Positions 1 to 62,169 of a stretch of DNA of 62,169 nt are shown one piece after another (position 1 is the first letter of the stretch; each line of letters begins with the position of its first letter). This DNA comes from Cellvibrionaceae bacterium (GTDB lineage Bacteria > Pseudomonadota > Gammaproteobacteria > Pseudomonadales > Cellvibrionaceae), in NCBI GenBank assembly GCA_002707785.1, contig PANW01000025.1, positions 24,925 to 87,093 on the forward strand, read 5' to 3'. Under the pieces are notes generated by a model. The model was given only the letters and a program-made list of their open reading frames with translations. It was not told the origin of the DNA and did not search any database. Both the position numbers and the translations under genes were made by a program.

Positions 1-800
1 ACCGGAGGCTTGCGACCAAACAGCTGTGCGGTGGTGATGACAATGTCAGATTCAGCGATTTCGGCTTTCTGGCCTTGTTTCTGAAGCTCCATCTGCTCAG
101 GGGTCAGCGCCACGGCGTAGCCGTCTTTGGTCTGGCCAGTTTCGCCCAGATCGATCTTCAAGAACTTACCGCCCAGAGATTCAACCTGCTCGGCAACCAC
201 GTCGCGGGTATCAAAGGCGGTTACCTTAGCGCCCAAGCGCTTGGCGGTGGCAATGGCTTGTAGGCCAGCAACCCCAGCACCAATAATAAAGACGCGAGAA
301 GGCTTCAGGGTGCCCGCCGGGGTCATCATCATGGGCAGAATGCGGTCGAGAGCGTCGGAGGCTTTCACCACCATCACGTAACCGGCCAAGTTGGCCTGTG
401 AGCTCAGTGCATCCATCTTCTGGGAGCGAGTGATCCGCGGGATCATCTCCATGGAAATGGCGGTCACCTTGTGTGCGGCCATTTTCTCAACCAGTTCACG
501 CTCGTTGAACGGATCGAGGAAGCTCACGTGGATAGAGCCCGGCTTGAGCTGCTCAACTTCATCCAAGGTGGGTTTGTGCAGACGGAGCACCATATCTGCA
601 CTGCCAAGCAGTTGCTGGCGATCGGTGGCCAGCGTTGCCCCTACGTCGATGTATTCTTGGTCAGAGTATCCGGCACCTTTACCCATACCGGCTTCAATGC
701 TGACTTCAGCACCGGCGCGAACCAGTTTTTTTACTGAGTCGGGAGTCAGCGGCGCGCGGTTTTCACCGGCCTGCGTTTCCCTTGGGACAGCAATTAACAT
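1..800 (-). CDS. pntA: NAD(P) transhydrogenase subunit alpha, N-terminal part (window edge)
   Basis: Re/Si-specific proton-translocating transhydrogenase alpha subunit, which passes hydride from NADH to NADP+ at the inner membrane. Reading the minus strand from the ATG at 800 gives a protein starting MLIAVPRETQAGENRAPLTP, the typical N-terminus of the AlaDH/PNT NAD-binding domain. Further in is a Rossmann loop (GAGVAGLQA) at about residues 170-178, followed by AFDTR, as in PntA. An AAGGTG ribosome site lies 8-9 bases before the start. About 266 codons are visible. The C-terminal part and the pntB partner lie beyond position 1. AlaDH is an alternative, but the DTR and later motifs fit PntA better. 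Confidence 0.9.
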   Translation of the reverse strand, partial: MLIAVPRETQAGENRAPLTPDSVKKLVRAGAEVSIEAGMGKGAGYSDQEYIDVGATLATDRQQLLGSADMVLRLHKPTLDEVEQLKPGSIHVSFLDPFNERELVEKMAAHKVTAISMEMIPRITRSQKMDALSSQANLAGYVMVVKASDALDRILPMMMTPAGTLKPSRVFIIGAGVAGLQAIATAKRLGAKVTAFDTRDVVAEQVESLGGKFLKIDLGETGQTKDGYAVALTPEQMELQKQGQKAEIAESDIVITTAQLFGRKPP

Positions 801-1826
801 AAGTCACCTTAATCGTATTAAAAGATTGTTTGACCAATTTTTACTGGTCTTAATATTTTGTCGGCCGGAGATTATGCGCATAGAAATGCCTTGTATCAAG
901 AAACGCTCAGCCTCAGGCAGGGCAATTTGCATGATTGTGTTGAGATCAACAAGCGGTGATTCGGTCATCTGACGTTGCCATTTCGTCGACTTGTAAGTTT
1001 CTTGTAGTTTTATTACCTAAAATAAACCCCGTGGTTTTTGCACTTACTGGCGGGGCTGTTTTTCCGTTTTATGATGTGGCAGAAAAGCACCGCTATTTGT
1101 CGTGTTTTCATTGGTTTAAGGTAAATGGACATAAAATTCGTCTATTCTCGTTTTTGGCGGTTTGTAATTTTTTTTCTACTTTCGGCGGCTATTGATCTCA
1201 TAAAAATTTATTCGATATTTTTTTCGGGTCGAGCGGTAAAAACGATGAATATGCTCAAAAACAAAGGTTGTAATTACAACTAAGCGTCTTTCTTGATAGC
1301 GAGTGTCATCGATGATGATGTTGATTGAGGGTTGTGAATGCAGTTTATGGGAGTTGAATCCGGACATGACTTTAAGTGAATTGTGGGTGGAATTTTGAGG
1401 GCGGCAGGGCGCACTATTCACATCAAATAGCTTGCAAAAATTCAACAAGAGATGAAAGGTTTTTGAGCGTGCGACTGAAAGCAATGTTGGTCTTCGGTAC
1501 TGTTATTACAGAGTTTGACGAATACTGTCGGCTTCTGTCGTAACTCGAAAAGATGGGTCATCAACTAGAAATATTCTGGGATCACTGCAGTAAATATCAC
1601 TACATAAGATTGAATGATGTAGGTTGGGGCGTGTTGATAACAGGGTTTAGTTGGTTGCGTTTTTTGCGGCAGATAAAAGAGGCCGGTGGCAAGATTTGGC
1701 GCTGAGTAATAGCGGTTCGAAGGCAAAGCGCTTTGATAGGTTTAGCCGGTTTGAATGACCGCGATAGAGAGTATTCGGAACTGTTTTTTCCGAGGGTATT
1801 TGTGGGATGATAGGGGCTTCTAACCA
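801..1826. other. Gene-poor interval between pntA and the prenyltransferase gene
   Basis: About 1 kb, AT-rich between roughly 970 and 1620, separating two divergent genes. Both should have promoters here. The short open frames in it (for example 1176-1484 and 1600-1827 on the minus strand, 956-1195 on the plus strand) have no ribosome site, no domain signal and low-complexity composition, so I do not call them genes. GACCA and TGGTC half-sites near 831-855 are 8 bases apart and sit in the pntA leader. Their meaning is unknown. No tRNA, repeat array or IS end is visible. Confidence 0.5.
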
Positions 1827-2723
1827 ATGGATGGTGTTATGTCGTTGACATCGGTACTGAAGTCGTCTCGCCCGGCATTTTTACTACTGACACCTGTTTG
1901 TGTCTGGCTTGGCGCAGCGCTGGCGATGCCTGTCGAGAAGACGCCCAGTGTTAATCTAGTGTTGGTTTTTTTGGGAGCTTTGTTGGCTCACATTAGCGTG
2001 AATCTTTTCAACGAATATGTCGATTATCGCAGTGGCTTAGATTTGGCGACAGATAAAACGCCGTTTAGTGGTGGCAGTGGAGCGCTGCCGCATGACCCCA
2101 GCGCAGCGCGATACGTATTTGCTGGCGGAGTTGCTAGTCTGTTGGCAACCATTGCGATTGGCTTGTATCTGCTGAGCGTTGTGGGAATAAAGCTCTTACC
2201 TCTAGGGGTGGTCGGAGCTTTGTTGGTTGTTACCTACACTCCCTTCATCAATCGCTACCCTCTGTTGTGCTTAATTGCTCCGGGGTTGGGGTTTGGTGGC
2301 TTGATGGTGGTGGGAACACAGTTGGTACTGACGGGAGACTACTCAGCGTCGGTTTTTTGGATTGCATTGATTCCTTTTTTTCTCATTAATAATCTGCTGC
2401 TGCTCAATCAATTCCCTGACATTGATGCCGATCGGCAGGTGGGGCGGAGAACCTTCCCCATTGTCTATGGCGCTCGAGCAAGTTGTTGGGTCTACGCGGG
2501 TTTCGCCTTTCTCGCTTATGGACTGATGGTTGTTTTGTTGGTGACAGAATTTTTGCCTATCGCTGCAAGCATCGCTTTGTTACCCGCGGGCCTTTCGCTC
2601 TATGCTTTGCACGGTGCTTGGCAATACGGCAAGGCTATCGGTGAGCAAACACGTTTCTTGGCGGCTAATGTGGCAGCTTCATTGTTAACACCGTCATTGT
2701 TAGCGATATCCTTAATGTTATGA
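1827..2723 (+). CDS. UbiA/MenA-type prenyltransferase
   Basis: Integral membrane prenyltransferase of 298 residues with 8-9 hydrophobic segments. It carries the two Asp-rich motifs of the UbiA superfamily: NEYVDYRSGLD near residues 62-72, and DIDADRQVGRRTFP near 197-210, which bind Mg-prenyl diphosphate. The NExxDYxxGxD form resembles MenA-like (1,4-dihydroxy-2-naphthoate) enzymes more than UbiA proper, so a quinone-type aromatic acceptor is likely but unproven. An ATG at 1839 (MSLTSV) is an alternative start. The first ATG has AGGGG about 10 bases upstream. No quinone genes flank it. The M23 peptidase gene follows 31 bases later and may be co-transcribed. Confidence 0.8.
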   Translation: MDGVMSLTSVLKSSRPAFLLLTPVCVWLGAALAMPVEKTPSVNLVLVFLGALLAHISVNLFNEYVDYRSGLDLATDKTPFSGGSGALPHDPSAARYVFAGGVASLLATIAIGLYLLSVVGIKLLPLGVVGALLVVTYTPFINRYPLLCLIAPGLGFGGLMVVGTQLVLTGDYSASVFWIALIPFFLINNLLLLNQFPDIDADRQVGRRTFPIVYGARASCWVYAGFAFLAYGLMVVLLVTEFLPIAASIALLPAGLSLYALHGAWQYGKAIGEQTRFLAANVAASLLTPSLLAISLML

Positions 2724-2754
2724 ATAGAGTGAAAGTCGGGTGAGGGATCGATAT

Positions 2755-3669
2755 ATGTGGCTTCAAGGTTGGATGGTTTGTGGGTTGTTACTTGTGCTCT
2801 CTGCTAGCAGTCACGGGGTAGAGCTGTACAAGTACAAAGATGAAAAGGGTAAGTGGGTTTTCACCGATAAAAAACCCAAGGCAACCCAAGAGGCCAGTAA
2901 ACTTGAATACAAGGGCAACAAAGCGAGCGCACCGCGTCCGCGCGCCTATTCACAGCGCATTAACGACAGTGCCACCGCCACGCAGAGTTTTGGTATTCAA
3001 TTGGTCAACCCATTCTTTGCGCCGGTGGAATTTGAGTTGCAATCCAGTCGATACGCAACCGGCGAGAAGCGAGTGTTGGTTGATGCCGATAGCTCGCTGT
3101 TGATTGAGCGCGGCAACGATGAGCCCTTGAATTTTCGCTACCGTTGGCGAGTGGGTGATCCGGCCGCGCAAGCGGATGGTTTTCGGTACCGTTTTCCTGT
3201 TTCTTCTAAGCAGTCCCATCGTATCAGCCAATCGTTTAATGGGCGTTTTTCGCATTTTCAAAGACCCAATAAATACGCTGTGGATATTGCCATGTCGGTG
3301 GGAACCTATATTGCCGCCGCTCGCGGGGGAACGGTGATCTGGGTAAAAGACGACTACCACATGGGCGGAAGAAACAGCTACTTTCTCGATAAAGCCAATT
3401 TTGTTTATGTATTACATGAAGATGGCACTTACGCGGTATACGCGCATATTCTGCAAGGCAGTGCCTTAGTCAAGCCCGGCGATCAAGTAGGGGTTGGTCA
3501 GCGTCTCGCGCGTTCGGGGTCGTCAGGTTACTCGACCGGTCCGCACCTACACTTTGTGATTCGAAAAAACACTCACCGAGACGGGCACTCCATTCCCTTT
3601 CAATTTTTGGATGCGACCGGAAAACTCTACACGCCAAGAGCGGGAATGAAAGTCGCGGGCAATGATTAA
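2755..3669 (+). CDS. Secreted M23-family peptidase with DUF4124-like N-terminus
   Basis: A protein of 304 residues that starts with a signal peptide (MWLQGWMVCGLLLVLSASSH). A short DUF4124-like segment (ELYKYKDEKGKWVFTDKKP) follows. The C-terminal half is a LytM/M23 domain with YAVDIAMSVGTYIAAARGG, the later YAHI and the zinc-binding HLHF motif (GPHLHFVI) near residue 270. The first metal His is probably the one in FSHF, since the usual HxxxD His is displaced as in the YAxDxxMPxGT subfamily. It probably cuts cell-wall peptide crosslinks in the periplasm, if active. I chose the ATG at 2755 because TGAGGG lies 8 bases upstream. A GTG at 2740 is less likely. Confidence 0.85.
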   Translation: MWLQGWMVCGLLLVLSASSHGVELYKYKDEKGKWVFTDKKPKATQEASKLEYKGNKASAPRPRAYSQRINDSATATQSFGIQLVNPFFAPVEFELQSSRYATGEKRVLVDADSSLLIERGNDEPLNFRYRWRVGDPAAQADGFRYRFPVSSKQSHRISQSFNGRFSHFQRPNKYAVDIAMSVGTYIAAARGGTVIWVKDDYHMGGRNSYFLDKANFVYVLHEDGTYAVYAHILQGSALVKPGDQVGVGQRLARSGSSGYSTGPHLHFVIRKNTHRDGHSIPFQFLDATGKLYTPRAGMKVAGND

Positions 3670-3686
3670 GCGAAACCAGTTAGGAG

Positions 3687-3737
3687 AAAAAGATAGCGCT
3701 GTCGAGTGGAACTCGAAATATTTATGCAGCGCTATCT
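3687..3737 (-). terminator. Terminator-like double hairpin between convergent genes
   Basis: Arms AGATAGCGCTG (3691-3701) and CAGCGCTATCT (3727-3737) form a perfect 11-bp stem enclosing a second small stem TCGAGT/ACTCGA (3702-3716). Read on the minus strand, the hairpin is followed by a run of T (complement of 3687-3691). It therefore fits an intrinsic terminator for the permease gene and may also stop transcription from the M23 gene. Confidence 0.7.
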
Positions 3738-3750
3738 GTTGTCCACTGCG

Positions 3751-5268
3751 TTAGCTTTTACTTAAATGAGCGGTCTGCAGAGTGGGGTCTTCTTGTGTGC
3801 TTTTTTTCATGATCAAGGCGTACAAACCACCGCCCATAATCGCGCCCACGAACCAAGCGTAATTGTAGAGCTCAATAAAAAACGCGGGTGCGGATTCTAT
3901 AAAACCGCCCGCTACCAGAAAGCCCGGAATATTGGGGGCGACGGCTAACGCAAACGCCAGCAGTGCTTTCAGGTTCCAGCCGTTTTGATATTCGTAGCAA
4001 CCCTCGCGCAGGTAAAGTTGATCTAACTTAAGCTGGCTGCGGCGAACGAAGAAATAGTCAGCAATCAATATGCCGGCGATAGGACCAAGCAGGGAAGAGT
4101 AACCGACCAGCCACACGAACAGATACGAGCCGGCAGACTCCATCAGTTTCCACGGCATAATGACAATGCCTAAACCTGCGGTGATAAATCCTCCGGTGCG
4201 GAAAGAAATAAATTTAGGTGCAAGGTTGGAAAAGCCATTGGCTGGGGCAACAACGTTAGCGGCTAAGTTTGTGGTGATGGTGGCGATGATCAGCAGAAAC
4301 AATCCGACCAGGGCTGTGATGCCGCCCATGCGACCGGCGATTTCAACGGGATCCCAAATTTTTTCTCCATAGATCACCAGTGTTGCTGAGGTCACGCAGA
4401 CGCTGACAAAACCCAAAAGCGCCATAGGGATCGGAAGGCCTGCCGCCTGTCCAATGATTTGGTCTTTTTGGCTCTTCGCGTAGCGAGTAAAGTCTGGAAT
4501 GTTCAAAGAAAGAGTCGCCCAAAATCCCACCATTGCGGTCAATCCGGGCCAAAACACGCTCCAGAATTGTCCTTCTTTTTCACCGCCTTCAACAAACGAG
4601 GAGGGCTGGCTAAAGGTTCCGCTGAGGCCATCGGTATTGATGTAAGCCCATACAAACAGCGCCACGCCAATCAACAGCAACAGAGGTGCGGCAAAGGTTT
4701 CAAGCCACTTTATCGATTCCATACCGCGAGCAATGAAAAATACCTGCAGCGCCCAAAAGGCGATAAAGCAACACAGTTGAGCAAAATCAATATCGAGGAA
4801 AGGGATGGCTTGGCCGACAAAAGCACCACCAAAGACGCCGTTGAGTATTTGATAAATGGCAAAACCACCGACCCAAGTTTGAATGCCAAACCAGCCGCAG
4901 GCGACAAGGCTGCGCAGTAAACTGGGGAGTCGTGCACCGACTGTGCCGAACGAGGAGCGCAATAGAACTGGAAAGGGAATGCCGTATTTTGCGCCCGCGT
5001 GACCGACCAATATCATCGGTACTAACACCACGACATTGCCTAACAGAACGGTGCTGATGGCCTGTAAGGGAGACATGCCTTCTTGCATTAGGCCAGAGGC
5101 GAGCAGGTAAGCGGGAACAGAGATGACCATACCGACCCACAGAGAAAAGATGTGCAGCCAGCCCCAAGTGCGATCATCAGTGTGTGCGGGTTCGAAGTCG
5201 TCATTCCATAGGGAGCCATCTCGGGCGGCTCCCTGGGTGAGAGTTTCAAAATCGTGTGACTGACTCAT
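3751..5268 (-). CDS. NCS1-family permease (cytosine/uracil/allantoin/hydantoin type)
   Basis: Twelve-helix transporter of 505 residues. The N-terminus has the NCS1 signature (SLWNDDFEPA, then RTWGWLHIFSLWVGM), followed by a conserved GAKYGIPFPVLLRSSFG block near residue 100 and the IPDFTRYAKSQKDQ block near 270, which is typical of cytosine/purine/uracil/thiamine/allantoin permeases. It lies 81 bases downstream of the M20 hydrolase gene with no obvious promoter between, so the two probably form an operon under the RutR-like operator at 6654. Context points to uptake of uracil, thymine, a dihydropyrimidine or a hydantoin. Sequence alone cannot separate these. Confidence 0.9.
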   Translation of the reverse strand: MSQSHDFETLTQGAARDGSLWNDDFEPAHTDDRTWGWLHIFSLWVGMVISVPAYLLASGLMQEGMSPLQAISTVLLGNVVVLVPMILVGHAGAKYGIPFPVLLRSSFGTVGARLPSLLRSLVACGWFGIQTWVGGFAIYQILNGVFGGAFVGQAIPFLDIDFAQLCCFIAFWALQVFFIARGMESIKWLETFAAPLLLLIGVALFVWAYINTDGLSGTFSQPSSFVEGGEKEGQFWSVFWPGLTAMVGFWATLSLNIPDFTRYAKSQKDQIIGQAAGLPIPMALLGFVSVCVTSATLVIYGEKIWDPVEIAGRMGGITALVGLFLLIIATITTNLAANVVAPANGFSNLAPKFISFRTGGFITAGLGIVIMPWKLMESAGSYLFVWLVGYSSLLGPIAGILIADYFFVRRSQLKLDQLYLREGCYEYQNGWNLKALLAFALAVAPNIPGFLVAGGFIESAPAFFIELYNYAWFVGAIMGGGLYALIMKKSTQEDPTLQTAHLSKS

Positions 5269-5349
5269 GGTGCCTGTACCTGTGTAATAGAAAGAATGAA
5301 CGTAGAATGCCCAATCGCATTCCGTGCATGTTGGCGTTTGTCGATCACG

Positions 5350-6582
5350 TCAGTCGACAATGCCAGCTACCTCCAGCATGGAGTGGAGTAAAACATTACA
5401 GCCCGCGGTGCATTGCTCTGGGGTGGTGAACTCAATCTCGTTGTGACTAATACCATCTTTGCAGGGCGTAAAGACCATTCCCGCGGGTACGATATCCGCC
5501 ATGTAACAAGCATCATGACCGGCGCCTGCAAAGATGTCCATATGGGAGTAACCGAGCTTCTCGGCAGCGATTTTTACATTGTCTGAGGCGTTAAACTCAA
5601 CCGGCGCGAAGTACCAGAAGTGATCCACGTCTACGCTCAACCCACGCTCTTGAGCAATGACTTGGCAGTATTCGTTGAGCTCTTGATCCATTTTAGCCAA
5701 GACTTCTGGGTCAGGGTTGCGTAAATCCACACTGAAGGTGACGCTACCAGGAATGGTGTTGCGAGAATTGGGATGAACTTGCATGAAGCCCGTTGTGCCC
5801 AGCCCATTGGGCTTGTTGCGCAGGGCAATGTTCTCGACCTCAGCAATGACATTAGCGGCGGCGGCGAGAGCGTCTGCGCGCAATGCCATGGGGGTAGAGC
5901 CGGCGTGAGATTCACGGCCGGTAATGGTGACGTTGTACCAGCGGATGCCCTGTCCCAGACGCACAACGCCAATCTCTTTGTTCTCGTCTTCAAGAATGGG
6001 GCCCTGTTCGATATGGGCTTCAAAAAACGCCTGCATATGTCGGCTGCCGATTTCTTCGGTGCCCAAGTAGCCAATGCGTACCAATTCGTCTTTGACGTTT
6101 TTGCCATCGACATCGGTCTTCTGCCACTCTTGCTCGAGGTCGAAGCGCCCGACGTAGACGCCAGAGCCTTGCATGGCGGGTTGAAAGCGTGAGCCTTCTT
6201 CGTTGGTCCAAACGGAAACTTCAATGGGGGCTCGGGTAGTGATCTTTTGCTCGTGCAGGGTGCGCAGAATTTCGACACCGGAAAGGACGCCAAAAACGCC
6301 GTCGAATTTACCGCCGGTAGGTTGAGTGTCCAAATGGCTGCCGGTCGATACGGCGCCTAAGCTGCTGTCGCTACCTTCACGGCGAGCGAAGATGTTACCC
6401 ATCTTATCGACGCTGATGGTGCATCCCACGCTCTCGCACCACTGACAAAACAGGTCGCGGGCCTGTTTGTCCAAATCAGTTAGTGCCAATCGATTGCAGC
6501 CGCCTTTTTCTGTGGCGCCAATCTTTGCCATTTCCATCAAGCTCTGCCAGAGACGTTCGCCGTTAATTTCTAATCTAGACAT
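5350..6582 (-). CDS. M20 Zn-dependent N-carbamoyl-amino-acid hydrolase (beta-ureidopropionase type)
   Basis: A 410-residue member of the M20 amidase/hydantoinase family (allantoate amidohydrolase, N-carbamoyl-L-amino-acid hydrolase, bacterial beta-alanine synthase). Visible metal and catalytic motifs are GSHLDTQPTGGKFDG (His/Asp bridge, about residues 81-95), NEEGSRF (about 127-133), HIEQGP (about 192) and GAGHDA near residue 357. With dihydropyrimidinase nearby, the likely reaction is N-carbamoyl-beta-alanine to beta-alanine plus CO2 and ammonia, the last step of reductive pyrimidine breakdown. Hydantoin-derived carbamoyl amino acids are an alternative. It is the first gene of a two-gene unit with the NCS1 permease and has its own promoter and RutR-like operator. 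Confidence 0.85.
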   Translation of the reverse strand: MSRLEINGERLWQSLMEMAKIGATEKGGCNRLALTDLDKQARDLFCQWCESVGCTISVDKMGNIFARREGSDSSLGAVSTGSHLDTQPTGGKFDGVFGVLSGVEILRTLHEQKITTRAPIEVSVWTNEEGSRFQPAMQGSGVYVGRFDLEQEWQKTDVDGKNVKDELVRIGYLGTEEIGSRHMQAFFEAHIEQGPILEDENKEIGVVRLGQGIRWYNVTITGRESHAGSTPMALRADALAAAANVIAEVENIALRNKPNGLGTTGFMQVHPNSRNTIPGSVTFSVDLRNPDPEVLAKMDQELNEYCQVIAQERGLSVDVDHFWYFAPVEFNASDNVKIAAEKLGYSHMDIFAGAGHDACYMADIVPAGMVFTPCKDGISHNEIEFTTPEQCTAGCNVLLHSMLEVAGIVD

Positions 6583-6653
6583 AGAGTAATCCTACTAACA
6601 ATGAGGTTTGTACTGTTTAAATCATAATCGTGGTGGATTTCGATGTAACTTTC

Positions 6654-6669
6654 CTGTCCAGATGGTCAA
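6654..6669. promoter_or_regulatory. RutR-like operator in front of the hydrolase-permease operon
   Basis: CTGTCCAGATGGTCAA matches the published E. coli RutR consensus TTGACCA-NN-TGGTCAA at 12 of 14 defined positions and keeps the 2-base spacer. The symmetry extends outward (CCTGTCCA-GA-TGGTCAAG). It overlaps the last two bases of the predicted -10 of the minus-strand promoter, the position expected for a repressor. Two related boxes lie upstream of cofG. Confidence 0.7.
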
Positions 6670-6696
6670 GATATAAGGTGTTTTTTTTGGCGTCAA
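6668..6696 (-). promoter_or_regulatory. Predicted sigma-70 promoter of the hydrolase-permease operon
   Basis: On the minus strand TTGACG (6696-6691) and TATCTT (6673-6668) are separated by exactly 17 bases. The -35 matches 5 of 6 and the -10 matches 4 of 6 of consensus. Transcription would start near 6660, inside the RutR-like box, and give a leader of about 80 bases before the hydrolase ATG at 6582. Confidence 0.55.
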
Positions 6697-6821
6697 GCGA
6701 GTTCCAAAAAAAATCATCGCTTTCAATTCGACCACGATAAATTTGCACTATTTTATTGCTTTAAGAGCAGTGCTTTTGGTGTTGTGCACCATTTTTTTGC
6801 GCTGCTTGTGATTTCAGTTTA

Positions 6822-6856
6822 TAAAAAAGCCCGCTATCGTTTTAAGATGAGCGGGC
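6822..6856 (-). terminator. Intrinsic terminator after the TonB receptor gene
   Basis: On the minus strand GCCCGCT (6856-6850) pairs with AGCGGGC (6835-6829), followed by a T run (complement of 6823-6828). It lies about 40 bases beyond the receptor stop codon and separates the dihydropyrimidinase-receptor unit from the hydrolase promoter. Confidence 0.85.
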
Positions 6857-6895
6857 AACAACAAGAGTCAACGAGATGGAGTTCAGTGGTTGCTG

Positions 6896-9214
6896 TTAAA
6901 AGTCACGACGCACAGTTAAGCCATAGGTGCGTGGCTTGGCGTAGGAGATCTGACTGTTGCCGTAAAAACCAGAAACATCGAAGCCAATCATTTCATCTTC
7001 CGAATCGGTGACGTTGTCGACAAACGCTGTGACAGTCCACTGTTCATTAAGATCGCGCCAGGTAACTTGGGCATCGGCTTTGAAACGACTTTCTATCTCA
7101 TGGGCGTCGAAGTTTCTTGCGTTGTGGAATGTTTCTGATTGATAAGAAGCACTGATCTGTGCCGCTAAACTACCGCTGGCTAAATCCCAGTTGTAACGAA
7201 TGAGGCCAGATGCCTGCCATTCTGGTGTATAGGGCGGTGTTGTATCTTCGATGTAGCCTGAGGCAACTTCCAGATCCTCGACCGTTGCGTCTATGTAAGA
7301 GGCGCCTAGCATAATGTCTAAGGCATCGATCGGATTCATGAACAATTCGACTTCAGCACCAGTGAAGGTCGCGTCTTCGTTAAATACAACGCCGGCGTTG
7401 TTGACCCAAGAAAACGATTGGTAGTCGCTGTAGTCATAGTGAAAAATACTGGAATTTAAGCGTATTCTTCCATCTTTGAAGCTCAGCTTAGAGCCCATTT
7501 CATAGGCGACAATTTCTTCTGGATCATAGGTGCTAAAGCCGCCAAACAAAGGCGCGTTGAAACTGCCCGCCTTCACGCCACGATTGACACCGATATAGTA
7601 GAGGCTGTCATCATCGGGGGAGTATTCCAATTGCAATTTGGCTGACCACAGATCTTGGTCGTTTTCGTCGTCATAGTTTTCCAGTGACACGCCGCTGGTA
7701 TCGATTTCTATCTTGCGATCATCCAAGTTAGCATTTTGGTAGACGCGGCCTTTCATGGTTTTGTCTTCTTGAATAAAACGCGCCCCTGCAACCAATACTA
7801 GGCTCTCGCTGAGATCGATATCCAGCTGGCCAAAGATCGAGTAAGAATCGGTATCCACTTCAGCGACAGTATTGTTTTCTTCGCCACCCAGAAAGAAGGC
7901 GGTGGGGGAGGCGGCTAAGCCCTGCGAGTAGTCGGTATCAATGCCTAGATAGTAAAGCCCGGTTACCCATTTCATCGTTTCGGTGGTACCGGCGAAGCGG
8001 AACTCTTGGCTAACTTGATCGATTTCGCCATCGGATTGGAAGATCAATTCCGGTGAGGCGGTTTGATCCGAATCTAGACCGACGGTACGACTGAACGACT
8101 TATAGTCCGTCATGGAGAAGAATTCGAAATTTTCGAAGTCGTAGGTGAAGGTAGCCGCGAAGCCTTTTGATTCAATGCTGTTCTGATCGTCAAAGGCAAA
8201 GTCTTTATTGACCTTGGGGCCTGAGCCGTCGGGATCGAAATTGCCGTTGAAGTCACCACCCTGTACCGGGCGTAAAGGGTTACCATCGAAGTTGCCGTCT
8301 ACACAGCTACCGGCTTGAATGGTGTCACAGCCCATAGCGTCGTCTTTGGCAAAGATCACGTTGACCACGTTACCGTTCACATCTTTCACTTCGGTGGTGT
8401 TTACGAACTGATAGGGGCCTTCACTTTTGGTGGTGTCTGCCCAGTTTGCGCTCAGCAATAAGTTGCCGGCGTCACCAATATCAAATTCCAACTGGCCTCG
8501 AACGGCTTGGGTGTCGTCGTTGTAACCATCTTCACCGCCGCCGACAGAGCCTGCACGGGTATCGGGTGCGGCGCTATCCTCATAGATGTTGTCGAGTACT
8601 TCGCCTTGCTGATTCGCCATAACGGATAGACGACCACGAACGCCGTCGGCGATGGCGCCGGAAATAGCGCCTTCAAAGCGGTACTGATCAAAGCTCGCAT
8701 GGGTCAGCTCGGCATAACCTTCCAATTCTTCGGTTGGGCGGGCAGTAATGGTATTGACCAGACCGCCAGTGGCGTTACGTCCGAACAGCGTGCCCTGAGG
8801 GCCTTTCAGAATTTCAACCCGCTCAATATCAAAGAGGCCGAAGGTTTGTGCTTGAGTACTGGCCAAATAGCCGCCGTCCACATAAACCGCCACTGGTGCT
8901 TCGGCGAGATCGGCGTAGTCATTCTGTACCACGCCGCGGATGTTAAAGATGGCGCGTTGACCACCAATGTCACCAGCCAGCGATACGCCAGGGGTGAAGT
9001 CAATCAGCTCGGTACTGGACTCGAGTCCAAGAGCTTTCATTTGGTCACCGCTGAACGCAGTGACGGCAATACCAACATCGCTGGCATTCTGTTCACGTTT
9101 TTGAGCAGTTACAACAACTTCCTCAAGGACCGATGCGCTGACGTTTGACGTACAGCTCATCACCGCGAGAGCGAGCAGTGTTTTCTTAAAGTGACAATTG
9201 CGCTGAGTTTTCAT
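6896..9214 (-). CDS. TonB-dependent outer-membrane receptor
   Basis: 772 residues from the ATG at 9214, which has GGGGAAG just upstream. The longer open frame runs into the dihydropyrimidinase gene and is not used. A signal peptide is followed by a TonB box-like stretch (EEVVVTAQKREQ). Then come a plug domain with the usual RVEILKGPQGTLFGRNATGG and a 22-strand-type barrel rich in acidic loops, ending in an aromatic residue (RRDF). It belongs to the broad class of marine and sphingomonad receptors, not clearly to siderophore types. Placed 55 bases after dihydropyrimidinase in the same orientation, it may import a pyrimidine, nucleoside or hydantoin-type substrate. That substrate is inference only. 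Confidence 0.9.
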   Translation of the reverse strand: MKTQRNCHFKKTLLALAVMSCTSNVSASVLEEVVVTAQKREQNASDVGIAVTAFSGDQMKALGLESSTELIDFTPGVSLAGDIGGQRAIFNIRGVVQNDYADLAEAPVAVYVDGGYLASTQAQTFGLFDIERVEILKGPQGTLFGRNATGGLVNTITARPTEELEGYAELTHASFDQYRFEGAISGAIADGVRGRLSVMANQQGEVLDNIYEDSAAPDTRAGSVGGGEDGYNDDTQAVRGQLEFDIGDAGNLLLSANWADTTKSEGPYQFVNTTEVKDVNGNVVNVIFAKDDAMGCDTIQAGSCVDGNFDGNPLRPVQGGDFNGNFDPDGSGPKVNKDFAFDDQNSIESKGFAATFTYDFENFEFFSMTDYKSFSRTVGLDSDQTASPELIFQSDGEIDQVSQEFRFAGTTETMKWVTGLYYLGIDTDYSQGLAASPTAFFLGGEENNTVAEVDTDSYSIFGQLDIDLSESLVLVAGARFIQEDKTMKGRVYQNANLDDRKIEIDTSGVSLENYDDENDQDLWSAKLQLEYSPDDDSLYYIGVNRGVKAGSFNAPLFGGFSTYDPEEIVAYEMGSKLSFKDGRIRLNSSIFHYDYSDYQSFSWVNNAGVVFNEDATFTGAEVELFMNPIDALDIMLGASYIDATVEDLEVASGYIEDTTPPYTPEWQASGLIRYNWDLASGSLAAQISASYQSETFHNARNFDAHEIESRFKADAQVTWRDLNEQWTVTAFVDNVTDSEDEMIGFDVSGFYGNSQISYAKPRTYGLTVRRDF

Positions 9215-9269
9215 GGAGCTTCCCCAATAGTGGATAGTAAAAGTGTGTTGTGAATTTGAATCGCCTTTT

Positions 9270-10718
<1,449 letters not shown>

Positions 10719-10848
10719 TCACCTTTATCTGTGTAATCTAAATGTATTAATTATCGTGAACTCAGTAAATCCACTTTCATCGACCTCGGGTTTCATAATC
10801 GCGCAACCTGAGGGCGTCACTCATTGTGTCGTTCGCCTGACTGCTGAG

Positions 10849-11781
10849 TCACAGTGCATAGAGTTTCTCGCGAGCAGTATGAGACGCGGTGAGGTGACGT
10901 AGCAGTTCTTGTGCCATGCGCGTTGGTTTGTTTGATTTGCAGTTGATCACGGCAAATTGGCACTGGTAGGAGTATGTTTTGGAGTCAATGCACTTGAACA
11001 CTCCGTCATTGACGAAATGCCGGGCGTAGTGATCGGGTAGAAAACCAACGTATTCACCCGATTGAATGAGCAGGGCAATCCCTTCTTGGTCATAGGCGGT
11101 CGCGGAACGCTTTAGATTCAATCGATTAAAGACTTGTTGGTTGGGCGAGTTCATATCCATGGCGGCCAACTTGACGTTGTTCATCAGCTCTTCATCGATG
11201 CCTTCCTCTTTACCAAATAGGTGGTGCCCGAGTCCGCAATAAAGGCTCATGTCTTCAACGAACAGAGGGTTGTATTGCAGTGAGGAGGTGTGTCGATGAA
11301 TGGGGACTATGCCTAAGTGGTAATCGCCACTGAGGACTCTGTTTTCCACCGTGTTGAGCTGCTGTGTATGAATGTCGATATGGATATTGGGGTATTCGGT
11401 GGAAAAGTTTCGGATGGCTTTGGGGACATGGCTGTTGGGATTGCCCACAACCTTGTCGCAAAAACCAACTCTCAAAACGCCTTTGATGTTCTCTTGAATG
11501 TCATTGGCTCTGCCTTTAAAACGATTCAGCGCATCGAACAGTTCGATCGACGCCTCGTAAATTTCCATGCCTTCGGGGGTTAAGGAAAAACCGGAATTTC
11601 CTCTATGACAGAGGGTGACGCCAAGACGTACCTCGAGATCTTTAAGGTGGCGACTGATGGTGGAGCGACCGATGTTTAGATCAAGTTCCGCCGCCGATAA
11701 ACCACCTCTGGCTACTACTTTGTGAAAGATGCTGAGCAGCTTGATTTCTGAATCTGAGACGTTTCTAAGTGCCTTGGCCAT
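10849..11781 (-). CDS. LysR-family transcriptional regulator
   Basis: 310 residues. The N-terminal winged HTH (SEIKLLSIFHKVVARGGLSA, then LNIGRSTISRHLKDLEVRLG) spans about residues 8-65, and a periplasmic-binding-like effector domain follows. I chose the ATG at 11781 because GGGGGAAG lies just before it, not the upstream TTG at 11793. It sits inside the same-strand series between the F420-dependent oxidoreductase and dihydropyrimidinase. It is therefore a second candidate regulator of the locus beside the RutR-like protein, perhaps sensing a pathway intermediate. The 133-base gap to dihydropyrimidinase could hold a promoter, but no RutR-like box is present there. Confidence 0.88.
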   Translation of the reverse strand: MAKALRNVSDSEIKLLSIFHKVVARGGLSAAELDLNIGRSTISRHLKDLEVRLGVTLCHRGNSGFSLTPEGMEIYEASIELFDALNRFKGRANDIQENIKGVLRVGFCDKVVGNPNSHVPKAIRNFSTEYPNIHIDIHTQQLNTVENRVLSGDYHLGIVPIHRHTSSLQYNPLFVEDMSLYCGLGHHLFGKEEGIDEELMNNVKLAAMDMNSPNQQVFNRLNLKRSATAYDQEGIALLIQSGEYVGFLPDHYARHFVNDGVFKCIDSKTYSYQCQFAVINCKSNKPTRMAQELLRHLTASHTAREKLYAL

Positions 11782-11852
11782 GACTTCCCCCAATTTTATT
11801 ATAAGTAACAGAAGATCCGCGGCTGATTGCCACCAACCGCGAATCGTGGGTT

Positions 11853-12854
11853 TTAGCTGAACTCCGGTATGATGCTCTTGCCGTACTGCGCAATAATGTT
11901 CTCTTCATCTCCGTTGTCGAGATAGATGTTGTACTGAGTGACTCCCGCCTCTTTCATTTTATGGATCTTGTTGATGTGATCCTCGGTCGTGCCGAGCACA
12001 CAAAAACTATCGACGATGTCTTCGGTAATAAAATCCAGATAAGGGTTGTCGCTTTGGCCGTGTTTGGAATAATCGTAGCCGCGACGGTTTTCGATGTAGG
12101 AGGTCAGGCTGGAAGGAATGTTGGGATCGTCGGCGCCATATTTTTCAACAATATCGGCAACGTGATTACCTACCATGGCGGGAAACCATTTGGTGGCTTC
12201 TCGACATTCGTCCATGCTGCCAAAATACGCCGGTGCCGCAGCTTGTACTTTGAAGTTGGACATATCTCTATCGATGTCTTTGCCGGCAATATGGCATTGA
12301 TCGGCAAACCAGCGAATCAGATCCGGGTCACCGATTTGTAAGATTACGCCGTCGCCCACTTCGCCTGCCGCTTTGAGAGCTTTGGGGCCGTAGGCGCCAA
12401 TCCAAATGGGCAGCTCGTAGCCTGTTGCCCAAGGGAATTTTACCGGCTCTGGGCATTCGCCATAGCTCACTTCTTCGCCGCGAATCATGGCTTTTACTTT
12501 TTGGGTGAACTCGGTCATCTGGGCAATGGTTGCGGGTTTCTTACCCATGACTCGAACTGAGCTGTCACCGCGACCGAGACCCACATCAATACGACCGTTA
12601 CTTTGATGGGCGAGGCTTCCCCACAGGCTTGCGGCCAAAGACCAGTCGCGAGCTTTGGGGTTGGTGACGCAAGGACCGAAGCGCATGGTTTTGGTGTGTT
12701 CCATGCACATGGCAATGGCGGGATAGCACTCGCGCCACAAAATATGGGAGTCGTAAAACCAGCAGTAACTAAAGCCCGCTTCCTCGGCCTGTTTGACCAG
12801 TTGGCGTGCGCGATCTGGCTCTACAAAGCCTTTAAAAGTAATACCAAATTCCAT
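11853..12854 (-). CDS. LLM-class F420-dependent oxidoreductase (CPS_4043-like family)
   Basis: A 333-residue luciferase-like TIM-barrel protein. Family features seen are GFSYCWFYDSH near residues 27-37, the MRFGPCVTNPKARDW block near 57-71, RIDVGLGRGDSS near 88-99 and PIWIGAYGPKALKAAGEVGDGVIL near 149-172. These fit F420-binding members of the LLM family rather than FMN bacterial luciferases. I associate it with the TIGR03842 (CPS_4043) family from memory. A strong AGGAG precedes the ATG. It lies 63 bases after npdG, so its F420H2 supply is encoded next door. Its substrate is unknown. The neighbouring dihydropyrimidinase makes a pyrimidine-ring reductase role attractive. Confidence 0.85.
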   Translation of the reverse strand: MEFGITFKGFVEPDRARQLVKQAEEAGFSYCWFYDSHILWRECYPAIAMCMEHTKTMRFGPCVTNPKARDWSLAASLWGSLAHQSNGRIDVGLGRGDSSVRVMGKKPATIAQMTEFTQKVKAMIRGEEVSYGECPEPVKFPWATGYELPIWIGAYGPKALKAAGEVGDGVILQIGDPDLIRWFADQCHIAGKDIDRDMSNFKVQAAAPAYFGSMDECREATKWFPAMVGNHVADIVEKYGADDPNIPSSLTSYIENRRGYDYSKHGQSDNPYLDFITEDIVDSFCVLGTTEDHINKIHKMKEAGVTQYNIYLDNGDEENIIAQYGKSIIPEFS

Positions 12855-12917
12855 TGTCTAGCTCCTAAATAAGTATTTCAAATTTTATGTTCATCAAAAA
12901 GCACTCTGACGACAGAG

Positions 12918-13589
12918 TTAAGCGGTTTCCGGTGGTGCAATCTTTACTCCCACGTGGGTGTGCGGGAATGATTTGGAAATATTGAGGCGAATCAGTATGG
13001 GAGTGATGGCTTCAATGCAGCGCGCGCTTTCGGCCAGTCCGGCGTTCAAAGCGGTAATGCCCATGGACTCGGTGAGCGCAATAACGGATTTTTTGGCATC
13101 GAGTGAGTTGCCGCACACCAAGATGTCGCAATTCACCGGTTGATCGAAAGCGTTCAGTTGGTGAGCTGAGACATTGTGAAAAGCGCCAACAACGGGAGTG
13201 TCTTCGCCCAGAATCCGCTGCGCTTGTTCGGTGGCCGAGCCTTCGCTGGGCATGGTGACGGATTTCGGATTACCTTCGGTTAAAGGAACCACAATATCGA
13301 CAATCAGTTTGCCTTTGAGTTGCGCCGATAAATCTTGCAGAGTGCGTTCATGGGCGCTGAAGGGCACAGCGATGAAAATCATGTCGTCTGCGTCAGTAAT
13401 AGCCGCTTGGTTGTCGCCGCCCGTGATGGTGCCAGTGGCCTGAGGAATCTTCTGATTCAACTGTTGCGCGATTTCTTCGGCCCGTTGTGCGTCGCGTGAA
13501 CCGAGTACCACGTCTGTGCCGGCGAGGGCTAGTCGCAATGCCAGTCCTTGTCCTTGAGGGCCGGTACCGCCGAGTATGGAAACTTTCAT
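12918..13589 (-). CDS. npdG: NADPH-dependent F420 reductase
   Basis: A 223-residue Rossmann protein beginning [20 protein letters not shown], the NADPH-binding fingerprint of the NpdG/Fno family. Next come [12 protein letters not shown], where the Arg contacts the 2'-phosphate, and the VGAFHNVSA block near residue 136, typical of F420-dependent NADP reductases. It moves hydride between NADPH and F420. In an aerobic heterotroph the likely direction is F420 reduction, feeding the LLM enzyme downstream. Its ATG overlaps the cofE stop by four bases (ATGA), so it is translationally coupled to the biosynthesis genes. Confidence 0.9.
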
Positions 13590-14425
13590 AAAAACAAATC
13601 CTCTTTAGGTGTTCTGATTAAATCGTTGATTGAGCTGCTCTGATCGCGCCAGTTGACGCCGTCGAAGATGATGACGGGGGTTTTGGCATCTTTGCCCATA
13701 AGTAGTCCAGAGGCCGCTGCCAGTTCGTCGGCCAGTGCCGGCTTGGTGACAAACAAAGGCTTGCCCCAGGCATCGGTGGTGCAACCGTCTTCAACCACGG
13801 CGGCGACGCCGGCAAGACCAATGGCGACGTTAACCAAGCCTTGGCGCCAGGGGCGGCCGAAAGTGTCGGTGATGACGATGCCGGGGGTTTTACCGGTCAG
13901 TGATTGGATGGTCTGACGCAGGCGTCTAGCGCTGAGGTCGGCGTCTTCTGGCAGCAGTAATACGCTTTCGATACCGTCGATGTTGGACTCGTCGATGCCG
14001 GCGTTGGCACAGATAAAACCATTGCGATGGCGGGTGATGAGAAGTCCTTCGCTGTCGCCGTTGGGGGCTTCTCTTAGACGCACGATGTCGCTGCTTTCTT
14101 GCAGTACCAACTCAATCTTGCGCGGATCTTTGTTGAGTTTTCTGGAAAGTTGCAGGGCTTGCCGTGAGGGTTCAACAGAGGCCAGTGCAATGGTTCTGCC
14201 TTCGGCTTTAGAGACCACTTTCTGGGCGACAATCAAAATACTCTGATTGCTGATGCTTTGACCTTCGCGTTGCAGTGACTCGACAATGAGTGATCCTAGG
14301 CAATCGTCTTGATAAACGTCGGGTATGGTTCGTAGTGCTCGTATTTGAACTTGATTGCCTGCCGTTGAGTGGGCTTGATCGGCATCGGTGTTGTCGGCGC
14401 TTAGTAAATGTTGGGCGGGGTTCAT
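13586..14425 (-). CDS. cofE: Coenzyme F420-0:L-glutamate ligase
   Basis: A 279-residue single-domain CofE that adds the glutamate tail to F420-0 using GTP. The conserved [10 protein letters not shown] block (about residues 68-77), [13 protein letters not shown] (about 135-147), [12 protein letters not shown] (about 185-196) and the C-terminal GLLMGKD block are all present. Unlike mycobacterial FbiB it carries no nitroreductase-like second domain. About 25 residues precede the usual start of the family ([11 protein letters not shown]), so the true start could be internal. Start and stop overlap cofC and npdG by ATGA. Confidence 0.92.
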
Positions 14426-15099
14426 GCAATCAATCTCCGTTCAGCGGGTGATGATGCGGTGACCTTTTGATGATCGCTTGTCAGCAGAGATAGGCAGTGC
14501 TGCAAATCCTGTGGGCAGTCGATGTCATTTGCCAAGCTTGTTTGTTCCAATCTCAAGCACGTCAAACCTTGCGCGTAGGCGTAGGCCTGGTAGCGTCTGG
14601 CCGATTGATGCCCAAACATAAACGGGGTGATGTTGGGGGGCGTGGTGAGCAAGCAGTTAGTGCCACCGTCACTCGAAACTGCCAGTGCCATGCCTGGATT
14701 CACTTGTCGCTGCTCGAGCAGTAAATCCATGTCGTGACGATCGGGATTGGCGATGTCGGGGAAGAAGGTTAGCTGACATTGAAAACCGTGTTCGATGCTC
14801 CATTGTGTTGCTGCCTCTATGGCGTTATTGAGGCCGGTGCTCTGCGGTTCCAGCAGAAGATCGGCACCTAGATCTTTGGCGAATTTGGCGGCGTGAAGAT
14901 CAGGTGTTACCACCAAAATGTTGTGTGCGGGATAGTTCTGTTTTAGCCAGCGCAGGTTCTTGTGGTAGAGGCTCTGAGTCAGTTGCTGGCGTTCCACAGA
15001 AGTAAGTGCGGCTTTCAGTCGCTGTTTGGAGTGTTGCAGCTGTTTAATGGGCACCACAAAATTGACTGCCATTTCTGCTTGCTTATGGGGACGTGACAT
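14422..15099 (-). CDS. cofC: CofC-type phospholactate/phosphoenolpyruvate guanylyltransferase
   Basis: A 225-residue MobA-like nucleotidyltransferase that activates the phospho-acid side chain of F420 with GTP. The N-terminus VVPIKQLQHSKQRLKAAL is the CofC/FbiD form of the GTP-binding loop. DLLLEPQSTGLNNAIEAA near residues 78-95 is the conserved nucleotide-binding block, and SSDGGTNCLL follows near 140. The ATG at 15099 shares one base with the cofD stop (TGATG) and has GAGG seven bases upstream. A GTG at 15102 is less likely. Which three-carbon acid is used (2-phospholactate, PEP or 3-phosphoglycerate) cannot be read from sequence by eye. Confidence 0.9.
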   Translation of the reverse strand: MSRPHKQAEMAVNFVVPIKQLQHSKQRLKAALTSVERQQLTQSLYHKNLRWLKQNYPAHNILVVTPDLHAAKFAKDLGADLLLEPQSTGLNNAIEAATQWSIEHGFQCQLTFFPDIANPDRHDMDLLLEQRQVNPGMALAVSSDGGTNCLLTTPPNITPFMFGHQSARRYQAYAYAQGLTCLRLEQTSLANDIDCPQDLQHCLSLLTSDHQKVTASSPAERRLIA

Positions 15100-16076
15100 C
15101 ACGCGACCTCGGTCTTTCTTGGGGCTTGCTGATCCGCGATGGCGTCTAGCAGAGAGCGGGCAAATCTTTGGCGGCTGGTGAGATCATCCATTAAGGTATT
15201 CATAATGATGACCTCCAGCCCCTGTTGAGCGAGCGCGTCGGCGTGTTGCTGGTCTTGTTCGTCGATGACCAAGGTATCAATCAGTCCGTGGTAGTAGTCA
15301 GCGATCCCCAAAACATCGGCGCGGTAGCCTAGCGCCGTCATTACTTCTGCGGTGGGGCCCTTCACGGCTTTACCACCAATTAAGGGAGAAACGGCTACGC
15401 GTTTAGCGCTGCTATTGGTCAAACACTCGCGCACGCCGTTGATCGCTAGGGTGGGGCCAATACTGAGCAAGGGATTACTCGGGGCAATAAAAATCAAATC
15501 GCTGTGTTCGAGTGCCTGTTGAGTTTCCGGCGTAATCTCAGCGCTCATGCCCGTTGTTGTGATATTGCGGTGATAGAGGTTCTTCACCGTGGGTTGATGG
15601 CGATGTTTGACAAAGTACTGCTGCATCGAGAGCACACCGTGGGATGACTCAATGCGGGTTTGCCACTTGTCGTCTGTGGGCAGCAGTACACGACAGTCGA
15701 TGCCTGATTGCGCTGCTAGCCATGTGGTGATGTCGGTGGGTCGCTGGCCGCGTTGAAGCCGCTCGCTGCGAGTGATGTGAGTGGCGAGATCCTGATCGCC
15801 CAGCGTCATCCACGAATCTCTGCCAAGCTGCGTCAATGCCGACTGCAGATGAAGCGTATCGCCGGCAATGCCCCAGCCCGCATCGCGATTGACGCGATTA
15901 GATAAAGTGTAGAGAAGCGTATCGACATCTGGCGACACCCATAAGCCATAAAACTCATCATCGTCAGCGACATTAGGGATGACGCTGAGTTGTTTTGAAT
16001 CCACCGTGTGGTAGAGCCCTTCAACCAGTTTGGCGCCACCAACACCACCGCTAATGATGCTAATCTGCTCTGGCAT
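15099..16076 (-). CDS. cofD: CofD-type transferase (2-phospho-L-lactate transferase)
   Basis: A 325-residue enzyme that joins the CofC product to the deazaflavin Fo, giving F420-0 or dehydro-F420-0. It shows the N-terminal SGGVGGAKLVEGL loop (residues 9-21), the NVADDDEFYGLWVSPDVDT block near 36-54 that contacts metal and substrate, and APSNPLLSIGP near 200. The start at 16076 is fixed by GGAGGTGG five bases upstream and by a TAATG junction with the cofH stop. A longer frame to 16115 would overlap cofH. Confidence 0.93.
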   Translation of the reverse strand: MPEQISIISGGVGGAKLVEGLYHTVDSKQLSVIPNVADDDEFYGLWVSPDVDTLLYTLSNRVNRDAGWGIAGDTLHLQSALTQLGRDSWMTLGDQDLATHITRSERLQRGQRPTDITTWLAAQSGIDCRVLLPTDDKWQTRIESSHGVLSMQQYFVKHRHQPTVKNLYHRNITTTGMSAEITPETQQALEHSDLIFIAPSNPLLSIGPTLAINGVRECLTNSSAKRVAVSPLIGGKAVKGPTAEVMTALGYRADVLGIADYYHGLIDTLVIDEQDQQHADALAQQGLEVIIMNTLMDDLTSRQRFARSLLDAIADQQAPRKTEVA

Positions 16077-17275
16077 TACACCACCTCCAATACTGGAATT
16101 TGTTGTGCTTGCCATTGGCTGCGAGGCTGCAAGGTGGTGACGGTACTGCTGCTAATTTTTTGTGCTTGCTGGTAACTAGTGGTGCGCTGCCAAGCTTCAA
16201 ACCCTTGGCTAGAAATCATTTTCCGCATTTCTGCCGGGGTAATCTCTTGTCCATAGAGCGCGCCTGAAGCTCGCGAAATACTCTCGTTCATCAGCGTACC
16301 GCCCATATCATTGACGCCGAAGTTTTGAGATTCGGCGGCCAATTGTGGTCCCAGCTTTACCCAAGAGGCTTGAATATTGTCGATGTGGCCGTGCAGCATG
16401 ATACGAGCAACAGCGTGGATAGCGATGTGTTCACGCTTTGTGGGGCCCGGTCTGGTGCGTTGGTCTTCTAGGTACAGAGGCGAGTCGTAATGCACAAATC
16501 CCAAGGGCACGAACTCGGTAAAACCACCGGTCTCTTTTTGTATGTCTCGCAACAGTGCCATGTGCGCGGCCCAGTGATGAGGCTGGTCGACATGGCCGTA
16601 CATCATCGTTGCGGTGGAGGGCAGCCCTACTTGATGGGCCACTTTGATGATGTCGATCCAGGATTTTGCGGACAGTTTGTCTTTGGTCAAAATCTTTCGT
16701 ACCTCGACATCGAGGATTTCAGCGGCAGTGCCAGGAACGGAATCCAATCCGCACGCCTTTAAATCGGACAGAAAGTCGGCGTAACTCATTCGACTTTTCT
16801 TCGCGCCGTAATAGATTTCAAACGGTGAAAAAGCATGCAAATGAATGTCAGGAGTCGCACGTTTTATGGTTTTAACGATGTCGCGATAGTGACTGCCGGG
16901 CAGGTCTGGGTGCAGGCCGCCTTGAATACAAACTTCGGTGGCTCCGCGTTTGACCGCTTCTTGAGCGCGTTGAGCCAATGTTTCCATGGGCAAAAGTTCA
17001 GCTTCTGCCGAATCTTTGTGTTTACCGAAACCACAAAATCGACAACCCATATGGCAGACGTTGGTAAAATTAATGTTGCGAGTGACAACAAAACTGGATT
17101 TTTTCCCGTGGACTTGCTGGCGGAGTTCGTTCGCACATGACATTACTGCTTTGAGATCGTCGCCATCACTCGATAGCAATCGAGTGGCTTGCGCTTCGCT
17201 CAGTTCGCCACCGTCGAGAACTGAGTCAAGAATGGCTCGAATGTCGCGATGGGCGTGTTTGAAATCAATCGTCAT
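16076..17275 (-). CDS. cofH: FO synthase subunit 2, radical SAM
   Basis: A 399-residue radical SAM protein with the cluster motif CHMGCRFC (Cys 74, 78 and 81 from the chosen start). The EVCIQGGLHPDLPGSHY and PGTAAEILDVEVR blocks are typical of CofH and its relatives MqnC/MqnE. With CofG it makes 7,8-didemethyl-8-hydroxy-5-deazariboflavin (Fo) from tyrosine and a riboflavin precursor. Placement directly after cofG argues for CofH and against a menaquinone enzyme. I chose the ATG at 17275 because the 32 residues before it in the open frame look unlike the family. The ribosome site there is weak. Confidence 0.92.
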   Translation of the reverse strand: MTIDFKHAHRDIRAILDSVLDGGELSEAQATRLLSSDGDDLKAVMSCANELRQQVHGKKSSFVVTRNINFTNVCHMGCRFCGFGKHKDSAEAELLPMETLAQRAQEAVKRGATEVCIQGGLHPDLPGSHYRDIVKTIKRATPDIHLHAFSPFEIYYGAKKSRMSYADFLSDLKACGLDSVPGTAAEILDVEVRKILTKDKLSAKSWIDIIKVAHQVGLPSTATMMYGHVDQPHHWAAHMALLRDIQKETGGFTEFVPLGFVHYDSPLYLEDQRTRPGPTKREHIAIHAVARIMLHGHIDNIQASWVKLGPQLAAESQNFGVNDMGGTLMNESISRASGALYGQEITPAEMRKMISSQGFEAWQRTTSYQQAQKISSSTVTTLQPRSQWQAQQIPVLEVV

Positions 17276-17324
17276 TTGAAATACCGCTTCTAGTCTATTA
17301 GTAATTGTTTCTATGGTGTTGCTA

Positions 17325-18455
17325 CTACGCGCATCGCGTATTGACCAAGCCGTCGTCGCCGCTACAGGCAATCAGGCGTGAATTGATGTTGGGGTAGACG
17401 AATTCGGGGCGTTGCAAATAGTCGGGGTAGACGGGTAGACGTTCGCGCAATTGATAACCTTGTTGAGCGCAGTTTTTTTGCAGCTCGGTGATGTTGGGCC
17501 AGGCACACTCTGGATTGATAAAGTCCTTGGTGACGGGAGAGATTCCACCCCAATCATTAATGCCTGCAGATAGGTAGTGTTGATGGCGCTGCTGAAGATT
17601 GGGCGGCGCTTGCAGGCTGATGGAGGGGTCGAGCATCAGTCGCGCTACCGCCAGTGTTTTCATCATGTCGTCTAGATCAGGTTCTGGATGGTTGGCCATC
17701 GCGGTGTCTGCTTTAGCGCGAAAATTCTGGATGATGACTTCTTGTATATGACCGTACTGCTGATGAATGCGATTGATGGTGTCCAGCGCTTCGATTCGAT
17801 CGGCCCAGGTTTCACCGATGCCGATGAGTAAGCCTGTGGTAAACGGGACTTGATGTTTTCCTGCGAGTTCGAGGGTTTGCAAACGAAGCTTGGGAGCTTT
17901 GTCTGGGCAGCGATAATGCACGCCGCCTTTCTTCATCAATTTCAAACTCAGACTTTCCAGCATCATTCCCATGCTGGCAGATACGGGTTTCAGTTGACGG
18001 ATGTCTGCCTCGTTTAATGTGCCGCAATTGATGTGCGGAATCAGCGTGGTATTTTCCAAGGTGTATTCACACATTTCACGCAAGTAGTCGTTCATGCTCT
18101 TGTGGCCGAGAGCGGCCAGCATCTCGGCACTTTTCGAATAGCGCTGCTCGGGCTTTTCGCCAAGGCTGAACAGGGCTTCTTTGCATTTTAATTGCTGGCC
18201 TTGTTGCAATGTGGAGGCGACTTGCTGGCGCGACATGATATTGGCTAAGGGCGAGTCTGGGTGTTTGACGAAAGTGCAGTAGAGGCATTCATCGCGGCAC
18301 ATGTTGGTGAGTGGCAAAAAAACTTTGCGCGAATAAGTGATGTCTTTGCCCCAGTGGGATTCACGACAGGCTGTTGCTTGGCGACAGATTTTTTCAATGT
18401 CGGGTTGTGGCGCGTTTTCAAAATCTAGCCATTGCCGTAGTGATTTTCTATTCAT
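17325..18455 (-). CDS. cofG: FO synthase subunit 1, radical SAM
   Basis: A 376-residue radical SAM protein. The cluster motif CRDECLYC (Cys 53, 57, 60) lies near the N-terminus. SLGEKPEQRY near residue 96 and TTGLLIGIGETWADRIEAL near 205 are hallmarks of CofG. It carries out one half of deazaflavin ring formation, and the other half is CofH encoded 49 bases downstream. Separate cofG and cofH genes resemble archaeal and cyanobacterial arrangements rather than the fused FbiC of actinobacteria. It is the first gene of the F420 series. The ATG at 18455 has GAGACGAG upstream, while the longer frame opens with TTG at 18524. Confidence 0.93.
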   Translation of the reverse strand: MNRKSLRQWLDFENAPQPDIEKICRQATACRESHWGKDITYSRKVFLPLTNMCRDECLYCTFVKHPDSPLANIMSRQQVASTLQQGQQLKCKEALFSLGEKPEQRYSKSAEMLAALGHKSMNDYLREMCEYTLENTTLIPHINCGTLNEADIRQLKPVSASMGMMLESLSLKLMKKGGVHYRCPDKAPKLRLQTLELAGKHQVPFTTGLLIGIGETWADRIEALDTINRIHQQYGHIQEVIIQNFRAKADTAMANHPEPDLDDMMKTLAVARLMLDPSISLQAPPNLQQRHQHYLSAGINDWGGISPVTKDFINPECAWPNITELQKNCAQQGYQLRERLPVYPDYLQRPEFVYPNINSRLIACSGDDGLVNTRCA

Positions 18456-18532
18456 CGACTCGTCTCGCAGATGATTGCACCAAATTGGCACATTAATTCT
18501 CTTGTTTGTGTTGGCTTGCACCAAAATAAAAC

Positions 18533-18548
18533 CTGTCCATGTGGTCAG
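18533..18548. promoter_or_regulatory. RutR-like operator, cofG-proximal
   Basis: CTGTCCATGTGGTCAG matches 11 of 14 defined positions of TTGACCA-NN-TGGTCAA. The extended form CCTGTCCA-TG-TGGTCAGG is an 8-bp inverted repeat with one mismatch. Its left half is identical to that of the box at 6654. It is centred about 85 bases upstream of the cofG ATG. Confidence 0.65.
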
Positions 18549-18602
18549 GAATTTAAAGGCTATTTTATTTTTTTTTTGAGTTCAATAAAAAATTAATAAA
18601 AC

Positions 18603-18618
18603 TTGATCAAGCGGTCAG
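18603..18618. promoter_or_regulatory. RutR-like operator, distal
   Basis: TTGATCAAGCGGTCAG matches 11 of 14 positions of the RutR consensus with the same 2-base spacer. The outer bases (C before it and GG after it) again resemble the other two boxes. It lies 70 bases from the proximal box, so it could serve a second promoter, a repression loop, or the divergent upp gene. Confidence 0.5.
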
Positions 18619-18823
18619 GAAATTATTTAATTGCTCCGTCGCCAAATTGCATCAATGGCGGCTATGCCTCTTAGCGTTTTAAGGTTCTATCAGCGGCTTG
18701 GAAGTGTTTGAGGTTGTTCTATACTGCAACTGGCGTTCGAAATATTACTAACTACAGTCAACGCTGTATGGTTGCGCCTAGGTGCTTTCCCTAGACTGTT
18801 ACTCGCTGAATAGGAATTTTAAT

Positions 18824-19459
18824 ATGAAGAATAACTTGGTTGTCGTTGATCATCCGATGATTCAGCACAAGCTGACCATTATGAGAGACCGTGACACCGC
18901 ATCGGGGAAGTTTCGCTCGCTGCTCAAAGAGATCAGTTTATTGATGGGGTATGAGGCTACTCGAGACTTGCCGATGACCAATCGCTCGATCGAAACACCT
19001 CTCGAAGAAATGGAAGCGCCCGTGCTGTCGGGCAAAAAGCTCTGTATTTTTTCGGTTCTGAGAGCCGGCGACGGATTGCTGACCGGTCTGCTTGAGCTGG
19101 TTCCATCCGCTCGGGTTGGGCATGTGGGTTTGTATCGCGATGAAGAGACGCTCGAGGCGGTAGAGTACTTTTACAAGGGGCCCCAACAATTGGAAGATCG
19201 GCTGTGTTTGGTGGTTGATCCCATGCTGGCGACGGGTAATTCCGCCAAGGCGGCGATTGATAAGGTGAAGTCGAATGGTGCTAAGAACATACGTTTTATC
19301 TGCCTTTTAGCATCGCCTGAAGGATTGGAATTACTCAATCGTGAACATCCAGATGTCACCATATACACCGCTTCGCTAGAGCGGGAGTTAAACAGTTCCG
19401 GGTATATTCTCCCAGGTGTTGGTGATGCGGGTGATCGCTTATTTGGCACTTGCAAATAG
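18824..19459 (+). CDS. upp: Uracil phosphoribosyltransferase
   Basis: Converts uracil and PRPP to UMP, the salvage branch for free uracil. The 211-residue length fits the family (about 208). Seen are the N-terminal [16 protein letters not shown], the [12 protein letters not shown] block near residue 83 and the PRPP loop [12 protein letters not shown] near 127-138. Near the C-terminus are the ASPEGLE and [13 protein letters not shown] uracil-binding segments. I chose the ATG at 18824 because AGGAA lies seven bases upstream and the family starts there. It is divergent from cofG and followed by the RutR-like regulator, so salvage and catabolism of uracil are encoded back to back. Confidence 0.95.
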
Positions 19460-19482
19460 CATGGCGAGTGCTGCATTTTTTT
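19457..19482 (+). terminator. Possible terminator after upp
   Basis: A short stem AGCA/TGCT (19458-19461 with 19469-19472) or GCACT/AGTGC (19446-19450 with 19467-19471) is followed by seven T at 19476-19482. The stems are weak, so this may only attenuate readthrough into the TetR gene. Confidence 0.35.
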
Positions 19483-19580
19483 AATTGCGTTTCAATAACT
19501 GATAGTATGCGCTGGCATGTCAGAGCAGCGAAGCGGTACCAGTCGGTACAGAGGATCTACAGGAGGTATCAGCGAGACCT

Positions 19581-20222
19581 ATGCCAGCGATAAAAACACC
19601 TACCAAGACTAGAAAGTCTCACATACGTGAGGCCAATACGCGACAAATCATTCAAGCTGCCGAAGCCTTGTTTGCTGAAAAGGGCTTCAATGGTACCTCG
19701 ACTCAGGAGATTGCCGATAAAGCCGGGTTGCCCAAGGCTAATGTCCATTACTATTTCAAAACCAAACGCGATCTGTACATGGTGGTGTTGCAGGATATTT
19801 TGGATGCGTGGATGCATGACGCCGATATTTTTAAGACCTCGTCAGATCCGGAAGAGGTGTTTCGTCAGTATATTCAAGCCAAGATGCAACACTCTTTCAG
19901 TCGCCCCAAAGGATCTAAGGTTTGGGCGATGGAGATTATTCAGGGTGGGCCCGTGATGGGCAAAGAAATCCAGAAAGCCTTGGTCAGCTGGGACAAGCTG
20001 GTTAAACAGAAAATTCAAAGCTGGATCGATGAGGGTTTAATACAGGCAGTGAATCCGCAGAGTTTGCTGAATATGATTTGGTCTTCGACTCAGTACTACG
20101 CCGATTACGACTATCAAATCCGAGCGCTTAACGGCAATAAAAAGCTATCGGTGGCTCAGCGGCAGCAGGCAACAGACGATGTTACTCAGATGATTCTTAA
20201 CGGTATTATGATACAGGCGTAA
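19581..20222 (+). CDS. rutR: TetR-family regulator resembling RutR (pyrimidine-responsive repressor)
   Basis: 213 residues. The TetR HTH lies at about residues 20-65 (IIQAAEALFAEKGFNGTSTQ, then AGLPKANVHYYFKTKRDLY). The C-terminal domain resembles E. coli RutR in several places: VVLQDILDAW, WAMEIIQGGPVMGKEI near 115-130, and MIWSSTQYYADYDYQI near 153-168, where RutR has a similar MIWASTQHYADF segment. RutR is released from DNA by uracil or thymine, and RutR-like boxes occur in this locus. AGGAGG lies 14 bases before the ATG, a long spacing. A repeated CGGTAC pair (19534-19550) just upstream may or may not be an autoregulatory site. Confidence 0.8.
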   Translation: MPAIKTPTKTRKSHIREANTRQIIQAAEALFAEKGFNGTSTQEIADKAGLPKANVHYYFKTKRDLYMVVLQDILDAWMHDADIFKTSSDPEEVFRQYIQAKMQHSFSRPKGSKVWAMEIIQGGPVMGKEIQKALVSWDKLVKQKIQSWIDEGLIQAVNPQSLLNMIWSSTQYYADYDYQIRALNGNKKLSVAQRQQATDDVTQMILNGIMIQA

Positions 20223-20281
20223 TGGGGTCTACAGATCGGAAGGATATTTTGCTGGGGCTAGGGCTTAGCGTGTGATCTATT

Positions 20282-20332
20282 GTGTTGCCTAGGAGAGACC
20301 CTACCTTGTGAGAAGGCTCCCCTAGGCAACAC
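20282..20332. terminator. Perfect 12-bp inverted repeat between convergent genes
   Basis: GTGTTGCCTAGG (20282-20293) and CCTAGGCAACAC (20321-20332) are exact reverse complements around a 27-base loop. It lies between the ends of the TetR gene and the lipoprotein gene, so a bidirectional terminator is likely, though no T run follows on either strand. Confidence 0.55.
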
Positions 20333-20343
20333 TCGATCGCAGC

Positions 20344-20703
20344 TTAGTTGTTCAGGCTGTTCATCGCATCTTTAGCTTCTTCTAGCTTGGCTTCAACTTC
20401 TTCACCAGTGGCGGGTGCGTCGGCGGCCATGGCTTTAGCAGCTTCAGTCGCTTCGGCAACTTCTTCTTCAGCAGCAGCCATCACTTCAGCGGCTTTGTCT
20501 TCAGCTTCAGCGGCCATTTCTTTAGCGCTAGCCATAGCGGCTTCCGCTTGTTCACCGGCTTGTTGCATCATGTCTTTGGATTCAGTGGTTTCTACAGCGG
20601 CAGGAGCGGTTTCAGCGGTCGCAGTTTCAGCACTTTCTTGGCTGCAAGCTGAGACTAGGCCGGCGAGTAGAATCATGGAGGCGGCAGTTTTAATCATTTT
20701 CAT
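20344..20703 (-). CDS. Small Ala/Glu-rich helical lipoprotein
   Basis: 119 residues. A lipoprotein signal peptide ends in LVSAC (Cys at residue 20). The mature part is almost wholly Ala, Glu, Met and Lys (EAAMASAKEMAAEAEDKAAE and similar), giving degenerate heptad or 11-residue helical repeats, so a long amphipathic helix or coiled coil is expected. It is likely to sit at the outer or inner membrane facing the periplasm. No function can be named, and resemblance to Lpp-like or LEA-like helical proteins is only compositional. GAAGGGTC precedes the ATG. The opposite strand is also open, because Ala/Glu codons read backwards lack stops, but that is a shadow. Confidence 0.75.
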   Translation of the reverse strand: MKMIKTAASMILLAGLVSACSQESAETATAETAPAAVETTESKDMMQQAGEQAEAAMASAKEMAAEAEDKAAEVMAAAEEEVAEATEAAKAMAADAPATGEEVEAKLEEAKDAMNSLNN

Positions 20704-21058
20704 AGGGTGACCCTTCTTTTATGTCTTCAAGTGTTCCGATCAGAAGTGGTTCGTATTTTCATACTGAACCTTTATTATAGTGTTGTTGGCGAATCTATCG
20801 GCTAACCATTTGCTCGAGTGAACACCGCTGAGGTGTTTATCGAGGTCACTGGCGCCTGCAACGACAAGATCGCAATAACCCATCGAGTGTATAGGGGTTT
20901 GTGGTAGTGAGGAAGTGCTAGCTGTAATCTCCTTGTAAAATACTACGCAATTGGCATACGCCTATTGATCCCGCGCACAGTCTGATCTTGTTGGGGTTCC
21001 CCCTCGGTCGAGGGCTAACGCGCGGTGACGTGAACTTGAAATCTAGGGAAGGTATTGA
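20704..21058. other. Intergenic region with lipoprotein promoter
   Basis: 355 bases between two divergent small genes. On the minus strand there is a perfect TATAAT (20779-20774) with no good -35, about 65-70 bases before the lipoprotein start. This would fit a sigma-S-like or activator-dependent promoter. The rest shows no gene or repeat that I can support. Confidence 0.4.
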
Positions 21059-21235
21059 ATGACGTTGTTGAAAATATTAGGGGTACTACTGATTGCCCTA
21101 TTGATTGCGATTCCTTTGTTGGAGCGTTTTGGCAAACCGCACTCGGACGAAGAGGTGAGCAGCCTAAATCGTTGGATACTGCCGCTGGCGGCAATATTGG
21201 TACTGATGCAAATGTTCCTCTACTGGAGTGACTAG
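21059..21235 (+). CDS. Small two-helix membrane protein (58 aa)
   Basis: An open frame of 58 codons with AGGGAAGG nine bases before the ATG. The product has one hydrophobic helix at residues 3-20 (LLKILGVLLIALLIAIPLLE) and a second at about 39-55 (ILPLAAILVLMQMFLYW), joined by a short charged loop GKPHSDEEVSSLNR. This charge pattern and the strong ribosome site make it a real small inner-membrane protein. I do not recognise the family. It stands alone, followed by a hairpin at 21289. Confidence 0.7.
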   Translation: MTLLKILGVLLIALLIAIPLLERFGKPHSDEEVSSLNRWILPLAAILVLMQMFLYWSD

Positions 21236-21288
21236 CTTGCCAGCCTTCCGGTTCGGTTTTCTTATTGACGGTCTCCGCTGCCGGCCAG

Positions 21289-21311
21289 CGCCTCTCTTCC
21301 AGTGAGAGGCG
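21289..21311. terminator. Hairpin between small membrane protein and alkylsulfatase genes
   Basis: CGCCTCTC (21289-21296) and GAGAGGCG (21304-21311) form a perfect 8-bp stem with a 7-base loop, 53 bases after the 58-codon gene and 25 bases beyond the end of the convergent alkylsulfatase gene. No T run follows, so terminator function is plausible but not shown. Confidence 0.45.
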
Positions 21312-21336
21312 TGTTCCTGAATGGCGGGTTTTCTGT

Positions 21337-23208
21337 CTAGCGCAAACTCAAATAGGGATTGCCCTGATCTTGATCGATGACCTGGCCAAATTGTCGCAGC
21401 GCCAGCAGCGATCCATCCACTTGGATGAGGTCCTGCGCGATAGCGTCGGCATAGTCCAGTTGCTGCTGAAAGACACGATCGAGTGTGGTGCGTGCTAGCG
21501 TCATGGTGACATCGGAGTCTTGCAGCAAGACCGAATGCAGCTGCAAAATGCCATTGCGCAGTTCTAGCGTGAAATTCTCCTCGGTGTCGCTAAAACGATA
21601 AGCAATCTTGAGTTGATCATCGCCCAGTTCGTCGGCATCGATGCGATAGCGCAGCATCTCCAGCAGCTGAGCGGTACCGATATCCTCGGGCTTGAACAGA
21701 GATTGCATCATTTGTTGGCGCACCTGCTGGGGGACCACCTTTCCTTCCAATTCCAGCGCGCTGGTGAGGTAAAAACCTCGCCAGTTGGTATTGCTGGTGG
21801 CGTAACCGATGGTTCTGAGTGCTGCTGCCTTGAGTTGACGGGCGCGGGTGTCTTGCGAATCGATTCGGACCAACAGGGCACTGAGTTCGCTGGCCCACTG
21901 TGGGTCGTCATCAAAAAAGGCGGTTTCGGCGGCGGTTAGTACCTGATCGCGACCACCCATCAACGCCACCATTCGGCGTGCGGCTTCCTGGCGAGGGATC
22001 GGATCCAGCTCGGCAGGGTCGCCATTCCACCAGCTGATATAGGCCACATAGTACTCCCGCACATTGTGTTTGACGGTACCGTACATTTCTTGTGTCCAAG
22101 GTTCGTGAGAGAGACGGGAGGGCAGGGTGATGGCGTTGGCCAATTCATCCGGCGTAAACCCCTTGTTGATGTAGCGAATGGATTGGTCGTGGGTGAATTG
22201 AATGACGTCGCGGTAGGTGGTGAGGACTTTCGCAACTTCTTGTTTGCCGATCACCGGTTGGCCGTGGCTGGGGACTAAATAGTCGGCATCAAAGGTGCGC
22301 ATACGGTCGAGGGCGGCAATCCATTTTTGCGCGTCGCGGGGTTTGGTGCCGCGCAGTGAATGCAGATTGGGGTAGTTGGGGCCTTGGATTTCATCCCCAG
22401 AGAGCAGGATTTTACTGTCCGGCAGGTAGACCGCTAGATGACTGGCGGATTCGCCGCCGGTCTTAAACAGCGTTAGCTTCACGCCGGCGATGGTGAGGGT
22501 TTCACTGTCGCTAATGAAGTGATTGGGGGCGAGATAGCTGGTGGTTTGCGCCTGCAATTGATAACCGCAGCAAGAAATATGATAGTCACGACCGTCGCCG
22601 TTGGGGTCGAGAAGCTGGCCGTACATATAGCTAGCACGCAACCCCATGATGGGGGCGGTGGCCTGGTTCTCATCGCTCATTTCGCGCAGGAAAGTATCGC
22701 TGGCGATAACGCTAACCTCACCGTTGGCGACTTCTTCCGCTGAGGTGAAAGCCCCCGCCCCATTAATGTGGTCGGCGTGGTGGTGAGTGTAAATGATGGC
22801 TTTCACCGGTTTGGAGGTAAGTTTGGCAAAGGCCTGTTGCGCCACCTGTGCATGCTCGTGAGCCGTAGTGGTGTCGACGATAATCAGCCCGTCGTCACCT
22901 TCAATCATGATGACGTTCCCGAAGCCTTTATTGGGTGTGTTGTAATCCCATACCTTGTGGTCGCCGATTTGGAACAGCTCTTCTTCGAGGTACTGGGCGT
23001 GATCGATCAGCTCCTTGGGGGCTGAAAACTCCACTGGGTAAGGCGTGTCTTCGGTTATCGCCATTGGTGTGTCCGCTTCACAGGCGGCCAATGCTAGCAC
23101 TGCGAGACTGCAGCCGATGCGTGAGAGGAGTGATTGTGTGGTCTGTGACTGAGCTGCCAGTGCTTGGGCAACCGATTGTAAAGACAGGTGGCGAAAAAAC
23201 GGAGGCAT
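21337..23208 (-). CDS. SdsA-like alkyl sulfatase, metallo-beta-lactamase fold lipoprotein
   Basis: 623 residues. The N-terminus has a lipobox (LAVLALAAC, Cys near residue 43), so the enzyme is probably membrane-anchored rather than freely periplasmic. The Zn motif THHHADH is at 141-147. The later TGGESASHLAVYLPDSKILLSGDE block and the VPSHGQPV His complete the metallo-beta-lactamase site. The middle region carries the alkylsulfatase dimerisation domain (NVREYYVAYISWWNGDPAEL), and an SCP2-like C-terminal domain follows. It likely hydrolyses primary alkyl sulfates to alcohol and sulfate, with carbon use or surfactant detoxification as roles. It is a single gene, divergent from gloC. Confidence 0.88.
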   Translation of the reverse strand: MPPFFRHLSLQSVAQALAAQSQTTQSLLSRIGCSLAVLALAACEADTPMAITEDTPYPVEFSAPKELIDHAQYLEEELFQIGDHKVWDYNTPNKGFGNVIMIEGDDGLIIVDTTTAHEHAQVAQQAFAKLTSKPVKAIIYTHHHADHINGAGAFTSAEEVANGEVSVIASDTFLREMSDENQATAPIMGLRASYMYGQLLDPNGDGRDYHISCCGYQLQAQTTSYLAPNHFISDSETLTIAGVKLTLFKTGGESASHLAVYLPDSKILLSGDEIQGPNYPNLHSLRGTKPRDAQKWIAALDRMRTFDADYLVPSHGQPVIGKQEVAKVLTTYRDVIQFTHDQSIRYINKGFTPDELANAITLPSRLSHEPWTQEMYGTVKHNVREYYVAYISWWNGDPAELDPIPRQEAARRMVALMGGRDQVLTAAETAFFDDDPQWASELSALLVRIDSQDTRARQLKAAALRTIGYATSNTNWRGFYLTSALELEGKVVPQQVRQQMMQSLFKPEDIGTAQLLEMLRYRIDADELGDDQLKIAYRFSDTEENFTLELRNGILQLHSVLLQDSDVTMTLARTTLDRVFQQQLDYADAIAQDLIQVDGSLLALRQFGQVIDQDQGNPYLSLR

Positions 23209-23480
23209 AGTGGGGATTCCTTGCGCGGTTATCGGCGTGGGTGATGCTGTGATTATTATTACGATTGATTGTAGTGGAAGCGGGAGCTGCAGCTCGTATT
23301 ACGGCGACAGTTTGGCGATTGCTCCGCGCGAAGTGCAGGAATGCCCTTTAATGTGTCGGAAGCTGCCATGGGGTCTGAGGCCGGCTTATGCTATGGTGGC
23401 CAGCGTTTTGACGGGGCGATAGGTCGTCAGTCGAGAGGCAAATAAGTAGCTGAATAAAGAGATGAACAACGAGGTCTACG

Positions 23481-24128
23481 ATGAAGTTTCAAGTGATTCC
23501 AGTAACCCCCTATCAGCAAAATTGCACGCTCTTATGGTGTGAATCCACCAATAAGGCGGCGGTGGTTGATCCCGGTGGCGATCTCGATCGCATTGAGCAG
23601 GCCGTGGCCCATCATGGGGTCGAGCTGGAAAAAATTTTGGTGACTCATGCCCATCTGGATCACGTAGGTGCGGTGGCGACTTTAGCCGAGAAGCACAATC
23701 TACCGATTGAGGGGCCGCACAAAGACGATCTCTTCTGGATCGAAATGCTGCCCGAGCAGGCGCAGATGATGAATTTTCCTCCGGCGCAGGTGTTTGAGCC
23801 GAACCGCTGGTTAGACGGCGGTGACGAGATTCGTGTGGGGGACGAAACACTCGAGGTACGTCATTGCCCAGGCCATACGCCGGGCCACGTGGTGTTGTTT
23901 CATCGCTCCAGCCAAGTCGCCATCGTCGGCGATGTTTTGTTTCAGGGATCCATTGGTCGCACCGATTTCCCCAAGGGCGATCACGCCACTTTGATCGCCT
24001 CGATTCAGACTCAGCTCTGGCCTCTTGGTGATGCGGTGCAGTTCATTCCCGGTCATGGCCCAATGTCGACCTTTGGCCAAGAGCGACAAAGCAATCCCTT
24101 TGTCGCCGATAAAAATCTTAAGCAATAA
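23481..24128 (+). CDS. gloC: Type II glyoxalase-like metallohydrolase (YcbL/GloC)
   Basis: 215 residues, the same length as E. coli YcbL. It is a bare metallo-beta-lactamase domain with THAHLDH (residues 54-60), CPGHTPGH (about 132-139), VGDVLFQGSIGRTD (about 153-166) and the final PGHGP. It hydrolyses S-lactoylglutathione to lactate and glutathione, completing methylglyoxal detoxification. It lacks the C-terminal domain of GloB, which supports GloC. The neighbours downstream (thioesterase, YtoQ) run in the same direction with small gaps and may be co-transcribed. Confidence 0.9.
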   Translation: MKFQVIPVTPYQQNCTLLWCESTNKAAVVDPGGDLDRIEQAVAHHGVELEKILVTHAHLDHVGAVATLAEKHNLPIEGPHKDDLFWIEMLPEQAQMMNFPPAQVFEPNRWLDGGDEIRVGDETLEVRHCPGHTPGHVVLFHRSSQVAIVGDVLFQGSIGRTDFPKGDHATLIASIQTQLWPLGDAVQFIPGHGPMSTFGQERQSNPFVADKNLKQ

Positions 24129-24156
24129 CGTATTTTGAACACTCAGTGAGAGATGT

Positions 24157-24594
24157 ATGAGTAACGACAAAAATATTTGGTTCTCGGAGCCAGACCTAGA
24201 CGAAATTAACAGTCGCAATGCCACCACTATTCATCAAGCCATCGGCATCGAAATAACCGAAGTTGGCGCTGATTTTGTGCGCGGCACTATGCCTGCCGAT
24301 GAGCGTACCCATCAACCCATGGGCTTGATTCACGGCGGTGCCAATGTGGTGTTGGCGGAGTCTCTCGGCAGTATCGGTGCTAACTTATTAGTGGATAACA
24401 GCCAGTACTATTGTGTTGGGCAAGAAGTGAATGCCAATCACATTCGCGGTGTGCGCGAAGGCAAGGTGACCGGCACTGCACGCTTGATTCACAGCGGTCG
24501 CACCTCCCAAGTGTGGGAAATCAAAATCGAAAACGAACAAGGCAAGCTTAGCTGCGTGTCACGTTTGACCATGGCGGTTGTGAAGTACGCTTAG
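24157..24594 (+). CDS. Hotdog-fold acyl-CoA thioesterase (YdiI/PaaI-like)
   Basis: 145 residues. The motif LIHGGANVVLAESLGSIGAN near residues 50-70 is the HGG(x)5-6E active site of the YdiI/EntH/PaaI group, with Glu as the likely base. Family members include 1,4-dihydroxy-2-naphthoyl-CoA thioesterase (MenI) and a proofreading esterase of enterobactin synthesis. No menaquinone or phenylacetate genes are nearby, so the substrate stays open. It follows gloC by 28 bases, with GAGAG before the ATG. Confidence 0.85.
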   Translation: MSNDKNIWFSEPDLDEINSRNATTIHQAIGIEITEVGADFVRGTMPADERTHQPMGLIHGGANVVLAESLGSIGANLLVDNSQYYCVGQEVNANHIRGVREGKVTGTARLIHSGRTSQVWEIKIENEQGKLSCVSRLTMAVVKYA

Positions 24595-24654
24595 TTTGAT
24601 CAATGTAGGATGGCTCAATGTGGTTCATGAGCGATCGTAACAGGAGACGTTGTT

Positions 24655-25095
24655 ATGAGTTGGAATGTGTATTTATCCGGTGAAATTCACACCGATTGGC
24701 GTGAGCAGATTCAGCAGGGAGTTAAAGCGGCTGGACTGGATGTAACGTTTACCTCGGCGGTGACCAATCACGAAGCCAGTGATGCCGCCGGTGATCATTT
24801 GATGGAAAACGACAACAGTTTTTGGCGGGATCATCAATCGTCTAAAGTAAATTTGATTCGCACCAAAACGTTGATTGAAAAAGCCGACTTAGTGGTCGTC
24901 CGATTCGGTGACAAGTACAAGCAGTGGAACGCGGCCTTTGACGCTGGTTACTGTGCGGCACTGGGCAAACCTTATGTCACCTTGCACGACGACAGCATTA
25001 TTCACCCTTTGAAAGAAGTGGATGCGCAGGCTTTGGCGTGGGCCAAAACGCCACAGCGGGTGGTGGAAATTCTCACCTACGTAATCAACGCTTAG
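24655..25095 (+). CDS. YtoQ-family protein
   Basis: 146 residues beginning MSWNVYLSGEIHTDWR. SGEIHTDWRE, the DHLMENDNSFWRDH block and the KYKQWNAAFDAGYCAALGKP block are typical of the YtoQ family, whose fold resembles nucleoside 2-deoxyribosyltransferases. Biochemical function is not established to my knowledge. It is the last gene of the gloC-thioesterase-ytoQ run and converges with the WYL regulator gene 13 bases later. Confidence 0.85.
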   Translation: MSWNVYLSGEIHTDWREQIQQGVKAAGLDVTFTSAVTNHEASDAAGDHLMENDNSFWRDHQSSKVNLIRTKTLIEKADLVVVRFGDKYKQWNAAFDAGYCAALGKPYVTLHDDSIIHPLKEVDAQALAWAKTPQRVVEILTYVINA

Positions 25096-25108
25096 GTTTT
25101 TGTTAACG

Positions 25109-25798
25109 CTAGCAATAGGGAGCTTGTGACAAATAGTGTTGCAAGCTTCTGTCATTTTGCTGTGGGTATTGATCCTCGGTGGCGTTTAAGTCCAATATGC
25201 GATCGAGTCGAAACATGCGGTAGTCGTTGCGGCTTTCGCACCAGCCCACCAAGGTCCAGCTTCTTCCCCAATAAAATAACCCAAGAGGCCACAGCCGTCT
25301 CGATGAGGTTTCGCCGTCGGGCTTGCGATAATCCACAGCGAGAATGTTGCGACGTTTAATCGCATGTCGAATGTCGTTGCTGTAGGACGCCAACTGCCGA
25401 TTGCTTTCCAGTGTTGGCACTGAAATCCAATCTTCCTGTTGCGTGTGTTGATGATGCATCGGGTCGGGCAGTACCGCGCGAATTTTATGCAGCACACGAT
25501 CAGCGGCGGAGCTTAAATCCTCATCGCTCCAGGCTTGTACCATGCGAATTCCCAATAGCAGAGCGTCCAGTTCTTGCTCGTCAAACATCAATGGGGGAAT
25601 GTTAAAGCCGGGTTTGAGTCGGTAGCCGACACCGGCTTCACCTTCGATGGGAACGCCCGACAAGCTCAGCGCCTGCATGTCACGATAGATGGTGCGTTCG
25701 GACACATTCATAATCTGTGCCAGAGCGTCGGCCGTGATGGCTTGGCGACGACTGCGCAAGAGCGTCATCAATTGAAATAGGCGTTCGGCTTTTTGCAT
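25109..25798 (-). CDS. YafY-type regulator (HTH_11 plus WYL domain)
   Basis: 229 residues. The N-terminal HTH (ITADALAQIMNVSERTIYRD) covers about residues 20-60 and a WYL domain follows (LAVDYRKPDGE, then RRLWPLGLFYWGRSWTLVGW). The domain may bind a ligand or nucleic acid. The ABM-like gene with a perfect palindrome in its promoter lies next door on the same strand, so this protein is a candidate for binding there. That link is inference from position. Confidence 0.88.
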   Translation of the reverse strand: MQKAERLFQLMTLLRSRRQAITADALAQIMNVSERTIYRDMQALSLSGVPIEGEAGVGYRLKPGFNIPPLMFDEQELDALLLGIRMVQAWSDEDLSSAADRVLHKIRAVLPDPMHHQHTQQEDWISVPTLESNRQLASYSNDIRHAIKRRNILAVDYRKPDGETSSRRLWPLGLFYWGRSWTLVGWCESRNDYRMFRLDRILDLNATEDQYPQQNDRSLQHYLSQAPYC

Positions 25799-25919
25799 GG
25801 AGTCGACTCATTTCTCTCAGCGTGCAAAGGATAGACGAGAGTATACGCCTATCCTTGTTGGTCGATACTAGTAATCTAATGAGTGGACTGGCAGCGGTAT
25901 GCCTGAAGTTGCAATTGGG

Positions 25920-26243
25920 TTAAGCCGCACAGGCCTCACTACTGACTTCACTGACGGCGTCCATATAGCGCAGGCTGACGCTTTCACCCTCAATCAGTTG
26001 CAGCATGGCCTGTCCGGCCTCGGAATCCATAAACACATCGGCGGCCTTTTTGGCGCAACTCATATTTTTCCAGTAGACCACATCAAACCATTGACCATTT
26101 TCGTCGCAGCTGAGCGAGCGGTAGTAAAACCCTGGCTGTGCCAATAACAGCTGATTAACGGCTAGATGTGTGCTGTTGATTTGTTGTTCGGTAACTTGAG
26201 ACTTGAATTGAAATGAGACGATTTCGACGGTGGTAGTATCCAT
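25920..26243 (-). CDS. Small ABM-like dimeric alpha/beta-barrel protein
   Basis: 107 residues. The pattern of two beta-alpha-beta units, with EIVSFQFKSQVTEQQI, then LLAQPGFYYRSLSCDENGQWFDVVYWKN and a C-terminal strand, fits antibiotic-biosynthesis-monooxygenase-like (ABM/EthD-like) proteins found beside YafY regulators. No catalytic residues can be assigned. TGGAGAAAC precedes the ATG. Expression is probably controlled through the palindrome at 26273, 30 bases upstream of the start. Confidence 0.6.
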   Translation of the reverse strand: MDTTTVEIVSFQFKSQVTEQQINSTHLAVNQLLLAQPGFYYRSLSCDENGQWFDVVYWKNMSCAKKAADVFMDSEAGQAMLQLIEGESVSLRYMDAVSEVSSEACAA

Positions 26244-26272
26244 TGCAGTTTCTCCATAAGGGCAAAGTTAAG

Positions 26273-26298
26273 GTGTTGTCTGTCCGGACAGACAACAC
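26273..26298. promoter_or_regulatory. Perfect 26-bp palindrome upstream of the ABM-like gene
   Basis: GTGTTGTCTGTCC (26273-26285) is followed at once by its exact reverse complement GGACAGACAACAC (26286-26298), with no loop. Dyads without a spacer usually are operators for a dimeric repressor rather than terminators. It is 30 bases before the start codon, where the promoter should be. Confidence 0.6.
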
Positions 26299-26310
26299 TC
26301 TAACGCAGTG

Positions 26311-26333
26311 CTCCTGACAAACTGTGTCAGGAG
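26311..26333. repeat. 9-bp inverted repeat, possible terminator or second operator
   Basis: CTCCTGACA (26311-26319) and TGTCAGGAG (26325-26333) pair perfectly around AACTG. It lies between the end of the acyl-CoA ligase gene (26388) and the palindrome at 26273. A terminator for the ligase is possible, though no T run follows. Confidence 0.45.
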
Positions 26334-26387
26334 AGAGCCGTGAAGAAACCGCAAAAGGTTTTCGGCGCCGCTTTTTTAATTCAGCGA

Positions 26388-28304
26388 TCAGTCTACAACG
26401 ACTTCGCTCATAAACGCGTACTGCCCCAAGCGGTCGGCAAGTTGCTGTTGCAGGGATTGGTCGGCACTGGCGAGGGTAACCGTGACCGATTGGCCAAATT
26501 TCTTGTCGACCACAACCGACAGTGATTGCGCTGTCAGGTTGAGTTCATCCAGCACGTCTTTAACAACGACTTCCGTGATGAGGTTACGCAGATCGGGCTT
26601 GAAGATCTTGCCCACCGCGGTCAGTGGCATGGCATCAATGATGAAGATGTTTTTGGGAACCGCAGCGCGCTCGTGAATGTGCTCTTGAGCAAAGGCGATG
26701 AGCGCGTCTTCACTGACGGCAGCATCGGCTTTGAGTTGCACATAGGCCACCGGCAATTCACCCACGCGGGCGTCGGGTTTGCCCACGGCTGCGACATCGG
26801 CTATAGCATCGTGTTTGAACAGTGCCTCTTCGATCATTTGTGGATCGATATTGTGACCACCACGGATGATTAAGTCTTTGCTGCGGCCGGTGAGCCACAG
26901 GTAGCCGTCGGCATCCAGTCGACCTAAGTCGCCGGTGTTGAACCAACCGTCCTCGACCCATTGTCCGGCATTTTGCTCAGTCTGTTTGTAACCGGTGAAC
27001 ACGTTAGGGCCGCTGATGGCAATGCAGCCTGCTTCATTGATGTCGCAGTCGCGCAGCGCGCGTCCGGTTTTTTCATCCACTTCGACAATGCGTACGCCCA
27101 TGTAAGGCAGGCGAATACCCACGGCACCAATGCGTTTGTCACCGTAACGAGGCGACAGTGTGCTGGCGCAAGTCCCTTCGGTTTGGCCGTAACCTTCTAA
27201 CAGCTCAACGCCCGTTTGTGACTGAAATTGACGAGCCAGTTCGGTGGCCAAAGGTGCGGCGCCGCAGATGGCGTATTTCAGTGATGACAGGTCATAGCCC
27301 TCGGTGGGGTGAGCCAGTAGTCCAGTGAGAATGGTGGGTACGGCACTGAAAACGTTGATGTTAAATTTCTCGACCAGCGCCCAGAAGTTTTCAATCACCG
27401 CCGGGGTGCGATAGCCCTGTGGCGTTGCCAGAAGTAGCTCACCACCACCAAACCATGCCGATAGACCGGTAAATACCGCGTTAACGTGAAACAGCGGCAG
27501 GCCGACCAGCACGGTGTCGCCTTCTTCCATATTGCCGGCGGTGTTGATTTGAAAGGTGCTGGCCACTTCGTTGGCGTGAGTGTGAGGGGCCAATTTGGGG
27601 GTGCCCGTAGTGCCGCCGGTGTGGAAGTAAGAGGCGATGTCGGAGCCGAGAATGTCGCGGCCGCTGTCGAGCGCGTCGGCGTTTTGCTGGGCGATCAAGA
27701 CATCGAAGTCCAAAACGCAATCCGACAGATAATCTTCGCGGCCTGCCGTGACTAAGGTCTTCAGCTCAGCGGGCAGGAAGTTGGCGATGTCGACGGTAAT
27801 AATGGTTTTCAGTGTCGGCACTTCTGCTTTGATGGCTTGAGCCTTGGCCCAGAGTTCAGTGCCCATCATTGGCGCTAGAGTGACCAGCACTGGGCATTGG
27901 GTTTCGTTAAGAATCGCGGCGATGTGCTCCACTTCCAGCAGCGGATTGATGGGGTTAAAGATACCCGCGGCTTCCGCGCCCCAAATAGTGAAATAGGCCT
28001 GTGGCAAGTTTGGCAGCAGCATCGCCACTGTGTCATTTTTAGTAATCCCGAGCTGGTGCAGGGCGTTGGCGGTTTGGGTGACATGAGCAAACAGCTGGTC
28101 GTAGGAGTAGACCACGCCATCTTCTTCCGGTTTGGCTTCCAGTAGGAAGCGCAGGGCTGGGCGCGAACTGTGTTTTTGTCGAGCTTCATCGAGCAGCGCA
28201 TAGGTACTGGCGGGAAGGTTCAGTTGTTCGAAGGGGGTTTGTTCCAGTTCGACCAGATCGTGAATACCGGAAACTTTAATCCTTGGGGTGGCGTGTGCGC
28301 TCAT
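26388..28304 (-). CDS. Acyl-CoA synthetase (AMP-dependent)
   Basis: 638 residues of the ANL superfamily. Motifs in order: the P-loop HTGGTTGTPKLAPHTH near residues 231-246, YGQTEGTCAS near 376, WFNTGDLGRLDADGYLWLTG near 458-477 and the A10 Lys in TAVGKIFKP near 577-585. It adenylates a carboxylic acid and forms its CoA thioester. The length and the N-terminal region resemble medium/long-chain fatty acid ligases, but the acid is not identifiable. An AraC regulator lies upstream on the same strand and a second ligase diverges beyond it. Confidence 0.88.
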   Translation of the reverse strand: MSAHATPRIKVSGIHDLVELEQTPFEQLNLPASTYALLDEARQKHSSRPALRFLLEAKPEEDGVVYSYDQLFAHVTQTANALHQLGITKNDTVAMLLPNLPQAYFTIWGAEAAGIFNPINPLLEVEHIAAILNETQCPVLVTLAPMMGTELWAKAQAIKAEVPTLKTIITVDIANFLPAELKTLVTAGREDYLSDCVLDFDVLIAQQNADALDSGRDILGSDIASYFHTGGTTGTPKLAPHTHANEVASTFQINTAGNMEEGDTVLVGLPLFHVNAVFTGLSAWFGGGELLLATPQGYRTPAVIENFWALVEKFNINVFSAVPTILTGLLAHPTEGYDLSSLKYAICGAAPLATELARQFQSQTGVELLEGYGQTEGTCASTLSPRYGDKRIGAVGIRLPYMGVRIVEVDEKTGRALRDCDINEAGCIAISGPNVFTGYKQTEQNAGQWVEDGWFNTGDLGRLDADGYLWLTGRSKDLIIRGGHNIDPQMIEEALFKHDAIADVAAVGKPDARVGELPVAYVQLKADAAVSEDALIAFAQEHIHERAAVPKNIFIIDAMPLTAVGKIFKPDLRNLITEVVVKDVLDELNLTAQSLSVVVDKKFGQSVTVTLASADQSLQQQLADRLGQYAFMSEVVVD

Positions 28305-28442
28305 ATTATCTCTCTCGCTCGAGGGGTAAATCGATTCATAGTTATGTTATCCACTCTACCTTGAATTGCGCAGTAGAGGGTATTCTCGAGCCGTCAGAAT
28401 GGCATCATGAGTCGCCAAATTGATGGGCGCTAAAACCGTTTC

Positions 28443-29507
28443 TCAAGGTTGGTGGCTTTCTCGCCAGGCGAGAGGGGAGTGCTGATGGCGGTTTTTAAAG
28501 GCGCGTGAGAAACCGCTCAAGTCGCCAAAGCCCACCAGTGCGGCAATGGTTGTCAGCGGCAGGTCCGAATCGCGCAGATAGTGTTCGGCCATATCTAGGC
28601 GAATATCGGCCTTCAGGCGACGGAAATTTAATCCCAAATCGGCGAGTTGGCGCTGTAGCTTTTTGGGGTGCAGTGACAATTGTTGCGCCAGTACAGAAAG
28701 TTGGCAATTTTCTTGGTGGATATGGCGCCGAATCCAATACTCCAGCCGGATCAGGGCTTCCGGTTTACTGGCAGGATAGCGTTGGCGTTGGTGGTGGCCA
28801 AGTTGTTCTATTTGTAACTGCAATAGATTGCCCGCGTTGGGCATTTTCGGACTCAGCGGGCGATCGAGATGTTCTCGAGCGAAGACGATGGCGGTACGCT
28901 CTTGGTTGTAGTGAATGCGAGCGCCGAAGAGTCGCTGTGGCACCTGCGAATGTCGAGGTTCGGTGTAGGAGTAAAGCACTTTCAGCGGCAACCAGTGGGG
29001 CTGTTTCAGAAAGGTGCGCATGGCGATAATGGCGTGTGTGATGGACAGCTGAGCGTACTGAAAACTGGGTAATTTCCCCGCCATCTTATCTTCGCGTATC
29101 AGATAGGCATGTTGTTCACTTTCTTCGATGTGCCAAACGATACCCTGCGAATGCAGATGGTTGTATTCGACAAGCGTTTGCAAAGCCACTCGCACTGAGC
29201 CGGCCTGATGCATCAACACACGGGGTAAACCAATGGGGATGGGGCGTTGGTAGTGGGTGAGTCGGCGACTGAAATCACCCTGCCCGCTGAGCTCGCTGGC
29301 CTCCTCCATGACTCCAGTGACGGCTTCATAGGGGAGCAATAGATCTTGATCACCGAGTAAGCCCGGTGACAGCCCGTAGCGCCGCAAAATGGCGTTGTCA
29401 TCGATACCCATAGAGCGGCACTCCTGAGAGAAACCGTTAAGGACTTCTGCGCGAATGTAATAGGTGGGCATGTGAAATAGTCGTTGATCGAGCGGCGAGA
29501 AGGCCAT
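28443..29507 (-). CDS. AraC-family regulator (Arabinose_bd plus HTH_18)
   Basis: 354 residues. The C-terminal double HTH has CQLSVLAQQLSLHPKKLQRQ and the second helix pair in DLPLTTIAALVGFGDLSGFS, at about residues 255-350. The N-terminal 200 residues match the Arabinose_bd/OruR-like effector domain seen in many lipid-catabolism regulators. Flanked by two acyl-CoA ligases, one of which diverges from it, it may regulate one or both. An internal ATG at 29471 is an alternative start, but neither has a clear ribosome site. Confidence 0.87.
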   Translation of the reverse strand: MAFSPLDQRLFHMPTYYIRAEVLNGFSQECRSMGIDDNAILRRYGLSPGLLGDQDLLLPYEAVTGVMEEASELSGQGDFSRRLTHYQRPIPIGLPRVLMHQAGSVRVALQTLVEYNHLHSQGIVWHIEESEQHAYLIREDKMAGKLPSFQYAQLSITHAIIAMRTFLKQPHWLPLKVLYSYTEPRHSQVPQRLFGARIHYNQERTAIVFAREHLDRPLSPKMPNAGNLLQLQIEQLGHHQRQRYPASKPEALIRLEYWIRRHIHQENCQLSVLAQQLSLHPKKLQRQLADLGLNFRRLKADIRLDMAEHYLRDSDLPLTTIAALVGFGDLSGFSRAFKNRHQHSPLAWRESHQP

Positions 29508-29619
29508 GATAGCGCAATGTCTTCTTATGACAAGCGGGGTGTGATGCAGTGGATTACCATGGCGGCAAAATGATTGGCCGCAAAGGCCAGCCGAACTCCA
29601 TCAGAGAGGTAAGACCGCG

Positions 29620-31278
29620 ATGACTCAAACAGCTCCGCTGCCCGAGGGCTTTAAACCGCCACTGGATATGTTCTACCAGTGGGAACAACAACAACCGGAA
29701 AATACATGGCTGCGTCAACACGACGGCCAGCAGTGGCGCGACTTCAGTTGGGCCGATGTGGGGCGTATGGCTCGTCAACTTGCGGCGGGCTTGCTCGCCG
29801 AGGGGCTTGAGGCCGGTGATCGTGTTGGCCTCTACGCTGAAAACAGCGCGCATTGGGTGATCGCTGACGTCGCTATTATGATGGCGGGGTTGGTCAGTGT
29901 GCCCATCTATACCTCCATGCCTGAAGATAAGATTCGCTACGTGGTGGATCACAGCGGCATGAAGTTGTTGCTGGTGGGGGATCAGTGTGCCTTGAGTGTT
30001 GCACAGGTGAGTGAGGCATTCAGTGCACACACTCGGGTTAAGGGAATGGGTTTGCAAGGGAGCGATTGGCAGACCTTGTGTGATCAGGCTGAGAGCTTAG
30101 TCGGAAATCCGCAACCCAATGCCGACGACTTGTGGTCGATTGCCTATACCTCGGGGACGACTGGCAAGCCCAAGGGTGTTCTGCACAGCTTTAATACCTT
30201 GGCGTCATCGGTGTTTGATATTCAGCAGCTTTCAGAGACCGACTCCGACAGTCGTTTCTTTTCCTATCTGCCGTTGGCACACATCGCTGAGCGCAGTGTG
30301 GTGGAGCTGCATTCGCTCTATAGTGGCGGCATGGTTGGCTTCAATCGCAGCAAAGAATCCTTCGTTGAAGACCTGTTAGAAATACAGCCCACCTTCTTTT
30401 TCTCGGTACCGCGTATTTGGGCCAACCTGAAAGCGGGGATTGTCGCCAAATTAGGGGAAGCCGTGTGGCAGCGCTGCATCGATGAACCGGAATTCGGAGC
30501 CGCTACCGGTAAGCAGGTTTTGGCGTCGATGGGCCTAGATAAAATTAAGTTAGCATTGACCGGTAGTGCACCCATTCCTCCCTCAGACATTATTGCTTGG
30601 CGCTGTTTGGGCATGCCCTTGTGCGAAGGTTTTGGTCAGTCGGAAAGCATGTCATCGTGTTTTAACCGCATTGATAATTTCAAAGTGGGCAGTATTGGTT
30701 TGCCGCTTAGCGAGCGCACGGAAGTGACCGTGTCTGACAAGGGCGAAATGTTGTTGCGCTCACCGGGTAATATGCTGGGCTACTACAAAGCGCCGGATAA
30801 AACCGCTGAGACCATTGTCGACGGCTGGATTCACACTGGCGACAAGGCGCGCATCGACGAAGACGGTTTCGTTTTTATCACCGGCCGAGTCAAAGACATT
30901 TTCAAAACCGCCAAAGGCAAGTATGTGGCGCCGGCGCCAATTGAAAACAAATTCGCTCTGTTTACCGGTGTTGAGCAATGCTGCTTGGTGGGTTTGGGTA
31001 TGCCGCAGACGATGATGTTGACGGTGTTGGCTGACGGTGTTGAGTTCACGCCTACTCTGCATGCCGATTTGCAAGCACACATGCACGCTCTCAATGAAGC
31101 TTTGGAGGTGCACGAGCGCATGTCCCACATCATTGTGTGTCGCGAGCCTTGGAGTATTGAAAACGGTCTGCTGACTCACACACTGAAAGTTCTCCGTGAC
31201 GATGTTGAAAAGCACTATCAAACCAGTCTTCAAAAGGCGATGGCCGGCGACGATTGTGTGTACTGGGAAACTAGCTGA
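29620..31278 (+). CDS. AMP-binding long-chain acyl-CoA synthetase
   Basis: A 552-residue ANL enzyme. YTSGTTGKPKGVLHSF near residues 177-192 is the P-loop. EGFGQSESMS near 335, WIHTGDKARIDEDGFVFITG near 407-426 and the Lys in KTAKGKYVAPAPIE complete the site. The FxxxxRVxDxxK linker and the GKYVAPAPIE C-terminus are the FadD15-like/eukaryotic long-chain type, unlike the ligase at 26388. GAGAGG precedes the ATG. The last 49 bases overlap the end of the convergent sortase gene. Confidence 0.88.
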   Translation: MTQTAPLPEGFKPPLDMFYQWEQQQPENTWLRQHDGQQWRDFSWADVGRMARQLAAGLLAEGLEAGDRVGLYAENSAHWVIADVAIMMAGLVSVPIYTSMPEDKIRYVVDHSGMKLLLVGDQCALSVAQVSEAFSAHTRVKGMGLQGSDWQTLCDQAESLVGNPQPNADDLWSIAYTSGTTGKPKGVLHSFNTLASSVFDIQQLSETDSDSRFFSYLPLAHIAERSVVELHSLYSGGMVGFNRSKESFVEDLLEIQPTFFFSVPRIWANLKAGIVAKLGEAVWQRCIDEPEFGAATGKQVLASMGLDKIKLALTGSAPIPPSDIIAWRCLGMPLCEGFGQSESMSSCFNRIDNFKVGSIGLPLSERTEVTVSDKGEMLLRSPGNMLGYYKAPDKTAETIVDGWIHTGDKARIDEDGFVFITGRVKDIFKTAKGKYVAPAPIENKFALFTGVEQCCLVGLGMPQTMMLTVLADGVEFTPTLHADLQAHMHALNEALEVHERMSHIIVCREPWSIENGLLTHTLKVLRDDVEKHYQTSLQKAMAGDDCVYWETS

Positions 31279-32036
31279 AGTGATTCTTCTGAATTGATGG
31301 ATTGATCAGGGCGCCCGCGAAAGTCGGCGCTCTTTTTCGTTGCGGGTAGAAGCTTTTTCCTTGGGGCTGGCTGGTCTTGCGAAAGGTGATTCGCCATCAC
31401 TTCTTCAGATTGATATTTGTCTTCGATCAATTGAGCGTAGACTAAGAGCCGCAGAGAGCCACCGCTGACCAAGCTGTCAAAGGGATAACAGGTGACCAGA
31501 ATTAATTGCTGTTGTTCCAGCTGCGCGCGCAGCGGTTGTTGATAAATGTCGATGACTTGTTTGTCACTCACTTGATAGTTGAGCCACTGGCCGCTGCGAG
31601 TTTGTACTCGCAGCTCTTCGCCTTTGCGAATGTCCTTTAAGAAACGAAAGTGCGTGTCTCTGTGTCCACCGATAACACTGGTCCCTTCACCGGGCAGGCG
31701 GCTAGAGGCATTGTAGCCAGGGCCAAACGCCAGCGCTTGACCGCGATCACCGTTGAGCACATAGGTATCAATCTTGTGCTCGGAGGATTGCAATCTCGCC
31801 ACCGGCCAGGTATCGGCCCAAGACCAAGGTTTGTGTGGATTCACCGATTGCACTGTCTGGTTCGATTGAGAGTCGCTGGCGACGTGTTCAGTCGTTTGCA
31901 GTAAGGCTTGCCAGGCGTCGGCGATCAACCATTGCGCCAGCTCGGCCTTGGCAAAAATCCAACCTGCTTGTCCCCATTGCCACGCCACCAAACACAACAG
32001 AGCGGCGGGCAATAGTCGTGCGCCAAGGGTTTTCAT
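31230..32036 (-). CDS. Class GN sortase of the proteobacterial dedicated sortase system
   Basis: 268 residues. An N-terminal membrane helix is followed by a sortase domain with the catalytic His in VIGGHRDTHFRFL (about residue 123), the catalytic Cys in LVTCYPF (about 181) and the Arg in GSLRLLVYA (about 194). It cuts the sorting signal of its partner, encoded immediately upstream, and forms an acyl intermediate. The ATG at 32036 overlaps the partner stop by four bases. The usual domain ends near residue 205. The remaining 60 charged residues are an extra tail that runs across the end of the convergent ligase gene. Confidence 0.9.
   Translation of the reverse strand: MKTLGARLLPAALLCLVAWQWGQAGWIFAKAELAQWLIADAWQALLQTTEHVASDSQSNQTVQSVNPHKPWSWADTWPVARLQSSEHKIDTYVLNGDRGQALAFGPGYNASSRLPGEGTSVIGGHRDTHFRFLKDIRKGEELRVQTRSGQWLNYQVSDKQVIDIYQQPLRAQLEQQQLILVTCYPFDSLVSGGSLRLLVYAQLIEDKYQSEEVMANHLSQDQPAPRKKLLPATKKSADFRGRPDQSINSEESLQLVSQYTQSSPAIAF
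31309..31337 (+). terminator. Terminator of the ligase gene, inside the sortase coding region
   Basis: GGGCGCC (31309-31315) pairs with GGCGCTC (31326-31332, one G-T pair) around a 10-base loop and is followed by five T at 31333-31337. It is about 30 bases after the ligase stop on the plus strand, antisense to the sortase C-terminal tail. Confidence 0.55.
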
Positions 32037-34360
32037 GCTGAAAGACTCTCTCGGTTTGTCGCTCGTCGAGCGCTGAAGCCTCGTTGCAGCCAAAACATCA
32101 TCAAAGCCATGAATCCCAGAGCGATATTGAGCGGTGCACTAGTGGCGGTGTTGGGATAGACCAGAGTTTTTTGTCCCTTGGGGGTGAGGTTGGGGACGAG
32201 CTGTGATTGGCTGTCGACATTGTTGGGGCGAGCTGGGGTTTTGTCTTCGGCAATAAAACTCGTATAGGGCGACATCAGCTGATGCCGCAAGGCCAAGTTG
32301 AGCACCTGCGGCTTGATATCGGCTTCAGGGGTTCCGCGTGTTTTCTCATCCAAGAGGGAGCTGATTTTCTCTCTCGCCCAGAGTTTGCTAATACCGGTGT
32401 GATTGCTGGTGGAATCGGTGTTGGGGCCGAGCTGCAAACTCTGTTGCCAGCTCTGACCGGCGAGATCACCACTGACTTGAACGCGGTGAGTTTGGTCAAG
32501 GTTATCGAGCTTAGCTTTGATCAACAGTGGTTCGCCTTGATAGAGGTCGGGCAGCTGTCGGGGCCAAACATCGGCGTTGGCGGCATCTGGCCAATCGATT
32601 TGAAGGTTGCGCAGTACTGGGCTCTCCAATTTCTGAAACAGTCGTGACATCTTACTGGCCACTTCCTGCTCGGATCCTATATGGGTAAAAGTGCCTCGAC
32701 CAAACTCTGCCGCCTTGCGCATAAAAAAGCTGTTGGGTGCGGAGCCAATACCCACTGTGAATAATCGCGCACCGTCGAGCTTGTTGTGAATTAATTGGAA
32801 CAATTGGGCTTCGTTGCCAACGCTGCCGTCAGTGATAAACACCACTTGGCGCAAGTGAGTTTCCGGTATCGGCGAAGACAGTGCTGAGTCTAAGGCCGGC
32901 ACCATATGAGTACCGCCGCCGGCATTGAGCTGGTGAACAAACTGCAGCGCTTGTTGGCGACTGTGATCGCTCAATGCTTGGCTTTGTGTAAACAAACTGC
33001 GATGAGTAGAGTTAAATTCAATGACGTTAAAACGATCTCCACTTTTGAGTCTTTGCAGCGCCAGAGACAAGCTCTGCTTCGCCTGACGAATGGAATTGCC
33101 GCCCATGGAGGCGGAGGTGTCGATAATGTAAATCACATCTCTGGCCAGAGAGTGGGGGGCTTGTTGCGGAGGCAACAGCATCAGCAAGGTGTAGTTTTCA
33201 TTAGTGGCAGCGCTAGGTTTGTCGTCGACTGAATTCAGCGTTTCCGTAAAGGCCGCCGCACTGGGAATCTTTTGTGCAACCGGTTGCCATTGCAATTCAA
33301 AATCGCGATCCATGGGAATCTGTGCATTCCGAGTCGTAATGAAATGTTGCTGACGCTGCTTTTCGATCACTATATCGTGGTAGGGGCTGGAAACGGTCTG
33401 CAGTGGCAAGCCGGCATCTAAGTTGACCGACAGTTTCAGCTGATGGGTTTGTTGCTCAACAACGGCTGCGGAGCTCAGTGGAAGCTGAGGCGGGGAAATC
33501 CGATGAGCATCCGGCACCAAGCTGGTAGGAGCCGACCAACCCCAAGGGCGTGAATTGTCGAGCACCAGTTGGGTCGCGGTTAGCTGTTCGGATTGCAGCA
33601 CTAAAGAGGCTTTACTTCCTTCGTCATCGGAGGGGTGTTTCGGCGTGGACAAGCTACTGGGAAGAAAATTTCCCGGCATGAAACGCGGTGTCATGGTCAT
33701 GGGGAAGCGAAAGCTAAAACGCCCGGCATCGTATTGAATCGTATCGTGATATTCCAGAATGATCGTCACTTCTTCGTTGGGGCCAATATTGGCGAGGTTC
33801 TGGGTGAAGAGATTGGGGCGTTCCTGTTCGATCAGCGCCACACGTTTGCCGGCGGCTTTCGCTTTTTCGTATTGCTTTTTGGCAGCAGCTTTCTCTTTGA
33901 TCTCGCCCACTATGACGCGCTCGCCAATGTGCATTTCCATGCGACTGACAGCGGCCTTTTCAGGCAGGGGGAACACGTAAATACCGTCAACCCATTGATC
34001 TTCACTGGAGTTGCGAAAAGTTTGAGAAAAGCGTGTGTGTAAGACCATGCCGCTGACATTGAAGCTCACCTCGCTGTTGAGGTGCAGAGCGCGAGTCGTG
34101 CGCTTGTCGGCGGTCTTAAGAAACAGCTGTCCCGATTGGCTGTCTTGAGGGCGCTCTCGGTTAGAGGGGGCTGAATCTGCGGCGAGGGCATCGGCACGGG
34201 TGCTTTCAGCCACAAAAACAAAGGTGGCGAACAGTGCAGTGAGTAGCAAGATACCTCGCAACAATGAGGTGTTGCCGCGACGGGTGCGGAATAATGGATT
34301 GGAATAATCGCGATCGTTCAGCAGTCGGTGCTTAGGAATACGCGGTGGTTGAAAGCACAT
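32033..34360 (-). CDS. Sortase target protein with VIT and vWA domains
   Basis: 775 residues, secreted. After a signal-anchor region (residues 34-52) comes a VIT (inter-alpha-trypsin inhibitor) domain, residues 80-230, with VIVGEIKEKAAAKKQYEKAK. A von Willebrand A domain follows near residue 410 with the MIDAS motif DTSAS. The C-terminus has the sorting signal YPNTATSAP, a hydrophobic helix (LNIALGFMALMMFWLQ) and a basic tail (RGFSARR). This is the single dedicated substrate of the adjacent class GN sortase. It is probably attached to an unknown envelope acceptor and may bind proteins or surfaces through vWA. First gene of the target-sortase pair. Confidence 0.92.
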   Translation of the reverse strand: MCFQPPRIPKHRLLNDRDYSNPLFRTRRGNTSLLRGILLLTALFATFVFVAESTRADALAADSAPSNRERPQDSQSGQLFLKTADKRTTRALHLNSEVSFNVSGMVLHTRFSQTFRNSSEDQWVDGIYVFPLPEKAAVSRMEMHIGERVIVGEIKEKAAAKKQYEKAKAAGKRVALIEQERPNLFTQNLANIGPNEEVTIILEYHDTIQYDAGRFSFRFPMTMTPRFMPGNFLPSSLSTPKHPSDDEGSKASLVLQSEQLTATQLVLDNSRPWGWSAPTSLVPDAHRISPPQLPLSSAAVVEQQTHQLKLSVNLDAGLPLQTVSSPYHDIVIEKQRQQHFITTRNAQIPMDRDFELQWQPVAQKIPSAAAFTETLNSVDDKPSAATNENYTLLMLLPPQQAPHSLARDVIYIIDTSASMGGNSIRQAKQSLSLALQRLKSGDRFNVIEFNSTHRSLFTQSQALSDHSRQQALQFVHQLNAGGGTHMVPALDSALSSPIPETHLRQVVFITDGSVGNEAQLFQLIHNKLDGARLFTVGIGSAPNSFFMRKAAEFGRGTFTHIGSEQEVASKMSRLFQKLESPVLRNLQIDWPDAANADVWPRQLPDLYQGEPLLIKAKLDNLDQTHRVQVSGDLAGQSWQQSLQLGPNTDSTSNHTGISKLWAREKISSLLDEKTRGTPEADIKPQVLNLALRHQLMSPYTSFIAEDKTPARPNNVDSQSQLVPNLTPKGQKTLVYPNTATSAPLNIALGFMALMMFWLQRGFSARRATNRESLSA

Positions 34361-34516
34361 AGCTCATCTCCCTGTGGTGGATGTAGGGATTAAGCCGTGC
34401 AAAAACGGCAGAGCGACGGTTCAAATCGGGCGTTATGCCGATCAAATATGATCAATTATGGCGGCTTGGAGGTCAGGGCTGCAGCCTTGCCAGTTTTCGG
34501 TACAATAGCTCTGCAA

Positions 34517-34549
34517 AAGAGGGGGTTGGGTTCGAGCCCAAAGCCTCTT
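34517..34549. repeat. Strong hairpin in the leader upstream of the sortase-system response regulator
   Basis: Outer arms AAGAGG (34517-34522) and CCTCTT (34544-34549) enclose TTGGG (34526-34530) and CCCAA (34537-34541) around a six-base loop. It could be a terminator-like or leader structure. The loop GGTTCGAGCC imitates a tRNA T-arm, but no tRNA body surrounds it. Confidence 0.45.
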
Positions 34550-34607
34550 GTATGCTAGAGGGAGGCGCTAGTGTTGAGCAGTCTCTCGCGCTCGATTATG
34601 GGCTAGT

Positions 34608-34638
34608 AGCCCGCAGCCCGCAGCCCGCAGCCCGCAGC
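34608..34638. repeat. Tandem 7-bp repeat (AGCCCGC x4 plus AGC)
   Basis: Four exact copies of AGCCCGC and a partial fifth lie directly before the ribosome site (AAGGAA) of the response-regulator gene. Short exact tandem repeats in a leader can change copy number by slippage and so alter expression. Confidence 0.85.
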
Positions 34639-34659
34639 TAAAAAAGGAATGCCGCCGTT

Positions 34660-35361
34660 ATGGCCAGAACCATTGCCATTGTTGAAGATGAAATTGCCAT
34701 TGCCGAAAACTATCGCGATGCCTTAACCCGTCAAGGCTATGGGGTAGATTTGTACGCAGCTCGACTGCCGGCGCTGGAGGCATTTCGTCAACAGCTACCG
34801 GATCTCGCCATCATTGATGTGGGCTTGGGGGATGACATCGAAGGCGGCTTTGATTTGTGCCGTGAGTTGCGAGCCATGGCGCCGGAACTGCCCATTATCT
34901 TTCTCACCGCGAGAGACAGTGAATTTGATGTGGTGTCGGGGCTACGTTTGGGCGCCGATGATTATTTGACCAAAGACATCAGTCAGCCGCACATGCTGGC
35001 GCGCATTGTGGCCTTGTTTCGCCGTGTGGATGCGTTGCGTCAACCGGTCGAAAAAGTTGAAGAAGATCTGTTGGAACGCGGGCCTCTGCGTTTAAATATG
35101 GATCGTATGTCCGTTCATTGGAATGATCAGCGAGTCGATCTTACCGTTACCGAGTTGTGGGTGGTGCACTCCTTGGCGAAAAACCCGGGGCACGTCAAAA
35201 ACCGCCAGCAATTGATGGATGCCGCTAACGTTGTGCTCGACGACCACACCATCACCTCACACATCAAACGTATTCGGAAAAAATTCCAATATATTGATGA
35301 CAGTTTTAACGCCATTGAGACCGCCTACGGCATGGGTTACCGCTGGCTTATTCAGGAATGA
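34660..35361 (+). CDS. pdsR: Response regulator of the dedicated sortase system
   Basis: A 233-residue OmpR-type regulator. The receiver domain spans residues 1-120 with acidic residues ED near 9-11, the phospho-acceptor Asp 53 (IIDVG), Thr in FLTARDS and Lys in LTKDIS. The winged-helix domain follows with TVTELWVVHSLA and the HTITSHIKRIRKKF recognition region. It matches the family that always accompanies class GN sortase. The histidine kinase gene overlaps its stop codon by four bases. The divergent target-sortase pair is the expected output. Confidence 0.9.
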   Translation: MARTIAIVEDEIAIAENYRDALTRQGYGVDLYAARLPALEAFRQQLPDLAIIDVGLGDDIEGGFDLCRELRAMAPELPIIFLTARDSEFDVVSGLRLGADDYLTKDISQPHMLARIVALFRRVDALRQPVEKVEEDLLERGPLRLNMDRMSVHWNDQRVDLTVTELWVVHSLAKNPGHVKNRQQLMDAANVVLDDHTITSHIKRIRKKFQYIDDSFNAIETAYGMGYRWLIQE

Positions 35362-37451
35362 ATCTACGTCGCCAGCTAATACTGGTCAGCTTACTGACCT
35401 TGAGTCTGCCTTGGGCCGGTTGTCAGTACATTCAAGAAATGGAAAAGGCCATGCGCCAAGGACAAGTGATTGCCTTGGCCGCAACGGCAACCGCAGTCGC
35501 TAATCGCATCGCCAGCGATAACGCCTTGCAGCAACCTTTACTGCATGAGCGCTGGCAACAACCTCAGGCACAACAGCTCTATGTGCATCGGCTCACCGGG
35601 CCCATGTTTGTGGATGGTTATGACGATGAGTGGCGCTACCTGCCGATTACGCCGCAAGTGTTTCAAAACACTGATGACAGCGTGCACTGGCGTTTGAGTC
35701 TGGGGCAAGATGAACAGCGCATGTTGTTGTTCGCGCAAGTTACCGACGCCAATATTTTTTACCACAACCCGAGCTTGGATGATCTTGCCAGTGGCGATCA
35801 TTTTCGTTTGCGAACATTGAATCGAACTGGACAGACACGAGACTACATCATTCGCAGTGGTGCCCCGGGTGAGGTGACTGCCTATTATCAGGATGGCCGA
35901 CGCATCCGCCAAGAGCCAAGGATTCGCGGGTTTTGGCAGGAGAATGCCGATGGCTTTCAGCTCGAGCTGAGTTGGCCAAAGACACTATTGGGTGATCATT
36001 TAGGGGTGGCTTTGGTCAATGTAGATGAGCAGCCTGAGCCGACTCAAATTGATGATGAGCGCCGCCGTCGACCTTTGCAAAAACAATGGTTAGGGAATCT
36101 TGCCGAGCACAGTACCCCCCCTTTTTGGGCTGCCGCTGATCCAGTTTTAACTGAAGCCGTGTCAGTATTTGCATCCAACGGTGTGCGTTTGCGAGTGGTC
36201 AGTAACAATCATTGGCTATTGGCCGACGCGGGGCAGCTGCAGCAACCTCGCGGCGAAGAATATGAAACTCATGGATTGATGCAATGGTTTTATCGTTTGT
36301 TGTTAGGGCGCCAGTATTTTCCGGAGTTGGCGTCGCCGCAATTGACGGGGCACTTTTCCGAGTCTGAAATTCTGTCGGCACAGGTCAACGGCCAAAGTGT
36401 CAGTGGCTGGTACCAATGGGGCGTGCGACGTGTGGGGCGAGCGGTGGTGCCGATTCAGCAAGGTTTACAGTCGAGTATGGTGGTGGCTGAGCAAAGCAGC
36501 GATACCCTGATGGCATTGACCAATACCGCTTTTAATCGTCTGGTTTTCTATACGTTATTGGCCACTGCGATTACCGGCATTGGCCTATTGGCCTACGCCA
36601 GTTGGCTGTCGCTGCGTATCCGCCGCTTGAGTGATGCCGCCGCCAGCGCGGTCGATGATAGCGGTCAGATCCGTGACGATTTTCCTCAGTCGAAAGCCGC
36701 CGATGAAATCGGTGAGTTGACTCGTCACTATGGTGAGCTGTTAGCTCGTCTGCGCGAATACACAGAATATTTGCGAACTCTGTCGAGTAAGCTCTCCCAT
36801 GAATTGCGTACGCCTTTGGCAGTGGTGCGATCTTCTTTGGATAATTTAGAGCATGAAGGGCTGCCGGACTCAGCTCGAACTTACGCTCAACGAGCACAAG
36901 ATGGCGGCAAGCGTTTGTCGTCAATTCTTAACGCGATGAGTTCTGCCAGTCGAGTGGAAGCCAGTATCGAGAGCGCCGATAAAGAAACGTTTGTACTGGG
37001 TGAGTTGTTGCAACAAGTGGGGGTCGCTTACAACGACATGTTCCAGCATTGTGGGGTGTCAGTGTTTGTCGATGAGCGTGTGGCGGCGACTTCTGTGTTG
37101 ATGGCGCCTGATCTCATCGTGCAAATGCTCGACAAGCTGGTCGACAATGCGGGAGATTTTTGTCCACAAGACGGCGCCATTCAGATTGCTTTGCTGCTCA
37201 CAGCCCAAGGGGTTGAGTTGAGTGTCAGTAATGATGGCCCTTTGCTGCCCGACCACATGAAGTATCAACTTTTTGACTCGCTGGTCTCTCTGCGAGAGCA
37301 AGCAGACAATAACAATGTCACACACCTAGGCTTGGGTTTGCATATCGTTCGTCTCATCGTTGAGTTTCATGGGGGCAGTGTCCAAGCCAGCAATCGCGAC
37401 GATTTGACCGGAGTCGTGTTCAGCGCTCAGTTTCCCCTATCGACTGCTTAA
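35358..37451 (+). CDS. pdsS: Sensor histidine kinase of the dedicated sortase system
   Basis: 697 residues. Two membrane helices (about residues 5-21 and 390-412) bracket a large periplasmic domain of some 370 residues. That domain resembles a CBM9/DOMON-like fold (VDGYDDEWRYLP, then LLFAQVTDANIFY), so the sensed signal may be a carbohydrate or envelope component. The cytoplasmic part has HAMP-like RIRRLSDAA, the H-box LSHELRTPLAVVRSSLDNLE near 474, an N-box-like DKLVDNAGDF near 592 and LGLGLHIVRL near 656. Its last 32 bases overlap the convergent AraC gene. Confidence 0.9.
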   Translation: MNLRRQLILVSLLTLSLPWAGCQYIQEMEKAMRQGQVIALAATATAVANRIASDNALQQPLLHERWQQPQAQQLYVHRLTGPMFVDGYDDEWRYLPITPQVFQNTDDSVHWRLSLGQDEQRMLLFAQVTDANIFYHNPSLDDLASGDHFRLRTLNRTGQTRDYIIRSGAPGEVTAYYQDGRRIRQEPRIRGFWQENADGFQLELSWPKTLLGDHLGVALVNVDEQPEPTQIDDERRRRPLQKQWLGNLAEHSTPPFWAAADPVLTEAVSVFASNGVRLRVVSNNHWLLADAGQLQQPRGEEYETHGLMQWFYRLLLGRQYFPELASPQLTGHFSESEILSAQVNGQSVSGWYQWGVRRVGRAVVPIQQGLQSSMVVAEQSSDTLMALTNTAFNRLVFYTLLATAITGIGLLAYASWLSLRIRRLSDAAASAVDDSGQIRDDFPQSKAADEIGELTRHYGELLARLREYTEYLRTLSSKLSHELRTPLAVVRSSLDNLEHEGLPDSARTYAQRAQDGGKRLSSILNAMSSASRVEASIESADKETFVLGELLQQVGVAYNDMFQHCGVSVFVDERVAATSVLMAPDLIVQMLDKLVDNAGDFCPQDGAIQIALLLTAQGVELSVSNDGPLLPDHMKYQLFDSLVSLREQADNNNVTHLGLGLHIVRLIVEFHGGSVQASNRDDLTGVVFSAQFPLSTA

Positions 37452-38430
37452 ATTGAGTTGGTGATAAGTTGGTTTGCTGTTTGAAAAACCGCGTAAAAGC
37501 GCTCAGTTCCGAATAGCCCAGCGCGTAGGCAATGTCGGTAAAACTCATGTCAGATTCCTGCAGATATTGACGCGCAAGATTTAGCCGGATTTGGTGCGTT
37601 AATTGTTTAAAGTTTGTGCCTCTGGCTTTGAGTCTGCGTTGCAAGGTGCGCGTCGTGACTTGAAGAATGAAAGCCACTTGTTTTTCGCGGCAATAACCGC
37701 TGCACAAGAGCGAACGAATGAGATGTTCAACCACCTGCACAGTATCTTGTTGATGCTGGCTTTCCAACTCTTCCACATAGTGCTGGAAAAATCCTTTCAG
37801 CTTTTTATCGCCACTCCCACTTCTTAGCTGCAATAAACTGGCATCAAACTCGATGGCGTATAGCTCTTGATCAAAAAATAAGGGTGTTGAAAAGAAACGC
37901 TGATGGGTTTTGTGGTTGTGAGGTTGTTTGTGCACAAAAAAGGTGGCGGTGGGGTGCCAGTGTCGGCCGGCAAACAGTTGCATAATCTGCTGGCCTAAAG
38001 CCAAAGCCAGATCGCACAGTTGTGGATTGCGGATGTGACCACCGGTAATGTCGTCGTAGCATAACAGCGCTCGCTTGCCGTGAATTTTAATCTCGATAGC
38101 AGCGCCGGGGTTGTGCAAGTTAATGTAGCGGCTGATTACCGCGAAAGCTTCTTGGGCGGTGTCACACTGTCGAGCGAGTAGACCGACGGGGCCAAGCATG
38201 TTGATGTCCTGCCGAATCCCCAGTTGTAAACCGAAGTCGTCTCGTTGCGTGCGCAAGGCGGCGAGCTGAAGAGCCCGCACGAAGGCGCTGGCTGAAATCA
38301 GCTGATCGGGATCGCTGATTTGCTCGATGTTGAGGCCTACCTCGGCCAGAATCTGTGAGGGGTCAGCCTCAAGTTCAGTGACCAATTCAACGTAATGTAG
38401 CAGTGCGGCGGCGCGAATCAGGGGCTGCAT
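37420..38430 (-). CDS. AraC-family regulator
   Basis: 336 residues. An N-terminal Arabinose_bd/OruR-like domain (residues 20-200) precedes a C-terminal double HTH (CREKQVAFILQVTTRTLQRR, then DMSFTDIAYALGYSELSAF). It is divergent from the PQQ-dependent dehydrogenase gene (38612), so it is a good candidate activator of that gene. Its 3' end overlaps the convergent histidine kinase gene by 32 bases. Confidence 0.88.
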   Translation of the reverse strand: MQPLIRAAALLHYVELVTELEADPSQILAEVGLNIEQISDPDQLISASAFVRALQLAALRTQRDDFGLQLGIRQDINMLGPVGLLARQCDTAQEAFAVISRYINLHNPGAAIEIKIHGKRALLCYDDITGGHIRNPQLCDLALALGQQIMQLFAGRHWHPTATFFVHKQPHNHKTHQRFFSTPLFFDQELYAIEFDASLLQLRSGSGDKKLKGFFQHYVEELESQHQQDTVQVVEHLIRSLLCSGYCREKQVAFILQVTTRTLQRRLKARGTNFKQLTHQIRLNLARQYLQESDMSFTDIAYALGYSELSAFTRFFKQQTNLSPTQFKQSIGETER

Positions 38431-38611
38431 ATCAGGGGGGCTGGTTCAGGTCTCTATCGGTAGTGTGAGACTGGTCTGTGAGTCGCAAAAAGTCAATCGA
38501 GAGTCGCCTACGGTCAAGCTGCGTCTGAGTAGCTTTTGCTAGAGTTTCAGTGAGTGGTTAAATCAGTCGCGCCCTGACGCCCCGTCACGCGACCCTATTG
38601 TGAGAATAATA

Positions 38612-40726
38612 ATGAATCTAATGAGAGTTCTATTAGCGGTGGCATGCGTTTTGTTGTTGTCAGCCTGCGACGAAACGACTGCGCCCAAAGCCGATACCTC
38701 GAAAGCCAATCCCGCCTTGAATGCCGGCGATGTCGAGTGGCGCAGTCACGGACTCAGCAGTGATGAACAGCGTTACAGCTCACTCAGCCAAATCAATCGC
38801 GACACGGTTAAACAGTTGGGATTAGAGTGGTCATTTGATCTCTACACCCGTCGAGGCGTGGAAGCGACGCCTTTGATGATCAATCGAACGCTTTATGTAA
38901 CCGGCAGTTGGTCAATGGTGTATGCACTGGATGCGACTAGCGGCGAGTTAAAATGGTTCTACGACCCTCAGGTGGATCGTTCGTTCTTGTCAAAGGGTTG
39001 TTGTGATGCCGTTAATCGTGGAGTGGCATTTCACGATGGGAAAATCTTTGTGGGCACTTACGACGGCCGCTTAGTGGCCCTAGATGCCGACAATGGCCAA
39101 GTAATTTGGGATGTGCAAACCACCGATCGCAATCAGTCGTATACCATCACCGGAGCGCCGCGGATTGTTAAAGATAAGGTGGTGATTGGCAATGGCGGCG
39201 CCGAGTTGGGGGTGCGCGGTTATGTCTCCGCGTATGAGGCCGCTTCCGGTGAGATGGCATGGCGCTTCTACACGGTGCCGGGTAATCCCGCCGATGGTTT
39301 TGAAAATGACGCCATGAGAATGGCGGCCGCTACCTGGACCGGTGAGTGGTGGAAATGGGGTGGCGGCGGTACCGTTTGGGACTCGATGGTTTACGATCCA
39401 GAATTGGAATTACTCTATGTCGGGGTCGGCAATGGTTCGCCTTGGAATCATAAAATTCGCAGCCCTGACGGTGGCGATAATCTATTTCTGAGCTCTATCG
39501 TGGCAGTAAAGCCTGATACCGGTGAATACGTTTGGCACTATCAAACGACTCCCGGTGAAACTTGGGATTACACATCCACTCAGCATCTTATGTTGGCAGA
39601 TCTCGATATCGACGGTGAGCGACGTAAGGTGGTGATGCAGGCACCCAAGAACGGTTTTTTCTATGTCATTGATCGCATTACTGGTGAGTTGATTAGCGCC
39701 GAAAAGTACTCGCTCGTGACCTGGGCGTCCCACATTGATTTGCAGAGCGGGCGTCCGGTGGAAACGCCAAATGCGCGAGTATTTGACGGCAAAAATGTTT
39801 CTCTTCCGAGCAATGCCGGCGCGCACAATTGGCCGCCGATGAGTTATAACCCAAACACTGGTTTGGTTTATATCCCTTCCATGATTTTTCCGGTGCGTTT
39901 TCTCGACCCCACCGACGAGCAGGATCGACAGCCCAAACAAGGGCTTTGGAATGTCGGTTTTGATCGCATTGCCAATGTACCTCCCGCGCTTCCAAATCTC
40001 GATGAACTGCTCGAAAAGGAATACACCGGCACGCTGTTGGCGTGGGATCCCATTACACAAAAAGTGAAATGGCAACTTGAGCCGTCGCGGCCCACTGGCG
40101 GTGGTACTTTAAGCAGTGCTGGGCAGTTGGTTTTTCAAGGTGGTAAAACGTCTCACTTTAACGCCTATGATGCGGAAACCGGCGAAGAGCTTTGGAGTTG
40201 GGATGTGCAGACTGGCGCTATGGCAGCACCCGTCACCTATGAGATTGAGGGTGAGCAATATATTGCGGTTGCCGTCGGTTTTGGTGGAGGTTTTGCCGCT
40301 GAGGGTGGGCCGGTCGCTCATGCTTGGGAAGTGCCCAATATTTCTCGAGTGCTGGTATTTAAGTTAGGTGGCGAGCATCAGTTGCCGGAATTGTCTGTAG
40401 CAGAAAAAACACTGCTCAAGCCGGCGTCCGTGACGGCCTCTCTAGACGTTGTCGAGCAAGGTAAGGTGGTGTTTCATCGTCATTGTGCCTACTGCCATGG
40501 GGATGGTTTTCGCACCGGCGGCATCAACCCCGATTTGCGCTACAGCAGTGAAGCCATTCACGCTATCTGGGATGACATTGTGCGTGGCGGGATTTTAAAG
40601 GGGGCTGGTATGGTCAGCTTCGCCGATTACGTCGATGAGGATCAAGCAGAGGCCGTGCGTCAGTATGTGTTGAGCGAGGCCAATCGACTCTATCAACAAG
40701 AGTCACAGCAGCCAGTGACACAATAA
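38612..40726 (+). CDS. PQQ-dependent quinohemoprotein alcohol dehydrogenase, lipoprotein-like
   Basis: 704 residues. The signal region ends in LLLSAC, suggesting a lipid anchor. An eight-blade propeller follows with repeated W-motifs (ALDATSGELKWFYDP, AYEAASGEMAWRF, AYDAETGEELWSW). Also seen are the vicinal disulfide KGCCDAVNRG, the catalytic Asp in GETWDYTST and a C-terminal cytochrome c domain with CAYCHG (Cys near residue 627). It oxidises alcohols in the periplasm and passes electrons through its own heme. The residue two after the catalytic Asp is Thr, not Asp, which fits calcium rather than lanthanide dependence. I chose the ATG at 38612, since the longer frame opens with GTG. Confidence 0.9.
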   Translation: MNLMRVLLAVACVLLLSACDETTAPKADTSKANPALNAGDVEWRSHGLSSDEQRYSSLSQINRDTVKQLGLEWSFDLYTRRGVEATPLMINRTLYVTGSWSMVYALDATSGELKWFYDPQVDRSFLSKGCCDAVNRGVAFHDGKIFVGTYDGRLVALDADNGQVIWDVQTTDRNQSYTITGAPRIVKDKVVIGNGGAELGVRGYVSAYEAASGEMAWRFYTVPGNPADGFENDAMRMAAATWTGEWWKWGGGGTVWDSMVYDPELELLYVGVGNGSPWNHKIRSPDGGDNLFLSSIVAVKPDTGEYVWHYQTTPGETWDYTSTQHLMLADLDIDGERRKVVMQAPKNGFFYVIDRITGELISAEKYSLVTWASHIDLQSGRPVETPNARVFDGKNVSLPSNAGAHNWPPMSYNPNTGLVYIPSMIFPVRFLDPTDEQDRQPKQGLWNVGFDRIANVPPALPNLDELLEKEYTGTLLAWDPITQKVKWQLEPSRPTGGGTLSSAGQLVFQGGKTSHFNAYDAETGEELWSWDVQTGAMAAPVTYEIEGEQYIAVAVGFGGGFAAEGGPVAHAWEVPNISRVLVFKLGGEHQLPELSVAEKTLLKPASVTASLDVVEQGKVVFHRHCAYCHGDGFRTGGINPDLRYSSEAIHAIWDDIVRGGILKGAGMVSFADYVDEDQAEAVRQYVLSEANRLYQQESQQPVTQ

Positions 40727-40771
40727 ACACCTAGCGGGTATTTCCATCCAATAAAGCGCTGTTGATAAAAC

Positions 40772-40802
40772 AAAAAAAGCCGCATGGTTGCGGCTTTTTT
40801 TT
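40772..40802. terminator. Bidirectional intrinsic terminator
   Basis: GCCGCA (40779-40784) and TGCGGC (40789-40794) form a tight stem, with an A run before (40772-40778) and a T run after (40795-40802). It therefore works on both strands, between the convergent dehydrogenase and accC genes. Confidence 0.95.
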
Positions 40803-40822
40803 GGAGAAAATTCAGACTCTGG

Positions 40823-42163
40823 TTAGAGCCCGAGCTTCTTCTCCAGGTAGTGAATGTTGACACCACCCTCAGCGAAACCGGAATCACGAACCAAGTCCTG
40901 TTGTAGCGGGATGTTGGTGCGAATGCCGTCCACAACCAGTTCGTCCAGTGCGCTGCGCATACGCGCTAGTGCTTCAGATCGGGTGTCACCGTAGGTGATC
41001 ACTTTAGCAATCATGGAGTCATAGTTGGGAGGAACCGGATAGCCGCTGTACAGGTGAGAATCCACACGAACACCCAATCCACCCGGTGCGTGAAATTGAT
41101 TCACCGTACCAGGGCAGGGCATAAAGGTTTTCGGATCTTCGGCGTTGATGCGACACTCGAAGGCGTGACCTTTCAGTACGATGTCTTCTTGTTTTAACGT
41201 CAGTTTCTCACCGGAACAAACGCGAATTTGTTCTTTAATCAGATCGACACCAGAAATCATTTCAGTCACTGGGTGTTCAACCTGAATACGGGTGTTCATT
41301 TCAATAAAGTAGAAATGGCCGTCTTCGTATAAGAATTCAAAAGTACCGGCACCGCGATAACCAATTTCGATACAAGCATTCACACAGGCATCGTAGGTTT
41401 TTTGACGCGCTTCTTCGTCAATACCCGGCGCTGGTGCTTCTTCCAGAACTTTCTGGTGACGACGTTGCAGTGAGCAGTCGCGATCACCGAAGTGCACTGC
41501 GCTACCTTGTCCATCGGACATGACTTGAACTTCAACGTGGCGAGGGTTCTGTAAGTACTTTTCCATGTACACAGTGTCATCGCCAAAACCCGCCAAAGCT
41601 TCTGCTTTAGTAACGCGGATAGAGTTCATCAGCGCCGATTCGGTTTGCACCACCCGCATGCCGCGACCACCACCACCGGCGGCGGCCTTAATAATGACGG
41701 GATAGCCAATGTCACGACCGTGTTTTAGGCAAACTTCGGCATCATCCGGCAGTGGGCCATTGGAGCCTGGCACCGTGGGTACGCCGGCTTTTTTCATGGC
41801 TTTAATGGCGGATACCTTGTCACCCATTAAGCGGATAACATCTGCTGATGGGCCGATAAAGGTGAAGCCGCTTTTTTGCACTTGCTCGGCAAAGTCGGCG
41901 TTCTCAGCCAAAAAGCCGTAGCCAGGGTGCACGGCCATTGAATCGGTAATTTCCATGGCGCTGATAATGCGCGGGATATTCAAATAGCTTTCTGGCGATG
42001 GATTAGGGCCGATACAAACGGACTCGTCGGCCAGACGAACGTGCTTCAAATTACGATCGATTTGCGAGTGTACAGCGACGGTTTTGATACCGAGCTCTTT
42101 ACACGCACGCAAAATACGCAGTGCAATTTCGCCGCGGTTTGCAATGAGAATTTTTTCAAACAT
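40823..42163 (-). CDS. accC: Acetyl-CoA carboxylase, biotin carboxylase subunit
   Basis: 446 residues, the normal length. The N-terminus is [23 protein letters not shown]-grasp motifs [14 protein letters not shown] (about residues 159-172), [23 protein letters not shown] (about 209-231) and [16 protein letters not shown] (about 287-302) are intact. It carboxylates the biotin on AccB, the first half of malonyl-CoA synthesis. AGAGGAG lies before the ATG. Last gene of aroQ-accB-accC. Confidence 0.97.
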
Positions 42164-42190
42164 ACCCAGCTCCTCTGTGTGGGATCAACC

Positions 42191-42649
42191 TTAAACGATG
42201 GTGATCAGAGGCTGGTCAAATTCAACCGGCTCGCCGTCTTCTACAAGAATGGCTTCAACCACACCGGCTTTGTCGGCTTCAATTTGGTTCATCATCTTCA
42301 TGGCTTCAACAATGCAGATCACATCGCCAGGTTTAACGTGCTGACCGACTTCGACAAAAGCAGGTGAGCCTGGGCTTGGCGCCGAATAGAAAGTTCCCAC
42401 CATTGGCGACTTGATGATGTGGCCGGTGAGTACCGCTTCTTTCTTTTCTTCAGCAGCGGGTGCTGGCGCAGCAGCGGGTACTGGCGCAGCAGCGGGTGCT
42501 GGTGCAGCAGCCATCATTTGAGGAACAGCGACAGCGTTGGCATGGCCGCGGCTGATGCGAACAGATTCTTCGCCCTCTTTGATTTCCAGTTCACCGATGT
42601 CAGATTCTTCCAACAGTTCGATCAGTTTTTTGATTTTGCGAATATCCAT
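42191..42649 (-). CDS. accB: Biotin carboxyl carrier protein of acetyl-CoA carboxylase
   Basis: 152 residues. An N-terminal helical region ([20 protein letters not shown]) is followed by an Ala/Pro linker and the biotinyl domain, with the Lys in EAMKMMN near residue 118 and the thumb region [14 protein letters not shown] near 85. It carries carboxybiotin between AccC and the transferase AccAD. It is 27 bases upstream of accC in the same unit. Confidence 0.96.
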
Positions 42650-42725
42650 AATAAATTTTCCACCATTTGGGTCGTCGGTCTTTTGCAGAGACCTTATTGT
42701 GATTAATTGGGGTTGCTAAACGTGT

Positions 42726-43169
42726 TTAATCTTGTTCGAGCTGCGTCAGTGCGGCGCTCAAGGCCAAGTCGTAACTCTGTGCGCCGAAACCACAGATAAC
42801 ACCTTGGGCTAAATCTGAAAAATAAGAGTGATGTCGAAAGGCTTCACGGGCATGAACATTGGATAAGTGCACTTCAATAAACGGAATCTCGACAGCCGCA
42901 AGAGCATCGCGAATGGCGACGCTGGTGTGAGTAAAGGCGGCTGGATTAATCAGAATGAAGTTGATGCCTTCGCGTTTGGCATCGTGAATGCGGTCGATCA
43001 ATTCGTACTCGGCATTGCTTTGCAGGGATTGCAGGTGATGACCTTGATCCATGCAGCGATGGGTGAGGGCTTGATCGATATCGGCCAATGTTGCGGCGCC
43101 ATAGATTTCAGGTTCGCGGGTGCCAAGTAGGTTCAGGTTTGGTCCGTGGAGTACCAGGATTGTTGCCAT
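42726..43169 (-). CDS. aroQ: Type II 3-dehydroquinate dehydratase
   Basis: 147 residues, standard for the type II enzyme. It begins [20 protein letters not shown] with the catalytic Tyr just after (IYG). It continues with [32 protein letters not shown] and [20 protein letters not shown], where the His and Arg bind substrate. It makes 3-dehydroshikimate in the shikimate pathway. aroQ-accB-accC is a common gammaproteobacterial order. Confidence 0.96.
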
Positions 43170-43506
43170 AGTTATCCCTTCGGGCGTGCTGCGTGTAGAA
43201 ATTCAAATAAGCGTTTAAATCTGCAGGTATTGTGCAGATATCTTCTGCATCTCGTCGTTAAGTTACGAAAAAAGGCAGTTTCAACTCTAGATAGTCATGG
43301 AGTGTGCCGCAAAATGACTGGTGAGTCCACTGCAATGAGGGATTTTGTGACGTTGGCAGAACTTCGCGACAAGATTGGCGAAGTTCTTTAGTGAAAGTTT
43401 ATTTTATAGGCGACAAAGTGGTGGGTTTATTCGATTTTGTCTGCCAATAGCGGCCTATTGCCTGCAGAGTTCTGCAAGTTTAGGGAAGTGGTTGTCAATT
43501 AGCAGG
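43170..43506. other. Intergenic region upstream of aroQ
   Basis: 337 bases between same-strand genes dsbD and aroQ. It must hold the aroQ-accBC promoter. A perfect 10-bp stem AGAACTTCGC/GCGAAGTTCT (43358-43367 and 43378-43387) lies on the dsbD side and may terminate dsbD, though no T run follows. A smaller dyad TGCAGA/TCTGCA occurs near 43230. No gene is seen. Confidence 0.45.
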
Positions 43507-45426
43507 TTATTTCGCCGAAATTGCAGCTAAGTTGCTGGTTTTTACTGACTCAATAGCACCAATGACCAATTCTTCTCTGAGAATTTGCGGCAATATTTGT
43601 GGTTTTTGTCGTTTGTCGCCGTTATAGAGCAGGTAAAGCGGGACCCCGTTGCGGCCAAATTGGGCCAATAGTTCGGTGATTTCTGGGTTGTAGTGAGTCC
43701 AATCGCCTTTCAGTTTGACGACTCCCGATTGTTCGAAGGCTTTGAGGGTGGCGTCAGTGTCCAGTGCCACCTTCTCATTGGCTAGGCAAGTGATGCACCA
43801 ATCTGCGGTTAGATTGACGAAGACGGGCTGCCCTGCATCGAGCAGCTGCTTCAGTCGAGCTTGGGTGAAGGGTTGCCAATTATGGGCCAATGCATTTTGA
43901 GTGAGTGTGGATTGAGTGTGGGTCTGTCCCTGTTGCAGTTGTGCCATCGGCCAGAGAGCAATGGCTAAGATGACGGCGGCCAAACACTGCTGCCACAAGC
44001 GCGCAGGACGGTGCTGCCAGAGCCAGATGGCAAAGGCCAAGCCCACTGCCCCGGCAATGATTAGCACCACGCTGTCGCTGTCAGTCTGGCGACCTACTAC
44101 CCACAATAGCCATAGCGCGGTGAGGTACAGTGGGAAGGCAAGCGCTTGTTTCAGCGTTTCCATCCAAGCGCCGGGTGTCGGCAGTCGCTTGGACAATGAC
44201 GGGAAATAAGTGAGGAGTAAAAACGGTAGCGCCATACCAAAGCCCAGAGCGGCAAACACGCTGAGGGCGACTGGCGAGGATTGGGTGACCGCGTAACCGA
44301 GAGCGCCACCCATAAAAGGAGCGGTGCAAGGGCTGGCAACGAGGGTGGCCAGAGCGCCGGTAAAAAAGGAGGAGCGATAACTGTGGCCTTCGGTCAGCGA
44401 CTGTCCGCTGCCGGCAAAGCGGTTGCCCAATTGTAAGAAGCCTGAGAGCGATAACCCCAAGACAAAAAACAAATAGGCTAGCGAGGCAACGACAAGGGGT
44501 GACTGCAATTGGAAGCCCCAGCCGACAGCCTGCCCAGCTTGTCGCAAGGTGAGCATTAAGGCGGCAATGGCCACAAACGTGGCAACAGCGCCGGCGGTGT
44601 ACGCCCAGCCGTGCAGATGCTGTTGTTGAGGATTGTCGCCACTGCGGACAAGGCTTAGTGCTTTGAGTGACAAGACTGGAAATACGCAGGGCATGAGATT
44701 GAGGATAAGGCCACCCAGCAGGGCGCCAATGATGGCCCATAAGTAGCTGCCATTATCGCTGTTGAGGTTCTGGTTTGATGGTTCGGTTTTGAAGGGGCTG
44801 CTGAGGCTAGCAGTGTCAGTTCTAGATGGCGTAGCCAGTAGAGTCGCAAGGCCGTCTTTTAGTTGGAGTTGTTGCTTTTGTGGCGGATAACATAGGCCGG
44901 CATCGGCACAGCCTTGGGAGTGAACCGTCACCGTGGTTGTGGTGTTGCGGTTAAACGTATTCGGGAGCAGGGCGGTGAGATCTAGGCTGCCATAATAGAC
45001 ATTGAGCTCACGCTCGAAATACTCATCGTACTTGCGTTCGGCTGCTGGAAGGGCGTGCTCGAGAACCTTTCCATCGATTTCAATTTTGAGCTGATGTTGG
45101 TAAAGATAGTAGCCGTCGGCAATCTGCCAGTTCAGGGCTAAAGCATCTTCACCGCTGGCCGACGGAGTGAGGTTGGCGTTCAGCCGATAGGCTTGCTCTA
45201 CAGGAAGAAAGCTGACATTACCGCTGAGATCGAGCGTATTCTGGGGGGCTGCGCTCCAATCATTCTCTGCGGGCTCAAATTGCCCGTGAGCGACTTGGCT
45301 TAGACTGGACGCGGTTAAGACTAACAGTAGGCAAAGGGTAGTGTTCAATTGACGCTGAGAGTTGCTCATCAAGGATTGCAGGCAGGCGTAAAAAGAAAAG
45401 TTGCGTGACAGAATAGGCAGGGGCAT
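43507..45426 (-). CDS. dsbD: Thiol:disulfide interchange protein DsbD
   Basis: 639 residues. The N-terminal periplasmic domain has the Cys pair in CADAGLCYPP. The membrane domain of eight helices contains LMPCVFPVLSLKAL and ASPCTAPFMG, and the C-terminal thioredoxin domain has DWCITCLANE near residue 568. It carries electrons from cytoplasmic thioredoxin to periplasmic disulfide isomerases and cytochrome c maturation. An internal ATG at 45369 gives a more typical signal peptide (MSNSQRQLNTTLCLLLVLTA) and may be the true start. Confidence 0.93.
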   Translation of the reverse strand: MPLPILSRNFSFYACLQSLMSNSQRQLNTTLCLLLVLTASSLSQVAHGQFEPAENDWSAAPQNTLDLSGNVSFLPVEQAYRLNANLTPSASGEDALALNWQIADGYYLYQHQLKIEIDGKVLEHALPAAERKYDEYFERELNVYYGSLDLTALLPNTFNRNTTTTVTVHSQGCADAGLCYPPQKQQLQLKDGLATLLATPSRTDTASLSSPFKTEPSNQNLNSDNGSYLWAIIGALLGGLILNLMPCVFPVLSLKALSLVRSGDNPQQQHLHGWAYTAGAVATFVAIAALMLTLRQAGQAVGWGFQLQSPLVVASLAYLFFVLGLSLSGFLQLGNRFAGSGQSLTEGHSYRSSFFTGALATLVASPCTAPFMGGALGYAVTQSSPVALSVFAALGFGMALPFLLLTYFPSLSKRLPTPGAWMETLKQALAFPLYLTALWLLWVVGRQTDSDSVVLIIAGAVGLAFAIWLWQHRPARLWQQCLAAVILAIALWPMAQLQQGQTHTQSTLTQNALAHNWQPFTQARLKQLLDAGQPVFVNLTADWCITCLANEKVALDTDATLKAFEQSGVVKLKGDWTHYNPEITELLAQFGRNGVPLYLLYNGDKRQKPQILPQILREELVIGAIESVKTSNLAAISAK

Positions 45427-45551
45427 AGGGCTCTTGGTCCGGGGGCAGTCTGATTCAAAATAGCGCTCTAGAGCGGGGTTTTGGCATTGCTTTGACTGTA
45501 TTTCTCAGGCAGAGTTTCCTGCGCATTGTAACAACCGCATGGGTAAGCTGC

Positions 45552-46283
45552 ATGAAAACTTATGGCCGACGCCAAAGTCGACTGTTTGGGGGGATTATTA
45601 TCGTTGCTGGGTTGTTAAGCGCGTGCCAGCCGCAGCCAGTGAAACCCCCTGTGGATAAAGCTCGTCAGCAGATGCTGGAAGATCAGCGTCGCATCGAGCA
45701 GCAGCAGGCGCAAAAGCGTCAAATACAGTCTATGTTACAACGAGCGGAGTTCCAGTTGGGGCGAGATCGCCTGATGACCCCCGCGCGTGATTCAGCCTAC
45801 GGTTATTATCAAGCTGTGTTGCGGTTAGATCCAGCTAATCAGCAGGCCAAGAGTGGTTTGCAGTCGATCGTGATTCGCTATATCCAACTGGCTCGCGATG
45901 CATTGGCACACAGTAAATTAGAGCTGGCCGAGCAATATTACGGCCATGCCAAGCGCATGGCGCCGCGCAACCCCTTGTTGGCTGAATTCGAAGCGGCTTT
46001 GCAGCAGGCGCAAGAGAAAAAAACCGACCTTACTCAACAGAGTGAGTTTGTTCTGGATCGACAGGCGCTGGCGCAGCGTCAAGCACAAATAGTAGAGTTG
46101 TTGCAGCAGGTGGCAACAAGAGTAAAGGCGAGCGATGAAAGCGTGTTAATCGTCGCTCGAAATGACGCGGAAGGGCGTTGGCTCTATCAACAAATGCGTA
46201 AAGCAGCCGAAGGATATCGCATACGCGGAGATATTAAAGTGGGCCCCGAGCCGAAAATAGTGCTACATCCTCCCATTTATTGA
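45552..46283 (+). CDS. Lipoprotein with TPR-like helical region
   Basis: 243 residues from the ATG at 45552, which has GGGTAAG upstream. The longer frame adds 20 unlikely residues. The signal peptide ends in LLSAC. A helical TPR-like segment follows (AYGYYQAVLRLDPANQQAKS, then AEQYYGHAKRMAPRNPLLAE), with a short C-terminal alpha/beta part (SVLIVARNDAEGRWLYQQMR, then IRGDIKVGPEPKIVLHPPIY). It is likely an outer-membrane assembly or scaffold lipoprotein. The family is known from sequence as hypothetical only. It precedes the LapD-like gene by 110 bases. Confidence 0.7.
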   Translation: MKTYGRRQSRLFGGIIIVAGLLSACQPQPVKPPVDKARQQMLEDQRRIEQQQAQKRQIQSMLQRAEFQLGRDRLMTPARDSAYGYYQAVLRLDPANQQAKSGLQSIVIRYIQLARDALAHSKLELAEQYYGHAKRMAPRNPLLAEFEAALQQAQEKKTDLTQQSEFVLDRQALAQRQAQIVELLQQVATRVKASDESVLIVARNDAEGRWLYQQMRKAAEGYRIRGDIKVGPEPKIVLHPPIY

Positions 46284-46393
46284 GGATTTGGCTCCAGTCA
46301 TGGTGCGCAGAGAGGATTTATCATTGCTGCGATGATTGTAGGGCACCACCACATTACTACTCAGCGGCTTCATTAGTTTAAGGAAAGCGAGAC

Positions 46394-48346
46394 GTGACTT
46401 TATATCGACAGTTAATACTGGCCATCACTTTTTTGATTGTATGTTTGATGGCGGGCAACGTGCTGGTGAGTGTGTTCAATGCACGAGGCTACGTATTTGA
46501 ACAGATGGCGGTGCACGCCCAGGACACAGCGACCTCATTAGGCTTGACCATCTCCCATGCCGCCAAAGAAAAAGATGATGCTCAGATTCGCTCATTTGTG
46601 GATGTGGTGTTTGACCGAGGTTACTACCGCGAAGTGATTTATCACAGCTTATCGGGTGACGTCACGGTTGAACGTAAGGCGCCTATATTAATTGAAGGCG
46701 TGCCCAGCTGGTTTGTGGAATTGGTGGATTTGCCAGAACCTTCAGGTTCCGCAGAAGTGGTATCAGGTTGGTTTCGCCTAGGTGAAGTGACGGTGATATC
46801 GCACCCCGGTTATGCCTATCGAGATCTCTGGCGCGTGTTTAATGAGCAACTTTGGCTGTTTATGGTGACGGCGGTACTTTGTTATGGCTTGGTTGGCATT
46901 GGTCTGCGCTATATGTTGAGGCCGTTACGACAAGTTGAAGAACAAGCTGAAGCTATCTGCCGTCGTGAATTTCCCGTACAGGATGCGCTGCCTCGCACGC
47001 GAGAACTGCGTCGTATGGTCACTGCCATGAATCGCATGGTTCAGAAAATCCAATCTATGTTTCAAGAACAGGTGGAGTTGTCAGAGTCTTTACACCGGCA
47101 GGCGTATCTAGATTCGGTGACGGGCTTGTCCAATCGACGTGACTTTGATTCTCGCTTTGATGCTTTCTTAAAGTCAGAAAAAGGCGGTAGTGCCGGAGCG
47201 TTGGTGCTCATACATCTGGGGGGCTTGATTGGCTTCAACGATCGTCACGGTCGCGATACCGGTGATCAATGTTTGAAAGATCTAGCAGCAGCTTTGTCGG
47301 GTGCCAATGGAGACGTTGAGGGCGGTATACTGGCTCGCCGTTCGGGCGCAGATCTTTGTGCGTTTATTCCCAGCCTCGATCGTGAAGAAGCTCAGGCGCG
47401 AGTCGATGCGCTCTTTGCCGCCTTGCAGTCAGTGAGCTGGATCAGCGATAGTGATGAGCTGTCACTGCATCTTGGGGTGTCTTTTTCTGCCTCGGTAATG
47501 CAGGGCAATTCTTTGCTAGAGGAGGCGGATCTGGCACTGCGTCAGGCTCAACATCAAGGCACCAACTGTTGTCATTGGCATCAGTCTCACAATGAAGAAG
47601 GTTCGCGCAGTGCGGGTGAGTGGCGCACATTGTTAGAGGATGCGATTCGCGCACGTCGCTTTATCTTTCACGTGCAGCCTATCTTTGAACGCGATGGCAG
47701 TACTGTCGATCAATGGGAAGTCTTGTGTCGATTACCTGAAGCCGATGGCTATCTCAATGCGGGCGTATTTTTGCCCATGGCAGAACGCTTTGGCATGGCC
47801 GCTAGAATCGATCGCTTGATGATTGAAATGTTGGCCGAGAGCTACGCACAACAAGCCGAGCCGAAGCTGTGCGTTAACATTTCTCCGAGTTCGATTGCCG
47901 ATGAACATTTTGTTCGCTGGTTGGAAGATTTTCTGTCAAATCATGTCGTCTTTGCTCAGCGTTTGGTGCTGGAGTTGCCGGAGTTTTCCTTATCCGTCAA
48001 TGAGCAGCAGGTAAGAACGTTTGGTCGCCGAGTAGTGGCTCGCGGGGCGCATTTGTCTCTGGATCACTTTGGCGTGGGGGCGTCGGCATTTTCTTATCTA
48101 CAAAGTATGCCGCTGTTTGCATTAAAAGTGGATCGCTGCTTTGTGCAGGGCATCGACAGCAATGCGGACAATCGTTTCTTTGTGAAGTCGCTCCTGCAAA
48201 TTGCCCATAGTTGTGATGTAAAGTTATTGGTTGAAGGGGTGGAAACGGAGGCCGAGTGGCAATCGCTTCTCTCTCTAGGGATCGATGGAGGGCAGGGATA
48301 CTGGTTAGGTAAGCCTGCAGCGCCACAATTTGATGGCGGCGAATGA
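46394..48346 (+). CDS. LapD-like c-di-GMP receptor with degenerate GGDEF and EAL domains
   Basis: 650 residues starting at a GTG with AAGGAAAG before it. A LapD_MoxY-type periplasmic module lies between membrane helices at about 6-26 and 152-174, followed by HAMP, GGDEF and EAL domains. The GGDEF site is RSGAD, so no cyclase activity is expected. The EAL motif is EVL, and the DDFG metal motif is DHFG, so hydrolysis is probably lost too. LELPE, LKVDRCF and EGVET remain, consistent with c-di-GMP binding. In Pseudomonas LapD holds the protease LapG and so controls adhesin release. No LapG or giant adhesin lies in this window. Confidence 0.8.
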   Translation: MTLYRQLILAITFLIVCLMAGNVLVSVFNARGYVFEQMAVHAQDTATSLGLTISHAAKEKDDAQIRSFVDVVFDRGYYREVIYHSLSGDVTVERKAPILIEGVPSWFVELVDLPEPSGSAEVVSGWFRLGEVTVISHPGYAYRDLWRVFNEQLWLFMVTAVLCYGLVGIGLRYMLRPLRQVEEQAEAICRREFPVQDALPRTRELRRMVTAMNRMVQKIQSMFQEQVELSESLHRQAYLDSVTGLSNRRDFDSRFDAFLKSEKGGSAGALVLIHLGGLIGFNDRHGRDTGDQCLKDLAAALSGANGDVEGGILARRSGADLCAFIPSLDREEAQARVDALFAALQSVSWISDSDELSLHLGVSFSASVMQGNSLLEEADLALRQAQHQGTNCCHWHQSHNEEGSRSAGEWRTLLEDAIRARRFIFHVQPIFERDGSTVDQWEVLCRLPEADGYLNAGVFLPMAERFGMAARIDRLMIEMLAESYAQQAEPKLCVNISPSSIADEHFVRWLEDFLSNHVVFAQRLVLELPEFSLSVNEQQVRTFGRRVVARGAHLSLDHFGVGASAFSYLQSMPLFALKVDRCFVQGIDSNADNRFFVKSLLQIAHSCDVKLLVEGVETEAEWQSLLSLGIDGGQGYWLGKPAAPQFDGGE

Positions 48347-48363
48347 TCAAATAGGAGTTGATA

Positions 48364-48816
48364 ATGGGGTTCTGGGGGCGAAAGTTTGTTTTGTGCTGGG
48401 TGTTAGTGTGTGCCAGTTTATGCGCTATGGTCGCATCGGCAGACGCACTAAGGCTCAGTGATGCTCGCATACGCTTGCCGCTGCCGGGGCAGACCACCGC
48501 AGTGGTGTATATGCAGCTGCACAACCAAGCTGCTCAAGCATTGACGATCCGAGGGGTTGAAGTAGAGGGTGCCGGCGCTTCTGAATTGCATCAACATGTT
48601 CACAGAGATGGTATGATGCGCATGCGTCGGCTCGAGCAGATTAGCGTTGCCTCTGGGCAGCAGTTGGCTTTTGAGTCCGGCAGTTATCATATTATGGCGT
48701 TTCGCATGGAAGTCTCGACTAGGTTGGCGACGCAGGATGATCACAGTTACACGGTGACATTGATTCTAGATAGTGGTCAGCGAGTGAGCACTGAAGCCAA
48801 GGTGATGACGCTATAG
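48364..48816 (+). CDS. Periplasmic copper chaperone, PCu(A)C family
   Basis: 150 residues. A signal peptide precedes a cupredoxin-like domain with the copper ligands spread as in PCuAC: ELHQHVHRDGMMRMRR near 77-92 and SYHIMAF near 112. It delivers Cu(I) to cytochrome oxidase CuA or similar sites. The ATG at 48364 has AGGAG six bases upstream. It follows the LapD-like gene by 17 bases, so they may be co-transcribed. Confidence 0.87.
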   Translation: MGFWGRKFVLCWVLVCASLCAMVASADALRLSDARIRLPLPGQTTAVVYMQLHNQAAQALTIRGVEVEGAGASELHQHVHRDGMMRMRRLEQISVASGQQLAFESGSYHIMAFRMEVSTRLATQDDHSYTVTLILDSGQRVSTEAKVMTL

Positions 48817-48851
48817 TGTGATCGATTAACTACACATCAGCAGGTACTGAA

Positions 48852-49904
48852 ATGGAAAGGCTCTCAAATATTGGGCAGCGAATTGGCGAGCGTTTGGACG
48901 ATCTTCGTGAAGATATCAGAAGCGGAGGCATGTTTATGCGCTTAACCGGTGGTGCGATCGCACTGTATCTGTTGATGGCTATCGTGCTGGGCTTCTATTG
49001 GAGTTCAGAGCCAGAGCAGTATTCGGTGAGAGATTCAGTAGCGGCCAACGCCAGCGGCCAGCCGATGTTGGTGGGAGTGGCGACAACATCTACTCTTATT
49101 CGGGTCACTAGCACCTTGCTAGATAAACCGGGTGGTTTTTTGTCCAACGATATTTTCCCTCCTGGTATTTGGCTCGATAATATTCCCAACTGGGAATACG
49201 GTGTATTGATACAAAGCCGCGACCTCAGCAAAGCCATGCGTGAGGCCTTTAGTCGCTCCCAGTCTCAGTCCACAGAAGACAATGCCTTGGCAAAAGCCGA
49301 GTCGCGTTTTAATTTTGATCACCGCAGCTGGGCAGTCCCCGCTTCAGAGTCTGAATATCGTCAAGGCATCAAATCGTTGGAAAACTATTTAATGCGCCTA
49401 GCCGATGAAGATCGTCACAATGCCCAATTTTATGCTCGAGCGGATAATTTGCGTTACTGGTTGAGTACGGTTGAAACTCGTATGGGAAGCTTGTCGCAGC
49501 GCCTCAGCGCTAGCGTGGGTCAGCGTAGATTGAACACCGATTTGGCCGGAGAAGAGCGCGCAAGTCGATCCACCTCTGCGCCTGCAGAGATTGAAGTGAA
49601 AACCCCTTGGACCGAAATCGACGATGTCTTCTACGAGGCGCGCGGCAGTGCCTGGGCGCTGCTGCACTTTTTAAAGGCGATCGAAATTGATTTTGCTGAT
49701 GTGCTGGCGAAGAAAAATGCACTCGTGAGCTTGAAGCAAATTATTCGTGAGCTAGAAGCAACTCAAGAGTCTGTGTTTAGTCCGGTCATTATGAATGGCG
49801 ATGGTTTTGGTCCTATGGCGAATCACTCGTTGGTGATGGCTTCTTATATTTCGAGAGCCAATGCTGGCATCATTGATTTAAGAGAGTTATTGTCTCAAGG
49901 TTAA
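48852..49904 (+). CDS. DUF2333-family inner-membrane protein
   Basis: 350 residues with one N-terminal membrane helix (GGAIALYLLMAIVLGFYW, about residues 32-50) and a large periplasmic part. FPPGIWLDNIPNWEYGVLIQ and RDLSKAMREAFSRSQSQS are conserved DUF2333 blocks. Function unknown. In other gammaproteobacteria it is a lone conserved gene. It lies 35 bases after the copper chaperone. Confidence 0.85.
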   Translation: MERLSNIGQRIGERLDDLREDIRSGGMFMRLTGGAIALYLLMAIVLGFYWSSEPEQYSVRDSVAANASGQPMLVGVATTSTLIRVTSTLLDKPGGFLSNDIFPPGIWLDNIPNWEYGVLIQSRDLSKAMREAFSRSQSQSTEDNALAKAESRFNFDHRSWAVPASESEYRQGIKSLENYLMRLADEDRHNAQFYARADNLRYWLSTVETRMGSLSQRLSASVGQRRLNTDLAGEERASRSTSAPAEIEVKTPWTEIDDVFYEARGSAWALLHFLKAIEIDFADVLAKKNALVSLKQIIRELEATQESVFSPVIMNGDGFGPMANHSLVMASYISRANAGIIDLRELLSQG

Positions 49905-50110
49905 ATACAGGTGAGCGCCTCTGACGTTTTTTACACTAAGCTTCAGAAGGGCTCTCTTATCGGTTGCTTATTTTGAGTGGAATGACGTTGCAGTTTTATC
50001 GGCGTCACTTGATCGTTGTTGTTGACTGAAGGGATAAAACGCCTAAGCTAACACTCACAACAACGAGCGCTCGAAATCGCAGTTTTTCGTTTCATTGATT
50101 GGATGTTTGA

Positions 50111-52147
50111 ATGGCTGTAGGGCCTATTACCAAAGCGTTATCTTCCTCCTCGATTACCGATATCGACCCCATTCTTCAAACTGTATCTGACGCGTATTTA
50201 CTTGTTGACTCTCAAGGAGTGATTCGGCGTAGCAACCCTGTAGCTGTCTTATTGTTGGGCGAAGACACGTTGCAGGGTCAGTGGTTGGGATCTTTTTTTA
50301 CGAGCGCTTTGGATTGGCAAAACCTTGCGACTGGAAGTCAATGTTCTCTGCAACTGAAGAAAAACTCTGATCACACTGCTCGCTTGAAGGTGGTTGCCGA
50401 GGCAAGCGAGGGCGCGCGCCACTGTCTGTTGACGATGGAAAACGCTGAACAGCGGTTTCGCGAACAGTTGTTGCGACAAAGCTCCCTTATGCATCTGACT
50501 TTGTGCTCGATTGCCGACGCCGTCATTAGTGTTGATCGTGCGGGCATGGTCAAAACCCTAAATCCCATGGCTCGTGAATTGTTGCAGTTGAATGGCGGTG
50601 ACGGTATCGGTTCTCCCATCGAACAGTTGTTTGTCATCGCTGACCCCAACAACCAGCGACTTATCTCTTCTCCGGTGAAAGACGTGTTAGAGCAGGGCAA
50701 AACTGCGCTGCCGGCGATCGAGGCGTTACTGTATGCCGTGGGGCGTAAGCCGACGTTAATTAATGTACAAGTGGTTCCCTGCAGGGATTCACTCAATCAA
50801 GTGGATGGCTGTTTACTGGTGTTTCGCGATACCAGTCAAGCGGGGCGTGAAAATCACCGGCTCAACTGGCAGGCTCGCCACGATGCGTTGACGGCATTGC
50901 CCAATCGGCAGTCGTTTGAAACTGAAATTTCACAGGCGGTGTCGGCGGCCAAGGCGCGGCAGGCAACTTTTGGTCTACTTTATATCGATATCTATCAGTT
51001 TAAAGTCATCAACGACAGTTGCGGTCATGGGGGTGGCGACGAGTTGTTGCGTCAATTGTCCGAACTGATGTCGAGCAAGTTGCGCAACCAAGATTTGTTG
51101 GCGCGCCTAGGTAGCGATGAGTTCGCTGTATTGTTGCGCAATTGCACCTTGGCCGGTGCTCAGCGGGTCGCCGATATACTCCTCAGTGCGGTACAGGCCT
51201 TTCAATTCCAGTGGAACCTGCGTGATATCAAAGTCGGTATTAGCATTGGCGTTTTGGTGATCGATCACGATGCGGAATCCGAGGGGCAAATACTCGCAAC
51301 CGCAAACGCGGCCTGCTGTGCGGCCAAAGAATTGGGCCGCAATCGCATTCATTTGTACAATAAGGATCGTGAAGTCGAGCAGCGTCGCAACGAAATCAAT
51401 TGGGTCGTGCAGATTAATGATGCGCTGACGGAGAATCGATTGTGTCTCTATGAACAGACCATTGCGGCTTTATCTGTTGATGCATCGGCACAGGGTGTAG
51501 AGCACAGTGAAATTTTGCTGCGCATGAAAGATCCTGACGGTTTGTTAATTGGACCCGCTGAGTTTATCCCCGCCGCTGAGCGTTTTGGGCTCATGGACGA
51601 TGTGGATCGATGGGTAATTAATGCGGTGATTGAGCATATGTGCCGGCGTAAAGATAACGCATTAGAGGAAAAAATCTATTCCGTTAATCTGTCGGGCGTT
51701 TCTCTGGGGGATCCATCACTTGCAGATTTTGTCATTGAGCGGATTGAGCGAACGGGCATTGATGCGTCACTGCTGCACTTCGAAATCACAGAAACCGCAG
51801 CTATTCGCCATCTCGACAGTGCCGTCGAGTTCATGCAGCGGCTCAAGGTGTTGGGCAGTTGTTTCTATCTTGATGATTTTGGCAGTGGGCTATCGTCCTT
51901 TGGTTATCTGAAAGACCTGCCTGTGGATTATTTGAAAATTGATGGCAGCTTCGTGCGCACCATGCTCGATGACAGCAATAGTCTGGCCATGGTGAGTACC
52001 ATCAATCATTTGGCCCACTCGATGGGGTTAAAAACCGTGGCTGAGTACGTTGAGTCAGACGAACTGAAGGAAAAGCTAGCGGACGTGGGGGTCGACTTTA
52101 TTCAGGGCTTTGGCGTTGCGCGGCCAAAGCCCTTAACCGATCGTTGA
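50111..52147 (+). CDS. PAS-GGDEF-EAL c-di-GMP enzyme
   Basis: 678 residues, without a clear membrane helix. Two PAS-like segments (about residues 15-120 and 128-245) precede the GGDEF domain, which reads GSDEF and keeps an RxxD product-inhibition site (RNQD) five residues before it. The EAL domain has EILLR in place of ELL/EAL and intact VNLSG, EITE, LDDFGSG, LKIDGSF and QGFG motifs, so phosphodiesterase activity is likely. Cyclase activity is doubtful because the first Gly pair is changed. It has its own intergenic region of 200 bases upstream. Confidence 0.88.
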   Translation: MAVGPITKALSSSSITDIDPILQTVSDAYLLVDSQGVIRRSNPVAVLLLGEDTLQGQWLGSFFTSALDWQNLATGSQCSLQLKKNSDHTARLKVVAEASEGARHCLLTMENAEQRFREQLLRQSSLMHLTLCSIADAVISVDRAGMVKTLNPMARELLQLNGGDGIGSPIEQLFVIADPNNQRLISSPVKDVLEQGKTALPAIEALLYAVGRKPTLINVQVVPCRDSLNQVDGCLLVFRDTSQAGRENHRLNWQARHDALTALPNRQSFETEISQAVSAAKARQATFGLLYIDIYQFKVINDSCGHGGGDELLRQLSELMSSKLRNQDLLARLGSDEFAVLLRNCTLAGAQRVADILLSAVQAFQFQWNLRDIKVGISIGVLVIDHDAESEGQILATANAACCAAKELGRNRIHLYNKDREVEQRRNEINWVVQINDALTENRLCLYEQTIAALSVDASAQGVEHSEILLRMKDPDGLLIGPAEFIPAAERFGLMDDVDRWVINAVIEHMCRRKDNALEEKIYSVNLSGVSLGDPSLADFVIERIERTGIDASLLHFEITETAAIRHLDSAVEFMQRLKVLGSCFYLDDFGSGLSSFGYLKDLPVDYLKIDGSFVRTMLDDSNSLAMVSTINHLAHSMGLKTVAEYVESDELKEKLADVGVDFIQGFGVARPKPLTDR

Positions 52148-52281
52148 TAATTTCTCTGTGGCTGCAGCATCAAAAGCAGATTCAAAGGGATTGCTTAACA
52201 AGTCTAAGCTCTTTGCTTCTGCTTTCGTTTTTGCGCGGACTTCCCTGAACAACCAAACAACAATGTGCGTCTGTCAGTCGC

Positions 52282-53283
52282 TTAAGCGCCCAACACTTCT
52301 TGCAAAATAGTCTGATGTTGCTCGGGATTTAAGCGTGGGCCAAATTGGCTGACTACCTGAGCGGATGCGCGGCTCGCGAGAGCGCCGGCTTCGGCGAAAC
52401 TGTAGCCATGCGTTACCGCGTATAGGAACGCACCGGCAAACATATCACCGGCGCCATTGGTGTCGATAGCGGTGACTTTATGAGCATCAACTCGCGTCTC
52501 CTGCTGCCCGTCAAAGACCAGTGCGCCTTCTGCACCGAGAGTAATGGCAAAAGTCTTGGCAATCTTTTTCAGCTCAGCGGTAGCGGCTTCTAGACTGTCG
52601 GTGCGAGTGAAGCCGAGCGCTTCGCCCTCGTTGCAGAATAATAGATCAACGCCATTGCCAATCATTTGCTGTAGACCGTCGTGGAAGAATTCCACCATGG
52701 CGGGATCAGACAAGCTCAACGCCGTTTTTACGTTGTTGGCTTCGGCTTGTTCGCGCAAGGCGATCGCCGCGGCACGGCCGGTTTCCGAAGACACTAAGTA
52801 TCCTTCAAGGTAGGCGTATTCAGACTGAGCGGCCGCCTGTGGGTGAAGCTCATTCACTGAAACGGTTTCACTGATACCTAAGTAGGTATTCATAGTGCGC
52901 TCGGCATCTGGAGTGATCAGCACCAAGCACTTTCCGGTAGTGCCTGCTTGGCGTTCCAGTTCTTCGTGATAAGCCACGCCCGCATCGCGAAGATCATTGA
53001 GGTAGAAGTCTCCGTTTTCATCGTTGGCGACTTTACAGCTGTAAAACGATTTCGCGCCAAAGTAGCTGGCGGCAATGATGGTGTTGGCCGCTGATCCGCC
53101 ACTGGCGCGCTTAGAGGCGACTAGGTGATCAGACAGTTTTTCGATGAGTTCTTGTTGGCGAGATTCATCAACCAGCGTCATCACGCCTTTATCGATATTG
53201 AGGGTGGTCAAATCTTGGTCAGAAACCTCAACTTCGGTATCTACCAAGGCGGCGCCTATGCCATAGACGTGATAGTCAGCCAT
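52282..53283 (-). CDS. PfkB-family kinase, adenosine kinase type
   Basis: 333 residues. The N-terminal YGIGAALVDTEVEV and GGSAANTIIAASYFGAKSFY blocks, and the anion hole DTNGAGDMFAGAFLYAV with the catalytic Asp near residue 280, define the ribokinase/PfkB family. This subtype is usually annotated adenosine kinase in gammaproteobacteria, making AMP from adenosine and ATP. Substrate assignment is by family only. It stands alone and diverges from mrcB. Confidence 0.85.
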   Translation of the reverse strand: MADYHVYGIGAALVDTEVEVSDQDLTTLNIDKGVMTLVDESRQQELIEKLSDHLVASKRASGGSAANTIIAASYFGAKSFYSCKVANDENGDFYLNDLRDAGVAYHEELERQAGTTGKCLVLITPDAERTMNTYLGISETVSVNELHPQAAAQSEYAYLEGYLVSSETGRAAAIALREQAEANNVKTALSLSDPAMVEFFHDGLQQMIGNGVDLLFCNEGEALGFTRTDSLEAATAELKKIAKTFAITLGAEGALVFDGQQETRVDAHKVTAIDTNGAGDMFAGAFLYAVTHGYSFAEAGALASRASAQVVSQFGPRLNPEQHQTILQEVLGA

Positions 53284-53391
53284 CGTTTGTTTGCCTTTTG
53301 TCTGGAGAGTTAGAGCCAGCGCTGCAGCGCTGAAAAGTGTTGCCCGCTATTATGCCTTGTATGAGGCATCAGAGTCAGTACACTTCGGCCT

Positions 53392-55701
53392 ATGAGTCGA
53401 GCTAAAAAATCCCGTGGTAAATCCCCTTCCCCCTCCTTCATCCGCAAACTTTGGTCTTGGTTGCGTTGGCCTCTATTGCTCAGCGTGCTGGTGGGCGCCA
53501 CTTGGGTGGCGTATCTAGATCACCAAGTGCGATCGAAATTTGATGGCCGCAAGTGGGCTCTACCCGCCCGTGTGTACGCCCAGCCCCTCGAGCTCTACGT
53601 CGGCAAGAACTTGCGTTCAGAGGATCTCGTGCAAGAGTTACAGGCATTAGAATATCGCCAAGTGGAGAGGGTGGTTCGCGCGGGGCAGTGGCGTCGTCGC
53701 GGTGGCGAGTTCGAGCTCTACACGCGACAGTTTCACCGCGGCGGAGTGCTCGAGCCGTCGCGACATTTGCGGTTGCGAGTGTCTGCTTCGGTGCTGACCG
53801 AGTTGTCTATTCTGCGCGGTGAATCGACGCGATTGTTGCGTCTGGAGCCGGCGTTGATTGGCGGTATCTATCCGCGTCGCCAAGAAGACCGTGATTTGAT
53901 TCAGTTGTCGCAGGTGCCGCCGTTACTGGGCGAGGCCTTGATCGCCGTGGAAGATCGAAATTTCATTCATCATTTCGGTGTGTCGCCGAAATCGATTGCT
54001 CGGGCGGCTTGGGTGAACGTGCAATCCGGGCGAGTGGTGCAGGGCGGAAGTACGCTCACGCAGCAATTGGTGAAGAATTTCTTTCTCACCGATAGTCGCA
54101 AGCTGTCTCGCAAGATCACTGAAGCGGTGATGTCTGTATTGCTGGAGATTCATTACTCCAAAGCTGAGATTTTGGAAACTTACATGAATGAGGTGTATTT
54201 GGGGCAGAGCGGACCGCGTCAAATACACGGTTTTGGGCTGGCGGCTAAGCACTACTTTGATGCGCCACTTGAGAATCTGGATGCCGCTCAAATTGCTTTG
54301 TTGGTCGGTGTGGTGAAGGGCGCTTCTTATTACAATCCATGGCGCCATCCCCAGCGAGCCACCAAGAGGCGTAACTTGGTGTTGGATGTGTTGGCGCAGC
54401 AGGAATTGATTTCGGATCGCGAAAGGGATCGGGCCAAGCGACAGGGGTTGGGGGTTGTTGATGCTAAGCGTCGTCGTTTAACGGCGTATCCGGCCTTCAT
54501 TGATTTGGTCAAACAGCAGCTGCGTGAAGACTATTCCGATGAGGCTCTGAGTTCCGATGGGTTGCAGATTTACACGACCTTGTCGCTGTCTGCTCAAAGA
54601 AAGGCCGAGCAAGCTCTGATTCAGCGACTCAAAACGCTGGAGAAAAAGTATCGTCTCGACGGTGATTCGCTGCAAGGGGCTGTCGTTTTGACGGCAGTAG
54701 GCAGTGGTGAGGTGTTGGCGGTGGTGGGAGATCGCCAGGCCAAGTTTTCGGGCTTTAACCGCGCGCTGAACGCATCTCGCCCCATTGGCTCTTTAGTGAA
54801 ACCTGCGGTTTATCTCGCAGCCCTGCAGTCAAGGGCTGGCTATCATCTCTCGTCGATGATCAGTGATGGTCCGGTCACGGTGGCGGGGCCGGATGGTGAG
54901 CGCTGGCAGCCTCGAAACTTTGATCGCCAATCCCACGGAGAGGTATTGATGATTGATGCGCTAAGTCGCTCTTACAATCAGGCCACTGCACGTCTGGGCA
55001 TGACGGTGGGGCTGGATGCGGTGGCGAATACGCTGCGCGCCTTAGGAGTCGAGCGTAGAATTGCGGAAATACCGTCCTTGCTGTTGGGGTCATTGGAGCT
55101 GACACCGGTACAGGTGTCTCAGTTCTATCACAGTATTGCCAATGATGGCGTGGTAACACCTTTGCGTGCTATTCGTTCGGTAGAAACGGCCCAAGGTGAC
55201 CCCTTGAATCGCTACCCGCTGACGTTGGCGGAACCTGTTTCAGCGCAAGAGGTGGAATTGGTTCAATACGCCATGCAAGCGGTCATGATGGAAGGTACGG
55301 GGCGCGCGGCTTATCGACGTCTACCCAATGAGCTGGCGCTGGCGGGCAAAACCGGTACCACCAATGATCAGCGTGACAGTTGGTTTGCGGGTTTTAGTGG
55401 CGAGCACTTAGGCGTTGTCTGGATTGGTCGAGATGACAATGGCGAAACACCGTTGACCGGAGCCAGTGGCGCCTTGCAGGTGTGGACAGATATCTATGAC
55501 AATCTAGCCACCCGCAGTATTGATATCGTTTCCGCCGCCGATGTTGATTACCTCTGGGTCGACAAAGACAGCGGCCTGCTCAGTGGTGAAAACTGTCGCA
55601 ATGCGCGGTTGATCCCCTTTGCTGAGAATCGGCCGGCGACTAAAGCTGCTTGTGACTGGGTGGAGAACCCAGTCATTCATTGGATGAAAAAATGGTTTTG
55701 A
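53392..55701 (+). CDS. mrcB: Penicillin-binding protein 1B (bifunctional)
   Basis: 769 residues. A short cytoplasmic tail and one helix (residues 21-41) precede a UB2H-like segment (RVYAQPLELYVGKNLRSEDL). The GT51 glycosyltransferase has EDRNFIHHFGVSPKSIARA near residues 187-205 and GGSTLTQQLVKNFFL near 222. The transpeptidase has SxxK in PIGSLVKP near residues 465-472, SYN near 522 and KTGTT near 650. It polymerises and crosslinks peptidoglycan. It is followed 61 bases later by a TPR lipoprotein gene, which may be an accessory to it. Confidence 0.95.
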   Translation: MSRAKKSRGKSPSPSFIRKLWSWLRWPLLLSVLVGATWVAYLDHQVRSKFDGRKWALPARVYAQPLELYVGKNLRSEDLVQELQALEYRQVERVVRAGQWRRRGGEFELYTRQFHRGGVLEPSRHLRLRVSASVLTELSILRGESTRLLRLEPALIGGIYPRRQEDRDLIQLSQVPPLLGEALIAVEDRNFIHHFGVSPKSIARAAWVNVQSGRVVQGGSTLTQQLVKNFFLTDSRKLSRKITEAVMSVLLEIHYSKAEILETYMNEVYLGQSGPRQIHGFGLAAKHYFDAPLENLDAAQIALLVGVVKGASYYNPWRHPQRATKRRNLVLDVLAQQELISDRERDRAKRQGLGVVDAKRRRLTAYPAFIDLVKQQLREDYSDEALSSDGLQIYTTLSLSAQRKAEQALIQRLKTLEKKYRLDGDSLQGAVVLTAVGSGEVLAVVGDRQAKFSGFNRALNASRPIGSLVKPAVYLAALQSRAGYHLSSMISDGPVTVAGPDGERWQPRNFDRQSHGEVLMIDALSRSYNQATARLGMTVGLDAVANTLRALGVERRIAEIPSLLLGSLELTPVQVSQFYHSIANDGVVTPLRAIRSVETAQGDPLNRYPLTLAEPVSAQEVELVQYAMQAVMMEGTGRAAYRRLPNELALAGKTGTTNDQRDSWFAGFSGEHLGVVWIGRDDNGETPLTGASGALQVWTDIYDNLATRSIDIVSAADVDYLWVDKDSGLLSGENCRNARLIPFAENRPATKAACDWVENPVIHWMKKWF

Positions 55702-55762
55702 TGGCTCGTGAAAAATCAACGACGCTGTTGAACGAATGGGTGGAGTTAAGGGCTGTGACATT

Positions 55763-56218
55763 ATGAGTGTGAATCAATTCGTCGGCTTAAGCGCGACTAT
55801 TTTACTATTGGCAGGGTGCCAATCATCACCCACAACGAGGGCGCCAATCACCGATAACTCTGCACCTGTAGAAGTTTCGCAGCCGGGGGCTCCCGCAGCC
55901 ACGGAAACGTCATTTCCTGTGCGCAGACCCGCTCCGTCCCCCCGTGAACCGGGACCTGAATCCGTGGTGACCGATTTAACTCGTGAAGCTCAGTCTCTGC
56001 TGCAGCAAGAGCGATGGCAGGAGTCAATTCGGCTGGCCGAGCAGGGCTTGCGAATTGATCGGCGCGAAGCGGCTTTTTATCGTATTTTGGGCGAAAGCTA
56101 CCTAGCCTTGGGTGACGTGGTTCAGGCGCGGCGTTTTGCGAATCAGGCTCAGCGTTTTTGTGGTGGTCAGTGCCGAGAGGTGTCTCTGTTGCAGCAGCGT
56201 TTGCTGCGCCATCAGTGA
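55763..56218 (+). CDS. Small TPR lipoprotein
   Basis: 151 residues from the ATG at 55763. The signal peptide ends in LLLAGC, followed by a Pro/Thr/Ala-rich spacer and about two TPR-like helix pairs (LLQQERWQESIRLAEQGLRI, then FYRILGESYLALGDVVQARR). Its position directly after mrcB suggests a role around PBP1b, comparable in place but not in sequence to LpoB. That link is inference. Confidence 0.75.
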   Translation: MSVNQFVGLSATILLLAGCQSSPTTRAPITDNSAPVEVSQPGAPAATETSFPVRRPAPSPREPGPESVVTDLTREAQSLLQQERWQESIRLAEQGLRIDRREAAFYRILGESYLALGDVVQARRFANQAQRFCGGQCREVSLLQQRLLRHQ

Positions 56219-56288
56219 GCCTGCGCTGCCCGTAGGGCTGGGCGGCAGCTGAGGCCGACCAATGGCAGTGTGTCTCCGTCTGTCATTT

Positions 56289-56304
56289 TGTGAACGGTGT
56301 CACA
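56289..56304. promoter_or_regulatory. CRP/Vfr-type binding site
   Basis: TGTGA-ACGGTG-TCACA is a perfect match to the CRP core TGTGA-N6-TCACA. It lies in the 299-base gap before the DUF1631 gene, about 215 bases from its start codon. Apart from a second half-site (TGTGATCAA) near 56332, I see nothing else in this gap. Confidence 0.55.
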
Positions 56305-56517
56305 TAAGTGTTAGACTGAACGGCTTAGGAATGTGATCAATATTTCGCGTTAAGGCCGCAAGTTTTACATGCTTGGCGCCAATCAACGCAGTTTGGAAGG
56401 GTAACAGGCTTCGAAAGGATGTAGAATTCGAGACCATGGACAGGCTTTTATAGCCTGTCGTTATGTTGGACCTTGCTATTTATTGTCTACACTTGCTGTT
56501 ATAGGTCTAAGCAAATC

Positions 56518-58998
56518 ATGGAAGTGACGGATAAGACTCGAAATAATATGAGCAAATTGGGTACCCCTGAGCCGGCCTCTTCCCCAGCGGTTGGCGGCCT
56601 CACTGATGAGGTGATCATCGAACATCTTAAAGCTTGCCAAGCTCTGGTCGTTGAGCACGCAGGCGAACGCTTTACAGCTTTTGCAAAAGAGCTGGACGGT
56701 GAGATGACTGAATTTGCCGAGCAGGCAAAAACCAATCAAGAGCAAGCCGAGATCGCGGAAGAGCAGCGCTTGTTAAGGCAGCAGTTCACCGAGCTTGAAC
56801 GCTATTTTCTCGGTTATTTGGGCGAAGGCTTCGTAAAGTTCAAGCGCCAAGAGCTCGATACCTCCACCGGTGAAGAAAAGTATCAGGGTGACATGTTGTC
56901 TTTGGTCGACAACGAGGATCTCGAAGAAACCATTGCCATCTCGTCGATAACTCACCGAGCGGAAAATCAATTCGCGGAATTGCTGTGGGCCTTGAATCAG
57001 CGCTTGGCACTGTTGAATGGTGGTCAAAAAGTGGGAGATCGCGGTAATCCCGCCGGCCCGGTTCAGTATTGTGAGTCCCTGCGTAAGAGCTTCCAGCGGG
57101 TGGCGCTCACCACTAAAACCAAAATCATTGCTTATAAGATATTCGATCAGCTGATGGTCTCTCAGTTAGCGGATATTCTAGACGACGTTAATCACTATTT
57201 TGTCGGCAAGGGGGTACTGCCCAACTTGCATTATCGCCCCGCCTCACATGAAGCACCTCCGGTGGCGGATGTGGAAGAAGTGCCCTATGAGCAATGGAGT
57301 GAAGCCGAAGGTGAAGTTGAATTACCTTCTATGGGATCGGCACCACAAGGTCCAGCGCGGCAACCAGGGCAACCAGGGCAACCAGGGCAGCCGGGCGGAC
57401 AGTCAGCGGCAAGCGGTTATGTTCCTTCACCGGACGCAACATTGCCCACTGAGCAATATCAGGGGCGATTGGTCGATGCGATTCGCACGTTACAGAGTCA
57501 TATTGGCGGTTTTGCACAGCCTGCACCCGGTGGCTCGGATAGTGGTGCTCCAGTACCTGTAGGCAACATTGTTGCACCGCCCGCAGGATACGCCCCAGCC
57601 GGCGGCGCAGCCGCACCGGGCGGTCGTCCAGCGATGGTTTACACCAACAATCAATTGGTGGGCGCGCTACAAAATTTGCAGGTCCAAGCTCAGTCGGTGA
57701 CCGGTCAGCAAATAGCTGAGGCACAACCCGGTAGTTTGGCCCCACAAACGGTCAGTGGCGTGAGTTCGCAGTTGGTCGAGCAATTGCAGGGTGATGAAGA
57801 CGGCGAAGACGGTGCCGTCGACCCAAGCGATATGCACACCATCGATCTGGTGGGAATGCTGTTCGAGTACATGCTGTCTGACGACAATCTACCAGACTCT
57901 ATCAAAGCACTGCTGAGTTATTTGCACACGCCATTTCTTAAAATCGCATTCATTGATAAAGACTTTTTCGAGCAGACCGAGCATCCAGCGCGCTTGTTGT
58001 TGAACAACATGGCCGAAGCTGGTGTTAAGTGGGTCAGCAACGACGGTACTTGTCAGTACGACATTTACGACAAGATCAAAACAATTGTCTCCCGCGTGCT
58101 GGAAGAATTCAAAAACGATGTTCGTTTATTTGCCGAGTTATTGTTGGAATTTAGCGGCTACACCAAGAAAATTTCCCGTCGACAGGAGTTGATGGAACGT
58201 CGCGCAATGGAAAAAGTGCAGGGCGAAGAAAAGCTGCGCGAAGTTAAGATTCGAGTTAACGAAGAAGTGCGTGCACGCACAGATGGTAAAGAGCTGCCCT
58301 CAGCGGTCTTGTTGATGTTGTTGCAGCCATGGTCTGATTATTTGGCGTTCTTGTTACTTCGCTACGGTGAGGAGTCGGACAGCTGGACTCGTGCGATTCA
58401 AGTGATCGACGATGTACTGTGGAGCATCGAACCCAAAGAAAAGAACGCCGATAAAACTCGCCAGCTAGAGATGCATGACAGTCTGCTCGATGTACTAGAA
58501 ACCGGTTTTGAAACCATTGGTTATGATCAGGCGAAAGGCAAAAAGCTACTGGAAGCGCTCTTCTCTTTGCAGAAGATGGCGTTGCAAAGTAAGCAGGTTG
58601 ATCCAGCGCCCGAACCTATGCGCACCAAGTTAGAAGCGATGGCGGCGAAAAAGGCCGGCCAATCGGATGAATCGGAAGAGAAGGCCACCCCCGAAGAATT
58701 GCGCATGGTTGAAAACTTGAAAATGATCGAGTTTGGCACCTGGTTTGAATTTGAGGGCGGTAAACGTCTCAAGGTGGCTTGGTACAATTCAAAGACTTTG
58801 CACTACATGCTCGTCGATCAAATGGGCAAAAAAGTGGCGATGAAATCGGGGCTGGAATTGGCGAGATCGATGTTGGCACACAAAGCTAAGGTGATTGCGG
58901 GCAGCTCCAAACCTTTCTTTGAGCGAGCGCTAGAGAATATCTTCCAAAGCCTGAATGCCAAGGCTGAAGAAATGACACCGGAGGGTGACAATGACTGA
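56518..58998 (+). CDS. DUF1631-family protein
   Basis: 826 residues from the ATG at 56518, since the longer frame adds 15 residues unlike the family. The N-terminal part is helical and acidic. A Gly/Pro/Gln-rich linker around residues 280-380 contains a short GQP repeat. The C-terminal 400 residues match DUF1631 (LPDSIKALLSYLHTPFLKIA, then AEAGVKWVSNDGTCQYDIYD). It has a PilZ-like end (LKVAWYNSKTLHYMLVDQMG) near residue 754, so c-di-GMP-linked signalling is plausible. It overlaps the separate PilZ gene by eight bases. Confidence 0.85.
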   Translation: MEVTDKTRNNMSKLGTPEPASSPAVGGLTDEVIIEHLKACQALVVEHAGERFTAFAKELDGEMTEFAEQAKTNQEQAEIAEEQRLLRQQFTELERYFLGYLGEGFVKFKRQELDTSTGEEKYQGDMLSLVDNEDLEETIAISSITHRAENQFAELLWALNQRLALLNGGQKVGDRGNPAGPVQYCESLRKSFQRVALTTKTKIIAYKIFDQLMVSQLADILDDVNHYFVGKGVLPNLHYRPASHEAPPVADVEEVPYEQWSEAEGEVELPSMGSAPQGPARQPGQPGQPGQPGGQSAASGYVPSPDATLPTEQYQGRLVDAIRTLQSHIGGFAQPAPGGSDSGAPVPVGNIVAPPAGYAPAGGAAAPGGRPAMVYTNNQLVGALQNLQVQAQSVTGQQIAEAQPGSLAPQTVSGVSSQLVEQLQGDEDGEDGAVDPSDMHTIDLVGMLFEYMLSDDNLPDSIKALLSYLHTPFLKIAFIDKDFFEQTEHPARLLLNNMAEAGVKWVSNDGTCQYDIYDKIKTIVSRVLEEFKNDVRLFAELLLEFSGYTKKISRRQELMERRAMEKVQGEEKLREVKIRVNEEVRARTDGKELPSAVLLMLLQPWSDYLAFLLLRYGEESDSWTRAIQVIDDVLWSIEPKEKNADKTRQLEMHDSLLDVLETGFETIGYDQAKGKKLLEALFSLQKMALQSKQVDPAPEPMRTKLEAMAAKKAGQSDESEEKATPEELRMVENLKMIEFGTWFEFEGGKRLKVAWYNSKTLHYMLVDQMGKKVAMKSGLELARSMLAHKAKVIAGSSKPFFERALENIFQSLNAKAEEMTPEGDND
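57361..57396. repeat. 9-bp tandem repeat coding for GQP triplets
   Basis: CAACCAGGG occurs three times exactly, followed by a diverged fourth copy CAGCCGGGC, in frame, giving a collagen-like (GQP)n stretch in the linker of the DUF1631 protein. Copy number may vary between strains without breaking the frame. Confidence 0.85.
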
Positions 58999-59341
58999 AG
59001 CGGAGCGCCACTATGAGAGGCGGCTGAAACGTCACTCAGTACACGGTGTGGTGGAGGTCTATGATTCGAATCGCGATCTCTATGTTGGCCGCCTAGTGAA
59101 TGTGCACAGCGAAGGCTTAATGCTGATGGGTGAGGTTCTATTGGAATCAGATCATGTTTATCAGCTTGATTTACAGTTGCCAACACCGCTGCGAGGCGAC
59201 AAGGTGATTCACTTGGGGGTTGATTGTCTTTGGGTGCGCAGCAGTGATGAATCCACCACCAATTGGTCGGGATTTCACATCATTGATCTGTCGGATAAGG
59301 CGCGCGAGCAAATTACAGATTTGATGATGCAAATGACCTGA
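58991..59341 (+). CDS. PilZ-domain protein
   Basis: 116 residues, one PilZ domain. The N-terminal RRLKRHSVHG has the RxxxR c-di-GMP contact, and VNVHSEGLML stands where the (D/N)xSxxG motif is expected, as a near match. The ATG at 58991 overlaps the DUF1631 stop (ATGACTGA) and has GGAGGG just upstream inside that gene, so translation is coupled. A GTG at 58985 is less likely. It is a probable c-di-GMP-binding partner of the DUF1631 protein. Confidence 0.85.
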   Translation: MTEAERHYERRLKRHSVHGVVEVYDSNRDLYVGRLVNVHSEGLMLMGEVLLESDHVYQLDLQLPTPLRGDKVIHLGVDCLWVRSSDESTTNWSGFHIIDLSDKAREQITDLMMQMT

Positions 59342-59369
59342 CTGAGTCGATTGCAGAACAGATAGAGAG

Positions 59370-59400
59370 GCCTCTCACTGTCCGTGAGAGGCTTTTTTTT
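59370..59400 (+). terminator. Intrinsic terminator after the PilZ gene
   Basis: GCCTCTCAC (59370-59378) and GTGAGAGGC (59384-59392) form a perfect 9-bp stem with a five-base loop, followed by eight T. It is 29 bases after the PilZ stop. Confidence 0.95.
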
Positions 59401-59416
59401 GGCTTGTGGTTTGATG

Positions 59417-60697
59417 CTACAGTTGTGACATCACTTTGTCGGCGGCATCCAGAGTCCATTGAATGTCGGCCTCAGAGTGCGCCGAAGACATAAACCCGGC
59501 TTCGTAGGAGGCTGGGGCCAAGTAAACCCCTTCGTTTAACATGCCGTGGAAGAAGCGGTTGAAGCGCTCAATATCACAGGCCATCACCTGCCCGTAATTG
59601 GTGATCTTTTCTTCTTCGGTGAAGAAGAAGCCGAACATGGAACCCACATGATTACTGGTGAAGGGGATGCTGTGTTTCTCGGCGATGCGATTCAGGCCGG
59701 CAATCAGTTGATCGGTTTTCTCATACAGCGGTTGATAAAAGCCCTCATCAGAAATCAATTCCAGGGTTTTCAGGCCTGCCGCCATAGCCACTGGATTGCC
59801 AGATAGGGTGCCTGCCTGATAGACGGGCCCCAAGGGCGCAATCTGTTCCATAATTTCACGCTTGCCGCCAAAGGCACCGACAGGCATACCGCCGCCCATG
59901 ACTTTTCCCAAAGTGGTTAAATCCGCGTCGACACCATAGTGGCCTTGTGCGCCAGTGGGGCTGACGCGAAAGCCAGTCATGACTTCATCGATGATAAAGA
60001 CTGCACCGTATTGGTCGCACTGCTCGCGCAGGGTTTCCAGAAAGCCCGCAATGGGGGGCACGCAATTCATGTTACCTGCGACGGGCTCGACGATAACCCC
60101 GGCAACTTGCTCACCAATTTCAGCGAAGGCTTGTTTTACGCCTTCAATGTCGTTGTAGGTGAGGGTGACGGTGTGATCCGCAAGGGCTGTGGGTACGCCA
60201 GGAGAGCTAGGTACGCCAAGCGTGAGGGCACCAGAGCCGGCTTTGACCAATAGCGAATCAGAGTGCCCGTGGTAGCAACCTTCGAATTTAATGATTTTGT
60301 CGCGTCCGGTATAACCGCGTGCGAGGCGAATAGCGCTCATGGTCGCTTCGGTGCCGGAGTTGACGAAGCGCACCATGTCCATACCCGGCATGATGTCGCA
60401 TACGCGATCGGCAAGCGTGGTCTCAATGGCAGTGGGGGCACCAAAACTCAAGCCAGACTTGGCTTTTTCGATGACGGCTTCAATCACTTGCGGGTGCGCG
60501 TGTCCCAAAATCATCGGCCCCCAGGAGAGCACGTAGTCAACATAGCGTTTATCGTCGGCATCGAACAGGTAGGCGCCTTCAGCGCGCTGGAAGAAAATCG
60601 GTGTGCCACCAACGGCCTTAAAGGCTCTAACGGGTGAGTTCACGCCGCCGGGTATGTGTTGCTGAGCTTGTTCGAATAGTTCGCTGGAGCGACTCAT
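59417..60697 (-). CDS. hemL: Glutamate-1-semialdehyde 2,1-aminomutase
   Basis: 426 residues. [20 protein letters not shown] at the N-terminus, [20 protein letters not shown] near 115, [10 protein letters not shown] near 244 and the PLP Lys in [17 protein letters not shown] near 263 are all intact. It forms 5-aminolevulinate in the C5 route to heme. In related bacteria hemL neighbours thiE/thiD. Here the ThiD-like gene lies 142 bases upstream and thiE is absent between them. Confidence 0.97.
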
Positions 60698-60839
60698 GGG
60701 GATTCCTTACGCCTGCTGTTCGAGAAAGGCGCCATTATCCCTAAGCTGGTGCATATTCGCTAGGGTCCATATACGTGAATAGGAATTCTAAGTGGATTGG
60801 TGTTGAAACTGGAATGGTCGAATGACCGTGATCAGAGTG

Positions 60840-61664
60840 TTAGCCGCCGCTGGCGGAGTGGGATTTTTCTTTGTTGGTCCAAAAAAAGCGGTTGGGGATA
60901 CGTTTCCCCATGCCCAGTCGGCGGCTGCTGGCCAGCGCATGCCAGGTGAAGTTTTGGCCTTGGGATATGGCCTCTTCTGGGCGTAAGCCGTGCCCGATAT
61001 AGCAGGTGATACTGGCCGCCAGTGTGGCGCCACTGCCGTGGGAGAAGACTTTTAGACGTTCCCAGCTGAATTTCTTGATCAGCCCCTGTTTGCCGTAGAG
61101 GTGATTCTCATAGGTGTGCTGGGTGCGCTTGGCGCCGCTGATGAGTAAATACTCACAACCGGTTTCGAGGATTTCTTGGGCGCAGGCATCGATGGTATCT
61201 CCCTGCTGCGCTAGCTCATGGGCTTCCACCAGATCGGGCGTGGTCACCAGCGCCATGGGCAGTAGTAGAGTTTCAGTGGCTCGAATGACACTGGGGGCTT
61301 CCATCAGTTCGCTATTGCAGACACTGGTCACTGGGTCCAGTACCACGGGGATATTGGGGTAGTCGCGCAGGATTGAGTGAATGGCCTCGACGTTCTCAAC
61401 GCTGCCGACGTAGCCAATTTTGATAGCGGCCACCTGCATATCTTCCAGGATGGCTCGCGCTTGTTCTATCAATAGCGAGGCTTCAATGGGGATAATATCT
61501 TTGGTGTCGTGGGTATCTTTAGCGCAGAGAGTGGTAATGATGGGGGTACAGTGACAACCAAGGCTGGCAGCACACTCAATGTCGGCTTGAATGCCTGCGC
61601 TGCCGGAGGGGTCGTGGCTTGAAAAGCTCATGATTACCGGCGTGGTGGCGTCGAAATGTGTCAT
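60840..61664 (-). CDS. ThiD-like hydroxymethylpyrimidine kinase with altered active site
   Basis: 274 residues of the ThiD fold. SSHDPSGSAGIQADIECAASLG near the N-terminus and VVLDPVTSV in the middle are typical. The late anion-hole motif, normally HG(S/T)GCTLS with an essential Cys, reads HGSGATLAAS here: Ala replaces Cys. ThiD normally phosphorylates HMP twice for thiamine synthesis. This copy may be slow, monofunctional or retasked. The 25-residue C-terminal tail is longer than usual. Name by homology, activity uncertain. Confidence 0.75.
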   Translation of the reverse strand: MTHFDATTPVIMSFSSHDPSGSAGIQADIECAASLGCHCTPIITTLCAKDTHDTKDIIPIEASLLIEQARAILEDMQVAAIKIGYVGSVENVEAIHSILRDYPNIPVVLDPVTSVCNSELMEAPSVIRATETLLLPMALVTTPDLVEAHELAQQGDTIDACAQEILETGCEYLLISGAKRTQHTYENHLYGKQGLIKKFSWERLKVFSHGSGATLAASITCYIGHGLRPEEAISQGQNFTWHALASSRRLGMGKRIPNRFFWTNKEKSHSASGG

Positions 61665-61773
61665 CGTCCGTCCCTAATAAACTCCCTATCAATTGAGTCT
61701 AACACAGGCTGCTGATTTGTCGCGTCGGTGCTTATAGCGATTCGAGTGGACGCTGGAGAATCTAATAATCTCG

Positions 61774-62169
61774 TTAAAAAAGCTGGGGTTTGACGACCAC
61801 CAAGATAATCACGGCGAATAGAATGAGGACGGGGAATTCGTTGAAAAAACGGTAGAACACATGGCCTCGCTGATCGCTGTCATCGGCCAAGCGTTTCACT
61901 ATGGCGCCGCAGTAGAAGTGGTAGCCAACCAGCAGAGTTACCAAGCCCACTTTGATCAAAAACCAAGGGGTACTCAGATAGTAGTCGAGGTTATAGCTCG
62001 CCAGCCACAGGCCAAAACCAAGGGTGAGAAACATAAACGGAGTTACGAAACGGTAGAGTTTGCGCTCCATCTGCGCCAACTGCGCGCGGGTGCTGGGATC
62101 GCTGGTCATGGCGTGATTTACAAACAGTCGCGGCAGGTAAAAAATACCGGCGAACCAGCACACCATGAA
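61774..62169 (-). CDS. hemJ: Protoporphyrinogen oxidase HemJ, 3' part (window edge)
   Basis: About 130 residues of a four-helix HemJ protein, truncated at the window end. VCWFAGIFYLPRLFVNHA and ERKLYRFVTPFMFLTLGFG match the family, as does the basic helix LIKVGLVTLLVGYHFYCG. It oxidises protoporphyrinogen IX in heme synthesis, thematically near hemL. The first helix and start codon probably lie just beyond 62169. Confidence 0.9.
   Translation of the reverse strand, partial: FMVCWFAGIFYLPRLFVNHAMTSDPSTRAQLAQMERKLYRFVTPFMFLTLGFGLWLASYNLDYYLSTPWFLIKVGLVTLLVGYHFYCGAIVKRLADDSDQRGHVFYRFFNEFPVLILFAVIILVVVKPQLF

What the first reader, a model, noticed from the sequence alone, without database searches (positions are those of the whole stretch)
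3751..20222. A self-contained F420 and pyrimidine-catabolism locus in a gammaproteobacterium
On one strand the window encodes all of F420 synthesis (cofG, H, D, C, E), F420 reduction (npdG), a single F420-type oxidoreductase, dihydropyrimidinase, an N-carbamoyl-amino-acid hydrolase, an NCS1 permease and a TonB receptor, with upp and a RutR-like regulator diverging. F420 is classically archaeal and actinobacterial. Here cofactor supply, recycling, user enzyme, transport and control appear packaged for one nutrient class. The gene calls are seen in sequence. The idea that they form one functional system is inference from order, overlaps and shared operators.
Basis: partly seen in the sequence, partly recalled or inferred. 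Interest (0 to 1): 0.95.

Follow-up and report, generated by a model that had tools for sequence, protein, structure and literature searches.

The report
F420-powered uracil breakdown gene cluster
This gammaproteobacterium carries, side by side, the genes for making and recharging the rare cofactor F420 and genes for enzymes of the kinds that break down uracil, and a Mer-like enzyme in the cluster is predicted to use F420 for the first, ring-reducing step, which would explain why such bacteria make F420 at all.

Summary
The gene calls are right: cofG, H, D, C, E, npdG, the TIGR03842 LLM gene, dihydropyrimidinase, the carbamoylase-family amidase, the NCS1 permease and upp all pass curated cut-offs. 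The seven-gene F420-LLM block is complete and collinear in 66 of 80 named relatives. Of 51 LLM genomes tested, 51 have cofD (47 over cut-off) and 50 dihydropyrimidinase, but only 5 PreA and 1 RutA; the own genome has neither. In an order sample, 14 of 15 LLM genomes have dihydropyrimidinase against 19 of 297 others. The RutR-like protein keeps the five uracil contacts, and RutR-type palindromes sit near cofG in 32 of 65 loci, 0.7 expected. Some relatives add aminotransferase, MMSDH and transhydrogenase genes. Best reading: the LLM protein is an F420H2-dependent uracil/thymine reductase replacing PreTA, a new electron-donor variant of the reductive pyrimidine pathway. Activity and F420 itself are untested; the cluster is probably several transcripts; upp and the TonB gene are rarely linked elsewhere.

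The parts
17325..18524 (-). cofG (FO synthase subunit, radical SAM); true start perhaps at an inner ATG
   Evidence: TIGR03550 458 bits, cut-off 213
16076..17371 (-). cofH (FO synthase subunit, radical SAM); true start perhaps at an inner ATG
   Evidence: TIGR03551 489 bits, cut-off 374
15099..16115 (-). cofD (2-phospho-L-lactate transferase)
   Evidence: TIGR01819 269 bits, cut-off 257
14422..15102 (-). cofC (guanylyltransferase)
   Evidence: TIGR03552 117.5 bits, cut-off 105
13586..14425 (-). cofE (F420-0:L-glutamate ligase, without an FbiB-type reductase domain)
   Evidence: TIGR01916 227 bits, cut-off 181; 279 aa, Pfam F420_ligase only
12918..13589 (-). npdG (NADPH-dependent F420 reductase)
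   Evidence: TIGR01915 210 bits, cut-off 150
11853..12854 (-). Mer-like LLM F420 oxidoreductase, predicted F420H2-dependent uracil/thymine reductase
   Evidence: TIGR03842 497 bits, cut-off 295; closest solved structures are Mer, then other F420 enzymes
11814..11845 (-). terminator-like hairpin (14 pairs) just after the LLM gene
   Evidence: pattern scan; 19 such sites in the region against 17.7 expected, this one has the longest stem (next 7 pairs)
10849..11793 (-).
   Evidence: Pfam HTH_1 and LysR_substrate
9270..10715 (-). dihydropyrimidinase (PydB)
   Evidence: TIGR02033 609 bits, cut-off 393; D-hydantoinase/dihydropyrimidinase 5e5c 693 bits
6896..9481 (-). TonB-dependent receptor; start more likely near 9214
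   Evidence: Pfam Plug and beta-barrel; inner ATG
6655..6668 (.). RutR-type palindrome TGTCCAGATGGTCA, 72 bp upstream of the amidase ORF
   Evidence: 1 mismatch
5350..6582 (-). hydantoinase/carbamoylase-family amidase, predicted N-carbamoyl-beta-alanine amidohydrolase (PydC role)
   Evidence: TIGR01879 436 bits, cut-off 204; 8c46 N-carbamoyl-beta-alanine amidohydrolase 471 bits, but two untyped amidases (5i4m, 5thw) score higher
3751..5268 (-). NCS1 nucleobase:cation permease
   Evidence: TIGR00800 380.5 bits, cut-off 353
18534..18547 (.). RutR-type palindrome TGTCCATGTGGTCA between cofG and upp
   Evidence: 1 mismatch
18604..18617 (.). second RutR-type palindrome TGATCAAGCGGTCA between cofG and upp
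   Evidence: 2 mismatches
18782..19459 (+). upp, uracil phosphoribosyltransferase
   Evidence: TIGR01091 257 bits, cut-off 208
19581..20222 (+). RutR-like TetR regulator with all five uracil-contact residues
   Evidence: TIGR03613 155.5 bits, below the 368 cut-off; W77, Y97, W167, Q171, Q179

Best explanation
The 16-kb cluster encodes a full F420 synthesis set, the F420 reductase NpdG, a Mer-like LLM oxidoreductase, a dihydropyrimidinase, a carbamoylase-family amidase and an NCS1 permease, and the oxidoreductase is predicted to reduce uracil and thymine to their dihydro forms with F420H2, which would replace the NAD(P)H-dependent dihydropyrimidine dehydrogenase (PreTA/PydA). Predicted flow: nucleobases enter through the NCS1 permease (and perhaps the TonB receptor). 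NADPH charges F420 through NpdG, with NADPH fed by a PntAB-like transhydrogenase where that gene pair is linked. The LLM protein passes the hydride to the C5-C6 double bond. Dihydropyrimidinase and the amidase then open the ring and release ammonia, CO2 and beta-alanine or beta-aminoisobutyrate. An omega-aminotransferase and MMSDH carry these to acetyl-CoA or propionyl-CoA. A uracil-releasable RutR-like repressor is predicted to sit on operators upstream of cofG and the amidase, so cofactor and pathway would be made together. Shown: genes, order, co-occurrence, operator-like sites, the regulator's ligand residues. Inferred: substrate, direction, regulation.
Against: No activity, F420 measurement or expression data exist here. 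The amidase and dihydropyrimidinase families also act on hydantoins. The 51 genomes were chosen from the relatives closest to this LLM; the order sample includes the own genome (13 of 14 without it) and at least four genomes of the 51; the p-values ignore kinship. Five LLM genomes keep PreA and one keeps three RutA copies, so the LLM is not always the only route. Five LLM genomes without PreA also have two or more dihydropyrimidinases, so a second copy does not need PreA. G279 and G425 have the LLM but no dihydropyrimidinase hit. 33 of 65 cofG loci show no RutR-type site at two mismatches; dihydropyrimidinase (3 of 35) and NCS1 (3 of 46) starts are little above expectation; the Leisingera plasmid shows none at three mismatches in the two intervals scanned. 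Dihydropyrimidinase and NCS1 lie within the fetched flanks of only 38 and 47 of 80 loci, upp in 1. The PntA and PntB copies scored in chromosomal loci miss their NCBIfam cut-offs (Pfam passes). The aminotransferase count has no class baseline (1 of 14 control genomes). The own genome is 87.6% complete, so absences there are provisional. The predicted lid (about residues 231-275) has low confidence, so the pocket is not modelled.
Confidence: 0.76

Rival explanations
1. The LLM protein reduces another ring that feeds the same hydrolases, such as a hydantoin precursor, a modified pyrimidine or a purine breakdown product, and uracil is not its main substrate.
For: Dihydropyrimidinase and the amidase belong to families that also work on hydantoins. 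A luciferase-family F420 enzyme has been proposed as a reductase of the purine derivative yanthine in Chloroflexota (PMC12507026 passages).
Against: Linked aminotransferase and MMSDH in some relatives point to beta-amino acid products, which hydantoins do not give (recalled chemistry); the RutR-like regulator keeps the uracil contacts; PreA is missing in 46 of 51 genomes.
Confidence: 0.13
2. The LLM protein is an oxidative ring opener like RutA (a luciferase-fold pyrimidine monooxygenase), with dihydropyrimidinase serving a different substrate.
For: Same superfamily as RutA, RutR-like control, RutA over cut-off in only 1 of 51 of these genomes.
Against: The closest structures are F420 hydride-transfer enzymes; the block includes NpdG, which makes F420H2; dihydropyrimidinase in 50 of 51 genomes would be unexplained; F420 is a poor partner for oxygen (established chemistry, recalled).
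Confidence: 0.04
3. The LLM protein is a dehydrogenase that reduces F420 (as Fgd or Adf do), and an unknown enzyme reduces uracil.
For: Fgd and Adf share the fold.
Confidence: 0.04
4. The neighbourhood is hitch-hiking: a mobile F420 block happens to sit by pyrimidine genes without a functional tie.
For: The block is on plasmids in Leisingera and Paracoccus, and the Paracoccus copy has no annotated pyrimidine gene within 12 kb (that gene table is incomplete).
Against: In L029 and L036 the LLM gene stays among pyrimidine genes while cofD lies elsewhere in another arrangement; co-occurrence in the order sample; shared operator-like sites.
Confidence: 0.03

Closest known systems
Reductive pyrimidine degradation (Pyd) pathway with PreTA/PydA
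   Same: Dihydropyrimidinase, carbamoylase-family amidase, and aminotransferase and semialdehyde dehydrogenase in relatives; same predicted ring-reduction logic
   Different: No PreA over cut-off in the own genome and in 46 of 51 genomes tested; reductase is a Mer-like F420 enzyme of another fold family; the cofactor's synthesis genes travel with it. Known donors are NADPH, NADH and ferredoxin (PMC7332683, part 1 of 4 read)
Mer, F420-dependent methylene-H4MPT reductase
   Different: 24-29% identity; catalytic Glu6 replaced by Thr or Cys in 61 of 61; a conserved segment at 247-275 unlike Mer
Rut pathway and RutR
   Same: TetR-type regulator with the five uracil contacts, and RutR-type palindromes
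   Different: No RutA hit in the own genome; the regulator is below the RutR equivalog cut-off; predicted targets include F420 synthesis genes
Putative F420-dependent yanthine reductase in Chloroflexota uric-acid clusters (PMC12507026, passages seen)
   Same: Luciferase-family F420 enzyme proposed to de-aromatise a nucleobase-derived ring
   Different: Another phylum, substrate and pathway; also untested
TIGR03842 family (hypothetical equivalog named after CPS_4043; that this is Colwellia is recalled)
   Same: The LLM protein is a member by score
   Different: No function assigned by the family; no paper in the library holds the name

Membership tests
Reductive pyrimidine (Pyd) pathway | Dihydropyrimidinase (PydB) | tested here: met
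   TIGR02033 609 bits, cut-off 393
Reductive pyrimidine (Pyd) pathway | Ureidopropionase-type amidase (PydC) | tested here: met
   TIGR01879 over cut-off, 8c46 471 bits; family level only, substrate not shown
Reductive pyrimidine (Pyd) pathway | Flavin/Fe-S dihydropyrimidine dehydrogenase (PydA/PreTA) | tested here: not met
   No PreA over cut-off in the own genome; genome 87.6% complete
Reductive pyrimidine (Pyd) pathway | Beta-alanine aminotransferase (PydD) | tested here: met
   AptA-type NF052567 688 bits in the own genome on another contig; substrate not shown
F420 biosynthesis and recycling | cofG, H, D, C, E and an F420 reductase | tested here: met
   All over curated cut-offs
F420 biosynthesis and recycling | F420 present in cells | not testable with these tools
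   Needs extraction and fluorescence or LC-MS
F420-dependent LLM oxidoreductases (TIGR03842) | Score over curated cut-off | tested here: met
   497 against 295 bits
Mer | Catalytic Glu at jMer position 6 | tested here: not met
   Thr in 40, Cys in 21 of 61; role from PMC11094777 passages
Rut pathway | RutA monooxygenase | tested here: not met
   No hit at E<=1e-3 in the own genome; genome 87.6% complete
RutR | Equivalog score | tested here: not met
   155.5 against 368 bits
RutR | Uracil-contact residues W77, Y97, W167, Q171, Q179 | tested here: met
   All five, contacts from PMC10891134 passages
RutR | Represses a rut-type operator, released by uracil | not testable with these tools
   Operator-like sites found; binding not measured

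The most novel reading that the evidence does not exclude
A portable cassette of marine and other Proteobacteria starts pyrimidine breakdown with an F420H2-dependent uracil/thymine reductase of the Mer-like LLM fold, unrelated to dihydropyrimidine dehydrogenase, and carries its own uracil-controlled F420 factory. This is the main answer to why these Proteobacteria make F420.
Probability: 0.7. Interest if true: 0.88.

Novelty: new variant of a known kind. Interest (0 to 1): 0.83.

Why it matters
The 2021 F420 review (PMC8498797; passages and sections 23 and 27 seen) says that no F420H2-dependent reductase had been studied by experiment in F420-making bacteria outside the Actinobacteria, and lists why Proteobacteria make F420 as an open question. 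This locus gives a concrete, testable answer for one group of them: a named enzyme, a named substrate, a predicted inducer (uracil) and a simple growth phenotype. It would also add another electron donor and a second, unrelated enzyme class to a widespread nucleobase pathway, and show a rare cofactor spreading between bacterial classes as part of a nutrient cassette.

Tried and rejected
Literature: F420 with dihydropyrimidinase, Colwellia, uracil and gammaproteobacteria, CofC and Proteobacteria, TIGR03842 (15), dihydrouracil, uracil, luciferase and degradation, dihydropyrimidine dehydrogenase. In these listings (titles and abstract starts) and in the passages read, none describes F420-dependent pyrimidine reduction; the nearest is PMC12507026 (passages). 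Only open-licence papers are searched, so 'not in print' is limited to these searches. The Colwellia psychrerythraea genome paper, recalled as noting F420 genes, is not held.

One transcript for the whole locus: not favoured, because a 14-pair hairpin follows the LLM gene and the amidase has its own RutR-type site. Sigma-70 scans gave no more than chance.

Mer function: rejected on the missing Glu6. RutA function: RutA entries rank from 37 down, under the 15 F420-enzyme entries at the top, but fold rank alone excludes nothing.

The 18-bp operator pattern was written from the sites themselves, so its enrichment is circular; I rely on the 14-bp pattern (recalled E. coli RutR consensus; no call printed its letters). 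Backgrounds are single-base shuffles, weaker than dinucleotide shuffles.

LLM and cof distance matrices correlate only moderately (Spearman 0.41-0.53; amidase against cofH 0.69), so I make no strong claim that the block always moves as one. GC content gives no sign of recent transfer (0.508 against 0.521).

Six-of-seven loci: five lack cofG, L055 is cut by the contig end, and L069 and L073 lack a BLAST hit to cofC, probably a detection failure (the Leisingera plasmid has cofC annotated, yet tblastn missed it).

Mended on re-check: one of 15 members of the MMSDH cluster is only 29% alike and is dropped (14 loci left, 7 of them cut by the locus end); one of 10 PntB members is only 42% alike. Odds did not change.

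Rows dropped: and its repeats used 50 of 80 loci plus G000; the 30 left out are mostly near relatives (Marinomonas, Halomonas, Alteromonas, Vibrio, Leisingera, Pseudovibrio, Amphritea) plus L055 and L065 (a Nocardioides record whose block matches the Leisingera loci, probably a contaminant; it is counted in the 80). The tree left out 16 rows. One search skipped loci whose upstream region ran off the contig. Alignment A1 used 50 of the 120 listed homologues, 10 loci and the window.


Full report
What is there. The window lies in a 4.92-Mb, 93-contig genome (87.6% complete). It is gammaproteobacterial: its order sample includes the Marinomonas pollencensis genome behind L004 (same dihydropyrimidinase coordinates), and its LLM protein groups with Aestuariicella. 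On the minus strand, from 18524 down to 3751, run cofG, cofH, cofD, cofC, cofE, npdG, a TIGR03842 luciferase-like (LLM) oxidoreductase, a LysR regulator, dihydropyrimidinase, a TonB-dependent receptor, a hydantoinase/carbamoylase-family amidase and an NCS1 permease; upp and a RutR-like TetR regulator diverge at 18782-20222. Every F420 gene and the LLM gene pass their curated cut-offs. The RutR-like protein does not (155.5 against 368 bits). cofD, cofC, cofE and npdG overlap their neighbours by 4 bp each. Just after the LLM stop comes a 14-pair hairpin (11845-11814), so cofGHDCE-npdG-LLM is probably one transcript and the hydrolases others.

Relatives. A scan of named genomes with the LLM protein found 171 relatives; the best 80 were kept. 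The seven genes cofG-H-D-C-E-npdG-LLM are complete, in this order and on one strand in 66 of 80, six of seven in 8, and the LLM gene stands alone in 6; in one of these six, L017, the locus begins at the LLM gene, so linkage is open. Within the fetched flanks the RutR-like gene is found in 70 of 80, the amidase in 58, the permease in 47, dihydropyrimidinase in 38, LysR in 13, a TonB receptor in 5 and upp in 1. These are lower bounds because flanks are at most 10 kb. The closest relative, Aestuariicella hydrocarbonica (L002), has the whole cluster in the same order. Hosts include gamma-, beta- and alphaproteobacteria, and the block is on plasmids of Leisingera and Paracoccus alcaliphilus.

Does the LLM gene need F420? 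In the 51 genomes behind G000 and 50 of the 80 loci, cofD is found in 51 of 51, 47 over cut-off. The four below are three near misses (251-255 bits) and one fragment (61 bits). This includes all six genomes in which the fetched LLM locus shows no cof gene. In two of these (L029, L036) the LLM gene sits among pyrimidine genes while cofD sits elsewhere next to npdG and cofE in another arrangement, at 37-50% identity to the window's proteins. So the LLM gene goes with F420 even when the genes are not neighbours.

Does it go with pyrimidine breakdown? Dihydropyrimidinase is in 50 of 51 LLM genomes. In a class sample of 274 genomes it passes the cut-off in 10: the own genome, five with PreA within 3.2 kb and four without PreA. 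cofD is in 12 of the 274 (one a fragment below cut-off); apart from the own genome none has TIGR03842 over cut-off, and 2 of these 11 have dihydropyrimidinase. In an order sample of 312 genomes, 15 have the LLM gene; 14 of the 15 have dihydropyrimidinase against 19 of the other 297 (Fisher p=1.6e-14), 11 of the 14 within 12 kb. That sample was not picked by this gene, but it includes the own genome (13 of 14 without it) and at least four genomes of the 51. These tests ignore kinship.

Does it replace PreTA? PreA passes its cut-off in 5 of 51 LLM genomes and RutA in 1 of 51; 45 have neither, the own genome included. All five PreA-bearing LLM genomes carry two full dihydropyrimidinases. In four of the five one copy is within 3 kb of PreA, and in four of the five the other is within 6 kb of cofD. 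Each reductase seems to bring its own hydrolase, although five LLM genomes without PreA also have two or more copies. Among dihydropyrimidinase genomes PreA is in 5 of 50 with the LLM gene and 5 of 9 without it (p=0.005).

Where does the carbon go, and who pays for the reduction? Recurring neighbours are an AptA-type omega-aminotransferase (13 loci, 59-66% identical to a typed member), CoA-acylating MMSDH (14 loci, 61-78%), a PntA-like protein (11 loci) and PntB (9 loci, plus one at 42%). The typed PntA-like and PntB copies of these loci miss their NCBIfam cut-offs but match Pfam. The aminotransferase passes its cut-off in 45 of 51 genomes, in the own genome on another contig (1 of 14 control genomes; no class baseline). 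These fit beta-alanine and beta-aminoisobutyrate as products and NADPH as the source of F420H2 through NpdG. The Leisingera aquaemixtae plasmid has hydA, amidase, AptA, pntB and pntA on one side and cofG-H-D-C-E, npdG, LLM and a RutR-like gene on the other.

Control. E. coli RutR contacts uracil through W77, W167, Q171, Q179 and, via water, Y97, and uracil hinders its binding to a palindrome of about 16 bp (PMC10891134 passages). All five residues are present in the window's protein and in 59 of 62 RutR-like proteins of the set, the window's included. Sites within two mismatches of TGACCANNTGGTCA (recalled consensus) lie near the start of cofG in 32 of 65 loci against 0.70 in shuffles, near the amidase in 17 of 59 (0.50) and near the rutR-like gene in 12 of 70 (0.70). 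Near the LLM start there are 0 of 79 (1.05), cofD 1 of 74 (0.95), npdG 2 of 75 (0.95); cofC 4 of 72, cofE 5 of 75 and cofH 6 of 73 are above their expectations of 0.85-1.2; dihydropyrimidinase 3 of 35 (0.45) and NCS1 3 of 46 (0.80). The window's three sites are at 18534 and 18604 (cofG-upp) and 6655 (amidase). In the window alone the count is not beyond chance.

Verdict. F420H2-dependent reductive pyrimidine degradation is the best-supported reading (0.76). It is a new variant of a known pathway, not a new kind of system: steps two and three are classical; the first step, its cofactor and its genetic packaging are new. F420 genes in Proteobacteria as such are known (PMC8498797). The nearest printed idea that I found is an untested F420 reductase for a uric-acid intermediate in Chloroflexota (PMC12507026).

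Noticed in passing
L042, L063, L070, L077, L079 (Oceanospirillum, Amphritea and an Oceanospirillales MAG): cofG is not found in the block between the RutR-like gene and cofH, and there is too little room for it; whether it lies elsewhere in these genomes was not searched.
   Followed up: no
G274 (Aestuariicella hydrocarbonica), C48:62078 and C48:235451 (L083): Two full cofD genes; the second has npdG and cofE beside it at about 40% identity to the window's, so this relative seems to have two F420 supply loci.
   Followed up: partly
G318:C14:30770-48959 (Poseidonocella, genome of L068): Three RutA-family genes over cut-off lie within about 32 kb of cofD of the F420 block, so both ring-opening routes may coexist there.
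   Followed up: no
window 10849-11793: LysR regulator inside the cluster; relatives of it stand near the aminotransferase and MMSDH genes in Alteromonas, Vibrio, Colwellia and Halopseudomonas loci, suggesting a second regulator of the pathway.
   Followed up: partly
G279 (Bermanella MAG, L007) and G425 (order sample): LLM gene present but no dihydropyrimidinase hit; incomplete assemblies or true exceptions.
   Followed up: no
window 21337-23208 and 23481-24128: Alkyl-sulfatase-like metallo-beta-lactamase-fold protein and a second MBL-fold hydrolase next to the cluster, with no visible tie to it.
   Followed up: no
window 13586-14425: cofE has no FbiB-type reductase domain, so F420 here may not be made by the mycobacterial PEP route; a separate FbiE-type reductase elsewhere was not searched for.
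   Followed up: no
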